This document shows positions 1 through 64,000 of a stretch of 64,000 nt of DNA, piece by piece. The DNA comes from Halichondria panicea (taxonomy: Eukaryota > Porifera > Demospongiae > Suberitida > Halichondriidae): assembly GCF_963675165.1 (NCBI RefSeq), contig NC_087385.1, positions 4,760,412-4,824,411 on the forward strand. The letters run 5' to 3'. The notes below the pieces were generated by a model. It searched no databases, was not told where the DNA came from, and was given only the letters and a program-made list of their open reading frames with translations. A program made the position numbers and the translations under genes. Each line of letters starts with the position of its first letter. The first letter of the stretch is position 1.

Positions 1-3000
1 GCTGTCTGGCACGACCCTGAGAGAGAGAGAGAGAGAGGGGGGGGTAGGTTGCATGAGAGAATGTCACCATAACATTAATCAGCAGCACAGTACACACACC
101 AAACACGTTTTTGGTTGTTGCATAAGCCCACTTGTATTCACCTGTTTCATACCAGACACCTCCATGAGTGGAATCAGTTCCAGATGAGAGGAGTAGGTAA
201 GTTTCTTGGTAATGGCGGGTAGAAGCAGATGGAGGGACCACAGCTCTGGTAATTCCTACAAACACACGACAGTAGAATATAAGATATGTTGTTCTTATTC
301 CCAAGGGTAATAAGTGCCAGTACACAGCTACCATTGTATGATAGCTTACAGCAGTGAAATGAACCAGACACGAAGTGTAAGAGGCTGTAGAATTCATGAT
401 ACTCTGTAGAAATCCACGGGAGCAATGGAACTTGTCGGCCACCCTCCATATCGAGTCAGGAGTTGTGAGGTTGAGCAGAGAGTGGAGTATGAGGGTGATG
501 TAGAACCGGTGATAAAGCATCATCACATCCTCTGACTGCAAGTAATACATGTAGTGATAGATATGCTATAACATATAGCACATAATTATAACATGATACT
601 ACATTCACTATTAATAAGGCTCAGACTTACCACTGATCCTCTTGCTGCTCCAGTGGCCTTCCCTGCCAGGTAGCCTGGCTTGACTCCCAGTTGCTCTGCT
701 GTTCTCAGCTCATCCTCTCCCAAACCAGTCACCTGCCATGAGGGTATAGTGTGGTGGTTCTTAAGAAGCAACCTCTGTGAGCAGGTACTGTAACAATCTA
801 AAGGCATAATCAACAAAGGGCCTATTCTAATGCACACCTCTTGGAAGTAGACCATCCAGTTTGGTTGTATGGATGTGCCGAGATCAAGGGGAGTGGCCAG
901 AAACAGCAGGTGAAGGTCCGTGGAGAGGACCAGCTGTTGTAAGCTATCCCTCATCTCTTTATATACAAGGTGTGCTTGGTCAACTCTGAGGCACCCTGCG
1001 AGAGTTGTGTGTGTGTAGGAGGGTCTAAAGTAAATATGAAATAACACAGTACATGGGCGTGTCCCTTAAATGCAGATGCACATTGTAGCTGTTACCATGG
1101 ATACATACCTGCTTACCTTCCGCGCATGCGCAGACAACCATGTGGGACTGCTGTTTATCAATTAAGTGGGTGGATCAAGGCGTGGTTTATCTATTCGATT
1201 ATCTGGCATATTCATTCACACACTGAGTTAGCCCTCTAAGTGAAGTGGGTGTGGGGACAAGGCTAACACTAGGTATGTATGTGGAAATGCAATTAGTGGT
1301 CATGGTTGGCTGCACTTCAACTCTATATTCAGCCAACCTGAAATCCTAAGCGCACATGTGCTTTTAATACGCGTGTACTGAAAAAGGCGAAGTCATGCAG
1401 CATTCACTAACAGACAGCCATCTCCAGCTAGACAGTAAGAGCTGACCTTTGAAAGCTGCTCTACCCAGTGGTGTGATGAGGTATTTGCCCTCCCTGAGGT
1501 CTCCGCTTGGTTCCAGAGTGATGTAATCCATAGCAACCAGCTTGGCAACGGCATCAGTGCACTGCTTGTTCAGGTGTGCGTGGTCATGTTGAGCGTGGAG
1601 AAGAGTTGAGGTGAAGAAAAACTGAAGGTCAGAGAAACACTCAACCATCTGAAGAGAGTAAAAAATGGAAGAGTAATGGAAGCGAAATCAATACAGTGCA
1701 GTATAGATCTTGAGAGCTCAAAACCCAAAAGTTATATATCTGACCCAAAACCCACCATTAGGCCTGTAATGTTCAAGATGAGAGAGAGCAGTGTGGCCCC
1801 ATCATCAGACAAGAGGCTGCTCCGACATACCTCATATGGACCAGACAACAAGGACACCACCTGTTAATAACGACGATAGGGACAATTACATGTAACTGAT
1901 TCAGGTACATACTCACCTTGTCCTTGTCTCTGGGGTTGAGAATGAGGATGCTGTCTCCGGTGTTGCACAGGCCACTCCTTCCGGCACGCCCCACCATCTG
2001 CTTATATTGACTGCGAGACATGAGCTGGGAGCCAATGTAGGGAGACCTCAAGATCACTCTGTGCGAACAGGGATGTTCTCAACTGTATGCTAACCACAAT
2101 TAGACAGATCGGAATGACTCTGCTTAATTACTAGAATTAACGGTGAGCATATTCGGTTCCTCCAGAAGTGATAAACGTACCGTTTTGCTGGTAGGTTGAC
2201 TCCTGCAGCCAGGGTAGAGGTGCACGCGATGACACAGAGTACACCGTCTAAGTATCCGTCCTCAATGACTCTCCTCTCGTCCGCAGTGAGGCCCGAGTGA
2301 TGGTAGGCCACGCCGAAGGGGATGGTCTTGGCCAGTGTCGGACACACACCTGATGCCTCCAGACTGAGTGTCTTGAGCAGCTGCTGTTTCTCAGGTAAAC
2401 TAACCCCTCTCAGGGTCCTAGAAAAACACGACAAGTTAAACTATAAAAGCAGACACTGCATAATTACAAGATATGTATGACGCTCAGTAACATAATGTCC
2501 TGCATCAAAACAAGCCATACAAAAGGCCAAACCTTTCACCTTGTTAAGTAAAAGCTTATTTTTTGCTTTTAGCTACCAGCTGACACAGCACTGTTACCTT
2601 GGTAGGGTCTTGGTGAGAAGGAGAGCCAGATTTTGACAGCTTTTCTTGGTAGGGCAGAATATGAGACAAGAAGAGTCGGGTACCACCTCCATCACCAATG
2701 CCGTCAGCTGATCAGGGTCCAGCTGAGAGTGAGTGTGGTCTTTGATGTCTCGTACAAAATCAAAGTTCACTGAGTTACCCACTGAGATGCCATACACGCA
2801 CTTCCCCAGTTTAACTTGTTCCACAAGTTCAACCTACAATGAGCAAATACAACAAATTTCAGGTGAACAAAATGTACGTATTAAATACCCTGAGGTACTG
2901 AATTTCAGACACTGAAAATGAATGCTCAATCAACAACAAAATTGACATATCTGCACATACCTAGCAGCATAAGGTTGTACTGCTGATGGTTACAATAACT

Positions 3001-5338
3001 CACTGGTCTGAAGTTGCTTGAGAAGATTTGCGCCCTCATGAAAGTGGCAAGATCAGCCATGTTTCCTAGTGTGGCACTCATCCCCACTAGCTGTGTGCGA
3101 GGGGAGCAGTGCTGTAGTTTGGCCAGACAACTCTCCAGTGTGGCACCACGGCTACTGCCATCACCCAGCATGTGCAGCTGTAGAATAGAGTAATTATGCC
3201 TGTTTGGTTGTGAACTGGGAGATACAGTCACCACCTCATAGTATCAAAAATGTAAGAAAATAGAGGCTAACAATTAAGTCATACGTGAGTTGGCAGAAAT
3301 GTACATGGCCATCTACGCATACATGTACATATACAGTACACACTGAGGCATAATTAAAGATCTTAGACTATCTAAAGTTATGGCAATGGACAAAAGTCTA
3401 GAACTATCTGGGACACCTGTTAGAAGAGGTTATGTAATCATAGATAGAGTAGAAGAGGATTGGCAACGGAAGTGGTTCACGTGATGTTTTACAATGAAGT
3501 CTATGTAGAGCTCAGAAACAATCCGTGTTTCGCTTTCTACCCCGGGTAAGTTTACCGGGAGTCTAATCATAGTCTATGCATGCGTCTCATAGACCCCTCT
3601 AACACTTAAACAAATGCCCCCTGATGGTGAGTATCATTTGGAAACGAAGAAAATACAATCTTGATTGTCGTGAAGTAGCTAGTCTAACACAGAGCGATTT
3701 TTCATGCTTGTGTTAGTTTAGCTACTATGATATATTATAGCTAAGGTTGTGTCACTAAGTAGTATGCTGTGTCCCAAATGGCCACAAGTATTTGATGAAG
3801 TTGATGTTTAGCAGCAGAACTGCTCGTGGACTTTTTACAGACAGCAAAAACAATTCTCATGAATTATTCATGTTTAGACCCCACGTTGGAAGTAAGCCTC
3901 GATTAAAACCGCGGGGAAACACGGATGGTACTTCGAGGGTACCTCGTTTCCAATCCCTCTCTACTCAATCTATGATGTAATCAACCTCCCTCTCTACTCA
4001 ATCTATGATGTAATCAACCTCCCTCTCACCTCATCCACGACCACCAGTCCCACTCTACTCATTATCTCCAGCTCTATCAGCGAGTTGACTAGTCCATTCC
4101 CTTTCTCTATGGTTGCTATGTACAACACCTTCTTCTTGCGTCTCTGTCTACAAGTATGGCAAACCATAAGTACTGCCATTAGATAAATAAGTGAAGCAAG
4201 AAAGACATGTACATATACACACACACCAGTGTTCAGACCAGTACATTATTATACTCTATAACAGTATCTCCACACACACACACACACACACCTTGGAGGC
4301 AGTGTTCCTTTACTGGCAGCATACTCCTCCACAGCAAAGCCAAAAGTGGTGGAGAACGGAGTCAGCTGCCTCACCTGAGGGCAGAGAGAGAGAGGGTCTG
4401 ATAAGACAGAGGAAAACATATACACCAGTTTCATTACCTTCTCTTGCACGATGGATACAAAGGGTAGAATGAGGAGCACGTCCTTGCAGTGTATGAGCAG
4501 CTGCCTGAGAATGATGATCTCAGCGACGAGGGTCTTGCCTCCACTGGTGGGCAGGGAGTAGATGAGGTTGCCTCCATTACTCACACTAGGTAGACTCAGA
4601 CAACAATGCTGCCAATCTGCACGTGTGTGTGTATGGGGGGACACAGTTTAAAGAAACCGCTGAATTCCAAATCCAAATCTGAATAATTAACTAGTAACAT
4701 GTCACACCATAGAGCTGTTTTATTCCTCTGAATTCTTCATAACACTCTTTCACTCGTAGAGGGAGGCCATAAAACGTCCCACGGTCACTAGTTGTGTTCA
4801 CTTCCGTTGCCTTATTACTCAATAGCGCACTGCTTTTAATAAATTGAGTTCTTGTAATACCATCAATAGACTTATTTAATCCTTCTTCTTTTTTGTCTTC
4901 AGTGCCAGCTGTTAGGGTCTTAGCGCACTCTGATATATTAGAGGTGTTTAGAGAGAAATTAAGATCCTCAGGGCATAGTCCAAATAAAATATCCTGATCA
5001 AATTCACTAGTTTCATTAATTAATTTCCTTGTCGTACACTTTCCCAGAGGAGGACAAGGAATAGGAGAGCTTTCCAGTACTGGGGTCAATACACTCGGAT
5101 GCCCTGACAGACAACACGATTTAACAACAGCTGGCTCTGAACCAAACAAAACATCGTCTAGCATCTTGTCAGTAACTACGTTCTCTTCATTCACATCCAG
5201 TGTAACCATATTGCTAGAGGGATTATTCTTGCTCGTGACGTCATCCTCCTTGGAGACTGCGTCTGCGCTACATACTGTTGATGAGGATTGACATACAATA
5301 CTGTTGCTATCCTCATCATTCTTGCTTGGGGTAGACAC
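1..5338 (-). CDS. HELQ: HELQ (HEL308-type) DNA helicase, 3' end outside window
   Basis: Superfamily 2 3'-5' DNA helicase of the HEL308/POLQ-helicase group, known in animals for replication-fork and interstrand-crosslink repair in the nucleus. Exons I read: 4708..5338, 4438..4616, 4292..4374, 4030..4147, 3004..3177, 2598..2833, 2181..2417, 1917..2058, 1447..1648, 838..995, 631..732, 350..535, 142..255 and 1..16 (partial). All join in phase. Motifs in order are Walker A LPTSGGKT, motif II VVDE-LH split across exons 4030/3177, SAT motif VGMSATLGN, motif [13 protein letters not shown] and motif [13 protein letters not shown]. They are followed by the winged-helix and ratchet regions ([18 protein letters not shown], then [11 protein letters not shown]). 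The start ATG at 5336-5338 opens a 210-codon non-conserved, Ser/Asp-rich N-terminus. About 859 codons are present. Human HELQ has 1101 residues, so a short C-terminal part lies before base 1. The large intron 3178..4029 carries a transposon. Confidence 0.93.
3439..3974. mobile_element. 536-bp non-autonomous TIR element, 7-bp TSD
   Basis: The element lies in a HELQ intron. The left end begins CATAGATAGAGTAGAAGAGG and the right end is its imperfect inverted complement, ending CTATG. It is flanked by direct repeats ATGTAAT (3432-3438 and 3975-3981). A related copy at 54172..54673 has its own 7-bp flanking repeat, so the ends are well defined. There is no coding capacity. A 31-bp stretch covering the right end is tandemly duplicated just downstream, which leaves a second CTATGATGTAATC at about 4001. 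Confidence 0.75.
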
Positions 5339-5698
5339 TGCACTACGACCTCTGCGTCTGTGTCAGGGTACGAAGGTGATATCAAGAGACAGCATACAGC
5401 TAGGTGTACCTCTTCACAGGCCTGCCATAGATAGGGTCATGTTTTGTAGCACTTGCCTGAGTTCTCTGGAGGATCAGAAACATTAATATCGAACACATTG
5501 GGCAACCCATATACCTTGTTTGTTGCCTTGAAGAGGGGCCTCCTCTTTACTTTAGGGGGCATTGATTTCTTCAAAATTAGACCTGTTTTTGACTTGCTGG
5601 CAAGCTACCTCTACCTTCTCTACATGGTCATGATGTAGGGCGTGGTCCCTACTCCCTTGCATTTGTGATTTGATCAACTCGTAGACCTCTATATTTAT
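5339..5698. promoter_or_regulatory. Upstream region of HELQ, divergent from the 5948 gene
   Basis: This 360-bp stretch lies between the HELQ start codon (minus strand) and a foldback element that abuts the plus-strand gene. I see no further ORF with splice support. It presumably holds the HELQ 5'UTR and promoter. I see no clear TATA box or other named motif. Confidence 0.35.
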
Positions 5699-5934
5699 TA
5701 GCCTCGAGACCAGCCGTTCGTTATCTGAAAGAACGCCTGGTCAAGTTCCAATGTAGCACTCGTTCTAGCTGAGTCAGCGTTTTATAGCTCATAATGATAT
5801 TCATTGGTAATACACCTTGGGCGGACCTTTGCGGGCAATTACCGGTCCAAGAAATTCCTGGACCATAGAACGAGTGCTACATTGGAACTTGACCAGGCGT
5901 TCTTTCAGATAACGAACGGCTGGTCTCGAGGCTA
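5699..5934. mobile_element. 236-bp foldback MITE, TIR TAGCCTCG, 9-bp TSD
   Basis: Arms of about 65 bp (5699-5766 and 5872-5934) are near-perfect inverted repeats starting TAGCCTCGAGACCAGCCG. They enclose a spacer of about 105 bp. The 9 bases TATATTTAT occur immediately on both sides (5690-5698 and 5935-5943), which is an exact target-site duplication. The element ends 13 bases before the ATG of the intronless gene at 5948. An in-frame upstream extension of that gene would be translated transposon, so it is not used here as the start. Confidence 0.88.
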
Positions 5935-5947
5935 TATATTTATATGC

Positions 5948-7372
5948 ATGGAAGTTTCTTGTATGTACGCCGTTGTTTGCTCCCAGTCAACTCACAAAGG
6001 CTGGACGAAAGCTCTAAAGACTCTGCTACTCAAATATGAATTAAAATGGCCGGATAGAGTCAATGAAGTCATCTATGTTGATGGAGATCTATTCTCAGCT
6101 TTACCACAACTGTCTAAGCTCAAGCCGACATACACATGCTTTCTTGCACACCATTCCGAGTGCAACAAGAAATTTGTTCAGGACATTCACAAGTTGACAC
6201 GAGGGATAGACCACACAACACCTTACACCGATACCATATGGGGTGTGCTCACCGGATGGGAAGAGGACGACTGCCTGTGTATACTACAACAGGAGCCATT
6301 GACAATCAACAGAGTGACTGGAAATTGCCCGATACCTTTGGACAAGTTTAGTTCTGGTGTTTCGTATTCAGAGATTGAGCAGACCGTGGCTTGGAGAAAG
6401 ACAGCAAATGGAGAAGTGGCACAAGAATCATGCCCTGCGGATGTGACCGAATCATTCATCCTCGAAATTGGAGCAGCACATTCGGAAGAGAAAGGAGTGG
6501 ATATGATTATCACGAGTGCACATGCAACAGAAAGTGTACTGAATTTAGGGTATTGCTTCAGCAGTGGAAAACTATCCTGTATTGATGGGCACATACACGG
6601 TCAATCCCTGGATGGTCGGCTTCACAAACTTAGTCACCAACACAACACACCTAAGGTGCTGAGTGCTGCTGGGAATTGTTTGATGGGGTATATTCGTGAC
6701 AGGGATTCAATGGCTCTAGCCTGGATGCATTCCGCTGGTGTGTCGCAGATGGTGGGATACGTGGTCCCAACCTGGTACGGCTATGGTGGATGGGGAGTGC
6801 ACAAATACTTTATCAACAACCCAGGGAAAATGACTTTTGCCGAAGCCTACTTTGCCAACCAGCAGTCTCTCCTAGCAAAACTGGAGTCTCTCAAAACGCC
6901 TAAGCCTGTCATCGAGAAACACGAAGATGTCTACAAGAAGAAATTTGGAGCTGAGAATATTGACGATACACACTCACATGATTTGTCTGGACTGAGTTAC
7001 GACGAGGACACTACGGTATTTTACGGTGACCCAGCCTGGGAAGCAAGACTCGCCCTCAAACCAGAGCTATGGGACTACTCTTCAGCCGTCACAGCATTGA
7101 AACCATCCGAGGAGGATGGTTGGGACAAATCCTGGAGCTATTGGGAGTTCACAGTGGAAACACTACGACCTGGCAGGTGGGATTGTCCTGTTGCCGATGA
7201 CAAGACCACGTCTCCTGGTAGACCACCCATCTATGTGTTCCCCTCTCGTGCTTCAAAAGCTAAACTGATTAACGGAGATGGAATAGTGACATGCAGTTTT
7301 GTTATGATGGTGTTGCAAGGATCGTTTGTTGCTGGACAATTTCATAGAGTTCAATTTGCCACTCAGAACTAA
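5948..7372 (+). CDS. Intronless bacterial-like protein, candidate clan CD-type cysteine peptidase
   Basis: One uninterrupted 474-residue reading frame in a region where neighbouring genes of similar size carry 7 to 28 exons. I chose ATG 5948 because the open frame upstream (from a TTG at 5804) is the right arm of a MITE. I do not recognise a named family. The central part looks like hypothetical proteins I associate with Planctomycetes-type bacteria (IWGVLTGWEEDD; SAAGNCLMGYI; MVGYVVPTWYGYGGWGV). A hydrophobic strand, DMIITSAH (His192), is followed 52 residues later by a second strand, VLSAAGNC (Cys244). That is the His/Cys order of clan CD peptidases such as gingipains and caspases. There is no evident signal peptide or membrane helix. 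The peptidase idea and the bacterial origin are both inferences. Confidence 0.7.
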   Translation: MEVSCMYAVVCSQSTHKGWTKALKTLLLKYELKWPDRVNEVIYVDGDLFSALPQLSKLKPTYTCFLAHHSECNKKFVQDIHKLTRGIDHTTPYTDTIWGVLTGWEEDDCLCILQQEPLTINRVTGNCPIPLDKFSSGVSYSEIEQTVAWRKTANGEVAQESCPADVTESFILEIGAAHSEEKGVDMIITSAHATESVLNLGYCFSSGKLSCIDGHIHGQSLDGRLHKLSHQHNTPKVLSAAGNCLMGYIRDRDSMALAWMHSAGVSQMVGYVVPTWYGYGGWGVHKYFINNPGKMTFAEAYFANQQSLLAKLESLKTPKPVIEKHEDVYKKKFGAENIDDTHSHDLSGLSYDEDTTVFYGDPAWEARLALKPELWDYSSAVTALKPSEEDGWDKSWSYWEFTVETLRPGRWDCPVADDKTTSPGRPPIYVFPSRASKAKLINGDGIVTCSFVMMVLQGSFVAGQFHRVQFATQN

Positions 7373-7741
7373 CTTGTTTTTTGTTTTTATATTTGTGTTG
7401 TCATGAATTCATCTGATGTTGTGTATTACATGTGCCTGTTCACATGACTATGAATATAGTTGCAGAACTATTGAAATAAGGGGAAGATTGTGGTTAGAAC
7501 TTCGAGAAAAATCGGCCTGGGAACAAGGCTAGGTTAGAACTATATAGCTGTTTCAGTGTTTTGCAGATTTTAAGGCAATGTCTTGAGCATATTAATCTAT
7601 CAAGGTTTACCATGTCAGTACATTTAAACCTACAGTATATAGAATACCAAAACACAAGATATAGTACATTCTTGCTCATAAAAATACACAAAACATGCAA
7701 CATACACATACAAAGATACGCATACACAAACACACTAAGTT
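7373..7741. other. Intergenic, between the intronless gene and PhyH
   Basis: This holds the 3' ends of two convergent genes. The only structure I see is the short TIR relic at 7501..7531. There is no supported ORF. Confidence 0.5.
7501..7531. mobile_element. 31-bp relic of the TAGCCTCG family with intact 9-bp TSD
   Basis: The right end, GGCCTGGGAACAAGGCTA, matches the inverted end of the TAGCCTCG foldback family. GGTTAGAAC occurs exactly on both sides (7492-7500 and 7532-7540). The left TIR is missing or decayed. It is probably an internally deleted copy. Confidence 0.65.
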
Positions 7742-9614
<1,873 letters not shown>

Positions 9615-9941
9615 ATGAATGCTTGTGTGATAGCTTACGTACCTCCATCCTTATCACTTGTTTATAATATTCTGCATACACTTGTGGCTTCTTTGTCGGT
9701 TGACCCTTTTCTTTGCAGTAAAGATCCTGGTAGCAGACACGAAATACAATTCTTGTCTGATTGACCCTTTTCTTTGCAGTAAAGATCGTCTCACTAATTT
9801 CTCATAAATGATAGGTAATAATGCTCATTGTAATTCTCAGAAGGTAAATACAAATTGAAGATATAGAGTCTACACAAAATAGGAACATAGCGCTACTCAG
9901 AAACAATTTATAGAGTTCAAAATTCTTTTTGGTTTATAATG
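9615..9941. other. Spacer between the PhyH start and the NUP358 stop
   Basis: A 327-bp gap between two minus-strand genes in head-to-tail order. It contains two direct copies of a 26-bp sequence beginning TTGACCCTTTTCTTTGCAGT (about 9701 and 9761). It must hold the NUP358 3'UTR and the PhyH promoter. No ORF is supported. Confidence 0.5.
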
Positions 9942-12900
9942 CTACGCTGAGTCTGATTCAGTATCTCTCTTAACACATTGTTCAAATACTTCTTTAAACT
10001 CTCTAGCTGTTTCGACATGCTTGAATCGAACAGCTAACTTCTCTTTCTTAGGCTCTTCATCAGTGAAATCTGATTGCGTAAACCATACCCACGACTTGTC
10101 AGTGTTTCCCGGCAACAGTGTCATCTCAGCAGTGATGTTATGATTGCAGCAAATCTTCAATATCTGATCTCTTCTCATCAAAATACGACAACGACCTGTT
10201 TCGGCATGCTGCAGAATCTTGATATCACCCACTCCCCTTTCCTTCCACTGGTTGATAGAGTCATCGAATCGGAACAACTTCCCACGACTTGTAAACAAAG
10301 TACCAGCCTCATCATCCCAGGACTTGGTTGGAGCCACTTTAGGGAGGGAGACCAGAGGCTTGAAATTGATGTCAATTTCTTCTTCAGGATTGGTTTCACC
10401 ATCATCCGCGCTTCGTACAGCAAACAGCTGTTTCCCAGCTCCTTGAAACTGAAAGCCAGGTGTTGCTGTCGCGAATCCAGAGGTGGTTTGTGGGGCAAGG
10501 TCTGAGAATGACACCCGATCTGTTTGTGAAAAAAATCCTTTTGGTTCCTCGACAGGTGAAGGAGGTTGTTTGGTAGGAGCAAAGGTGGCTTCCTCTGGTG
10601 GGTCTTGAGTAATGGAAGCATCACTTTCTGAGTGTGTGCTGCTGTCTTCAAGGTTACTTTCTTTTGGTTCCTCGACAGGTGAAGGAGGTTGTTTGGCAGG
10701 AGCAAAGGTAGCTTCCTCTGGTGGGTCTTGAGTAATGGAAGCATCACTTTCTGAGTGTGTGCTGCTGTCTTCAAGATCACTTTCTTTTGGTTCCTCGACA
10801 GGTGAAGGAGGTTGTTTGGCAGGAGCAAAGGTGGCTTCCTCTGGTGGGTCTTGAGTAATGGAAGCATCACTTTCTGAGTGTGTGCTGCTGTCTTCAAGGT
10901 TACTTTCTTTTGGTTCCTCGACAGGTGAAGGAGGTTGTTTGGCAGGAGCAAAGGTGGCTTCCTCTGGTGGGTCTTGAGTAATGGAAGCATCACTTTCTGA
11001 ATGTGTGCTGCTGTCTTCAAGGTTACTTTCTTTTGGTTCCTCGACCGGTGAAGGAGGTTGTTTGGCAGGAGGTTGTTTGGCAGGAGCAAAGGTGGCTTCC
11101 TCTGGTGGGTCTTGAGTAATGGAAGCATCACTTTCTGAGTGTGTGCTGCTGTCTTCAAGATCACTTTCTTTTGGTTCCTCGACAGGTGAAGGAGGTTGTT
11201 TGGCAGGAGCAAAGGTGGCTTCCTCTGGTGGGTCTTGAGTAATGGAAGCATCACTTTCTGAGTGTGTGCTGCTGTCTTCAAGATCACTTTCTTTTGGTTC
11301 CTCGACAGGTGAAGGAGGTTGTTTGGCAGGAGCAAAGGTGGCTTCCTCTGGTGGGTCTTGAGTAATGGAAGCATCACTTTCTGAGTGTGTGCTGCTGTCT
11401 TTAAGGTCACTTTCTTTTGGTTCCTCGACAGGTGAAGGAGGTTGTTTGGCAGGAGCAAAGGTGGCTTCCTCTGGTGGGTCTTGAGTAATGGAAGCATCAC
11501 TTTCTGAGTGTGTGTTGTTGTCTTCAAGGTCACTCTCATCTCTGCATCCCCTACACCCGGAGCAAGGAGTCTTCTTTTCATACAGGAAAAATGCTGGCGG
11601 CAACATCAGTTGCTTTGCCTTTGCTATAAGTTCTAAGTCAGGTAAATCTTCATACAAAAACACAATGTCATAGTCTTGATTGTTATCATCAACTTGAGAT
11701 TCGGTATTGGGCTCTTCCAATAAAATAGGCTCACTTTGAGAGTGGCTATTGTTTTTCTTTGTAGCAGTTGTTATTGGTAAAGGGTTCTCTGTTTCCAATG
11801 GGGTCGTTTCCAATGGTGGCACTGGTTTGGGGCAGACGTAGGGGACTGAACTCACAGGTGACAGAACTAGAGGAAATCTCAAAAGAGGGTTGCGATTGGT
11901 TGAGCTATCAGGCGAGCATATCTTAACAGCTTCCAATGGAGGAGTTGATAATACCTCGGCAGTCTCCTCTCGAACAGCACCACCACAGGCCACACAGTGG
12001 GTAGCAGATGGTGTGTTAGACAACAAACAAGCAGTGCACGTCCAGGCTCCAGGGGGAGGGGCTAGTTTCAATGGAGGAGTTGATAATACCTCGGCAGTCT
12101 CCTCTCGAACAGCACCACCACAAGCCACACAGTGGGTAGCAGATGGTGTGTTAGACAACAAACAACCGGTACACGTCCAGGCTCCAGGGGGAGGGGCTAG
12201 TTTCAGTCGTAAGTCTTCCCCTAGGGGTTGACTGTTATCATCAGTAATTGAGTCTCCGTCTGTTTCATCATGCTCCGACACACTGTCTTGGGATTCTTCG
12301 TTTGAGCTGGTATCAGATATAATATCTCGTTCGTTTACAATGGACCTCACTTCAGTTGGAGGATCAACAGGGGACTTTCCCTCCTCGCATTCCTCTGGTT
12401 TCTCGGTAGTCAAGTCAGGGTCAGGGGACACTTTGAGTTGTTTGCATTCATCAAACACGTTCTTGAATTCAGTTGCTGTTTCTTGATACTTGAATCGCAC
12501 AGCTAGTTTCTCGGGCCTAGCCTCCCCATCGGAGAAATCACCAGGGGTATACCACACCCACGACCTGTCACTGCCTTGGTTGGGAGTCAAGTCCATAACA
12601 GAATTGATGAAATGATTGCAACAAAGTTTTTTGATCAGATCTCTCCTCATGATAATTCTGGTTTTGTTAGTGGTTTTGTTTCTCGTGATCTTTATATCAC
12701 CAACACCCCTCTCCTTCCACTGATTCACGTTTGAGTCGAAACGATACAGTTTTGCTCGGTGAGAAAACAAAGCTTCATCGAACTCTTCCCCTGTCTTTGT
12801 CTCTACTTCTGGTAAAGTCACTAGTGGTTTGAACGTAATATTCACTTCCGCTTCAGGGTCAACTTCTCCATCTCTGTCAGCCGAGCTAGCACCAAATACA

Positions 12901-15900
12901 GGTCTACCAGCACCTGAAAAGCCTTGACTATTACCACTAGACCATTGAAAACCACCTGATGCTAACTCTGAAAAAGAATTTGCTTTGCCGTCAGAAGAGA
13001 GAAACGAGAAAGCAGCCTTAATCGTTGTTTCTTTAGGTCCATCTTCTTGCTTCACACCAGCGCCGTTTTTGACCGCTTTATCGCCTTCTTCACACAACAC
13101 AGTCTCGCTAGGATTATCCACACTGGCCTCTAAGTTAGGGGAGGGGTCTGGACTGCCGGGCTGCTCCAGAACAGGTGGGTCTTCCGTGCATCCTCTACAT
13201 CCAGGGCAAAGTGCCTTCTTCTCATAGTTGTAGAAGGTGATAGGGAGCATATATTTCTTTGCAAGTTCCACTTTCTCGGGAGGTGGGATTTCTTCTGCTA
13301 CAAAGAGGACACTATCTGTGGAATCTTCCTCTCCGTCTGACAGTGCATCAATGGGATCGCTTCTAGAAACATGATGGTCTGGTGTCACCGATCCACTATT
13401 ATCTGATTCTTGAGCTGATTCTCTATCTTCGGCTTCCTCAGTGTCTTGCTGGGGGGTGGCGGCAAACGAGAAGCTAGAAAAGGCAAATCCTGATTGAAAC
13501 ACACCAGTTGGTGCCGTAGTAGCAGTACTCAGGGGCATGTTGAACAAACCAGTTGGGGCCGTAGTAGCAGTACTCAGGGGCATGTTGAACAAACCAGTTG
13601 GTGCCGTAGTAGCAGTACTCAGAAGGGGCGTGTTGAACAAACCAGTTGGGGCCGTAGTAGCAGTACTCAGGGGCATGTTGAACAAACCAGTTGGGGCCGT
13701 AGTAGCAGTACTCAGGGGCATGTTGAACAAACCAGTTGGTGCCGTAGTAGCAGTACTCAAAAGGGGTGTGTTGAACAAACCAGTTGGAGCCGTAGTAACA
13801 GTACTCAGGGGCATGTTGAACAAACCAGTTGGGGCCGTAGTAGCAGTACTCAGGGGCATGTTGAACAAACCAGTTGGGGCCGTAGTAGCAGTACTCAGAA
13901 GGGGCGTGTTGAACAAACCAGTTGGGGCCGTAGTAGCAGTACTCAGAAGGGGCATTTTGAACCCACCAGTTGGTGCCGTAGTAGCAGCAGGAGTGGTGCC
14001 AAATGAAAGTCCAGTAGACAATTTAAATCCTCCATTTTCACCAAATAAGGAGGTAGCGGTAGCGGTAGTTCCTCCTTTACCAAATGATGTCGTAGCAGCA
14101 GAAGAGTTTGGATTCTTGGTCGAGCATGCCACACATTCATTTGCTGATTCTTTATTAGTGACTAGACACACATTACATGACCAGCTACCTTTGGGGGGAG
14201 CTAGGCGTCCACGAATATCAGTGCTAAACGTTCCTCCTTTACCAAATGATGTCGTAACAGCAGAAGAGTTTGGATTCTTGGTCGAGCATGCCACACATTC
14301 ATTTGCTGATTCTTTATTAGTGATTAGACATACATCACATGACCAGTTGCCTTTGGGGGGAGCGAGGCGTTCACGAATATTAGAGCTCGTCTGGGCTAAT
14401 TGTTCAGTGTTATGTTCTAGTTCCTGCATCACATTACTGCTCTCATTACTGGCATCAGTTTTGAAACTAGCTCTGTCATTAGATGGTAGTTTAAATCCAA
14501 CAAATGGAGTAGCATCTTTTCCAGAGGGCAATAATTTGTTAGTACTCATCGGTTTAAAGGATTCACAAGCTACACACTTCAACGAGTCCTTTTGGTTAAC
14601 TAATAAACAAGTGTCACATGACCAGACGTCTTTTGAAGGGGTGAAGTTTGACAGTCCAGAATCAGGAGGTTTTGGTTTTGTTGATATACTGCTGAGAGGG
14701 AAGCCGACTGTGGGCCCACTGGACAGAGCAGTAACATTGGTTGTGGTGGTACTTGACAGTTTGAACCCACCAGTTGGGAATCCACCACTTGGGGCCGTGG
14801 TTGGAAAAGTCAGTTTGAACCCACCAGTTGGGGCCGTAGTAGCAGTACTCAGAAGGGGAAGTTTGAACCCACCAGTTGGTGCCGTAGTAGCAGCAGGAGT
14901 GGTGCCAAATGAAAGACCAGTAGACAACTTAAATCCTCCACTTTCACTAAACAATAATGAGGTAGCAGTAGAGGTAGTTCCTCCTTCACCGAATGATGTT
15001 GAGGTTGCACTTACAGCAGCAGAGTTTGGATTCTTGGTCGAGCATGCCACACATTCATTTGCTGATTCTTTATTAGTGATTAGACATACATCACATGACC
15101 AGCTGCCTTTGGGGGGAGCGAGGCGTCCACGAATATCAGAGCTCGTCTGGCCCAGTTGTTTAGTGTCACGTTCCAGTTCCTGCGTTGAATTATTGCTCTC
15201 ATTACTGGTATCGGTTTTGCTGAGTTCTTCAACGGCAAATTCAACAGTCTGTTTGAACTTTGTAGCGATCTCATCAGTTTTGAACTTGATGGCTAGTTTT
15301 TCAGATTTGATCTCCTCATCGGAAAATTCGGCATTGGTAAACCAACACAACATACGTTTACTGTCTTGCAAATATTTGAATTTCATGGCAGGCACAACAT
15401 AGTGATTACAACAAATTTTCAGAATCTGATCTCTTCTCATTAACAATCGAATTTTTCCCGTGCTTCGGTGCTTGAGTACTTTCATCTCGCCGAGGCCCTT
15501 GTCCTTCCATTCACTGTTGTGGAATCGAAACAGCTTTGCTCTCTCAACGAACAGTGCCTCTTCGTTCTCTTCACCACTCTGTATATTATCAAGTTCGGGC
15601 AGGGAGACAATCGAATAGTCAACATTATTACTCGTGTCATGTGCATCACTGTTATCTTCTTGATCTTGTTCCGCATCGTTAGACTTGCTTGAGAATATCG
15701 AGGCACCGATGGTGCTGAAAATAGAGTCACTGTGTGTTTTTGGTGTTTCTTTCGGGATAAGTCCTCCACCAATGGCGGCTGTAGAAGGTTGACTGCCTGT
15801 AACATTTTTGGATAAAAGAGAGGACAAAATCGGGGCTTTTGAGGTTGCTATGGTTTCTGTCTGCACACTCGTTACAACAGGTGACTGAGTCGGTGAAAAA

Positions 15901-18900
15901 TTCGCAAAACTCAATAGAGAGCTGTTTCCCAGAATTGAAAATGGCTGACTTGTTTTAGCCAATGTTGCCGACGGAGATGAGGTAGTGGGATTCATAGAGA
16001 AGCTGGGCACAGTGAAAGTAGGCTCAGAGGAGGTACATGCAGGAATAATTGATGGCGGAGGCTGATTGTTCATCGGAAAACTGTACGGTTTAGGGAAAAT
16101 AGAAGACGGTTCCTTAGTTGTGGTGACAGGTTTATCAGTACCATCAACTGTTGTCGTGCCAAATACAGGCAATTGAGAGGCCGAGGACGTGGTTTGACCA
16201 AACGTGACAGGTTTATCAACTGTTTTCGTGCCAAATACAGGCAATTGAGAGGCCGAGGACGTGGTTTGACCAAACGTGACAGGTTTATCAACTGTTTTCG
16301 TGCCAAATACAGGCAATTGAGAGGCCGAGGACGTGGTTTGACCAAACGTAAACGACACTGGTGCTGTAAATGAAAACGATTGTGACCCTAAAACACCAAA
16401 ACCTGACGCTGTTCGTTTCATTCCCGATTTATGCCCACTAGTAGTGACATCATCATTTTTTGGAGACGTTGCTGACACAGTAAATGGGAGAGCAGGATTT
16501 TTGACAGGTAGCGGCTGTTGAGATGGCAACAGATTACCCAAACCTGTGGCCTGTACACTGGGCAAGGGGTGGGCCAGTACAGGTGGCTGAAACTTGGGCG
16601 TTAAAAACAATCTGTTTTGTACTAATTTTGGTGTAGTCGACACAACTTGCTCGTTAGTGGTTGGCATGGTATCGGCATTACTTGCAGCTCCAAGGGATAC
16701 AGGCTTGGTACTTGGACTAATTAATTGCGGTCCACCGATAGCGGGTACAAAGGAGTGAGACAGAAGGTGCTGAGGCAGAGTTAGTGGGGGTATGTTGATC
16801 GGACTTCGGGGGGCAAAGGGACGTGGCGTCTCAACAGATTGTGGGGATCTGTTGATCGGACTTCGGGGGGCAAAGGGACGTGGTGGAGTAGTGAACGTCT
16901 CAACAGATTGTGGGGATCTGTTGATCGGACTTCGGGGGGCAAAGGGACGTGGTGGAGTAGTGAACGTCGTCTCAACAGATTGTGGGGATCTGTTGATCGG
17001 ACTTCGGGGGGCAAAGAAACGTGGTGGAGTAGTGAGCGCCTCAACAGATTGTGGGGGTCTGTTGATCGGACTTTGGGGGGCAAATAGACGTGGTGGAGTA
17101 GTGAGCGTCTGTATTCCAGTGGCAACCCCTTGGAAGCTGTTGTTAGGTTGAGGGACAGCTAGTGGTGGAGGTGATTGCTGCTGTGAGAACATTGCCATTC
17201 GGTTAGGTTGCAGCTGAAACATGTTTAGAGGAGAGGTCTGACGAGGAGAGATCTGCTCGTGAAAGAGAGGCTGCTGTCCTGGCAACCACTGCTGACCCAG
17301 CCCTTGAGGAGATAGCTGCCCTCGGAAATGAGGATCATAATTTGGAGCAGGTGACATTAGTCGAGGCCCATACGATAAGTTGGTTTGACCGTGTGACTGC
17401 ATGCCTGGATACATCGTAAAGCCTTGGGGAGACATTTGCGATTGATTGTTTGTGTGAGTCGTTCGAGATTTTATCAGATCCATTTCAGCCTATGAGGGAA
17501 AGAGAAACACAATTATAAGCTAAGTGTCTAGATAGAATTACAGCTGGCATGAGTTGCTAGGTTACTGGTACAAGCTCACAAACACTACAAAACAATGGCC
17601 TACATCTATATATAGTACTGTACATGAAGCACAGGCTATGGCAGAATAAAATTACCTGTAGTTTCTCAAGCTGAGAGGCCATTTCTGATAATTTTTGTTC
17701 GTGTTTGCGACTCTGATCAGTGAAGGGGGAGGTTATTTGACTGAGAGGCGGGGTCTTTGTGTTGGCCGGGGTGGACGAGAAACGACGAGGGAGACTCGGG
17801 CTCTCCTCTTCATAGTCGAGAGCACACGCCACTATAGTGAGTGGGGGAGGAGAGAGGTACGCAGTCACAATAGTAACCAATGCAAATAGACAGCTGCATG
17901 CATCGCTTGTGGTACGAAATGAAAATACACAGAGTACTTACAAGGAGACTTCTTTGTTTCTCCAAGGAGATCCTGTATATTGTCTCTTTTTAACAAGAAC
18001 TTCTGTCGTAAATTCTGAAAGAATAATATAATAGCTATAAGTTCTCTTGTCTTGATGTTTACAATACCAATATAGCACGTAACTGTTTTATACGGCTATA
18101 TCTAACTAGACACAACATTACAATAATGGTACCTTAATTTCGTGCTCTGGAGTCAACCGAGTAATAGCCAGGTCCAGAGCATCAGCTGCCTTCTGAAGAT
18201 TGTCGAGTCGTGAGTCCACCTTCTCCCGAGTGTCTGCTTGACCGGACATGACAGCAAGATGAAGGTATACCTGTTCAAGAAGAGAGAGATGACATAAATC
18301 ATTTAATACGTTTATGGAAACAGCCGGAAAATGTATCCTATAAGCTAAGAAATGCACTCAAATTAATCGAGAATTCACTTGCAAGACTAGAGCACTGAAG
18401 TGCAAACCCTCGGCTGGTGATATGATTATAAAGAAACCAGAAGAGTGATATAATGCAGTGCATGTAGTGATGTATGACTGAGCTGTCTAGCACAGCAACT
18501 CAGGAGCAATAAAACTAAACCAGACTAGAGACATGCTGAAACATTGAGAACAGAGTTTTAGTGGTACATGAGGTGAACTAGGTCCTAGTCTAGGATCACA
18601 GCAAAGAAGCCTGGAGTCTCAGAGAAGTATGACTCTTGGATGGAGTAGGATCCCAGAGTCAGCTAAGAGCAACAAACAAGTCCCAATTCTAGCTTTCTAT
18701 TGTAGTGACCCTTTTCCACTGTTTTTGGTACGGGATTACTTCAGCTGTAAATACGGAGGGTGCCTCGAATAAAGGCCGCGTGTATAGTGTTAGCTAGCTA
18801 GCTGCCAACGTGCAAGTTCAAGCTTCTTAGTTTATGCTCGCTTTTATTCGACAACAAAGCTCTAACATCGAAATCTACTATTGTTAAAACTAATAACTTA

Positions 18901-21900
18901 TTGTGTGAAGGCTATCCATGCTGTAAACGCAGTGCTGTGGCAGCCAGGTGAGCAGATCCTGAACTTACAAACAGACAAACAAACAAACAGACAAACCAAA
19001 CGACTACTATAACCCGTGGCCGCCCACGCGCCTCGGGTTAATAACATGTACAATATAATTATAATGTACCTTGGTAATGTATAGCAATTTACTAATGCTT
19101 CAGGGTATAGAATGCTACATCGTGCTACAGTAACAGCAGGTGCACATACCTCAGATTGGTTCCAAGCCGAGGGAGCTGTCTTCACTCTCGAGTACAGCCT
19201 GAGTGCCCTGCTCATGTCTTGCCTATACAGCGCTTCATTTGCAATCGTCATCCGTGCCTCGGAAAGTAGTTCTGACTGGCTAGAGTCGGAAGAGGGACTC
19301 AGAATGTGTTCTACGATCGCCCAGTAGTGACAGCTCCGCTTTAGCAACATCTAGAAATGAGTGCTATGCATGTAATTACATACATTGCACCGCTCTTACT
19401 ACCGCATAGCGTGTAATTTTCGTGGGGTAAAAAATTCGTTCAACTCGAAAAACGGTGGTATTCGTAGGTAAAATTTCGTTTAGTCTCGTGGCTGCACTGC
19501 ATTCCTACGTTTGGGTAAGCCACGCCTACGTTAAAATTTCGTGAAGGTCAGCTTGCCCACGAAAATAACGAATATTTTACCCCACGAAAATTACCCGCTA
19601 TACAGTATTCAACAATTGACAGCAACAATTCTATAAGCACCACTCGAACCCACTAACCATTATAACGTCGCGGTCGTCCCCACCATCAGTTTCTAGTTCA
19701 GCCTGAAAGTAAGGGAGAGGTTAGTAGTATTACAAGCAGCTGGCTCTCAGAGAGCATGCACACACACGTACCCTCTTCTTGAAATGCCTGGCAAGTGAGG
19801 TGAGGTGTTCCAGACTGAGCTGAAGAGGACTACTCCCTCGCACGAAACTCAGGAACTCCCTCACCACCTTCTTCACACTAGCTGCATCTTGAGCACTGCA
19901 CACAAATGTTAGAGCAAATATAATTGTAGTAATTGCACCATGGTCAAAGTTTGAAATACAATACACATGTACGGACGGGCCCACACATAAGTTTTCCACA
20001 TAGTTTAGGTAAAGGCTCACATGATCACCAACTACAGAGCTAGCTACAGAGAAGGTAGGACACGCATCACGTGCGCCTCAGTAATTAACAATCCACGTTT
20101 AACCGCAAAGAGATTTAGACAAGGATTTGTGCATGAAAAGTGCAGATATCCAAGGAGCCAAAACAGCAGCGATCCCACTTGAGATCTAGAAAGTGATGTG
20201 AGCTTTAGAGAGCACAACAGTAGATCTACCACAGGCACCATAGCTACACTTGAAAGGTTAAAGGTCAAGAGCCTAACGTAAACATCGTATGCCACACATT
20301 CCATTGACATGTGACTGATGACGCATGTCCCGCCTCCTCTGAGCTAGCTATGGTCAAATGCACCCACTGCTTCACTATGGTTTAACCTGAGCTTTCCGAG
20401 CAGGAAGGTGAGTAAGGCAGTCCAGTAGTGCTGGTGTGGGTTTTTGAGGCTGAGGCAGACGGGTAGACAAGAGACGAGGGCAGTCGTCAGGTTGACTGCT
20501 GTCATGGTAGGTACACTGAACAGCTGGGGTGACGTCAGGCGCTCACTGTACTCAGTTAACAGGTGGGCCAGAAAAGCCTGAGAAGGTAACCAAAATATAT
20601 ATCACTCACTAGAATTTTCATTTTGACATTCATAATTAGCTAAAGGCAATACGTACGTGGTTTTTAGCTAACCACATTAATTACACTAACTACCTCAATG
20701 TCGAGCACACAGAGAGTGGAAGGCTCAGTGGAGTCGAGGGAGGGTGTGTCCAGTCGCAGATCATTGAACATTCTCCCCATCCACAAGAACACTGCAGGGA
20801 AACATGATTATAGAGACACTAAGCCGTTGCCTCAAGTTGAGACATGATAATCCACTTACAAAATGGTTGTTTGTTCAGAGCCTTGTAGGCAAGGCAACGC
20901 CACAGCAAATTGCACAGCTGCCTCTCCTGGGCAATGCATTCTGTACAAAGCACACAATCAACATGGAACCGAGTCTGCATTGGGCAAACTGTTCTCACCT
21001 CTGTCATAATTTTCCAACTCTTGAGCAGAAGGCAAGACAGGAAGTGTGAGGAACGTGCCATCATTAGAGAGAAACGACTGGGGAGGGGGGGATCATGGAG
21101 GAGGTAATATAATTAAATGATACGATTGTACAATGGCTTCCCACCTCTTGGAGAGAGAACTTGATGTCTCTTGATCCAAACTTGGCTTTAAATTTCTACA
21201 AGTGTCACAAAACGTTCGAACTCTTTGTACTATGCAGTTCATACAAAGCATGCGTCTAGGCAACACTCACCCTATTGGTCCCTCCAAACAGAATCTTGAT
21301 CAGGTGCAGCTTCCCGCCCTGGGGATATGGGGGGGACAAGGCAATAAATTATTACCATATATCCCTAACAGTACTAGTAGTCTGTACACACTGTGGAACT
21401 ACAGGTGCAGTGGTCATACCATTTCCATAGCAATTTTGGGTAAACTTTCAAAGAAGAGCTTTCCTTTAGCTGCCTCTATTAGCATCAAGTGCCGACCTGT
21501 AGGATACAGGAACGAAGAGAATGACATGAGATTTATACGTGCAACAAGCAAACGGAGAAGTCAGGAAACCCCTATGTACACAGCACCTGTAATGCTTGTC
21601 CTGGCACAGGCTGTGTTGTACCACGTCCTCAGTCGGAGGTGTGTCCTCTTGTCCAGTGTCCGGTATTGTTCCAGGTCCCAGGGAGGGGCTTTCATCGATG
21701 ACAGCATGCACATCACCCCCATCTGTAAACAAACAGAGAAACATATATTTGCACAATCGTAAAATAACCATGAATAACAGTACAAGGTATAAATGCACCA
21801 CAATCATGCATATTAGTGGGCTCCACAGTCATACACAGAAACTAGCAAGTTTCACTTACAATGGACGCAACAGTGATAGAGCTCAGGAGGGACTGTCTCT

Positions 21901-23899
21901 GTTGCCATGCCAATAGAAAGAGATAGCGGCCAGCCATGAAGTACAGCTGGGCACAGAGTTGCTTGAGGGCCATTTGGAAGAGGGGGAGAGCCGATGGAGG
22001 AAGCACGCTCAGCATCTGTCCAGAGGCACATAGCACCTTGTCAAACCTAATCGGAGGAATGTAAAAGGTGTGTAAATTGTAACAGACTATCCTCTACAAT
22101 CAGGGGAAAAGCAATTTGGTAGCATTGCAAGATGGCACCTACTTGAGGAGTAGAGCTGCACTGTCGTCCAGGTCACTGCTGGGACAGGCTAGAAGATTAA
22201 AGAGAGTCGTAGTGAACTCCAACAGGGTGACTAAAATTTCCAGCGTTTCAACACCATCTCTAACACCTGCACACACAACACTTGAAACACGTACATACAT
22301 GTAATACCCAATATCCCCATGGCTACTGGCATACCTTTTGCTCTTAAGTTCTCATAATAATCCTACAGAACAGTGAATACAAAAGGATGATACTAGTGAC
22401 AATACAAACACACGAGCTACGCTTGGTAACGGTACCTCTGCAATTGTCAGGGCAAACAGCTGCCACTGCAATGAGTCAGTAAGCTGGCCAGCCCGGTAGA
22501 GATCCTCACAGTAATAGAACGCTTCCTGACTCTTACCTATAGAATTTATTGTCAGAGAGGAGAAGAATGATATAACAGACTCACCAGATTGGCAGTACAG
22601 TTTGACTAGTCGAATGTGCAAGTTAACATCGTTCGTATTCACTGCCTGAGGAGTAACTCAGAGTTTGTATGCATAATTATTGTGATCAAAATAATTATTA
22701 CCAGTGCTTTCTTGATAACCTTCTCCATGGAAAAGCCTCCCTCTAAGGATTGAATTTTCTCCTGCAATGGAGACAAAATGATCACATTGTTAAGGTAATT
22801 AGCAATCAATCATCGGTAATGAACTCACGCAAAGAGGGACAATGAGTGGGTGACTCTGACCAATGGCTTCAATGTGTTGCAAGCACTCCTGTGATAAATA
22901 GGTTCAAGCAGTAGCTGCAGTCTGAGTGCGGAGCTCATGTGTTGAGGCTCAACTACACCTACCTTGAGAGAATCAACGGGTGGTTTCTCTAGCTTCAGGT
23001 ACACAGATACCACTGCAGGAAACAGGTATGCATGCGATTACAGAAGAAATCTCACATGACATACTTTTCTACGCAAGGCTTTTAACAACGTAAGCAGTTA
23101 TGAAAGGTACATAAACAGAGCCTTACGTGCTTCTATGACATCTCTCTGTCCTCTTTTCAGCTCTAGAGACCTGCCATAAGAATGTTTGTGATCACATTCA
23201 CGTATACTGCACTGTACTTACCTTTTGTAGTGTGCAATGGCCTTCCCATTCTCAGCAGTGGCATTACACAGGTGACCCATCAACTTGTGCGCCCTAAAGA
23301 GTTGCAGACATACAAATATCAGGTATGAAACTGTACAATGTCACATATATCAAACAAACCTTGGATCTCGCCCATTTACACTGATAAAGTTAGCCAAGTA
23401 GCTGCAAAATGTGGAGCATCAATTCAACAGTACAATATTATTAAGGAGCACATAGATCAGTAGGGGTGCAATTGGGGTACACTACTATAAGCAAAAATCA
23501 GCCCCGCCCCCTTTCAGTTTCAATTTAACCACATCTGATTGAGATTATCTCATACTGCTTACATCACAGCACTGTCATATTCCTTTACTTGATAGAGGAG
23601 TTTGGCAAATTCATATCCATGATGTTTTAGCTGTATGTCAAAAATAGGTACGGGTGATGGTACAACCAAGAGTACAGTTACTTATGTTAACGAAATACAG
23701 GTGCATGTATAAGTACGTGTGGATGCTGCGTGAATAGCTATTTAGTAGTACAATACAAGAATCAACATTGTAGTATATCGTATATCGGGAAGCAACTATT
23801 CAATAGCATTGCTTTGCTACGCTTTACTTCTAGTGGATCAGAGATGCGAGACTCCACCCCAGCAATGTGGCTCTTGACTTGCTCCTTGCTCAGGACCAT
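9942..23899 (-). CDS. RANBP2: NUP358/RANBP2 nucleoporin, complete, 28 exons, no cyclophilin domain
   Basis: Cytoplasmic-filament nucleoporin that binds Ran-GTP. Exon 1 is 23828..23899 and the last is 9942..17489, a single 7.5-kb exon. The others are 23563..23630, 23360..23401, 23222..23293, 23127..23170, 22963..23012, 22829..22888, 22702..22761, 22585..22645, 22436..22536, 22335..22362, 22143..22266, 21860..22046, 21587..21722, 21420..21496, 21271..21318, 21145..21195, 20999..21077, 20860..20940, 20694..20791, 20387..20577, 19772..19895, 19658..19702, 19150..19350, 18133..18270, 17942..18014 and 17656..17831. They sum to 10035 bp in phase, about 3344 residues (human 3224). Residues 1-745 match the TPR/alpha-solenoid N-terminus (GYEFAKLLYQVKEYDSA; VNGRDPRAHKLMGHLC). 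Three Ran-binding domains lie near residues 1470-1582, 2404-2512 and 3229-3334. Six RanBP2 zinc fingers (WxC-x2-C-x10-C-x2-C) lie near 1619-1951 (four) and 2596-2662 (two). FG repeats lie between. Two segments with KQLMLPPAFFLYEKK-type motifs resemble the region before the human SUMO-E3 repeats. The frame ends straight after RanBD3, so there is no cyclophilin domain. Confidence 0.95.
10540..11545 (-). repeat. 41-codon (123-bp) tandem repeats in NUP358
   Basis: About eight direct units encode an acidic Ser/Thr/Pro-rich sequence (core THSESDASITQDPPEEATFA, then PAKQPPSPVEEPKES). They sit between the second LPPAFF motif and RanBD3, near protein residues 2810-3145. DNA copies are almost identical, and one unit carries an extra AKQPP-coding insertion (about 11060-11090). 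Frame is kept throughout. The function of this spacer is unknown. It resembles a disordered linker. Confidence 0.93.
13490..13990 (-). repeat. Short tandem FG-type repeats in NUP358
   Basis: About a dozen units of 14 to 16 codons, of the form TTAPTGLFNMPLSTA, lie near protein residues 1995-2162. They place an LF rather than an FG in most units, in the low-charge context typical of nucleoporin FG regions. Related degenerate units occur at 14760-14900. Confidence 0.9.
16150..17110 (-). repeat. Two further tandem arrays in the NUP358 FG region
   Basis: At 16150-16340 there are three 24-codon units with FGQTTSSASQLPVFGT, carrying FG dipeptides. At 16790-17110 there are about five units of 20 to 23 codons with RSPINRSPQSVET and TTPPRPFAP. 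Both lie between the TPR part and RanBD1. Confidence 0.9.
18370..19045. repeat. Dispersed repeat, copy 1 (NUP358 intron)
   Basis: This lies within the intron 18271..19149. It shares long stretches with 55245..56430 and 60330..60805. Shared landmarks are AGAGCACTGAAGTGCAAACC, a block with GATCACAGCAAAGAAGCCTG, a block with GCCAACGTGCAAGTTCAAGC and the end GCCGCCCACGCGCCTCGGG. There is no coding capacity and no clear terminal repeat, so its class is unknown. Confidence 0.7.
19402..19605. mobile_element. 204-bp TA-flanked MITE (Tc1/mariner-like)
   Basis: The left end is CCGCATAGCGTGTAATTTTC and the right end is its inverted complement, ending GCTATACAG. TA dinucleotides flank it at 19400-19401 and 19606-19607. 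Arms of about 32 bp continue into GTGGGGTAAAA. It sits in the NUP358 intron 19351..19657. A relative with TIR CCGTATAGCGCGAAATTTTC is at 52257..52482. Confidence 0.8.
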
Positions 23900-24196
23900 C
23901 TCTTGGACAGCAGTTCAGGAGAGCAGACCTCACTGGAGCATGGAGTATTGGATCTCTGTAGAAGATGTACTACGGTAGTTAGAATAGGATCTAAGCTATT
24001 AAAACACTGTTTGTCTAGGTCCACATGGCTGGGATAACCTTTGACCCTAGAAATAAAAGAACACCATGTGGGTGATCCACGAGAATGCGTTCAGAGCTTG
24101 AGTATTGTGTTGGCTAAAAGATACTGAGAAAGGAAAGGTGATTGATTTTAGTGAATTAATGATGACTGTCTCAAATTCTTCTTTCCAGAGTGTTCA
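23900..24196. promoter_or_regulatory. Divergent NUP358 / bL36m upstream region
   Basis: There are 297 bp between the NUP358 ATG (minus) and the bL36m ATG (plus). This is close enough for a shared bidirectional promoter. TTTCCAG ends at 24188, just before the bL36m coding start, so a 5'UTR intron in that gene is possible. Confidence 0.4.
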
Positions 24197-24487
24197 ATGG
24201 CGAGTCTGCTAAACCTTTTCAGAGGGATGGTATTGAGACCACTCGTTCATCAGTGTCATCTTGTATCATCAAGCTCTGTACACACAGGCATCCCTAGGGC
24301 CATAACTCTGAAGCAAGCCCCCATTTTCAATCACGAGCTACCCTCCTTCAATGCTCTGCTGGCTAGAGGATACAAGACAAAGGGAACACTCAAGCTGAGA
24401 TGTCCAGGCTGCAGATTTGTCAAGAGGAAGGGACGGCTTCGAGTTGTGTGCAGCAAGAAACCAAGACATAAACAGAGACAGGGTTGA
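24197..24487 (+). CDS. MRPL36: Mitochondrial ribosomal protein bL36m
   Basis: A 96-residue protein with no intron in the coding part. The C-terminal 38 residues are the bacterial L36 fold with its zinc site: RCPGC near residues 74-78, then C-x4-H in VVCSKKPRH, i.e. C-x2-C-x12-C-x4-H. The basic, Ser-rich N-terminal ~55 residues, without acidic residues at the very start ([16 protein letters not shown]), fit a mitochondrial targeting peptide. It acts in the large mitochondrial ribosomal subunit. It is divergent from NUP358. Confidence 0.95.
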
Positions 24488-24844
24488 TAGCAGTTACATG
24501 TAGCAATTACAGCTCGATATGTATGTGTTCATGTTTCCATTTTGCAAAAATCTGTTGGGGGAGGGGCTGAATTCTAATTATGCAAATGAAAGATTGAAAG
24601 TGCTTGCAGAGTTCAAAGCTTTAGAGCTGACTAGCTAGCTAGTTAGAGGCGAGCCTATACCTTGATCACAACTTGCATACCAACAGAGGACCAGCACAAA
24701 GACTATCAGGTGCAGTTACTCATACTGTACTGCAGCATTAGGGAGGGTGCATGGATTTACCAGTTGCTATGGAAACATAGGAGACGTGGTTAATAATCCC
24801 TCTGGGTTCCAATCCCTTGCCTTTCTTTCTTAGGCTTTGGTGAG
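24488..24844. other. Intergenic, bL36m 3' side to DZIP1 start
   Basis: 357 bp with the bL36m 3'UTR and the DZIP1 5' region. An acceptor-like TTCTTAG lies about 12 bases before the DZIP1 ATG, so DZIP1 may have an upstream non-coding exon. No other structure is evident. Confidence 0.4.
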
Positions 24845-27800
24845 ATGAATGGACATCCATCTATGGGCCAACATTTTGGGTCACTCTCTGGAGCAGCAGC
24901 CCAGACGAACGCAGCCCATGGTAAGCACGTGGCTAGCTAGCTAGCTAGGTTTCAGCTCGTTTTTTTAATTCCAGGAACAACATTTGCTTTTCGCAAACGC
25001 TGGGGTCAGATTGATTGGAGGAGTCTAGGTGAGTATCTGGCTGTCTGTATACACCATTGCTTGCATTGTGTGCTGTGTGCAGCATCTGTGGATGTGGACA
25101 GGATTGCTAGAGAGATGGACTTCCAGTCCCTACAGCAGAACATCATGAACGTGACCTTCTGCAACATTGAATCTGAGGTATGATCATCTGCACGGAATAC
25201 TGAATATGACATAAGTACATTTCATAGGAGTTTCATAATGTGGACCATAATTTCACCAAGCTGTTCCGACTAGCACAACTGATTATTGAGTACCTCCTGG
25301 TTAGTTGATAGCTTTGCCATGACAACCTCACATTGTTATATACGAATGGTGTTGTGCAGCATTGCCAACAGTACTTGTCTGAACAAGCCACTGAGTTCGA
25401 GCAGAAAGTACAGGAAAATCAACAAGTGAGTTAGACTTTCTGAAATAGTTGCTAGCGTGATTCTTTTTATACAGGAGCTTGAGAAAGCCAAGAGTGACGT
25501 AGCCTTGCAAACCACTGAGTTTAAAACACTGAAAAAAGAAAACAGGAAGAGGAAAAAAATTATTCAGGCCTATCAGGACATGCTTAATTCTGGTGCCACT
25601 GGTATCCACTCTGTAAGCTCTCTTGGCATGCTCTCATTTGTTACTTGTTTAGGTTCATCGTTTTCCTTCTGTAGTGCCCAGTGTGTAAGAGAGAGTTTGT
25701 GAGTAAAGAGTACCTTCAGTCGCACATCCATAGACGACATCCCGACCATTCTCTCGTGAACGGTAAAGAGGGGGCAGCTAAGAGGTAAGAATATCATCAC
25801 TCTCATTTACCATGCGTACGTTGTTTATACACCTTTTTAGCAGTGTGCTTTCACAAGAGGAGCTAGAGAAGAAACTGATGGAGCAGATGACAGAGAAGCT
25901 GCAAGCAACAGAGACACAGCTCAAGGAGGAGATGCATAAGAAGGTACTTAGAGATTTTTACGCTCCCTATACATGTATATGTACATGTGATAGGAACTTG
26001 AAGCTCAGCAGAAGCAGGTCGATGAGTTTGAGCATTGGAAAGCTAAAGAGCAGGAGAGAATGAAGGTGACCCACCATTGATGGCTAGGTTGATCTCATCG
26101 CATGTAATAATTGTGCCTCTGTGTGTGTGTGTGTACAGTTGGAGCTCCATGCTTTCAAGGAGCCAATCCTCTCAGAGCTGAGAGCTGCTCAACAAGAGAA
26201 GGCACAGCTTGAGCAGGTGATTTTATTCTTGTGAGGGAGCTAAAATTGATTTCGTTTTCTACTGTAGGTACTCCTTCAGAAGCAAGGTGTGTAACAGTGA
26301 TATTGTGTGTATCGGTACATGTAAGATGTGTGGTTAACTTTGCCAGCTGATATTGAAGCTCTCATGGCCAAGAAGCCGTCCCATCTTGGTCATTTGGAGG
26401 TGGGTCACATGTAATATTTATGTGTACTGACTATTGTTCTTAGGGTGCACAGGAGCTGGACATTCATGGCTCTCGGAGAAGACAAGCAGAGATGGAGCAA
26501 GTCAAACAACAGCTAGAGTTAAAGGTTGGTGTCAGCCAGATATGTGAAGAGGTATATACTCTGCCAAGTGTTGATTAATAGTACATGTATCCAGGTTGAT
26601 GAGTTACAGTCCAGCATGAAGAAGCAGGAGAAATCATGGCAAAAGAAGCTTCAGAAAATGTCAACTTCATATCAGGATCAAATAGACGGTGTAAGTTATC
26701 CTCTTTGCACAGTGGGCTTCACTAGTTCACAAGTTTTTTCTCGTCAGTCCACACATAAGTTGTCAGTGTTGGAACAAGGCCTTCAAGAATCGGCTCTCAG
26801 CAAGGAAAAAGACAAGGCACAGTCATCCCTCGAAAAGCAATTATCATCACTAAAGAAGGTAACCTTTTATTGTCGTATAACATTTCTGTGTGTATCATGG
26901 ATATATTATACAGAAAGTGAAGGGCCAAGAAGAACAGCTGCACTCCCACAGGCAAGAGCTTTCAGTCTTAAACTCAAGAGATCCGTCCCCGGTGAGTTTA
27001 GAATAATTCATAATCTTATCCCCCCTAACAATTTCACTCTTCAGACCCCTCTTCGAAACTCCCCTGTGCGTGTACTAGAGTATCCTCCAACTGTGCGTGT
27101 ACAAGAAGATTACTCAGAATCTGGTAAGCCTAGTACCTGAGTACTATGTATACACTATACACTGTGTATGACTGTTTGTGTATGTTGTTAACTCAGAGAG
27201 TGGTAGCGATGAGGTCGATAGCCCCCAGCACCAGTACTACACTCCACTACCGCACAGACCCATGATCAAGAGTAAGTGTTCGGCTGCCTCCTTTACATAT
27301 TGTATTGTATTTCAAACATGGTGTTTACTTCTATCAGCTAATTTCGCCCATTCTCCTGAAATGCTGGCTAACATGAAGCGTGAGACTGAGAGCATTCTGT
27401 CTGGGGCCCTACAGCAAAGAGGACTGCCTCAGGTATGCAGCTGTGCATGTGTACATTCAGTTGTTGACTTTGTATGGCCTCCAGGGACTGGTTGGTCTCA
27501 GTGAGAATGATTTTGCAGCTAAGATGAAGTTACTGGAGCAGGAAAGACAACAGCGTATACAGGTGAGTCGTTAGCAACCCACCTCGCGTGTATGTATGTA
27601 TCTATGGTGTGTACTTTCACCACAGACGAGCTACAACTTTGTCGAGCACAGAGACCATCTTGTTCAAGAGGTCGATGACATATCACGCTCAGACTTTGTG
27701 CGTGATCATCCAAAACATTCCCGTCAAAAGGAGGGCAGGAATAAGGGTGTACCAACAGAACAGGCCGACCTTGCAGTTTCTTTAACTGGTGAGTAGTTTG

Positions 27801-29183
27801 TTACAATCTATGTTTAGGATCTGTGCATGCTGTATAATTATAACTCTATTGTGTCTATATAATTAGGTACAAATAGAAGCAAGCCTCCGCTACCAACAAA
27901 CACTCGACTCAGCTCCTCTCAACAAGGTAGTGTACTGGGTTGCTCATGATTCAACTTACGTATACCCACAGACCCAGCACGTTCTAGTGGGAGCCCGGCA
28001 AGACCTTCTAAAGTAGTACACACATCACCAGCCCACCAAACACCTGCAACAAGAGTGGAACTACAACGCAGCCCGGCAAGGCCTTCTCAAGTGATACACA
28101 TATCACCAGCCCGCGAAGCACCAACAACGAGAGTGGAACCACAACGCAGGTACTTACTACAGCTATGAATTTTGATTCATAAATTGAGCCGTCCTTGTTT
28201 TTTTTAGTGAGTCTGAATCTGAAGAGGAGAGCCTGACATCTTTGACGGCTTCACCACAGCCCCCTCGTCCACTCGTCACAACCTCGGCTGGGTTACAAGA
28301 CAATGACAGCCCCTGGGACAGGTGAGCCAATTAATGAGGTTACCATCTAAATGCTAGTTTCTACAGTTCAGTTATAGCATATTTTGTTTTGGCCTGAGTG
28401 ACACATTACTGTTTGTGTTTACTGTTACTACTTCAGTAGTGATGATGACAGTATTGAAGCACTGGCAGCCCCTCAGTCTGGAGGGAGAACATCATCCACT
28501 CCTATCAAGGTCAGGCAGCACTGACTCAGAATATTAATTATGACGTTTTCCGTTTAACCTCTATACATTTTGCAGGGTGGTGGAATAAGACAGAAGGTGC
28601 GACTATAATTATCTTGTATGTGTGTGTACAATGTATAGCCAGGTTGAAATGCTCTTAATTAGTCCACCCCACACAGATTCCCCCACCCCAAGCCAGTATG
28701 ATCACTATCGAACCCAACCTATCCAAGAAGCCGGTGGGTGGTGTTCCAGTGTTCCAAGTGCCCTCGATGTATGTCTCTCAGGTATTGTACTACTACCCTG
28801 CATGACTAAAAAACTGTAAACATGTTGTCCGTTCACTTCTGTTAGGATGAAGATGACAGTTTCGATATCAGTGAGCCCAGTTTTCAAGGAACCACTGTTA
28901 CCACAAGTTTGAAAGGGTGTGTTAATCCCAAAAATTGCAAGGGAATAATTATGCCTTTCACTTTATCTTTATTAGGACCAACTTGAAGACATCGCTACCT
29001 AGGAAAGACTCTACTCCATCCGTGAATCCCATCTCCCGTACAGGTACAAGTATTATGTATATTCTCCTGATATGCACAGTCTTATATTCACTCATCCATC
29101 ACACAGCCACATCGCGTTCGGCTCTTACCACTGTGAGCGTGGATGATTTTGCTGACTCTGATTTCTCTGACCTGGATTTGTAA
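24845..29183 (+). CDS. DZIP1: DZIP1/DZIP1L ciliary zinc-finger coiled-coil protein
   Basis: Thirty exons sum in phase to 853 codons (852 residues; human DZIP1 has 867). The first exons are 24845..24920, 24975..25028, 25083..25177, 25228..25299, 25360..25425, 25475..25612 and 25675..25784. The last are 28677..28781, 28846..28916, 28976..29043 and 29107..29183. Residues ~25-120 form the DZIP1 N-terminal domain (FAFRKRWGQIDWRSL; FTKLFRLAQLIIEYLL). A coiled coil follows. Then comes one C2H2 finger (C168-x2-C171-x12-H184-x4-H189, ending LQSHIHRRH) and a long charged coiled coil. The Ser-rich tail ends in an acidic motif, DFADSDFSDLDL. DZIP1 proteins work at the centriole/basal body in ciliogenesis and, in vertebrates, in Hedgehog signalling. 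It converges with the gene ending at 29303. Confidence 0.93.
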
Positions 29184-29302
29184 CTCTGTTCATATAATTA
29201 TAGCTCCTTTATGTACCTGTCCCTGTCACACCAGTTCTTGTAATTCTTATAACATCGTGAATTATTAATACAAAACATGATACACTCTAGAGTTGGTTGG
29301 TT

Positions 29303-30263
29303 CTAAAATAAGTCCTTGAGGGTGTACTTGATCACTTCCTTATTCCACTCATTCTTTATGAAGATAATAGACCAGACAGTCAGTAGGGCATACAAAGGCA
29401 CTGCCAGGAGACAAAAAGCCTGCGTGTATATGGATGCATGTGTGTATGTGTGTGGGGTGAGGAGGGTGATGGGCAAACCAGAAGGGACCACTATTAATAA
29501 TTATAAAGTTGTTGTAATACTAGAAGTACTTACAGAGCCTGTGGCCAGTCCATTCCTAACGAGAGACTCTGATCCGAGACTAGCAAAATAGGCTGCCGTC
29601 ACTCCACCGGCAAGATGCGCAAGAGTTAGCACAAGACTGATGAACACATCCTACAAAATGGAACACATCCTACAAAATGGAACACATCCTACAAAATGGA
29701 ACACATCCTACAAAATGGAACACATCCTACAAAATGGAACACAACAATTATAACATGTACTGGATCGCAACGGTACCGTATAGCAACTAAAGTAAACTCA
29801 CAACAGTCAGAAAAATTGTTGACTTGATATTGATGAGTCCGATGTTGAGAAAACGAACCACAATCATGAGCAACTCCAAGAACACTCCAAATGCTGCACA
29901 GCAGATAATATAGCCGGCAACACCCAGGGACCCAGCCTCAGTGGCAGCTGATACCAGACTGATGTCATCATTGCCCAGTCCAACCAGCGCTATAGCAGCT
30001 CCTACTAAGGCTGGCACAGATCCCACCTTTACAGTATTATAGTTTGTAGATGATAAGATTGTGTAGGGTTACCTAGCTATACTGTCGGTGTAAATTCAAG
30101 CGATAGACAACGTCTACTGAGTTTGTACACACGTGAAAAGGACACATATACTTACCACAGGGGCTAGTACCCTCAGTGCTATCTCCACTCCACCCTGCCA
30201 GAAGCTACAGATTGCTCTCCCAGGCTTGGGGCCCAACACTTGTCCAGCTAGAACTGCAGTCAT
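29303..30263 (-). CDS. Four-helix membrane protein, unknown (MARVEL-like topology)
   Basis: Exons 30156..30263, 29802..30026, 29534..29650 and 29303..29419 give 567 bp in phase, 188 residues. Four hydrophobic segments are visible. They are around ALRVLAPVVGSVPALVGAAI, then GYIICCAAFGVFLELLMIV, then TIFLTVVDVFISLVLTLAHL, then AFCLLAVPLYALLTVWSII. The basic C-terminus FIKNEWNKEVIKYTLKDLF would be cytosolic if both ends are inside. The length and four-helix layout recall MARVEL/synaptophysin-type proteins, but I do not recognise the family. The start at ATG 30261-30263 is supported only by phase. The acceptor of exon 3 lies in a 19-bp tandem repeat. Confidence 0.7.
29643..29737. repeat. Five 19-bp tandem units spanning a splice acceptor
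   Basis: The unit AACACATCCTACAAAATGG is repeated five times without change. On the minus strand each unit contains TTTTGTAG followed by GATGTGTT, which is the acceptor plus the first exon bases of the membrane-protein exon 29534..29650. Five equivalent acceptors therefore lie in tandem. Confidence 0.97.
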
Positions 30264-30546
30264 CACTGATCAGATAGAGTCTTGAATACAAAATAGAGCA
30301 ACTATAGATGTGCTTCGCATATATAGCAAATGTACGTACAGATGGTTGCTACAACGTTCATAAGAAAAGAGCATGTTAACAACTAGAACCTTTTCATAAT
30401 CATGAATGGACTACATTGTCATGTGACAAAGCTGTTGAACGTTCACTGCTACAAGACAAACGAAATTAAAAAGTTGCCATACAAATCACCATGGAAATTA
30501 TCATTACAATAAATAAGTATCGACAAGCAATTAGGAAAAACAAATT

Positions 30547-32870
30547 CTAATTCCTACTCACTTGTAATAGAGTATGTGACATTGTCCATAAAAGTGGATC
30601 ACTACAAGCAACAGTAACTTGGCTAGCGGAGGGATCAATAATGTTGCTAGTAGAGATAAGTCCCTTCATCTCCATTCCCTCTCCACCTGGACAGACACAC
30701 AATGCACACAACATTACTAGCTTGGATAACACAGAGAGTACATTATGTACGTACAATTGCGGCTACTAAAATTAATGTTATGCACACATCGATTGTTTTT
30801 ACATTACAAATTATGTACATGTACTCCGATTCTGAGTAAATAATTTGTAATGAGAAAATAGCTGTGCTCCAAATCAGTAATATACCTAGGTTCCAAGTGA
30901 GCCCAGTGGTGGTACAGGAGGAACAAGCCCCTCCCACTGGTACCAATCCACAGTGCCCCTCCTCCAGCCCAGAATCGACAGTGATGCAGCTGCTACCCTG
31001 CAAGTAACAACAACAGTACATACCTGCTGTCTTGTTACTACCTATATATTGTTACTACCTATATAGAAACATGGAGGAGCTAAAATACATTTTGTATAAG
31101 GACTTGGTGAAGTAAACAAACGCACTTCTTTTGATACACCTACAAAGATGGACAAAGAAACTGACTGGTTTCAGGAGGAACTGAAGTGAGTCTTCAGACA
31201 TTAGGTAGAGTACATACTTTCTGTCCCGTTACGTATACATAGGAGCTAAAGTAAATGTGGTTGTGGACTTATAGTGAAGTGAAAAAATGTTCTAGAATGT
31301 CAATATAATTATAAAGACATGCTACAGCTACAAATGGTAACAACAGTACATACTTAGATATGAGCTAAAGTAAATGTTGTTGTGGACTTAGGAAGTAATA
31401 TGTCAATAAGAACATGCTACAGCTATATACAATGAAAGCACCGCTGGTGCTGATGCCTCGGTGGAGGTGCCAAAGCTACATAACATAAACATAACATAAA
31501 GCTATTAATAGCTTCAAGAGTTCATTAGGATCCTAATGAACTCTTGCTATTTTGCTGCATGCAGGCAGAATCTAGAATCACAGGGAAACTCAAACCATGA
31601 TTGTTGTTAAAAACGATCGATGCCAAAAGTTCAAGCTAAAAGTAATGGCTGCATCAGCAGAGCCTTGCAGCTCTCTTCTCACTCTTGCAGCTACCAATAG
31701 TTAGCGTTCTAGTGCAGAGCTAACTACTAAGTAGAGTAGTAACACTCGGTGAACAAGTTTTGCTACACACTCTTCTGAAAAGGCTGCAATCATTCCAAGC
31801 AAGCAAACCTAGGCATAACTCGAGAACAAAGCATTATTTTGTAAATCCACAAATTAAAATCCAAGAAAACATGACTAGAAGCCTATAGAAACTCTTACTT
31901 GCACTTTATTGATCCTTGAGCAGCTGTAGCAGTCAACACAGACAGACACACACACAAACACACTACCGTATGTATACACACTCGGTGCGCACTGAGGCAT
32001 AATAATGAACAAAGAAACTGACTGGTTTCAGGAGGAATAGGAGTGAGTCTTCAGACATTAGGTACAGAGGCAAAAGATGACAAGAGGTGTTGAACAACAC
32101 TCCAATGTTGCCCATGGTTTGGTCAAAACGTCCCCACAATGCGTTTATGACGTACACAGCTGAAAACTTCAGGAAAAGAATTATTAATAATTACACTGAT
32201 TGCAATTTCTTGTTCAACTACCTTTAGCATGCCTTGCTCCCTCAGCAATAAGAGATGATTTAATGTCTTTGAAAAGTCAGTGGAGTCTTGGTCCGTAATA
32301 TGAACAACATCGGAGCCCTGGATGTCATGTCACCAAGTTATAACAGATACTGGAGAGCACATACTTACCCTTTCCTTATAGTAGGAGAGCACCTCTGGTC
32401 TGGCTGAATCAAGGTCTCCACAGATCACATTGGGCACATACCTGCAGAGGTAGCTGAAATAAATTAACGGAGCCGTATTGTGCAAAAAAATCCGTACTTG
32501 TGTCGGTCTGGCTCCACACAGTCAAAAAGTGTATTAGACCCACCATCAGCACAGGCTACCACTGAAACTGCATGTATGGATAAAATCTGGTGTAATTACT
32601 CAAATTTGGGAAAATATTTCAGATTACACTCACACAAATTCCAGCAGTTCTTGAGCCATGTCTCCATTCCGTACAGGTTTGAGTTCAGGAGAATAAGACA
32701 TGCCTCACCATTTTCCCTGTATAAAAGCACAGAGCACAGAGCACAGAGCACAGTTGATTACTATTCAGGCTATATACTATAATTATACCATAATATGTTC
32801 ACCTGCTGCCATCAATCCCTCTGCAAAACATGTGTAGTGGAAACAGTGTGTCCCTGATGCACTCAGCCAT
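30547..32870 (-). CDS. TPK1: Thiamin pyrophosphokinase
   Basis: Converts thiamine and ATP to thiamine diphosphate and AMP in the cytosol. Exons are 32803..32870, 32634..32716, 32498..32567, 32369..32441, 32222..32317, 32023..32166, 30886..30997 and 30547..30686. They sum to 786 bp in phase, 261 residues (human 243). Visible signatures are VVACADGGSNTLFD, VICGDLDSARPEVL, TDQDSTDFSKTL and GRFDQTMGNIGVL in the catalytic domain. The thiamine-binding domain has CGLVPVGGACSSCTTTGLTWNL, the ISTSN motif and the C-terminus PLLWTM. The residues normally binding Mg-ATP (GDLDS, DxDxTD) are present. A partial duplicate of exon 6 lies in intron 6. The gene diverges from the first scramblase gene. Confidence 0.95.
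31146..31205 (-). pseudogene. Duplicate of the 3' end of TPK1 exon 6
   Basis: Within TPK1 intron 6 (30998..32022), about 60 bp nearly repeat 32006-32064, the end of exon 6 plus its donor. The copied piece on the minus strand would encode LMSEDSL and FLLKP followed by the same GTCAGT donor. No acceptor or upstream part of the exon is copied. Confidence 0.8.
31515..31546. repeat. 32-bp perfect palindrome
   Basis: Arms CAAGAGTTCATTAGGA and its exact complement meet at GGATCC. It lies in TPK1 intron 6. There is no target duplication, so its origin is unclear. Confidence 0.85.
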
Positions 32871-33097
32871 TATTCTCCCTCAAATTCAAACCGCGGTCTT
32901 TAATAGAGATGGGTGGAGCTGCTCCACAAGTGTAGAATAGCTCCACCCATCTATCAAGACACTGACCACATAATTATGATTAATAAAAAATGATGATTAA
33001 AAATATACTGTATAAAACAGAGATGTTGCATGAGCCCTCCTCAGTTCTGCTATATTAGAAAAAAAAATCACCATTAGCTAGCTAGCTGTCTAAATCA
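32871..33097. promoter_or_regulatory. Divergent TPK1 / scramblase A upstream region
   Basis: There are 227 bp between the TPK1 ATG (minus) and the scramblase ATG (plus). It contains an imperfect hairpin, GATGGGTGGAGCT with AGCTCCACCCATC (about 32906-32952). Part of this region, with TPK1 exon 1, recurs in decayed form before scramblase C at 41402-42060. That supports a shared ancestral upstream unit. Confidence 0.5.
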
Positions 33098-36000
33098 ATG
33101 GCAGATCAAGGCGACATCCCTCTTGGTAAGGATATAATTTTGTTTTGTATTCTCATCATTGCATTTATATCATACACATACAGGGGAGACTTCTTCTTCA
33201 CATAATCAGGTTGGACCTACCCAACCCTCTCCTAGCAACCCTGAGCAACCTCCCCCTGTAGGACAGCCAGCTACCCAACCTCTACCACCATTACCATACC
33301 CTGCCGGGCAACCCGGACAGCCTGCTAGCCAACCTCCACCACAATTACCATACCCTGCCGGGCAACCTGGACAGCCAGCTGCTGCTCCCTACCCTGGTCA
33401 ACCGGCCCATCTGGATGCTGGTCATCCCCCACAACAAGCAGGTGTTTACCCACCACCACCACCAGGTAATTATAGACCATATTCGTTTGTGTCGATTAGA
33501 ATTCCGGTAGTACCAATAATGATACTCAACTGTGTGTACTCCCCAGGTCCCCAGCCACCCCCTGGAGCAGGGTATGGAGCTGGGTTTGCTGGAGCGTTTG
33601 CAGGAGCACTGGGCGCTGCACAGCAGCCACAGCAGGTGAACAAGTACAGTCAGTCAGTCATTTATAGCTAGTTTCAGATGCTTATGGTATATACCATTTT
33701 GTGTGCCTGATACTGTCTGTAATTTCATGGGATTGTACCCCGTACAGGTGCAATGGATGGCTGCCCCCACTGATGCCCCCAGTGACTGCCCCCCAGGACT
33801 AGAATATCTCATTCACATCGACCAAATCCTCGTCAACCAGCAGATTGAAATATTTGAGAGTAAGCTTCTTCTGTGTGTTGTACATATACGTATGTTACAT
33901 TGCAAAGACACTTGCTAATAATTTGCACAGCACGTAATTATGTGGATGCTGTAGGCTGAGTAAAGAATTTTAGTAGCTTTGCGAGAAAGGTATTCTTGAA
34001 GAGTTACGTAATGTGTGTAGCTTGTACAGGATCTAGGAAGGCCTTCCTGAAGAGTTTACGTAATGTACAGGAAGGCCTTCCTGAAGAGTTTAACTAATGT
34101 ACAGGAAGGGTCTTCTACTAATTGAACCTTTGCAAAGTCAAAGAAAGTGTTTGTCAATTAAACTGTTTATGCCTCGAGGCGTAGCCGCACGAGGGATACG
34201 GTAAAGCTGACTGTGTGTGTGTCTGCGTGTCTGTGTGTCTGTGTGTGTTCCAACTGTAACTGCTCAACGGTTGTAATGCGACGAAAACTAACAGCTTCTA
34301 TAGGCTTCTAGCCACGTTCTCTTGGATTTTGATTCGTGGATTAGCAAACTAAATCTTCTTTCTCGAGTTATGGCTAGTTTGACTCACATTGAAGGCTGTT
34401 GCAGTCTCTTCAGAATCTTTCGTAGCATTATCTGTTCTCACAAAGTTTCTATTCAACTTATAAGTTAGTCTTGTACTAAAGCGCTAGCTTTTTGTTAGCT
34501 ACAAGAGTTAGAAAAGAGCTGTAAAACTAGCTATATGTAGCAGCCATTGACCTTGCAGACACACCCCTTATTTCTGTGTACGTAATGCGCATGCACGCTA
34601 TCCCCTACGTGTGAGAGAATAAAATCCAGAGCAGATCCTCCTGACAGCTATCATCTTTTCTTGAGCCAGAGGGCCTGGTAAGCTACCATATACATATACA
34701 ACAGCTAGATATAACAATATGAATGTACACAAGTCTTTTCTTTTCATCTTATCTTCTCAGTTATAATAGATATAGATTCTGGAAGAATCAATTTCTTCTT
34801 TCTTGAGACCACAAAACACTACAATGATACCATACAATAGCAATATATAAACAAGTCTTTTCTTTTCAGTAGGTTTATATAGAAAATTCATCATATAAAC
34901 TACTAAAACACTCTAATTCTTTTAAGCGAAAGCATAACATGGCGAGAGGCATTAGCAAGCGCACGCTTGCAACACTCGTCAATTAAACTTTTAATTAATT
35001 GATTCATTTCCCTAGCTCCATATGTTGGGGTTAAATTCATAAGCTTACATTTCCCTCTATTAGTTATCACCAACTTTGAGACGGAGAACAAATATCGTAT
35101 CCGTAACACTCTAGGACAGCAGGTCTACTTTGCTGCAGAAGGTGAGTGCTTTGACGGTGTACTGTAGCGTGCATCAACAGAACCCTGTCTATTGTTTAGT
35201 TTTAAAGCTATCTCAAACACGGTATCTTCTGTTTTAAGGAATGATTGCAATTCTATATAGAGTCAAGTGTGTTCCAGCGGCAGTGCTGTGGACCTGGTCG
35301 TGCATTTCAAATGAGCATCACTGACAACAACAACAAGGAAGTGAGTTGGGTCAATGAAACATTGACGCGGAACTTGAGTTAGGCTAGCATATTGACAAGG
35401 TGACAGGTGACATTACTCCTTTGTATTGTACACATGGTTTCACATCCATTATCCTAATAGTTATTCACTGTGCACACTTTATACCACCTCAGGTGATGCG
35501 CTTGGACCGTCCTCGTCGTTGTCTGCCATGCTACTTTTGCTGCAGCTGTTGTTCTCCTAATGTGATAGAGGTGCAGGCCCCTCCAGGCAATGTGGTCGGC
35601 TACGTCAAGCAAGACGGCCTGGGAATAATCCGACCTTGGTTCTTTATTCAGAATGCTGACGGGGAAACCATTCTCAAGATCAAGGGACCTGTGCTCGGTT
35701 GTGCTTGCTATGCTGATGCCAACTTTGAGGTAGGTTTGTCGTGTGGTCTCTTAATTATCTCCTGCACATCGTGTGTGGTTGGCCCTTAGCACATTTCCTT
35801 TAATTAAAAAATACGGTAATGAAACACATTTTAACATGAATCTGCTTCCTGTTTGATGTGTAGGTGCTGTCAGCTGATGGCCAGACCAATGTGGGGCGCA
35901 TCAGTAAGCAGTGGGGAGGACTGGCCAAGGAGTACTTCACTGATGCCGACAACTTTGGAATACAGTGTGAGTTATTTCTGTCAGGGATGTATAGTTGTGA

Positions 36001-36433
36001 GATAATTAATGCATTCCTCAACTACTAAGCAGGGCTGCATTGAGGGGGGGACGAGGGGGGTAATTCGCCCCCCCTGGGATCTAGCCGATTCATTTGTACT
36101 GCTATAATTCTGATGACTTCGCCCCTCCTACATTTTAATTTGCCCATTTCGCCCCCCCTGATCCAAAATCCTAGATGCAGCCCTGCTAAGTGTAGTCACA
36201 TAAGTATATTATGTGTATCCTCTACTGCTAAAGTATTCATGTACGTCTGTTGCAGTTCCCATGGACCTTGATGTCAAGATGAAGGCTGTGATGTTGGGAG
36301 CAGTGTTTCTCATTGTAAGTATACCCTAAAGGATCTGTAATTAATTCACTCTGTCCCATTTCTCCAGGACTTCATGTTTTTCGAGAGTGCTGGTGGAGGG
36401 AACCAAAATGGTGGACGTCGCGCCCACTATTAA
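33098..36433 (+). CDS. PLSCR: Phospholipid scramblase A, complete
   Basis: Ca2+-linked bidirectional mover of membrane phospholipids. Exons are 33098..33125, 33184..33465, 33547..33635, 33748..33859, 35064..35141, 35261..35340, 35493..35729, 35864..35966, 36256..36314 and 36368..36433. They sum to 1134 bp in phase, 377 residues. The N-terminal ~130 residues are Pro/Gln-rich repeats ([11 protein letters not shown]), as in PLSCR1, which bind SH3/WW partners. The core starts at [20 protein letters not shown] and has the Cys cluster CYFCCSCC (the palmitoylation region). Then come [14 protein letters not shown] and the EF-like Ca site plus helix, [20 protein letters not shown]. The single C-terminal membrane helix LGAVFLIDFMFF follows. 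Intron 8 holds a MITE, and intron 4 (33860..35063) is long and repeat-bearing. Confidence 0.95.
36029..36186. mobile_element. 158-bp PIF/Harbinger-like MITE, TAA target
   Basis: It lies in scramblase A intron 8. Ends are GCAGGGCTGCAT and its inverted complement ATGCAGCCCTGC. It is flanked by TAA on both sides (36026-36028 and 36187-36189). The interior is rich in G/C runs. A relative with TTA target is at 58165..58452. A 3-bp TWA duplication is the hallmark of PIF/Harbinger elements. Confidence 0.8.
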
Positions 36434-36990
36434 TGAGATAAGAGAACAACAAAATATACTTTTGAAGCCAGTATATATACATGGGCCTACTGAACAGACT
36501 TTCTTTTTAAAGCTTTTATTCTGTTTATACTATAATACTTTTGTATAGTTGTCTACATTTAAACGCAGGTAATTTTATTGACTAATTGCATGCAAACAAC
36601 CATCACTCCGAGCGAAGGAGGCAACAGTCAAATAGGTCTCGATCTCCTTGAATTAAGGTGGGCTTTTTTATAGGGTTTGGATACCGCAGTTGTCCAAACA
36701 AAACCACACCATGCTGATATCTACAGCTGTACATACACAGGCAGCAAAAAAATATTTCTTGAGGATTATATAACATCAAAATTATATTGCACAACTCAAT
36801 AAGAACACTTCATCCACAAGAAACGTGTCAATAAGGTTATGTCTAATACAGTAGAACCTCCGAATAACAGACAAGTTGGTACAGGGGGTTTTGTCCGCTA
36901 TTCAGAGGTTTCCTTTATTGGGAGGTTATACCATATAAGGTTACGTTACCCCAAATGTGTTTAATGATGACTTCAAATACACAAATATGA
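36434..36990. repeat. Scramblase A 3' flank, duplicated at 39895-40462
   Basis: About 557 bp following the scramblase A stop are nearly identical to the sequence after the copy B stop. The flank of copy C has diverged. This ties the 3' end of copy B to gene A. Confidence 0.9.
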
Positions 36991-37014
36991 TGAACTGAAA
37001 CAGTAGAAGTCTAC

Positions 37015-37215
37015 CTCTGTAGTTGGTAGTTCGCAGTTGGCAGTTGGCAGTTGGTAGTTGGCAGTTGGGAGTTGGCAGTTGGCAGTTGGTAGTTCGCAGT
37101 TGGCAGTTGGCAGTTGGCAGTTGGCAGTTGGCAGTTGGTAGTTCACAGTTGGCAGTTGGTAGTTCGCAGTTGGCAGTTTGCAGTTGGTAGTTCGCAGTTG
37201 GGAGTTGGTAGTTCG
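37015..37215. repeat. 7-bp-based minisatellite (TTGGCAG)
   Basis: Direct repeats of TTGGCAG, TTGGTAG and TTCGCAG variants fill about 200 bp between scramblase A and copy B. There is no coding content. Confidence 0.95.
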
Positions 37216-37499
37216 TGACCTTTAAACTTTGCAGTTAGCGTATATAGATCTTTGCACTGCCTCTAATCTTTTAACCTAAATAGCCTCTAAAAGTGCCATG
37301 CAAAACCTGTTTCTATAATTCCCCCCTCCCTGCTGGGATCTGGGAATATAGGTACATGAGGATTAGACTTGAAATGATCTCCCTACCTAGATGTGTACAT
37401 ATAAGATTAATATTACCGTCTTAGACTTAGGCCAGCTAGATATCGGTGCCAGTATCATAATTTAAAAGCAGGCTAATTATTGTTGCAAAGTTTAAAGGT

Positions 37500-39894
37500 T
37501 ATCAACAGAACCTTGCCTATTGTTTAGTTGTAGAGCTCAAACACGGTTTCTTCTGTTTAAGTAATTTAATCTCTGCTAGAGTCAAGTTTGCTCCAGCGGC
37601 AATGCTGTGGACCTGGTCGTGCATTTCAAATGAGCATCACTGACAACAACAACAAGGAAGTGAGTTGGGTCAATGAAACATTAGCTATAACTGTGCAATC
37701 ATAGTAGTAGTGCGTACCTCATTGTTTGATTGTAAGGCTAGCATATTGACAAACTGACAGCATGGTGACAGGCGATATTGCTCCTTTGTATTGTACACAT
37801 GATTGGCTTACAATACATCCATTATCCTAATAGTGATTCACTGTGTACACTTTACCACCTCAGGTGATTCGCTTGGACCGTCCTCTTCGTTGCTACTACA
37901 ACTGCAGTGGTCTGACATGCTACTGTTGCTGCAGCTGTTGTGCCCCTCATGTGATTGAGGTGCAGGCCCCTCCAGGCAATGTTGTTGGCTACGTCAAGCA
38001 GGACGCCTTGGGAATACTCCGACCTTGGTTCTCTATTCAGAATGCTGATGGGGAGACCATGCTCAAGATCAAGGGACCTGTGCTCGGTTGTGCTTGCTAT
38101 GCTGATGCCAACTTTGAGGTAGGGTTGTCGGGTCGTCTCAAATTTCTTAATTGACTCCTACACATCATGTGTGGTTGGCACTTCCTTTTAAATAATTAGA
38201 TTGAACCCGTAGCACATTTTCTTTTATCTAGGGAATAGTAGCAACAAAAGGTAATCACACTTTACTGAATCTGCTCGTGTGTGATGTATAGGTGCTGTCA
38301 GCTGATGGCCAGACCAATGTGGGGCGCATCTGTAAGCAGTGGGGAGGACTGGCCAGGGAGTACTTCACTGATGCCGACAACTTTGGGATACAGTGTGAGT
38401 TGTAGTTTTATGAGGCAATTGCAAGTGTAGTCATATGATTGTGATACGTATTACGTGTATCTTAAGTATTCATGCAGAGGGGGCGGAGCTGATATGCTCA
38501 TGTTTGGGGTGCGCTCGCCCCCTTGGCTCCCCCTGGGATTAGCCCATACAAACTGTGTTACGGTCTGGGGACATACCAATGAATTATTCTACAATGTAAA
38601 TCACAGAATGAACTTCTACTCTTTCTGTTCCATATGCCCACAATTTCCTCTAATTTATCTGTAAGTAAAGGGGGCGATTCCAGAGCAATTTTCATTTAAG
38701 TAGGTGTTGTTTCAGGCCACCGTGTTTTGATGAGCTTCGTCTGGGAAAAGCTTTGCTCTACGGATGTGCAGTAGCCACAGCTATTTTATCCATCTAAACT
38801 GACTCATAGTACCACTTAGCCTCCTTCACCGGCCTTTGAAAGAAGGCCTGCTATCGACTGCTTGCGCATGCGCCAAATTATTGGATTTTTTTCCCGTAAA
38901 TATTCCTATAATACTGGATACATCAGAGAAAATATTCTAAAAGTCATACACAGAGCTATATAGCTAGCTAGCTAGAAACAGAGCTGTGTAGGTTTGTTGT
39001 ACTGCTATTTTCTTCTGATAGAATCAGTAGCAGTAGTTATAGTAGACTTTCACCAAAGTTAGTATTAAATGGGCGTGGCCTGTCCATATAGGCTCTTATC
39101 ATGTCAGCCGTCATTCCTTTCAGACGATTGTCATCCACACTGTTGCAGGCTGTGAGTCTTTTGTTAACATATCAGGCTAAGGGTAGCTATCAGAGAATGC
39201 TATCCGATGGGCTAGAAACCTTCAATCGAACTTTCTATCTACTTCCTTCAATCCACTTCCTTTTGTTGTGATGTCATAGTTTTACTGAGCATAAACGATG
39301 TTATCCAAAGCCCCCAGATACCGGGGGGATATTAGCGCATGCGCAAGCAGTCGATACCAGGCCCACTTCCCTAGCGGGAAGTGCGGCCTGGGATCGAGGC
39401 TAAGTACCACTAAGTTGTTTGAGCACATGCAGGCACTAGATTGTCACTGCTGCATCAAAAACTTTCATTCCACAATACAGTTTGTACTTCATAAAATCCT
39501 AACTTTAACACTGGCACCCTCAGTTCCTGAGAATACACCAGATGCAATATCACAGTCTAAAAACAAACATTTCTGGGGGGCATACCTCAAGATTCCCCTA
39601 GATGGCCGTGTGCCTAAGCGCACGGATATCCAGCTTGCCCCCCTGGAAATTTTCTGTATGAAGGCCTGTATAATACTATACATGTAATATTATTATTCTG
39701 TTGCAGTTCCCATGGACCTTGATGTCAAGATGAAGGCTGTGATGTTGGGAGCAGTGTTTCTCATTGTAAGTATACCTTATATTAAGCTAAAGGATCTGTA
39801 ATTAATTCACTCTGTCCCATTTCTCCAGGACTTCATGTTTTTCGAGAGTGCTGGTGGAGGGAACCAAAATGGTGGACGTCGCGCCCACTATTAA
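37500..39894 (+). pseudogene. PLSCR: Scramblase copy B: 3' half only, exons 6-10
   Basis: Five exons equivalent to exons 6-10 of the neighbouring genes are present with intact frames and splice sites: 37580..37659, 37864..38118, 38292..38394, 39707..39765 and 39829..39894. Exons 1-5 are absent, and similarity begins abruptly near 37500 in what is intron 5 of the complete genes. Exon 7 matches gene C ([17 protein letters not shown]), while exon 10 matches gene A ([16 protein letters not shown]). Since nothing is broken, it could be used as an alternative 3' end spliced from exon 5 of gene A. If not, it is a truncated pseudogene. Intron 8 carries a 586-bp transposon. Confidence 0.85.
38817..39402. 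mobile_element. 586-bp TAGCCTC-family transposon with 9-bp TSD and known empty site
   Basis: The left end begins TAGCCTC. A subterminal inverted part GGCCTGCTATCGACTGCTTG is mirrored near the right end, which closes with GAGGCTA. AGTACCACT is duplicated exactly (38808-38816 and 39403-39411). The paralogous intron of scramblase C has one AGTACCACT at the same place and no insert (about 44646-44654). No transposase ORF is visible. Confidence 0.92.
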
Positions 39895-40462
39895 TGAGAT
39901 AAGAGAACAACAAAATATACTTTTGAAGCCAGTATATATACATGGGCCTACTGAACAGACTTTCTTTTTAAAGCTTTTATTCTGTTTATACTATAATACT
40001 TCTGTATAGTTGTCTACATTTAAACGCAGGTAATTTTATTGACTAATTGCATGCAAACAACCATCACTCTGAGCGAAGGAGGCAACAGTCAAATAGGTCT
40101 CGATCTCCTTGAATTAAGGTGGGCTTTTTTATAGGGTTTGGATACCGCAGTTGTCCAAACAAAACCACACCATGCTGATATCTACAGCTGTACATACACA
40201 GGCAGCAAAAAAATATTTCTTGAGGATTATATAACATCAAAATTATATTGCACAACTCAATAAGAACACTTCATCCACAAGAAACGTGTCAATAAGGTTA
40301 TGTCTAATACAGTAGAACCTCCGAATAACAGACAAGTTGGTACAGGGGGTTTTGTCCGCTATTCAGAGGTTTCCTTTATTGGGAGGTTATACCATATAAG
40401 GTTACGTTACCCCAAATGTATTTAATGATGACTTCAAATACACAAATATGATGAACTGAAAC
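39895..40462. repeat. Copy B 3' flank, duplicate of 36434-36990
   Basis: It matches the 3' flank of scramblase A with only scattered substitutions. This extends the A-like part of the mosaic beyond the stop codon. Confidence 0.9.
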
Positions 40463-40510
40463 AGTATATACATGTAGCCATGGTCTTTGGGAACAGATTA
40501 CTTAAACTAC

Positions 40511-40700
40511 TTGTACAGTTCCGATGATTCTTTTCAAGGTGCTGGTTTTCTTAATCGGGTGTCTATAATCTCTCGGAAGTGTACCACTCTGGACTATACC
40601 AAATTTAAAGCATCATCTGAGTATAGTCCAGAGTGGTACACTTCCGAGAGATTAGACACCCGATTAAGAAAACCAGCACCTTGAAAATGGAACTGTACAA
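40511..40700. repeat. 190-bp palindrome (about 95-bp arms)
   Basis: The arms begin TTGTACAGTTCC and end GGAACTGTACAA. They run almost perfectly through GTGTACCACTCTGGACTATA to a loop of about 10 bp. A third partial copy follows at about 40725-40785. It is probably a foldback element. I could not identify a target duplication. Confidence 0.85.
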
Positions 40701-41108
40701 ATTGATAAAAGTACGTGTACCCGATGTCGGAAGTGTACATGTTGTGCACTTTGGACTATACTCAGATGATGCTTTAAATTTAGGGGTAGATAAGTCATGA
40801 GCTTTCACTAGGGTTGTAAGACCACTGCTGATCAGTGCTAGTCCACTGAGCTGTTTTGTAATTGGGAAAGACTTGGTAACAAAGTAAAAGTGTTAGTATT
40901 TTTGTAGAAATGTGTTCTCTGCTGACTTTGGGGTGATCGACTGTTTATCACCAGATCAGATTGAACAGCACAGAGTAGTGGTCTGAAATAGAAAAAGAAT
41001 TGCATGTTGTGTCAAGGTACATCAGAGATAGATGAGGAACATTTGTTAATATTTATAGGTCAAGAATGTTTCCATGAACATGAGTTATAAGTTGAGTAAG
41101 GTTCTTGT

Positions 41109-41153
41109 TAGCCTCGATTCCAGGCCGCATTAATCGGCCTGGAATCGAGGCTA
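41109..41153. mobile_element. 45-bp foldback element, TAGCCTCG family, 9-bp TSD
   Basis: This is one hairpin. TAGCCTCGATTCCAGGCCG meets its complement CGGCCTGGAATCGAGGCTA with a 7-base loop. GGTTCTTGT is duplicated exactly on both sides (41100-41108 and 41154-41162). It is the minimal member of the family. Confidence 0.9.
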
Positions 41154-41310
41154 GGTTCTTGTCAAAGACAAAGTTGCACAAGTCCTGGGAAAACTGTGAT
41201 GAGCCAGTCAAAGATAGCCAGTTTAATATATCTAGTCACCTACAATCATAAGATTCTCATTTGTAGGTCCAGTTACACATAGCTATACCAAAAACATGTT
41301 TACCTGCTGC

Positions 41311-41369
41311 TAGTTGGGCGGAGTCCAACCACTTGCAGTGGCGAAGCGTGGTTGGACTCCGCCCAACTA
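41311..41369. mobile_element. 59-bp foldback element, different TIR, 9-bp TSD
   Basis: TAGTTGGGCGGAGTCCAACC meets its inverted complement, ending GGGCGGA/CCGCCCAACTA style, around a loop of about 19 bases. ACCTGCTGC is duplicated exactly (41302-41310 and 41370-41378). The same 9 bases occur once next to the functional TPK1 exon 1 at 32801-32809, giving a paralogous empty site. It shares the TA-start and the 9-bp duplication with the TAGCCTCG family, but not the rest of the TIR. Confidence 0.82.
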
Positions 41370-41401
41370 ACCTGCTGCATGCCATCAGAGATTATAATAT
41401 C

Positions 41402-41960
41402 TTCTGCCCAGCCATCAATCCCTCTCGATCTCTTTATATTCTGCAGTGAAAACAGTGTCCATGCATAGATAGACTAGTACGAGGACTAGTATTACTATCT
41501 GCCCTCTACTATATGTACTATACTGAAGTTATTAGGCCCTGGCAAATTATGCCGGCATAATTTGGATATTAGAACAATAATAGGTTAATATGCTGGCATA
41601 ATTGGGCATAATAGGCTTAAAAATTGTGAATTTGGTCAGTTTGGTGCAAATGCAACGGTTCTCTGCTGTTGCTGAACGTGATTTTTCTCTTTTAAATGCT
41701 CCTTTACATCTAGAAGATTATGTTGAATTTATAAATGTACAATACAACAAGAGATAATTTTTTGTTACTACAACGTACTGCTGAAAAAAAAGATTTATGA
41801 CGTCAATGTGGGGCATAATGGGTTCTTTTGACAAGCATAATAGGCTGAATTTGGGGCAGTGCTCAAAAGCATAATAGGCAGAAAAAGAGCATAATTTGCC
41901 ACGCCTGCGCCTAGCGCCTAGAAGTTATGGTCCATTCAGCCATTTTACTTTCCCTCGACT
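41402..41960 (-). pseudogene. Decayed copy of TPK1 exon 1, split by an insertion
   Basis: CCATCAATCCCTCT and GAAAACAGTGTCC (41402-41455), then ATTCAGCCATT and CCGGCGGCCTTTAATAGAG (about 41934-41982), correspond in order to 32809-32905. That is the functional TPK1 exon 1 and its upstream region. The two halves are separated by about 460 bp. The coding frame is destroyed. Confidence 0.75.
41540..41901. mobile_element. 362-bp TIR element inside the TPK1 relic
   Basis: Ends are TGGCAAATTATGC and its complement GCATAATTTGCCA. The interior is full of GGCATAAT/ATAATAGGC motifs. I could not fix a target-site duplication. Confidence 0.6.
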
Positions 41961-42112
41961 TAAAACCGGCGGCCTTTAATAGAGCTTAGTTTGCAGCAGC
42001 CCCACCCATCCTTAATAGGGACTTGAGGACATGTGACCACATTAAAAACAGGGTGTGTCTCAGTTGTGCATCAAAGATAAACAAAATTATCTGCTAGCTG
42101 AATCACTTACCA

Positions 42113-45100
42113 ATGGCAGATCAAGGCGACATCCCTCTTGGTAAGGAGAAAGTATTTGTGTATTCTAATAATGCAATGATAAACTCATACAACAGGGGAG
42201 ACTTCTCCTGCACAAACTCAGGTTGGACCTACCCAACCCTCTCCTAGCAACCCTGAGCAACCTCCCCCTGCACAACCACCTGCAGGACAGCCAGCTAGCC
42301 AACCTCCACCACAATTACCATACCCTGCCGGGCAACCCGGACAGCCTGCTAGCCAACCTCCACAGCAAATACCATACCCTGCTGGGCAACCCGGACAGCC
42401 TGCTGCTGCTCCCTACCCTGGTCAACCGGCCCACCTGGCTGGGCCTCCTCCCTACTATGCTGGTCAGCCCCCACAACAACCAGGCGCTTACCCCCCGGGG
42501 GCCCCACAACAAGCAGGTGTTTACCCACCACCACCACCAGGTAAATTATAGACAGTATTCCTTGTGTCGATTAGAATTCCGGTAGTACCAATAATGATAC
42601 TCAACTGTGTATACTCCCCAGGTCCTCAGCCACCCCCTGGAGCAGGGTATGGAGCTGGGTTTGCTGGAGCGTTTGCAGGAGCACTGGGCGCTGCTGTGCA
42701 GCCACAGCAGGTGAACAAGTACAGTCAGTCAGTCATTTATATCTAGTTTCAGATGCTTATGGCTTGTGCCCATTTTGTGTGCCTGATAGTCTGTAATTTC
42801 ATGAGATTTTCCCCCGTACAGGTGCAATGGATGGCTGCCCCCACTGATGCCCCCAGTGACTGCCCCCCAGGACTAGAGTATCTCATTCACATCGACCAAG
42901 TCCTCGTCAACCAGCAGATTGAAGTATTTGAGTGTAAGCTTCCTCTATGTGTTGTACATGTACGTATGTTACATTGCAAAGATACTTGCTAATATTTCGC
43001 ACAGCACATAATTATGTGGATACTGTAGTCTGAGTAAATAAAGAATTTGGATACCTTTTCGAAGCAATTTAGGAAAGTCTTCTGAAGAGTTTACGTAATA
43101 ATTATGTGTAGCTTGTACAGGAGAGCCTTCCTAGAGTTTACTAATGAAATCACGAACCCTGAACCTTGCAAAGTCAAACGAAGTCTTCGTCAAACTTCGC
43201 AAACTTGATGCAACCTATCGTATTGTTATTCAGTTGATTCATTTTCATTTCCCTCTATTAGTGATCACCAACTTTGAGACTCAGAACAAATATCGTATCC
43301 GTAACACTCTAGGACAGCAGGTCTACTTTGCTGCAGAAGGTGAGTTCTTTGACCCCGTGTGTAGCTTGCATCAACAGAACCCTTTCTATTGTTTAGTTTT
43401 AGAGCTCAACTAAGGTTTCTTCTTTAAATAATTTAATCTCCGCTAGAGTCAAGTGTGCTCCAGCGGCAGTGCTGTGGACCTGGTCGTGCATTTCAAATGA
43501 GCATCACTGACAACAACAACAAGGAAGTGAGTTGAGTCAATGAAACATTAGCTATAACTGTGCAATCATAGTAGTAGTGCGTACCTCATTGTTTGATTGT
43601 AAGGCTAGCATATTGACAAACTGACAGCATGGTGACAGGCGATATTGCTCCTTTGTATTGTACACATGATTGGCTTACAATACATCCATTATCCTAATAG
43701 TGATTCACTGTGTACACTTTACCACCTCAGGTGATTCGCTTGGACCGTCCTCTTCGTTGCTACTACAACTGCAGTGGCCTGACATGCTACTGTTGCTGCA
43801 GCTGTTGTGCCCCTCATGTGATTGAGGTGCAGGCCCCTCCAGGCAATGTTGTTGGCTACGTCAAGCAGGACGCCCTGGGAATACTCCGACCCTGGTTCTC
43901 TATTCAGAATGCTGATGGGGAGACTATGCTCAAGATCAAGGGACCTGTGCTCGGTTGTGCTTGCTATGCTGATGCCAACTTTGAGGTAGGGTTGTCGGGT
44001 CGTCTCAAATTTCTTAATTGACTCCTACACATCATGTGTGGTTGGCACTTCCTTTTAGATTGAACCCGTAGCACATTTTCTTGTTTATCTAGGGAATAGT
44101 AGCAACAAAAGGCAATCACACTTTACTGAATCTGCTCGTGTGTGATGTATAGGTGCTGTCAGCTGATGGCCAGACCAACGTGGGGCGGATCTGTAAGCAG
44201 TGGGGAGGACTGGCCAGGGAGTACTTCACTGATGCCGACAACTTTGGGATACAGTGTGAGTTGTAGTTTTATGAGGCAATGCAAGTATAGTCATATGATT
44301 GTGATACGTATTACGTGTATCTTAAGTATTCAGCAGAGGGGGTGGAGCTGACATACTTGGGGCGCGCTCGCCCCCTGGCTACAGATTGGCCCCCCCCCCC
44401 GGGATTAAGCCATAACAAACTGTGTTACGGTCTGGGGACATACCAATAAAATACCTTGTCTTAATTGTTCTACAATGTGAATCACAGGATCTGTAAGTAA
44501 AGGGGGTGATTCCAGAGCGATTTTCATTTAAATAGGTGCTGTTTCAGGCTACCGTGTTTTGATGAGCTTCGTCTGGGAAAAGCTTTGCTCTACGGATGCA
44601 GTAGCCACAGGAATAGACACAGCTATCTATCTAAGCTGACTCATAGTACCACTAAGTTGTTTGAGCAACATGCAGGCACTTGAGATTGTCACTGCTGCAT
44701 CAAAAACTTTCATTCCACAATACAGTTTGTACTTCATAAAACCCTAACTTTAACACTGGCACCCTCAGTTCCTAAGAATACACCAGATGCAATATCACAG
44801 TCTAAAAACAAACATTTCTGGGGGGCATACCTCAAGATTCCCCTAGATGGCTGTGTGCCTAAGCGCACGGATATCCAGCTTGCCCCCCATTTTTTGAAAT
44901 GTGACTGCCCCCCTGGAAATTTTCTGTATGAAGGCCTGTATAATACTATACATGTAATATTATTATTCTGTTGTAGTTCCCATGGACCTTGATGTCAAGA
45001 TGAAGGCTGTGATGTTGGGAGCAGTGTTTCTCATTGTAAGTATACCTTATATTAAGCTAAAGGATCTGTAATTAATTCACTCTGTCCCAGGACTTCATGT

Positions 45101-45156
45101 TCTTCGAGACTGCTGGCGGAGGGAACCATAATCGTGGACGTCACGCCCACTACTGA
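42113..45156 (+). CDS. PLSCR: Phospholipid scramblase C, complete
   Basis: Exons are 42113..42140, 42196..42540, 42622..42710, 42822..42933, 43262..43339, 43447..43526, 43731..43985, 44153..44255, 44977..45035 and 45091..45156. They sum to 1215 bp in phase, 404 residues. Domain order is as in gene A. Differences are a longer Pro/Gln-rich N-terminus (extra [11 protein letters not shown]-type units and PPGAPQQ), a six-codon longer Cys-rich exon 7 ([17 protein letters not shown]) and the tail [21 protein letters not shown]. The Ca site [15 protein letters not shown] and the C-terminal membrane helix are intact. It arose with part of the TPK1 upstream region in a segmental duplication. Intron 8 lacks the transposon found in copy B. 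Confidence 0.95.
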
Positions 45157-45587
45157 TGAGATAACGATAGTATAATACATACTGAACTCAAACATTTTGT
45201 AGGTTTTATCCCATTTTATTTGTTTATACTATAATACTGTTGTATAATATTATATTGTGAGTACTTGGCTACATGTTGAGTAATTGCGTGCAAACAACCA
45301 TCACTCTGAGCGAAGGAGGCAACAGTCAAATAGGTCATTTATTGATCTCCTTGACTTATAAATGTATATATTATACGCAGTTGACCCAACTGTTTCACAG
45401 AGTGAATTGTCCAAACAAACCGCACCATGCTGAGATCTACGTTATGCATAATAATTAGCCGCTCCTTCTCTTATTTACGGGTTCCTGATATATTATGTAG
45501 GCAGCAAAAAAGGTTATCAGATACACTTAAATTACAGACATAAATTATTAGCTAGTGCACGACTCAACATAAGATCTATAGAACACT
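45157..45587. other. Intergenic between convergent scramblase C and ASCC1
   Basis: A diverged version of the scramblase A 3' flank is recognisable (CATCACTCTGAGCGAAGGAG and others near 45299). Nothing else is supported. Confidence 0.5.
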
Positions 45588-48312
45588 TCATCCACAAGAA
45601 ACAGTGTCAATAGGGTAATGCCTAACACATCTATAAAATCCATCTGGTCCATATTCGCCTCTTTTAGACAAGTGGACGTGCTGAAGAGGGATTTCGCCAA
45701 ACTTGAATTCTCCAAATTTCTGTAATAACGATTAATGGTTCCGCAATATTCAGAGGTGGAATAGCAATAGGCAATAACAAAATACCAGACTACGTAATTA
45801 TATACTGTGGTGGAAATGTTTGTATTTCTCGTATTGTAGAGCATCACACAAAAATTAAAACTACAAAATTAATCTACCGCAATAAGGTTGTAGGTCACTA
45901 TGCTGAGCTGTTGTACAAAATTTGAAATATTTAATTGCACAGTTATATATAATTCATATGAACATTTTCATGAACAAAAATTATACGGTACTTTCTCATA
46001 TATTTGAAGGACATCCTGCATGACACACCCTATAGGAGCGTTCAGCCAATCCTACCAACATAATTACCCTATAGTTACACTGTACTGAGTGCCCTACCTT
46101 GAATATTGTTCTTGCATCAAATGTCTCCCTGGGACCCCTGCCTCTGTGAGGGGTTCTCAATGCCTTCTGTTGGTCTGCCAGCTCTCGAAATGCCGAGTTT
46201 AAAATTGTGGCATGAAGTTTGACTCCAATTCTCTCGAATTCTCTGGTCATGAGGTCGGGAGCCTTCTCCATGAACGAAGCAACAAGTGTGTCCACAAACC
46301 TCTGTAATCTAGGAAGTAACAGCGTAATAACTCGTGACCTTATGTTATAGTTATCATGTTATAGTCGTCATAATTATGCCCATAGGAAGGGTTACTTGAA
46401 GATATCTACCGTATTACTAAACATATAATTGTGCGAGCGTTGATGAATTGGCAAATATAAATATAAAATTGCAAAACCTAAATTAACGCTGGTCATTTTT
46501 CACACGATTTGCCAAAAGGGTCATTTCTGCTCATTTGGCTCATTTGCAAAGGTTTTTTCCTCCCGCAAAATATTTAAAATATAAATTGGTCTGATTCACA
46601 ACCCCTACATGTAGACGTCAAAGTACATTGAAATTGAGTTTCTTGTGTCGCTATTCTGTGTATAAATTGCGTACCATACCTGGCAGATGAGTCCTTCAGT
46701 GACACCTTAGCATAGAGCACACTCACAGCTGAGGGGTCATCATTCATACAGTCTACACCAGAGAGGGTTATCATAACAGTCTCGTCACCAAGGCAATCTC
46801 TGAGAGGAAAATAATTTGTAATCATTGGAGGGGGGTACAAAGATGTCAGCAAAAAAACTTGATACGAGATTTGCACATCGTCATTACTTTCCTGGTAGGT
46901 GGCATGTAGGAAATTCACCTTGCTTCAATAACACACTCCTGAAGGACAGACTTGGCTTTTTCCTGAGACAAAGCCATAATGGTCACTACATGTACTGATA
47001 CATTCTGTGCATGAGCCTCACCACTTCTTCTGGTGTGAATAGTCTCATGACACCAACCGTCAGGTGGAGCTTGGCAGGAGTCTGGAACAGATCCTCACTC
47101 ACCCCTTTGTCCTGTAGCAAATGGAAAACATTCATAGCTATTATAGATGTAGATCTAAGCATTCTTCAGATTCAAAAGGGAGGTCGCGATCACACTTTTA
47201 GCCAATTTTAATGGAAACGTTGCATATAGGTCTACACTATACTTAAATGTTGTAAATCTGAGATACAGGATAGTCTCCACCTTGGAGCATGATGCCAGTA
47301 CTTGGGACCTGAACTCATTCAGTCGCTCGGTGATAATTGGGTGGTTAAGTGGGATGGAGATGAAGTGGGAGATAGGCTCCTTGAGACGATTGGACCACAC
47401 TATTATATCCAGTCTCCTTTTGGCGTCAGACAGGCGAGACACAGTTTCACCTTCAATAACTGAATAGTGTGACAAAATAAAAAAATGTGTGACGGTAAGG
47501 ATCATTGCAATAAGAATTGCATTATTGTTAATCAATAAAGTTCCTAGCTAGCCTCGTTCCCAGGCCAATTTTTAAAGAAAAAATTGGCTTGGGAAAGAGG
47601 ATAGGTATACACCAAGCTCACCAATGTCTCCCTCAGTTCCTCGCTGGGGCACTCTGATCCGAGTCTTGGTGTCTTTTTCAATGGATGATTTTGTACCGCC
47701 TTTCCACCCGATTATGTACTTGTAGAAATCCGATGGAATGACCATTCTGAGCATGAACCCCTTGCCTCCTGGTAGAGGCTCGACCCCTTCAAGCTCAGTC
47801 TCATCGTCTTCTCCACCCTCATCAAAACGGTCATCTGTGTGTGAGATCTTTATTCACCCTTTAACTAGAGGAGAGGGTTCAAGTGGCATATACGGCACCA
47901 GATGTAGGTGTGGGAGGGAGGGAGGGGTTCGAGTTAGCAAAGGAAAAGTTATAAATTTTAGGGTGTTTCCACATCCGTTGCACATCCGGTGCCATATAAG
48001 CCTCATGATCCGAGGAAAGTAAACTATTTATCCGAGTGAGGACAACTATACGATAGCTAGACTAGAAACCCTTTTATTAACAGCCCTCTGACATATACAT
48101 ACAGTCAAGGCCACCCATTAAAAGATACCCATGTAAGTTTGGGTGACACTAAGATCCATGTGGGTCTCTTCTGTTTGTCCAAAGGAGTGGATTATTTTCC
48201 GATAACATCTTCCATCGCTAAGAGACACGAGAGTAGGCTGGAGAACCTCATTCACCCTCCCAGGATGACAGCTGGTGACACATACATCACTAGATGGTGG
48301 CTTTCTGCTCAT
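45588..48312 (-). CDS. ASCC1: ASCC1, activating signal cointegrator 1 complex subunit 1
   Basis: Exons 48129..48312, 47622..47834, 47281..47459, 47022..47111, 46919..46962, 46680..46799, 46098..46308, 45992..46015 and 45588..45719 sum to 1197 bp in phase, 398 residues (about human length). It has an N-terminal KH domain (VIPSDFYKYIIGWKGGTKSS; the GxxG loop is WKGG). A 2H phosphodiesterase-like (AKAP7 NLS-type) domain follows. Its two HxT motifs are visible as KLHLTVG (exon 47022) and KLHATIL (exon 46098). The C-terminus VHLSKRG and CVRHYP matches the family. The ASCC complex acts in nuclear transcription coactivation and alkylation repair with ASCC3. The first exon boundary (donor after 48129) was picked by phase. 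Confidence 0.93.
47549..47607. mobile_element. Degenerate TAGCCTCG foldback in an ASCC1 intron
   Basis: The left arm TAGCCTCGTTCCCAGGCCAA is mirrored by TTGGCTTGGGAAAGAGGATA with several mismatches. It is about 59 bp and no flanking 9-bp repeat survives. It is an older member of the family, inside the intron 47460..47621. Confidence 0.65.
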
Positions 48313-48591
48313 CTTTCACTTCCACGGATTATATACCTCATCTAGCTAGCTGGAGTCTTTATGACAGACAGTCAGTTTCAATTTGAGCACACACATGGTA
48401 AATGTGCTGATGATGGCATGCACAACCCTTCCCCCTTTTAATTTACCTAATTATTATTGAGAACTAAATTGTACTGTAAGTAAACTCATGATGTAACATA
48501 TGAAACACATAATGGACCTACAACTAGCTAGCTACTCAAATTCAGAAACTGTTCAAGTTTGTCAGCAGTTGAAACGACCCGAATCATCGAA
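48313..48591. other. Spacer, ASCC1 upstream to the metallolyase 3' end
   Basis: 279 bp between two minus-strand genes. It holds the ASCC1 promoter and the 3'UTR of the 48592 gene. A triplicated short repeat of AATCATCG occurs at 48583-48606, over the stop codon. Confidence 0.4.
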
Positions 48592-50373
48592 TCATCGAAT
48601 CATCGAAATCATATCTCTATTTTTGAGCTTGATATCACGCATGGCTGGGATGATGCCCTTTTGAAATGCTATTTGGACAAGATCATCCGCTGTTTTTATG
48701 TCAGGGTATTGACGAAGGGCCCATTTGAGATACGCCAAAAATTCGTTCCAGTCCACAGATCCATCAGAATCCATATCGATTGATATGAATGCTTTCTTGG
48801 TGTCATCGCATCGGTAGCAGCCAAAGTAAGGAGCCATGAAGGCGGCGTAGAAGGAATCGAAACTTAAAACCCCGTCTCCCTTCCTGCCTGGACGTCGACC
48901 ACCCCTTCTGCGGGGACGTCTCTTTCCCTCTTTATCGTCCCACTTGTCCCAAATCTGCTTAATGTCGTCAATGAGCTCTTGGTGGTACTTTAATGCCACT
49001 TTATCGTTGGCAACTATTTCGCCCATCTCAGCGGTTAGCTTACCACCAGCTCGATCAAACAGAATGGCAATTCCTGCTTTGCTCATGTACTCTTCTTTTC
49101 GATTGTCCTTCAAGTCTTCCATGATCTTTGCCTTCATTGCGCTTCCAATTTCCAAAGTGAACTGATCATTTTCCGGAAACAGATCTTGGAGCCTGTCTAC
49201 CAACATTTCGGGAGTAGCCAGAGTTGTGATACGCACTGGAGCCTCCACACCGAAAAACTCGGCAACATCGAAATCTCCAATTCCGAGGAATCCAAACACA
49301 AGATCTGCAGCTCGATCTCCATAGATGGGCTGCTTAGGATGTGGTGCTACACCTGTGGTGATTTTGGTGACGTTGTATGCGGCCTGTCGAAAATACTTGC
49401 AGTTGTACTTGCTCAAGATCTTCTCGTTTCCCATTCGAATCAGGTTCATCATTGTCACAGTAGAACTAGCGTGACCGAGAGCAGCTCCCTCGTCACACAG
49501 GCTGGCCCATACTCCATCGGCACCTGCACTCAAGCAGTCGAGCTGGGAGGCTGTCTGGAGGTCCCATTTCTGATGGATGTGCACAAGCAGCTTGCCGTCA
49601 CTCCAACCGTTTGAATCCATTGTCCTTCGTATAGCTCCAGTCCAAGCTTCAAGCTCTTCTGGGAGGAATTCACCAAACGGATCTTCAAAAGCAAGAGCAA
49701 ACATCCGGTAGGGCTGGGGCATTCTCGCAAGGAATGTCACGATTTCGAGCACTCTTTCGGGGACTTTCGTCATTGCATAAGGGAGATCACGCATGTTCAG
49801 AAGAATGCGAGGATTGGCATCAGCGGGGTGGTTATCATGCACCCACTTGATCCATTTAAAGATGAGTTCGCAAATGTCTTTAGTAAAGACCTTCACTCCC
49901 CATTCAACGTCAGTCCCTGCGAAATCGGCTTCGAAAAAGGTGTTTGCAATACCGTACTTCAAGTTCTTTTCAAGGGAGACAGGAACGTCATCAGTATCAT
50001 AAGCTCCATCTTCGACCACGTCGTAGATTTCAGAAAAAGAAAAAAACCCTCCCATGTCTTCTTTTTCGTCTACAAGCCATTGGCAGAAATCATCATCGAT
50101 GCGAGCAGTCTGAGAGAAAGAGGCAACAATCACATCGGTCATTCCGGCTTTCTTGATCTCTTTGAATATGGCCTTTTTGTTTTCGAGGGTATGGCTACGC
50201 AGTTGACCAACTGTGCTTTCACGGAGTGAGTTGTCCAAACAGAAGAAGTCCATTGTTCGAAGTCTCTCTCGCTTTTCGACCCGAACAGTCTCAATCTCGG
50301 ACTTCATCCGTTCCACTTCTTGTTTGATGCATGCACTTGCTTGATCCATTTTTTGCCTTTTGGAAGGGTTCAT
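48592..50373 (-). CDS. Intronless DRE-TIM metallolyase-like protein with C-terminal EF-hand
   Basis: One 593-residue frame with no intron. Residues ~40-300 look like an HMG-CoA lyase/isopropylmalate synthase-type TIM barrel. LDNSLRESTVGQ near 44-55 is the D-x3-R-E catalytic motif near the barrel start, and HIH near 266 fits the metal-binding HxH. SAGADGVWASLCDEGAALGH follows, in the position of the conserved Gly-rich end. A basic linker near 490-510 (KRRPRRRGGRRPGRK) precedes a canonical EF-hand loop, DMDSDGSVDWNE, near 532-543. A weaker paired hand precedes it. The N-terminus is charged and probably coiled (ACIKQEVERMKSEIETVRVE). The substrate is unknown. ATG 50371-50373 is the first in frame. 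Calcium control of a carbon-carbon lyase is an inference. Confidence 0.78.
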   Translation of the reverse strand: MNPSKRQKMDQASACIKQEVERMKSEIETVRVEKRERLRTMDFFCLDNSLRESTVGQLRSHTLENKKAIFKEIKKAGMTDVIVASFSQTARIDDDFCQWLVDEKEDMGGFFSFSEIYDVVEDGAYDTDDVPVSLEKNLKYGIANTFFEADFAGTDVEWGVKVFTKDICELIFKWIKWVHDNHPADANPRILLNMRDLPYAMTKVPERVLEIVTFLARMPQPYRMFALAFEDPFGEFLPEELEAWTGAIRRTMDSNGWSDGKLLVHIHQKWDLQTASQLDCLSAGADGVWASLCDEGAALGHASSTVTMMNLIRMGNEKILSKYNCKYFRQAAYNVTKITTGVAPHPKQPIYGDRAADLVFGFLGIGDFDVAEFFGVEAPVRITTLATPEMLVDRLQDLFPENDQFTLEIGSAMKAKIMEDLKDNRKEEYMSKAGIAILFDRAGGKLTAEMGEIVANDKVALKYHQELIDDIKQIWDKWDDKEGKRRPRRRGGRRPGRKGDGVLSFDSFYAAFMAPYFGCYRCDDTKKAFISIDMDSDGSVDWNEFLAYLKWALRQYPDIKTADDLVQIAFQKGIIPAMRDIKLKNRDMISMIR

Positions 50374-52256
50374 TCAAGTGTTCACAATCAGGAGTTGCAG
50401 AATTGGAGGAAAGTAAACTGACTAAGGAATAGTTTTTTCAACAGCAATTTATACCAAATGCAAACCACAACAGGAATTTATACCAAATTAGACAGGAAGT
50501 AAAGGTTCACAAAATATTATCAGGTGATAGAGAGCCTGAGGTTGAGGAAATGAAGATTGCTTGTAAACCCATGTAGAGAGCCTGGGCCCATGGGCACTTT
50601 GTCACTCAATTTGCATGCTGCTGTATATTGGCACCTTTGCTCATAATTATACTACCTAACTTATAGTGATCTTGAAATGAATGCAGTCTGAACTTTCACT
50701 TTAAAACAAATTACTCAAATAAGTTGTGAGATTGCCTGCACAAGCATAGTGAACAGTCTGCATTAATTCCACTGTGCATATACTTGTGACATATAGGGAT
50801 TGCGGTGTACCGTGTATAACTTTTGCGGAAAGACCATTAGAAAGGTTTTTGCATAGCAGTATTTTTGCAGCAGCATGCATGCATGCGATAATAAATGTAC
50901 AGTTAATTGTGTATGGGTAATAAAATATTCACGGTACATGCTTATAAAATCACGAACATGTATACCTGTTATCAGTGCATGAATTCCAGTCGCTATATGG
51001 GTCTTATCCCTACAACTATCATGAGAGGTCACTTACTATTCCTTCGCTAAGCATGACTCCACTGTATATATCTACTTACCCATTATCTATTGTTGACAAA
51101 CAATATGCATAACAACTGTGAGACAGTTTGACACAAAATTTGACATTCAGAATGCACAATTAAGTAATTAGGTAGCTAGCTACAGTACATACATAACAAG
51201 TCTCACACAAAAAATAATGAAAGTTATGTTTCTTTATTAATACGCTTGACAACATGAACTCTTTGACTCCAAACGCTTGCCACAAGTGTGTGATGTCGAT
51301 ATACAACTGCAGAAAACAAAATCATGGAACTCATGAGGTGTAAGGAGAGGCTATGCAACTTTAACAACATTACTAGAGGAAAGGAGAGGGTATATGCACC
51401 CAACAGCTGTAGGAAACCGAGGGTAGCACTATATACATACTTGTACTATGGTTGCACCAAAGATCAAAGGCTTCAGTTGTAGTTTATACTACTTATACAA
51501 CCTGTCTGACCACAGCCATGGTATATGGCTGTTATACCCTAGTGTATAACTGCCATATACCATGGCTGTGGTCAAACTACATGTACAGCTAGAACTGAAT
51601 ACTGTATCCCACCTTTGCAACAAAATTGACACACTGTTTCAATTAAAACAATGACACACTACTCAATTCAATCAATATTAGCAATATTAGAGCTAGAGAG
51701 AATTCAATACAAAACAGACTACTAATGATTTTAGTCAACATAAAAAGAGCCAAGTTCGAGCGATGAATAGTTCCAAAAAGGAGGCAAATTTGGAAGAACT
51801 CCGTGAATCGAACGATACTGGTTTGTTTGTGTTGCTTTTTTTCAACTTTCAACATTGGTTGTCACAACCTGCTTATTACATTGCTGCATGGGACCAGGAG
51901 CAGTAAGAAGGGTCCAGACTGCCAAGTTTTTCTCAGACTAAAGAGACTGCACTGCACTGCACTGGGCCAGTACAGTAGGCTTGTGGAATGATATTTTGGG
52001 GTACATTTGCACTCTTTGTAGACAAGTAGCACCAGTGTACTTTCTTGAAGTGCCTTCTATAAAGATGCAGAAACACAGCCTTCACAATTGCTTGCTTGAA
52101 TCATAGACGCTTGCTTGAATCATAGACGCTTGCTTGAATCAGCCATCGCTTTTTAAAAGGATAGCAAATTCATTGCATAGCTATAGCAACAGTGACGTCA
52201 AACAGTAGTTATAAGCATATTCATTGAAGAAGCATGACAGGAAGTAGCTAAACATA
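50374..52256. other. Intergenic, no gene seen
   Basis: About 1.9 kb, AT-rich. It contains a palindrome at 51502-51576 and a short triplication of GCTTGCTTGAATCATAGAC at about 52090-52150. No spliced or long ORF with family resemblance was found on either strand. Confidence 0.55.
51502..51576. repeat. 75-bp imperfect palindrome
   Basis: GACCACAGCCATGGTATATG and its inverted complement, ending CATGGCTGTGGTC, surround TGTTATACCCTAGTGTATAAC. There is no visible target duplication. Confidence 0.85.
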
Positions 52257-52482
52257 CCGTATAGCGCGAAATTTTCGAGGCACTTATATTTCGTGGATTG
52301 GCCTCTAAAAGCCATTTCGTTGCACAATGTTCGCGGAATGACTGCTTACCGGAAGCCACGCCTTTAGATCTTGCACGTTATAGCAGGTAAAGAACGATTT
52401 TCGTGGACTTAATTTTCGTGTAGGATTGCTAACCCACGAAATCCACGAAAATTAAGCCCCTCGAAAATTTCGCGCTATACGG
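52257..52482. mobile_element. 226-bp TA-flanked MITE (Tc1/mariner-like)
   Basis: Ends are CCGTATAGCGCGAAATTTTC and its inverted complement, ending GCGCTATACGG. TA is on both sides (52255-52256 and 52483-52484). It is a relative of 19402..19605. Subterminal inverted blocks with TTTCGTGGA also pair. Confidence 0.85.
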
Positions 52483-52519
52483 TAGTAGTACAGTTCTAAA
52501 CATAGTACAAGCCAGTTAA

Positions 52520-52645
52520 ACTATGGCCTCTCGTGGTATATTTGCTTTACACGCTCGAGTAATCAGATAAACCAACTCGGCTGCGCCTCGTGGTTTATCA
52601 GATTACTCTTGCGTGTAAATCAAATATACCACTCGAGGCCATTGT
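52520..52645. mobile_element. 126-bp foldback element flanked by TTAA
   Basis: Arms begin ACTATGGCCTCTCGTGGTAT and end ACCACTCGAGGCCATTGT. They pair over about 55 bp around a short GC-rich loop. TTAA flanks both ends (52516-52519 and 52646-52649), as for piggyBac/Kolobok-type targets. Confidence 0.75.
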
Positions 52646-52691
52646 TTAACTATAACATATACTATACTACATATATATATACATAATTATA

Positions 52692-52870
52692 TATACTACA
52701 GCTGCCTGGGTAAAGATGACATTTAATACCAAGAGGGAATTGCACACTACATGTGTAGGAAGCAGATGGGTATATTATGCACTACGGAATGTACTATACA
52801 GCTGCCTGGGTAAAGATGACATTTAATACCAAGAGGGATGCATTGCACACTACATGTGTAGGAAACAGAC
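52692..52870. repeat. Two tandem units of about 100 bp
   Basis: CAGCTGCCTGGGTAAAGATG to CACTACATGTGTAGGAA occurs at about 52700 and again at about 52800, with minor differences. Confidence 0.85.
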
Positions 52871-52913
52871 AGGGTGCACTAGGTGGAATGCACTATGGAA
52901 TGCAATTACTTCA

Positions 52914-53205
52914 GCCTACAATCAGATATGTCCTCAAACATAGTGACCCAAACTGGCTTCATAGGAACCAGTTACCATGCCATCAACCTACAATCAGATA
53001 CCTTCTCAAACATAGTGACCCAAACTGGCTTCATAGAGGATAAAGGAACCAGTTACCAATGCCATCAACCTACAATCAGATACCTTCTCAAACATAGTGA
53101 CCCAAACTGGCTTCATAGAGGATAAAGGAACCAGTTACCAATGCCATCAACCTACAATCAGATATGTCCTCAAACAAAGTGACCCAAACTGGCTTCACTG
53201 TCATA
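52914..53205. repeat. Minisatellite, about four 70-82-bp units
   Basis: The unit contains CTACAATCAGATA, AAACATAGTGACCCAAACTG and GAACCAGTTACCAATGCCAT. Degenerate units reappear at 54110-54160 and 54690-54770, on the far side of a large inverted repeat and a MITE. The array has therefore been interrupted by insertions. Confidence 0.88.
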
Positions 53206-53226
53206 AAAATTATTACCAGACCAGGG

Positions 53227-54113
53227 ATACAGACAATTGCAAGTTGGTTGTCCAGGTGAAGTGCAGTGTTGATTTGTATAGTAATTAGCCCAATATTAGG
53301 GTGACCACAGTGTTTTTGTTTGAGTCTCTAGGAATTGGCTAGCTTGAAAATGTTGAATGTTGCTTGGATAGCTAGCTAGGATTAGCCTCCTTTGCGGGCC
53401 CTCAATAAGAATTAAGAATGGAGAAGAATGGAGAAAAGAAAGAAGGAAGAGACAAAGAAAAAGGAGATCTCCTTTTTCTTTGTCTCTTCCTTCTTTCTTT
53501 CTTTGTTCCTCTAATTCGTTACGTATTTTGAACTATTGTGACAAAGAACAGAAAAGGAGAGCCTAGGCTAAGCTAGGATTATGCCCAAAGCAATTTCAGA
53601 TGATTTGATTTGCTGGAGAAACGTTCCCAGTATATGATTATACAACATAGTACCAAGGGCGTATAAAAGAAGAGAGGGCATGCAACTCCACTATCAGTAC
53701 ACGTAGCTAGCTGAGTTCATGGGCGGAGGAATGTGTGCATTTGCATAAAGTGCTAAAAATAGAAATTTCTATTTTTAGCATTTCATGCACAATCATGCAC
53801 ATTCATCCGCCCACGTTTGAACTATGCTCATATAGGAGTTGCATGCCCTCTCTTCTTTTATATGCCCTTGATAGTATGTTATACGTTCAACTGTTTCACA
53901 CAGACATAAAAGTACTTTGCCACTTTTTGATTGAAGTAAAGCCTCTATATAATCCTCCACCTTACAAATCTGAAATTGCATTGGCCATGATCCTAGCTAG
54001 CTATCCAAGCAACATTCAAAATTTGCTCTAATAAAAACACTATGGTCACCCTAATTGGGCTAATTACTACAGTGCAATTCAACACTGGACAACCAACTTG
54101 CAATTGTCTGTAA
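53227..54113. repeat. About 890-bp imperfect inverted repeat
   Basis: Outer arms: ACAATTGCAAGTTGGTTGTC at 53232 is mirrored at about 54080-54105. Inner arms: AAGAGAGGGCATGCAACTCC at about 53670 is mirrored at about 53835-53855. The centre is GCTAAAAATAGAAATTTCTA at about 53755. The left arm has an extra block of about 200 bp that itself contains a purine/pyrimidine palindrome (about 53425-53505). It could be a large foldback transposon inserted in the surrounding minisatellite. The short ORFs inside are not credible genes. Confidence 0.82.
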
Positions 54114-54171
54114 AGGAACCATCACACTAGTGACCAAAACTGGCTTCATAGGTTACCAAGGTTGCATAGAC

Positions 54172-54673
54172 CATAGATAAAGTAGAAGCTAGAGGGATTG
54201 GAAACGGAAGTGAGTCACGTGATGTTTTACAATGAAGTCTACGTAGTGGCTCTGGGACCATCCGTGTATCTCTTCATAACTCCCGCAAACGCCCGGGAAA
54301 CATATTGTGTCCAATGCATATATCTCAGAGCTACTCCCATTACTGAGTCACATGCCCCCTGATGGAAGAAAATATAATCTCGATTGTCGTGAAGTAGCTA
54401 GAGGTACACAGTCATGCTTGTGTTCCTATAGTACCTATGATATAATCCAGGAGCCCATAAATAAGAGAAGGAGCGGCTAACTTCAACGTATGCTCGGGGA
54501 TCACTGTGTCCCAAATGCATGGCCTCAAGTATGAGATGAAAGTTGATGTTTAGCAGCAAAACTGCTCGTGACAGCAAACAATTCTTATGAATTATTCATG
54601 TTTAGCCCTCGTGTTAAAAAGTAAAACCGCGGAGATACACGGATGGTACCTCGAGGGTACTTCTGTTTCTATG
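54172..54673. mobile_element. 502-bp TIR element, 7-bp TSD (partner of 3439-3974)
   Basis: It starts CATAGATAAAGTAGAAG and ends CTATG. CATAGAC is duplicated exactly (54165-54171 and 54674-54680). Internal sequence parallels the HELQ-intron copy (GTCACGTGATGTTTTACAAT; CTCGATTGTCGTGAAGTAGC), with indels. Confidence 0.82.
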
Positions 54674-55244
54674 CATAGACCAGGATGAAGGAAACCAGTT
54701 ACCAATACCTTCAACCTACTATTAGATATGTCTTCAAACAAACTGGTTACCAAGGTTGCATTGACCCAGAGGAGACTGGAACCACTTGACCTTAGGTCAC
54801 TAATTGAATTTCTCCAAACTTCTCTTGCAGCCTACTTCTAACCTAGTTTTTAGTGTCTGCTAGTACAGGGGGGGGGGGTCAAATTTTATTTTTGCCAATT
54901 TTGCTCAGAACCAGAGATACAAGTCTCAAAGCTAGCTGTGTGTTGACCTCGATAACAAGCCGCTCATGATATCGAGGCTAGTACAAGAGCAAGACTTTTA
55001 AAAATAGGCTTGAAGTAGTCTGCAAGAGAAATCCAATTAGTGACCTTAATTAGCTAAGGTGAAGTTCCATACATATGTCCCCAGGTTACCACTTGCATTG
55101 ACATATACATGTATATATCAGCACATCCAAAGTTCAATAGGTTAATTCTAATGTGGTAATTCTCATGTAAAAAGCTGTCAGTTAAAATTTTGCTCACTAT
55201 CATTGTGTAAATTGAGCAACTCACAAGAATGAGAAACTCACAAA

Positions 55245-56430
55245 ACTAGAGCACTAAAGTGCAAACCCTTGGCTGGTGACATGATAATAAAGAAACCAGA
55301 GGAGTGATATAAAATGCAGTGCATGTAGCATGTACAGCTGTTTGCATAGACCTTGCAAAATACTAAATTCACTGCATTACCACAAAACTACCATACAATG
55401 TTGCTATGCAAACAAAAAGTATTGGGTACATTCACATTCATAAAAAGTGAGCAATGTTGCATGACTTCAAGAAATAGACTACATGGAGAGTCATAGAACC
55501 AGGAGGATTTAAAGTAGAGAATGGTCTACCAACGCCTTATGCTGAGACTTGTGCTGTACGAAAAATGTTTACGCTAAAGAGCCTACTAACTTGCTCACTG
55601 CGGTATACCGGTTTTGACCATCAAGTCCGAACATATTTCTCTACTAGATTAGCACCAAACAATATTTTGTGATCTGTTAGTGTTTAAGGTACTTCGTACT
55701 AACAGTTTCTTCAGCCTGAAACTTCAAGCCTCACCATAATTATGTGAGTTTCCATACCACCAAGAGTAGATAAAAGCATCTACTCTTGATATAATTTATA
55801 CCACCTTATATAGCAGGTATTTTTCGAGGGTCTACTCAAAAAGTACCCGTTATACAAGTTCTAGAAACCATTATTGCTCAGGACTGCATGTTGTTTGCAT
55901 AGCAACATTGTATGGTGATTTGTGGTTTTGTGGTAATGCAGTGAGCTGATTTAGTATTTTGCAAGGTCTATGCAAACAGCTGTATGAGCAACTCAAGAGC
56001 AATAAAACTAAACTAACAATGTACATGCATGAGACATGCACTGTGGAGACTGGGATCACAGCAAAGAAGCCTGGAGTCTTAAACTTAGAGAAGTATGGCT
56101 CCTGCCAAGCTGGAATATAGGATCCAGAGTCAGTCAACAACCAACTCATCTACTTATGACCCTATTCAATTGTTCCTGGTACGAATCACTTCAGCTGCAA
56201 ATACGTAGTCAAGGCCACGTGTAGCTAGCTAGCTGCCAACGTGCAAGTTTAAGCTTCTTAGCTTTTGCTCGCTTTTATTCAACAAAGAAGCTCTAATCAA
56301 AATCTGCCACTATTAAAACTAATAACTTGTTGTGTGAAGACTATCCACGCAGCGCTGTGACATCCAGGTGAGTAGACTCAACAAACAAACCAACAGACTA
56401 CTATACCCGTGGCTGCCCACGCGTGCCTCG
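55245..56430. repeat. Dispersed repeat, copy 2, with internal insertion
   Basis: Both ends match 18370..19045 (CTAGAGCACTAAAGTGCAAA at 55246; GATCACAGCAAAGAAGCCTG at 56052; GCCGCCC-like end near 56420). About 700 bp of unrelated sequence interrupts it between about 55330 and 56000. TGCATAGACCTTGCAAAATA near 55345 is mirrored near 55960, so the interrupting block is itself an inverted-repeat element. Confidence 0.7.
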
Positions 56431-56438
56431 GGAAACTA

Positions 56439-56834
56439 CAGGGTTTTGCAGAATCGTTGCAACATTAACACAATAGAGTGGAGGGTTGAGTGTTCTGGGT
56501 AAACGAATTTTTATTTAAGGCTAAATCAAGTCCGCGCAATCAAATGACAATTTAAGTGCTGTTAGTGCTAAATTGGCTGGCCCTCTTTTTCATCACATTT
56601 GTCCTTAAAAACTCATACTTGTACCATTTGACACATATCAATGTATGAATTTGCTTGCAATTCGCAAATAAATTATGTATTACTATTAGAGTAGTGGCGG
56701 ATCCAGGGGGGTCTTACCCGAAATTTTGAGCCCGTTAATAATAGGTAGCTATTAGCTGTGGTTTCCATATATATAAGGAACGCTCAACCCTTAACACTTT
56801 TTTGTTGATGTTGCAAAGATTCTGCAAAAACCTG
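56439..56834. mobile_element. 396-bp TA-flanked TIR element
   Basis: The left end CAGGGTTTTGCAGAATCGTT and right end GATTCTGCAAAAACCTG are inverted, and pairing extends inward through GGGTTGAGTGTTC. TA flanks both sides (56437-56438 and 56835-56836). A fragment with the same end is at about 58557. Confidence 0.75.
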
Positions 56835-58164
56835 TATCATAACATGATTATAATAACATTTATAGTCTCAGCTTAGCAGCACAAACTACCAAGGTAACAG
56901 ACTAACAAAGTTTAACAGTTCCACTGACACATTAGCAAATTACCTTCCAAACACTGGGAATTGGCACCTCTCACATACTCAGTAATTATCAGTACACAAA
57001 AAGGATTGAGATTAAAATTTGCAAATTTGACCAAATTCCATGGATTATAATTTATAGCCCATGATCAAAGGCAAAACATTACAAATTATGGCAGAATTTA
57101 AGCATCATTTGAAAGGTCTCTGTTTCAGTTCTATGAATTAATTTTGCTCCTGGAAACTAAATCAGAATTATGATAAAAGGATGTAGTATCTCCAGTCCTG
57201 GTGTCTATTTCCAGGTAATAGCTAATATTTAATTGTCCTGGAAGCTAAATGTACCACATAAGAGGAAAACAAGTGGTGGAAGCTTAGACTCCAAGCCAGC
57301 CATTTTCTTTAATTGGGCTGGGTGCGTGGGAGGAAAGCTCCTAGTTAAGCTCCTAGTTAGATCGCAAAGGGTCAATTTTTCTGCTGATTTGGCCGCAAAA
57401 TATATACGTATAGCTTTATGTGGTAATATGGAAGCCTGGCTAGTACCACATCCAGAGAGTCTAGCTTCCATTAGACTGCAAGGATCATGGTATTTTCCAG
57501 TACTAATTTAGGTTTTGGCGATTTTGATTGTTTTTGTTATTGATCAACCTCCGCAAAGTTCGCATAAAAATTATGTTTGATGCTCGCAAAACATACATTC
57601 TAGTAATACGGTAATCAGGAGTACATAAATATGCAATTATACACTTTTTCACTGAATAATTTGCATGCAGGGGATGGTGCAAAAAAGTGCATATTAATGG
57701 GGTCTGCTTCATGCCACAGTGCAGCTCTCACACACATGTGGGGCAGAGGCTTGTAACAAGTGAGATAGTTGACTAGCACACCTAGCACACACTTACACAT
57801 TCTACACATTGTCATTCATTGTCGAAGATCAAAAGAATGTAATTGCATTCAACAGGTTCTCATGTCCAATGAGCTAATTTGTTCCTGGAGGCTAAATGTA
57901 CCACAACATCCTGTAGCACAGCCAGCAGCACTTTAAAGTCTACACATCAAAAGAATGTAATAGCATTCATCTACTTAATTATGAGCATCACTTATGGCAA
58001 ACATAGAACATTTTGTGAGGGTTGATCAATTCCCAACAATAAAATTGCAAAACCTAATCAGTACTAGTAAATGCACCCACAATGCAATAGTTAGATGCAA
58101 TGGGTCAATTTTTCTGCTGATTTGGCTTATTTGCAAAGGGTTTTTCATCTGCAAAATATTCTTA
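56835..58164. other. Intergenic, no gene seen
   Basis: AT-rich sequence with scattered repeat fragments. The block AGCTAAATGTACCACA appears at about 57242 and again near 57889. ORFs here have no family resemblance or splice context. Confidence 0.5.
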
Positions 58165-58452
58165 GCAGGGTTTCATACAGAGGTAGGGGTACCCCGGGAT
58201 TTCCCCCCCCCTAGACAAAGTTCCCCCCCCCTGACAATTCCCCAACTTATGATGTAATAAAATCATTAGTTTACACAATAAACTAAAATTGAATTCTACG
58301 ATTCTTTTCTATCTAAAATCTACCAGAATGCACCACAGAGCACCGTTTTTTCAAATTTTCCCAGGGGAGGATGCCCCCGGATCCCCCTACGTTGTGCCGA
58401 CCGAAACCTGCCGTTTCCCCCCCCTAGCAAAAAATCCTGTATGAAACCCTGC
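58165..58452. mobile_element. 288-bp PIF/Harbinger-like MITE, TTA target
   Basis: Ends are GCAGGGTTTCATACAG and its inverted complement CTGTATGAAACCCTGC. TTA flanks both ends (58162-58164 and 58453-58455). The interior has long C and G runs. It is a relative of 36029..36186. Confidence 0.85.
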
Positions 58453-60329
58453 TTAGTGTTAACCCGTAACAAGGGGGAGTCAGTGAGATAGATACTGTGT
58501 TAGAGTGCTTATAACATTGCAAAAATAAGATCACAAAATAATACAGATCACAAAACAGGGTTTTGCAGAATCCTTGCAACAAGGCTAAACAGACACAGCA
58601 ATGACTTCTATATAAAAATATATCTTCTTAAAACTTCATGCTTGTACATATTTTGACAAATATTTTGTGCTGCTACAAATCCGCCAAAATTAGTACCCTA
58701 AAAATTGAAAACGCCAAAATTACTACCCATCTATAATAGTAACAATAAGGTACATGTAGTGTTATTGGCAATTCTTGCATATTTGCTGACTCAACATGTA
58801 GGTCAATTAACTTTTACATAACAATCACGTGCTACGATTATTGTCAAGTCAGCAAATATGAGTAGCTACGTTGATGCTCAATGCAGTGACCTTATACCTG
58901 AGATAACAGGCTTGCTACATAGAAGTGATCTTGCAATTGCCCTGTTGGCTTAGAATTCTACAAATGCTGTATCTGAACATAATTATTTGCTGGCTCAGCA
59001 AAAATTGCCAACGCAGTGTCAGGGCTCTGCAGTGTCTGCATGAAGCCATCAAAGCGTACTAACACTTGGCCCTTGTTAATTATATCGAGCTGGGGGAATA
59101 TTCTGTGCCAATTACATTATAATTTTAATTGCTCCTGCATGTTATACCTCCTCTGGGTCTACCTACTACTCCAAACTTGATCAACCAAAACCTTGATTAC
59201 GTCAGTTTGTACAGTGTAGTGATACCATAGTGATACCATGGTGATACATTCCATTGTAGTTTTAACAAATTTTACTGATTTCACTGCACATGGGCCATGG
59301 GCACTATGGTGTTGCTGATAGCAGAAGAAGCTAAACGCTCAGCAGTTTAGCTTAATTAGCAGTACAGGTGTCCACTGAAGATGGCAGCTGCATTATGTCT
59401 AAGACTATTAAGAGCTCTGAAGCAGAGGAGGGAAACCACATGACCTTAGCTAATTTCAGGTGCCGAATTAGATTTCTATTTTATTTTCGTCAATTTGCTC
59501 AGAAGTCAGTATTTTATGCTGGCCTCATACCATATACCTCATACCTCATACGTGGCTTGTTCTCGAGGTCAATGCACAAAGCTGGTCTCGAGAGCTAGGG
59601 ACATCAGGTGTTTAGATAATAGAGGCTCAATTGTACCCCAAATTGTATTATTATCATACCAAGTGAATACCTACTTGTACAGCCACTGACAAGCCACAAG
59701 GGTCTTCAGCTAGAAAATTGGCTGATTAGTTCCTAGAATTCCTGTAAGTGAATGCCCACACACAGACCACTTAGTGCATGCCATAACACAGCTGGAATAA
59801 TTATTGGTCAATTATATAATTATAGAGCCTAGTAGTTCCTAGGATTTCTGTAAATGGATTCCCAGGAAAGTTCAACAAGTTGAGTGTTTTTGTGTGGGAG
59901 TTAAAATTACTCATACAAGAATGAAAACATGCAGTGGGCATTAGGTGTAGTAGGTAGGAAATCTACCTTCCGGTTTTACATCTCACAACTCACATGCACA
60001 ACCAATAACCAGAGTGTTGTACAAAATCAGTAGTACCTTAAGGTGACATATTTTCGCGTGTATTAATTTCTGCTATTTCTGCGAATGAGAGTAAAATCGC
60101 AAAAAATAGTACTCGCAAATAATTGGCCGCCCTCTTGTTCAGATTGACATTTCACAAAAAAATTATACCAGCAAATTGTACAAAACTGTAAAAACGCAAA
60201 AAAATCTACCATTATATATATATATAATGAACATGGAAACCTAGCAGCAACTAACAGAGGGCAATGAAACTAATCAGATTTACTATGACAATTAAGGCTT
60301 TGAAAACGGCAGTGGTGGTGCATGGTCAG
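58453..60329. other. Intergenic, no gene seen
   Basis: About 1.9 kb with a short inverted pair, GCATATTTGCTGACT and AGTCAGCAAATATG (about 58777 and 58847). There is also a triple GTGATACCAT repeat near 59219-59245. No supported gene on either strand. Confidence 0.5.
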
Positions 60330-60805
60330 GTATGCACTAGAACTAGGATCACAGCAGAGCCAGCAAAAGAGGCCTACAAATAAGGCACTTGACATGCACT
60401 GGGAGTTCTGGACGTTGGTAGGATCACCAGAGCCAGCAAAGAGGCCTAAAGTGTTACAAGTAGCTGAAATGCAGTGAGACCGGAGTAAGCTCACAGTAGA
60501 GCCAGCAAAAAAGCCTAGAGTCTCTTCCCATGAAAATAAATAGGGCTCCATATGGGTAATAGTGCACATGTGTAATAGCGTGCCTCGAAGTACAGCCGCA
60601 GTTAGCTAGCCAGCTAGCTCTATATATAGCCAACGTGCAAAGTGAAGCTTTAAAAATCAAAATTTGCCCCTCTATTAAAACTGTTGTGTGGCGGCTATCC
60701 ATGCTGTCAACGGATGGCAGCCAGGTGAGAAAACTCAGAATACAAACAGACAAACCAAAGGACTACTATAACCCATGGCCGCCCACGTGCCTCGGGTTAA
60801 CAACT
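60330..60805. repeat. Dispersed repeat, copy 3
   Basis: It shares GATCACAGCAGAGCCAGCAA-type blocks, GCCAACGTGCAA, GGCTATCCATGCTGTCAACG and the end GCCGCCCACGTGCCTCGGG with the copies at 18370 and 55245. Part of the front is locally duplicated: GAGCCAGCAAA occurs three times. Confidence 0.65.
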
Positions 60806-61127
60806 TCAGATAAGCAAAGGGCTCTACATAAGTATAACAGGGTGTCATACAGCAGCCCCCCCCCCCCCCCCGTAAAATGTGCATTCAGGTACTAGTTGTA
60901 TAACTGAGTATGCAAAGGCAACCCCAAAATGCACCTAAGACCACCTAATTAACAAACATTTTCCAGGAGGGGGGCATGCCCCTGGGTTTGATCCTAGCCA
61001 GAGACACACTCCGCGTGCCTTATTTCCCCCCTCTACTTCTATAAAAGTCTTGAATAAAGTAAATGTTGGCCTTTACAAAGCACACTCACACCATGTGAAA
61101 CGATACAATCCAAACTCTTGTGGCCAC
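60806..61127. other. Intergenic before LAMTOR4
   Basis: It contains a poly-C run at about 60857-60871. I see no gene. Further 3'UTR of LAMTOR4 may lie here. Confidence 0.45.
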
Positions 61128-61998
61128 TTAAACTATTTGCGTAGCATTTAAAACACAAACACCTACATGTATAACCAGGAGTGCAAGTCCTGATATAACA
61201 AGGCTGAAGCACAATATTATAGCAACAAGTACGATCTGCTCTGCTCTATAGTAGGCTTACTGGACAGTCTTTGAAAGCTCCCCCTCCCCTCGCTGTTGAG
61301 AGCACTCATAAGCTTGCCACTGCTCTGGACCATGTGCAGTACAATGGCTGCTGTCTCCTCATCGTTCTGGAGGTCACCAGCGCTCTGGAATGGAACATTA
61401 ATTAATGGATGGGTTGTGTTCAGCCTGTATTTGCTCTTAATGGAGTAAACTATCAGGAGTGGGTCGAGCAGATGGTACACGATTAACTTAAATTAGTAAT
61501 GGCACATATTTTAGTAATGACATAATGGACCACACCACTGCCGCAGACCTTTTCTTTTAGAAAATACATTGGAACTTTAATTTGCAAGTAAACATGTCCT
61601 CTAGTACACATGTAAACATTGTCGGATTTGGTAAGGATCCTCAAAGTTAATTGTAAATTGTAAGCTATTTAATTAATACTACATCCCTTACCTACCCCAC
61701 TACCATAACGTACCTGTGGCCTATACGTACCTAGTCAGGATAATAACAAGCTCAAAATAGGCTATACTAGGCCCATGCTTACAGTCTGGCCGACGTCTAC
61801 CCCCCCCCACACACACACACACAAACAGTGTACACTGACTACACATAGGCTGGCATACATACACACTCACTTGCTGTATTGCCCCATCAGCTGTCAGGAT
61901 CAGATAACCCGTTTGGCCGGGTATCGACTCTAGATTAGACTGCAAGGTGAAAATGAAACAATCGAATGGGCATATGCGATATATGTGCAACTCACCAT
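61128..61998 (-). CDS. LAMTOR4: LAMTOR4, Ragulator subunit (last exon tentative)
   Basis: Small roadblock-fold subunit of the Ragulator complex, which anchors Rag GTPases and mTORC1 on the lysosome. Exons are 61996..61998 (only the ATG), 61871..61939, 61261..61384 and tentatively 61128..61189. This gives 258 bp in phase, 85 residues (human 99). The sequence SNLESIPGQTGYLILTADGA, then SAGDLQNDEETAAIVLHMV, follows human LAMTOR4 closely, and GSFQRLS ends the third exon. The proposed last exon encodes RLALLVIHVGVCVLNATQ, which fits the final beta strands, but it is short and rests on weak signals. The gene diverges from the F-box gene at 62370. Confidence 0.78.
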
Positions 61999-62369
61999 TT
62001 AGTCTAATAAGGCACAAGTTAATATCTAGTAAGAGGAGGTGAATCTTTTTTGAGGTAGGCTCCTTCTTGGGTAAGAACTAGGCACTATACTGTACTGTAG
62101 TTGGAAGCTAGCTTCTGGTCTTGTCTGCTTCTTCTGTGAGAGATAACACATGTGATAAGGCAAAGTGGCATTGAAGTGGTCGTCCTGACACGCCCATCTA
62201 TCGATAGGTGGGCGTGTCGGTCATGTTGATTCCAGCTAGCTACACAGCTAGCTTAGCTGGCCCAGTTTACAGTCATACTGTTATTACAGCCCACCGGCAC
62301 CCAGAGTTAGCCCAGTAAGGTAGCTGAAGCAGAGACTGAGGCTGCTTGTCAGTGATTTCAGCTGGAGGA
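61999..62369. promoter_or_regulatory. Divergent LAMTOR4 / F-box upstream region with hairpin
   Basis: 371 bp shared by two divergent genes. A 32-bp inverted repeat lies at 62187-62218: GACACGCCCA with TGGGCGTGTC around CTATCGATAG. Its ends contain CACGCCC boxes of the Sp/KLF-binding type, so it may be a promoter element or a tiny foldback insertion. Confidence 0.5.
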
Positions 62370-63300
62370 ATGGAAAGTATCTTCAATGTTCCTCAGCCAA
62401 TTGTTCACAGCATATTGGACCAACTGAGTGTGGAAGAGGTTTGGGAGCTGAGATCTGTTTGCAAGACCTTCTACCTCTTGTGCAGAACTTATTTTGAGGA
62501 AAGGCTAAAGGAGCTATCCCTCAATAAACAATGGTTGCGCACAGAGCAGTTTGGTCGAACTATTACAATTCTCCGAAATTGCCGATGCCTGAAGAAATTG
62601 TCAATTGAAATTCAACATTCTGATTCGCTCACTGCAAATAAATTATTGACTCTACTGACAAGTTTATCAAGCTCTAATTGCAAATTGTTCGAATACTGTT
62701 TAAAGGGTGTGCACATTCCAGACTGCTCTTTACCTAATGTTTCCGAGAACTTATTAACCATCAGAAAGCTTGTTCTGGAGAACCTTCAAAGTAGTGATTG
62801 GAAGAAACTGTTTACCAGTTTTTTGCGGCCGAACATTCAGTACACAAGTCTACAACGTCTCTCTCTTCGGCTGGCAAGATATGATGGCATTGATCTCCTT
62901 CAATTGGGAAACAACTCTCCAAATTTAACTACACTGGATGTAAGTGAGAGCAGGAATTTTTGTAGCTCATGGCAGCACCAACCTGCACGTGTAACTGTGT
63001 GCTTAAACTATGATGGAATTTCTGCAGGTTTCCTACTGCTCTCAGCTTAAATGTGCATATTTGGAGCACGCTCTGAGACAATGGAGCAAGCTAGAGTCAG
63101 CTCACCTGTTGTATGTCCCCTCTATCAAGAATAGTACTGTCCAAACCTTCAAAGAGTACTGTCCCTTGTTACAGGAGCTGTGTGTTCAAGGCACTCGCGT
63201 TTCACTGGATGCACTGGTGTCTCTGTCCAGCAGAGGTGTGAAGATCGATGTATTGGAGAACGATTTCCCTCGGCATCAGAAAGTGCCACTACAATCTTGA
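62370..63300 (+). CDS. F-box/leucine-rich-repeat protein
   Basis: Two exons, 62370..62939 and 63028..63300, give 843 bp in phase, 280 residues. I chose ATG 62370; the open frame upstream begins only with TTG. Residues ~5-50 form an F-box (VPQPIVHSILDQLSVEEVWELRSVCKTFYLL is the helix pattern in two parts). It is followed by irregular LRRs (LTTLDVSYCSQLKCAYLEHA across the splice; CPLLQELCVQGTRVSLDAL). F-box proteins present substrates to SCF ubiquitin ligases via SKP1. The substrate is not predictable here. The short C-terminal tail ends PRHQKVPLQS. Confidence 0.82.
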
Positions 63301-63449
63301 TTTTTCTATTTTCAATTAAGATGATGGTTTCCACCTCTTTTCATTTTATTACTGAATCTGGTTGTGTGTTTACTTGATTTACTCATTTATATATCATCAA
63401 GTGCTCCTGATATCATCCATGTGGTTTAAAAAAGTTGTTCATAATGTAA

Positions 63450-64000
63450 CTAATTTGGGGCAGTAAAGTCATGCTTTTTCATAAAAACTGGTCCCCGTAC
63501 GCTAAGTGTTCTCCTCAGTGTTGGCTCACTCCTGGGATCATCCTGGCTCCTGGTGTAAGGATTCTTCTCAATACCTGAAACGACATTTTTATAGTTAGTA
63601 TGTTACACAGCACAACAATCGTCGTGATACCTGTTATTTGGTAGTGACCGTTCTTTATTACTTCAGGCTCACATTCCAAGCGATTGTCTGAAATGGATAA
63701 TTCTGGAAAAAATACACTTTACAACAATCATGTTAACAAGAGGTGAACATACTGCATAACAAAGGTAGTGATCTTGTTATATTGTCCACATCATTAATTA
63801 GATTGCCATCCAAACTGTACAGCAGAAAATTCGGAAAATTATTGAATTGCCGGATAAATAAAACAACAAACCATAAAGTGTGAAGGGACGTTAGACTGGC
63901 TAGTGTGTCTGGGATGGTTGATAGATTATTGTCCACAATCACTAAGACCTCTAACCTGTTATTGGTGTAACATAAACTGTTTGCATTATACAGTATGCAG
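63450..64000 (-). CDS. Leucine-rich-repeat protein, C-terminal part
   Basis: The 5' part lies beyond the window. Exons are 63872..63955, 63753..63814, 63631..63702 and the last, 63450..63574. They join in phase. LRR units read LEVLVIVDNNLSTIPDTLAS, then LHTLCLDGNLINDV, then ELSISDNRLE. After the repeats comes a basic tail, NPYTRSQDDPRSEPTLRRTL, ending FMKKHDFTAPN. The plain short-consensus LRRs suggest an intracellular LRRC-type protein. I do not recognise which one. It converges with the F-box gene ending at 63300. Confidence 0.75.

Follow-up and report, generated by a model that had tools for sequence, protein, structure and literature searches.

The window, a stretch of 64,000 nucleotides of the Halichondria panicea contig NC_087385.1, carries several short insertions that are flanked by 9-bp direct repeats and listed without strand. 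The 236-bp element at 5699-5934 (5690..5943 with its duplication, TATATTTAT on both sides) has perfect terminal inverted repeats (TIRs), TAGCCTCGAGACCAGCCG..., and a left-end stem at 5708-5742 whose identical sequence is found inverted at the right end; its relatives are L032 (88% over 238 bp), L025, and L023. The 31-bp remnant at 7501-7531 (7492..7540) is flanked by GGTTAGAAC and folds weakly (z -1.1). The 586-bp MITE at 38817-39402 (38808..39411, duplication AGTACCACT) starts with TAGCCTCC at its left end, where folding is weaker (z -1.3), and with TAGCCTCG at its right end, which forms a strong hairpin (z -5.75); 39 more near-full copies at 91-98% identity were found when 40 candidates of the 861 seen at first look were scored. 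A bare hairpin of 45 bp with a 19-bp stem lies at 41109-41153 (41100..41162, duplication GGTTCTTGT), and its 23-bp core occurs at four exact places, the window copy included, and at one place with one mismatch, on five contigs. The 59-bp hairpin at 41311-41369 (41302..41378, duplication ACCTGCTGC) belongs to a second TIR family, TAGTTGGGCGGAGTCCAACC.

All five of these insertions had been proposed in the initial annotation to carry exact 9-bp repeats, and at all five places the repeats are present. The TAGCCTC TIR assigned there to four of them holds at both ends for three, because 7501-7531 begins TTCGAGAAAA and has the TIR at its right end only (TAGCCTTGTTCCCAGGCC reading inwards). Similarly, the decayed member placed at 47549-47607 is indeed a hairpin (47549..47603), ending GAGGATA at about 47603, but no flanking duplication is visible and the flanks match by eye at 3/9 positions. 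The list also lacked a 188-bp element at 53383-53570 (53374..53579) with the ends TAGCCTCC/TAGCCTAG, the duplication AGCTAGGAT, TAGCCT as its short TIR, and an extended inverted repeat in its interior (66-bp self-inverted match). The window holds 8 pairs, spaced by 15-700 bp, in which 9-bp direct repeats directly border exact 6-bp inverted repeats; simulated windows (order-1, n=40) averaged 0.125 such pairs and never had more than 1. Five of the eight pairs are hairpin-family elements and three are one tandem repeat at 16848-16979.

The ends are abundant throughout the genome. The word TAGCCTCG has 14,013 occurrences as compared to 949 for the reversed word, and short elements (28-58 bp) whose 8-bp inverted ends match perfectly are found at 920 places (control 0), of which 50 were listed and 11 of those 50, along with other fetched sites, count as independent evidence. 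Hairpins of 36 bp with the CCAGGCCGGCCTGG centre are found at 4 places (control 0), which is a small sample. When the tiny sites of 19-65 bp in the fetched DNA were merged (n=61), the 9-bp duplication was exact in 34, had one mismatch in 10, and had at least two mismatches in 17; shifted controls gave 0/236 with at most one mismatch and cross-pairs gave 1/3660. The suggestion of a genome-wide family of hairpin transposons with 9-bp duplications is thus upheld. Flanking repeats of other lengths, against which the family was to be checked, were sought in a scan of 264 kb (200 kb of it outside the window and picked because hairpin-bearing) for exact 8-bp TIRs of whatever sequence flanked by duplications of n bp. 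There were 18 pairs at n=9, 14 of them starting with TAGCC and including copies or composites of a single site; four TAGCC pairs at n=8, as many as there are 28-mer copies flanked by an 8-bp repeat; and no TAGCC pair at n=6, 7, 10, 11, or 12.

With TIRs, a target duplication of fixed length, high copy number, and no transposase coding, the family is one of MITEs, apparently of a foldback-like kind. Ordinary MITEs are likewise short and non-coding, with TIRs, a constant duplication length, and high copy number, but they commonly measure about 50-800 bp, whereas the TAGCC family shrinks to two bare ends. Related DNA was found in none of the viral contigs and a single time in a bacterial MAG, close to a contig end that is most likely chimeric or derived from the host. 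No published description naming the TAGCC hairpin family was found, a weak negative as Repbase and most subscription journals were outside the search.

The long relatives that were read span 188-586 bp and mostly have self-folding ends; of four long-element ends, three gave good folds (z -3.4 to -5.8) and the fourth a weak one (z -1.3), and stems are almost perfect in the tiny forms that were folded (three at z -9.0 to -9.9). No Phantom transposase was identified. Six of the longer elements, of 188-586 bp, were checked and have no stop-free stretch longer than 63 codons. Paired ends with up to about 2.3 kb between them also occur, located by their ends alone. The tiny forms look like the two ends remaining after internal deletion. 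For example, a 42-bp element (L032 1964) with an exact 9-bp duplication of its own resembles the 586-bp type reduced to some 20 bp on the left and 22 bp on the right. A 47-mer core, in turn, behaves like the end of a longer element, in that at 10/10 sampled places it runs inwards into shared sequence without a second TIR. One copy of the 236-bp family contains an insertion of 19 bp flanked by a 9-bp duplication, and the site is empty in the window, L032, and L025 copies.

Many of the short copies are carried inside larger repeats. Among the 50 listed places, 28 fall into three kinds, namely 17 50-mers, five 41/43-mers, and six 28-mers, and the flanks where read (at 11/17, 5/5, and 6/6, respectively) are nearly identical within each kind; hence these are copies of old nested insertions. 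These passengers, together with some apparent in-place deletions, mean that not every bare hairpin is mobile, and the idea that bare hairpins move stands in part, as one 58-mer was very probably amplified.

This near-palindromic 58-mer core is found at 34 places on 16 contigs of 5.7-18 Mb (control 0). Its 9-bp duplication is exact in 19/34 and has one mismatch in 6/34, and 9/34 sites are without a recognisable duplication (one with two mismatches, eight with at least three). The flanks are unrelated except for L089/L090 and a 31-bp offset match between L067 and L083. All the copies have an identical 36-bp centre with a junction microhomology of about 1 bp by eye, and 21/34 have in common the unequal arm pair AATCC/AGACC; ATTCC in 5/10 of the sampled long-element ends was counted against the argument from the arms. 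Since nearly all the flanks are unrelated, more than half of the duplications exact, and the unequal arms mostly shared, the 58-mer probably moved, and probably multiplied to about thirty sites, as a 58-bp unit.

It could instead be that the tiny hairpins are immobile, such that ordinary MITEs insert and the interior of the palindrome is then deleted in place by slippage or cruciform cutting while the 9-bp duplication is kept. The tiny sites show many sizes and loops, the 19-mer (26 genome-wide, control 0) amounts by eye to a deletion between two AGGC words of the full hairpin, the 42-mer looks as if shortened by deletion from the 586-bp type, and six lengths occur among ten tiny hairpins sampled from the TAGTTGGGC family, as in-place deletion would predict. 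However, for the 34 copies of the 58-mer with one centre, and the same arms in most, the same rare event would have to be repeated many times from like parents, and we regard this explanation as rather unlikely. The second family, whose 20-base TIR has 290 occurrences genome-wide (control 0), includes a 53-bp member at two sites with different flanks and with loops that differ at 2 bases; the duplication is exact at L110 and has one mismatch at L111.

Another explanation is that the short elements move folded, their ends pairing as a cruciform or single-strand hairpin that the transposase cuts at the stem base, so that the end-to-end distance is irrelevant. The near-perfect stems of the tiny forms and the three of four long ends with z <= -3.4 would suit this, as would the fact that a duplex below 60 bp is shorter than the minimum loop, 64-70 bp, that bacterial cut-and-paste transposons are reported to need in vivo (PMC3464196). 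Yet a palindrome arises wherever two inverted ends are separated by little spacer, and hence the hairpin shape needs no selection; moreover, the commonest 58-mer has fixed stem mismatches (AATCC vs AGACC), and Paramecium IESs of 26-28 bp are proposed, in the account given in PMC3464196, to be excised without a loop. Overall, folded movement appears improbable.

As regards the transposase, the genome has 31 matches to MULE domains and 24 to Merlin-type (IS1595-like) transposases (PF12762). MULE target duplications are described as 8-11 bp (PMC6446971), a range that includes the 9 bp of the tiny sites, and this duplication is the one feature from which the MULE assignment is drawn. To this extent the MULE fit seen in the initial annotation holds, but the full-length TAGCC-ended copy encoding a transposase that it called for was not found among the elements and MULE families read. 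The MULE family of L001, L002, L003, L005, and L006 (family A), which has the 9-bp duplication in 2/3 copies whose ends were read, is ruled out as the autonomous partner by its other TIR, CGCTGTGACTATTCTTACGG. It is the one MULE family with ends read; the other MULE matches include the L011 family, L004/L008, L010, L017, L018/L019, L020, and 11 that lie outside the fetched DNA. For L007/L009, the homology limits as judged by eye are without a TAGCC end, TIR, or shared duplication. The L011 group has a minisatellite of 9-bp units after the ORF and, by eye, a PHD-like C-terminus, and no PHD finger was reported by Pfam on the candidate MULE; a pattern taken from the end beside its truncated copy L015 was rejected, being found at 11 places and near none of the other L011-type copies. 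A Merlin-type enzyme in place of a MULE could draw on the 24 matches and on the 8-9 bp duplications that Merlin makes, but the conserved terminal 5'-GG-3' described for that group (PMC8101967) differs from the TAG start of the TAGCC-family ends, and the pairs at 8 bp match the 28-mer copies; we think it quite unlikely. Chance palindromes or an assembly artefact, favored by the shortness of the sequences only, are already refuted by the zero controls for the 28-58 bp elements, 58-mer core, second-family TIR, CCAGGCCGGCCTGG hairpins, 19-mers, and shifted duplications, and have practically no probability.

We therefore consider it reasonably probable, taking all its parts jointly, that this is a non-autonomous cut-and-paste family with 9-bp duplications, deletion-derived tiny forms, and a mobile 58-mer. 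Of this, the ends, their 9-bp duplications, the numbers of copies, the differing flanks, and the common asymmetry of the 58-mer are observed, whereas cut-and-paste, the nature of the transposase, unit movement of the 58-mer, and the deletion origin are inferred. A trans-acting DDE transposase, most likely Mutator-like (MULE), would supply the activity, recognise an end of about 18 bp (TAGCCTCGANNCCAGGCC, or TAGTTGGGCGGAGTCCAACC in the second family), and insert the elements through a 9-bp staggered cut. In the long members the inner part of the end is repeated in inverted form just inside it, and so the end can fold into a hairpin. Internal deletion would then bring two ends back to back, at about 28-65 bp, and at least one such form, the 58-bp near-palindrome, would still have served as a substrate and spread, whole at 58 bp, to about 33 sites. 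More tentatively, this may be a nuclear transposon of at most 58 bp made of two fused ends, one putative binding site read twice, which jumps folded or loop-free and hence needs no classical bendable stretch between its ends. Even the insertions of 19 bp, with their 9-bp duplications, could stem from this reaction.

Among known systems, we are not aware of Paramecium IESs multiplying as a tiny unit. These are, as here, transposon-derived DNA from 26 bp up handled by a transposase-type enzyme, but they are bounded by TA and excised by a domesticated PiggyBac (PMC3464196). Tm1, a Mutator/Foldback (Phantom-like) family of root-knot nematodes, shares with the TAGCC family the 9-bp duplications, the foldback-type ends, and a mixture of MITE-like and longer members, and its single putative autonomous copy belongs to one species, the other lacking any (PMC3169594). 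In contrast, tandem repeats of 13-15 bp make its ends composite, its MITE-like class averages 431 bp, with no bare hairpins in that part of the Tm1 description, and it has 39 and 22 copies in the two species (PMC3169594), as against thousands of ends here. Likewise, the MULE-related Rehavkus, described with a PHD finger and a minisatellite before the 3' TIR (PMC6446971), matches the TAGCC family in its 9-bp duplication and the L011 group in its minisatellite, whereas the L011 group, at most a candidate for this type, is without a Pfam PHD match. The sponge mitochondrial hairpin elements are also tiny and repeated, reaching 40 bp in one species and 84 bp in another, and a target duplication goes unmentioned in the relevant part of their description (PMC2800124); by contrast, the 58-mer copies have 9-bp duplications and lie on contigs of 5.7-18 Mb.

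A 58-bp element is shorter than movable DNA of such sort is usually found to be, and its multiplication, if true, would set a very low limit on the spacing between transposon ends. The natural series of lengths with the same ends, read from 19 to 586 bp, makes the dependence on length and the use of the hairpin measurable. Repeat annotation that leaves very short elements aside would then overlook many insertions in the H. panicea genome.

The structure of a MITE/foldback-like family with 9-bp duplications is well supported. Re-reading the window sequence bore out all five exact 9-bp repeats of the initial annotation, but the TAGCCTC ends assigned to four of these insertions are found at both ends in three of the five only (5699-5934, 38817-39402 and 41109-41153); the 31-bp insertion at 7501-7531 has its right end only, and 41311-41369 has TAGTTGGG ends. 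At 47549, the supposed decayed member forms a good hairpin (folding score z -9.0), but no 9-bp duplication is seen around it. A sixth insertion, with AGCTAGGAT, had been overlooked (53383-53570). The window holds eight repeat-flanked inverted repeats, three of which are one tandem repeat, against a mean of 0.125 and a maximum of 1 in 40 order-1 simulated windows. An inverted repeat unlike the hairpins lies at 40536-40682 (arms at 40536 and 40653, each at least 30 bp). At 5699-7372 of the window, an in-frame ATG (5948) stands just downstream of the 236-bp element, and the uninterrupted ORF runs to 7372 with no Pfam match; its mechanical call begins within the element. A RanBP2/Nup358-like open frame of 2513 codons with long internal coding repeats occupies 9942-17483 of the minus strand and contains three RanBP1 domains, six RanBP zinc-finger stretches and an IR1-M match.

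To examine the length of the duplication with no TIR assumed, exact 8-bp inverted ends of any sequence, flanked by an n-bp duplication, were sought over 264 kb (the window and twenty 10-kb pieces picked for holding hairpins, in which some sites recur). For n=6, 7, 8, 9, 10, 11 and 12, the TAGCC pairs numbered 0, 0, 4, 14, 0, 0 and 0, and all pairs 556, 14, 21, 18, 0, 1 and 0. A regular-expression harvest of tiny hairpins with unmutated ends over all DNA read gave 92 hairpins. Merging those within two mismatches on both flanks left 61 sites (26 from the search with a near-palindromic 58-mer, 35 from elsewhere) and wrongly dropped at least L073 and L082 (L numbers denote DNA pieces read around matches). 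The 9-bp repeats extend beyond the window, being exact at 34 of the 61 sites (15 from the 58-mer search, 19 from elsewhere), with one mismatch at 10, two at 2 and three or more at 15. With the left flank shifted, at most one mismatch occurred in 0/236 cases, and flanks paired across different sites matched exactly in 1/3660. In a set of 43 duplications, of which 19 belong to the 58-mer and 24 were taken from other results, G is first in 22 and C or T last in 34.

In the assembly (131.5 Mb, 39 contigs), TAGCCTCG occurs 6951 + 7062 times versus 443 + 506 for the reversed word, and TAGCCTCG-N12..42-CGAGGCTA at 920 places versus 0 for the control. The second TIR, TAGTTGGGCGGAGTCCAACC, occurs 149 + 141 times versus 0 in its control; among the first 100 matches listed it forms tiny elements of 46-65 bp and wider pairs with several hundred bases between them, often ~730. 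For the 586-bp element, 40 of the 861 first-look candidates were scored, and 39 more near-full copies are among them. The 920 places, the majority counted by pattern match with flanks unread, overstate the number of insertions, as many are copies of old insertions in larger repeats. Such copies make up the commonest tiny kinds among 50 places listed of the 920: the 50-mer (17/50; flanks nearly identical in 11 read), the 41/43-mer (5/50; five read, flanks common to the kind) and the 28-mer (6/50; six read with shared flanks, most with an 8-bp repeat). Other pairs or trios share flanks, e.g., L041/L042, L028/L047 and L048-L050. The 50-bp TAGCC hairpin sits at one fixed position of a repeated larger sequence in L024, L027, L029, L031, L033 and L035-L040, flanked by TTCGCGCTC and CTCGCGCTC or close variants. 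Likewise, L048-L050 (contig C1 near 2579578, 2611020 and 2643248) carry one hairpin with identical flanks every ~32 kb, and 47-mer core pairs ~7 kb beyond recur with the same spacing; this is probably a tandem segmental duplication.

Tiny forms resemble the ends of longer elements. The 47-bp core CCAGGCCGTATTTTAATCGGCCTGG is found at 134 + 125 places, and in a sample of 10 places from the listing that lack a nearby partner (whole 47-bp hairpins L057 and L058 excluded) its inner side enters shared sequence without a TIR in 10/10, with TGCAATAG in 9/10. As the core runs inward without a second TIR, like a longer element's end, that end is itself a hairpin. Outward-facing core pairs lie ~0.5 to 2.26 kb apart among the first 100 matches listed. 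The 236-bp element folds well at its left end (z -4.0), as do the 586-bp element at its right end (z -5.8) and the long 47-mer-core end (z -3.4); the 586-bp left end folds weakly (z -1.3). A 42-bp element (L032, 1964) with its own duplication, GCGTTGTCA, resembles 20 bases from the start of the 586-bp type joined to 22 from its end. A 19-bp insertion, TAGCCTCGATCCCAGGCTA, with the duplication GTTCCAATG, lies within a 236-bp-family copy in L023, where the window, L032 and L025 copies are uninterrupted; it equals a hairpin shortened from one AGGC word to another, which is most simply explained by deletion in place. Such 19-mers number 26 in the assembly versus 0 for the control, several being one insertion copied, judging by their spacing to other hairpins.

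Fresh deletion at each site is disfavoured for the 58-mer, because its unequal arms (AATCC versus AGACC) are alike in 21/34 sites; the 58-bp unit probably moved as such. Its 36-bp core CCAGGCCGATTAAAATACGTATTTTAATCGGCCTGG occurs at 34 places on 16 contigs, all of which were read: 19 have exact duplications, 6 one mismatch, 1 two and 8 three or more, one of the latter (L074) having an 11-bp repeat. Flanks are unrelated between sites except in L089/L090 and a 31-bp offset match of L067/L083. The mobility of minimal hairpins claimed initially probably holds for the 58-mer, which seemingly multiplied as a unit, whereas the commonest listed tiny kinds are passengers in larger repeats. In the second family, a 53-bp hairpin stands at two places with different flanks (exact duplication in L110, one mismatch in L111; loops differing at 2/13 bases). 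The 46-mers of L105, L107 and L108 have one shared flank, L106 has three mismatches in its duplication, and a duplication looked for in L113 gave no good match between the flanks.

At two unrelated sites, two adjoining elements have one common 9-mer (duplication-element-duplication-element-duplication): L006 231-332, and a repeat in L023 (9121-9407), L032 (4183-4448) and L025. The 36-bp hairpin of L006 is also present in other host-MULE copies, L001 and L003, and the adjoining 57-bp one in L006 alone of the three; the second element therefore appears to have inserted exactly on the first one's duplication. This suggests that new copies can target a resident copy's exact duplication.

A Merlin-type mover is unlikely: PF12762 has 24 matches in the assembly, but Merlin ends begin GG (PMC8101967), unlike the TAGCC ends. 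A MULE-type enzyme is most likely; of the MULE assignment made initially, the structure with 9-bp duplications is well supported, but the enzyme is inferred and the ends of MULE family A differ. PF10551 has 31 matches. Family A (~3.7 kb, TIR CGCTGTGACTATTCTTACGG, 9-bp duplications in 2/3 copies) is ruled out as the source by its ends. The L011 family (L011-L016, L101-L104; copies 98-99.9% identical over compared parts) stays a candidate, as its ends fall outside the 5.2 kb read. In two copies, it has an 809-codon open frame with a MULE domain, followed by a 9-bp-unit minisatellite, CCAGACTCT; its C-terminus is PHD-like by eye, though Pfam reported no PHD finger in the frame. In having a minisatellite after the MULE ORF, the family resembles Rehavkus, which the excerpt of PMC6446971 confines to insects and annelids. 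In the Bacteroidetes MAG contig JAHZIZ010000070.1, 27 bases that lie 18 bases from the contig end match the TIR pattern (L125 4567-4593). They probably stem from host DNA or from a chimeric join, which hints at a related host as the origin of the MAG.

The nearest published relatives, as far as the portions of the sources available go, are Tm1, whose MITE-like length averages 431 bp (PMC3169594), and Paramecium IESs, which are near the tiny hairpins in length only. For bacterial cut-and-paste transposons in vivo, the excerpt of PMC3464196 gives a minimum loop of 64-70 bp. What is unusual in the sponge family is that a member of 58 bp seems to have multiplied at that size.
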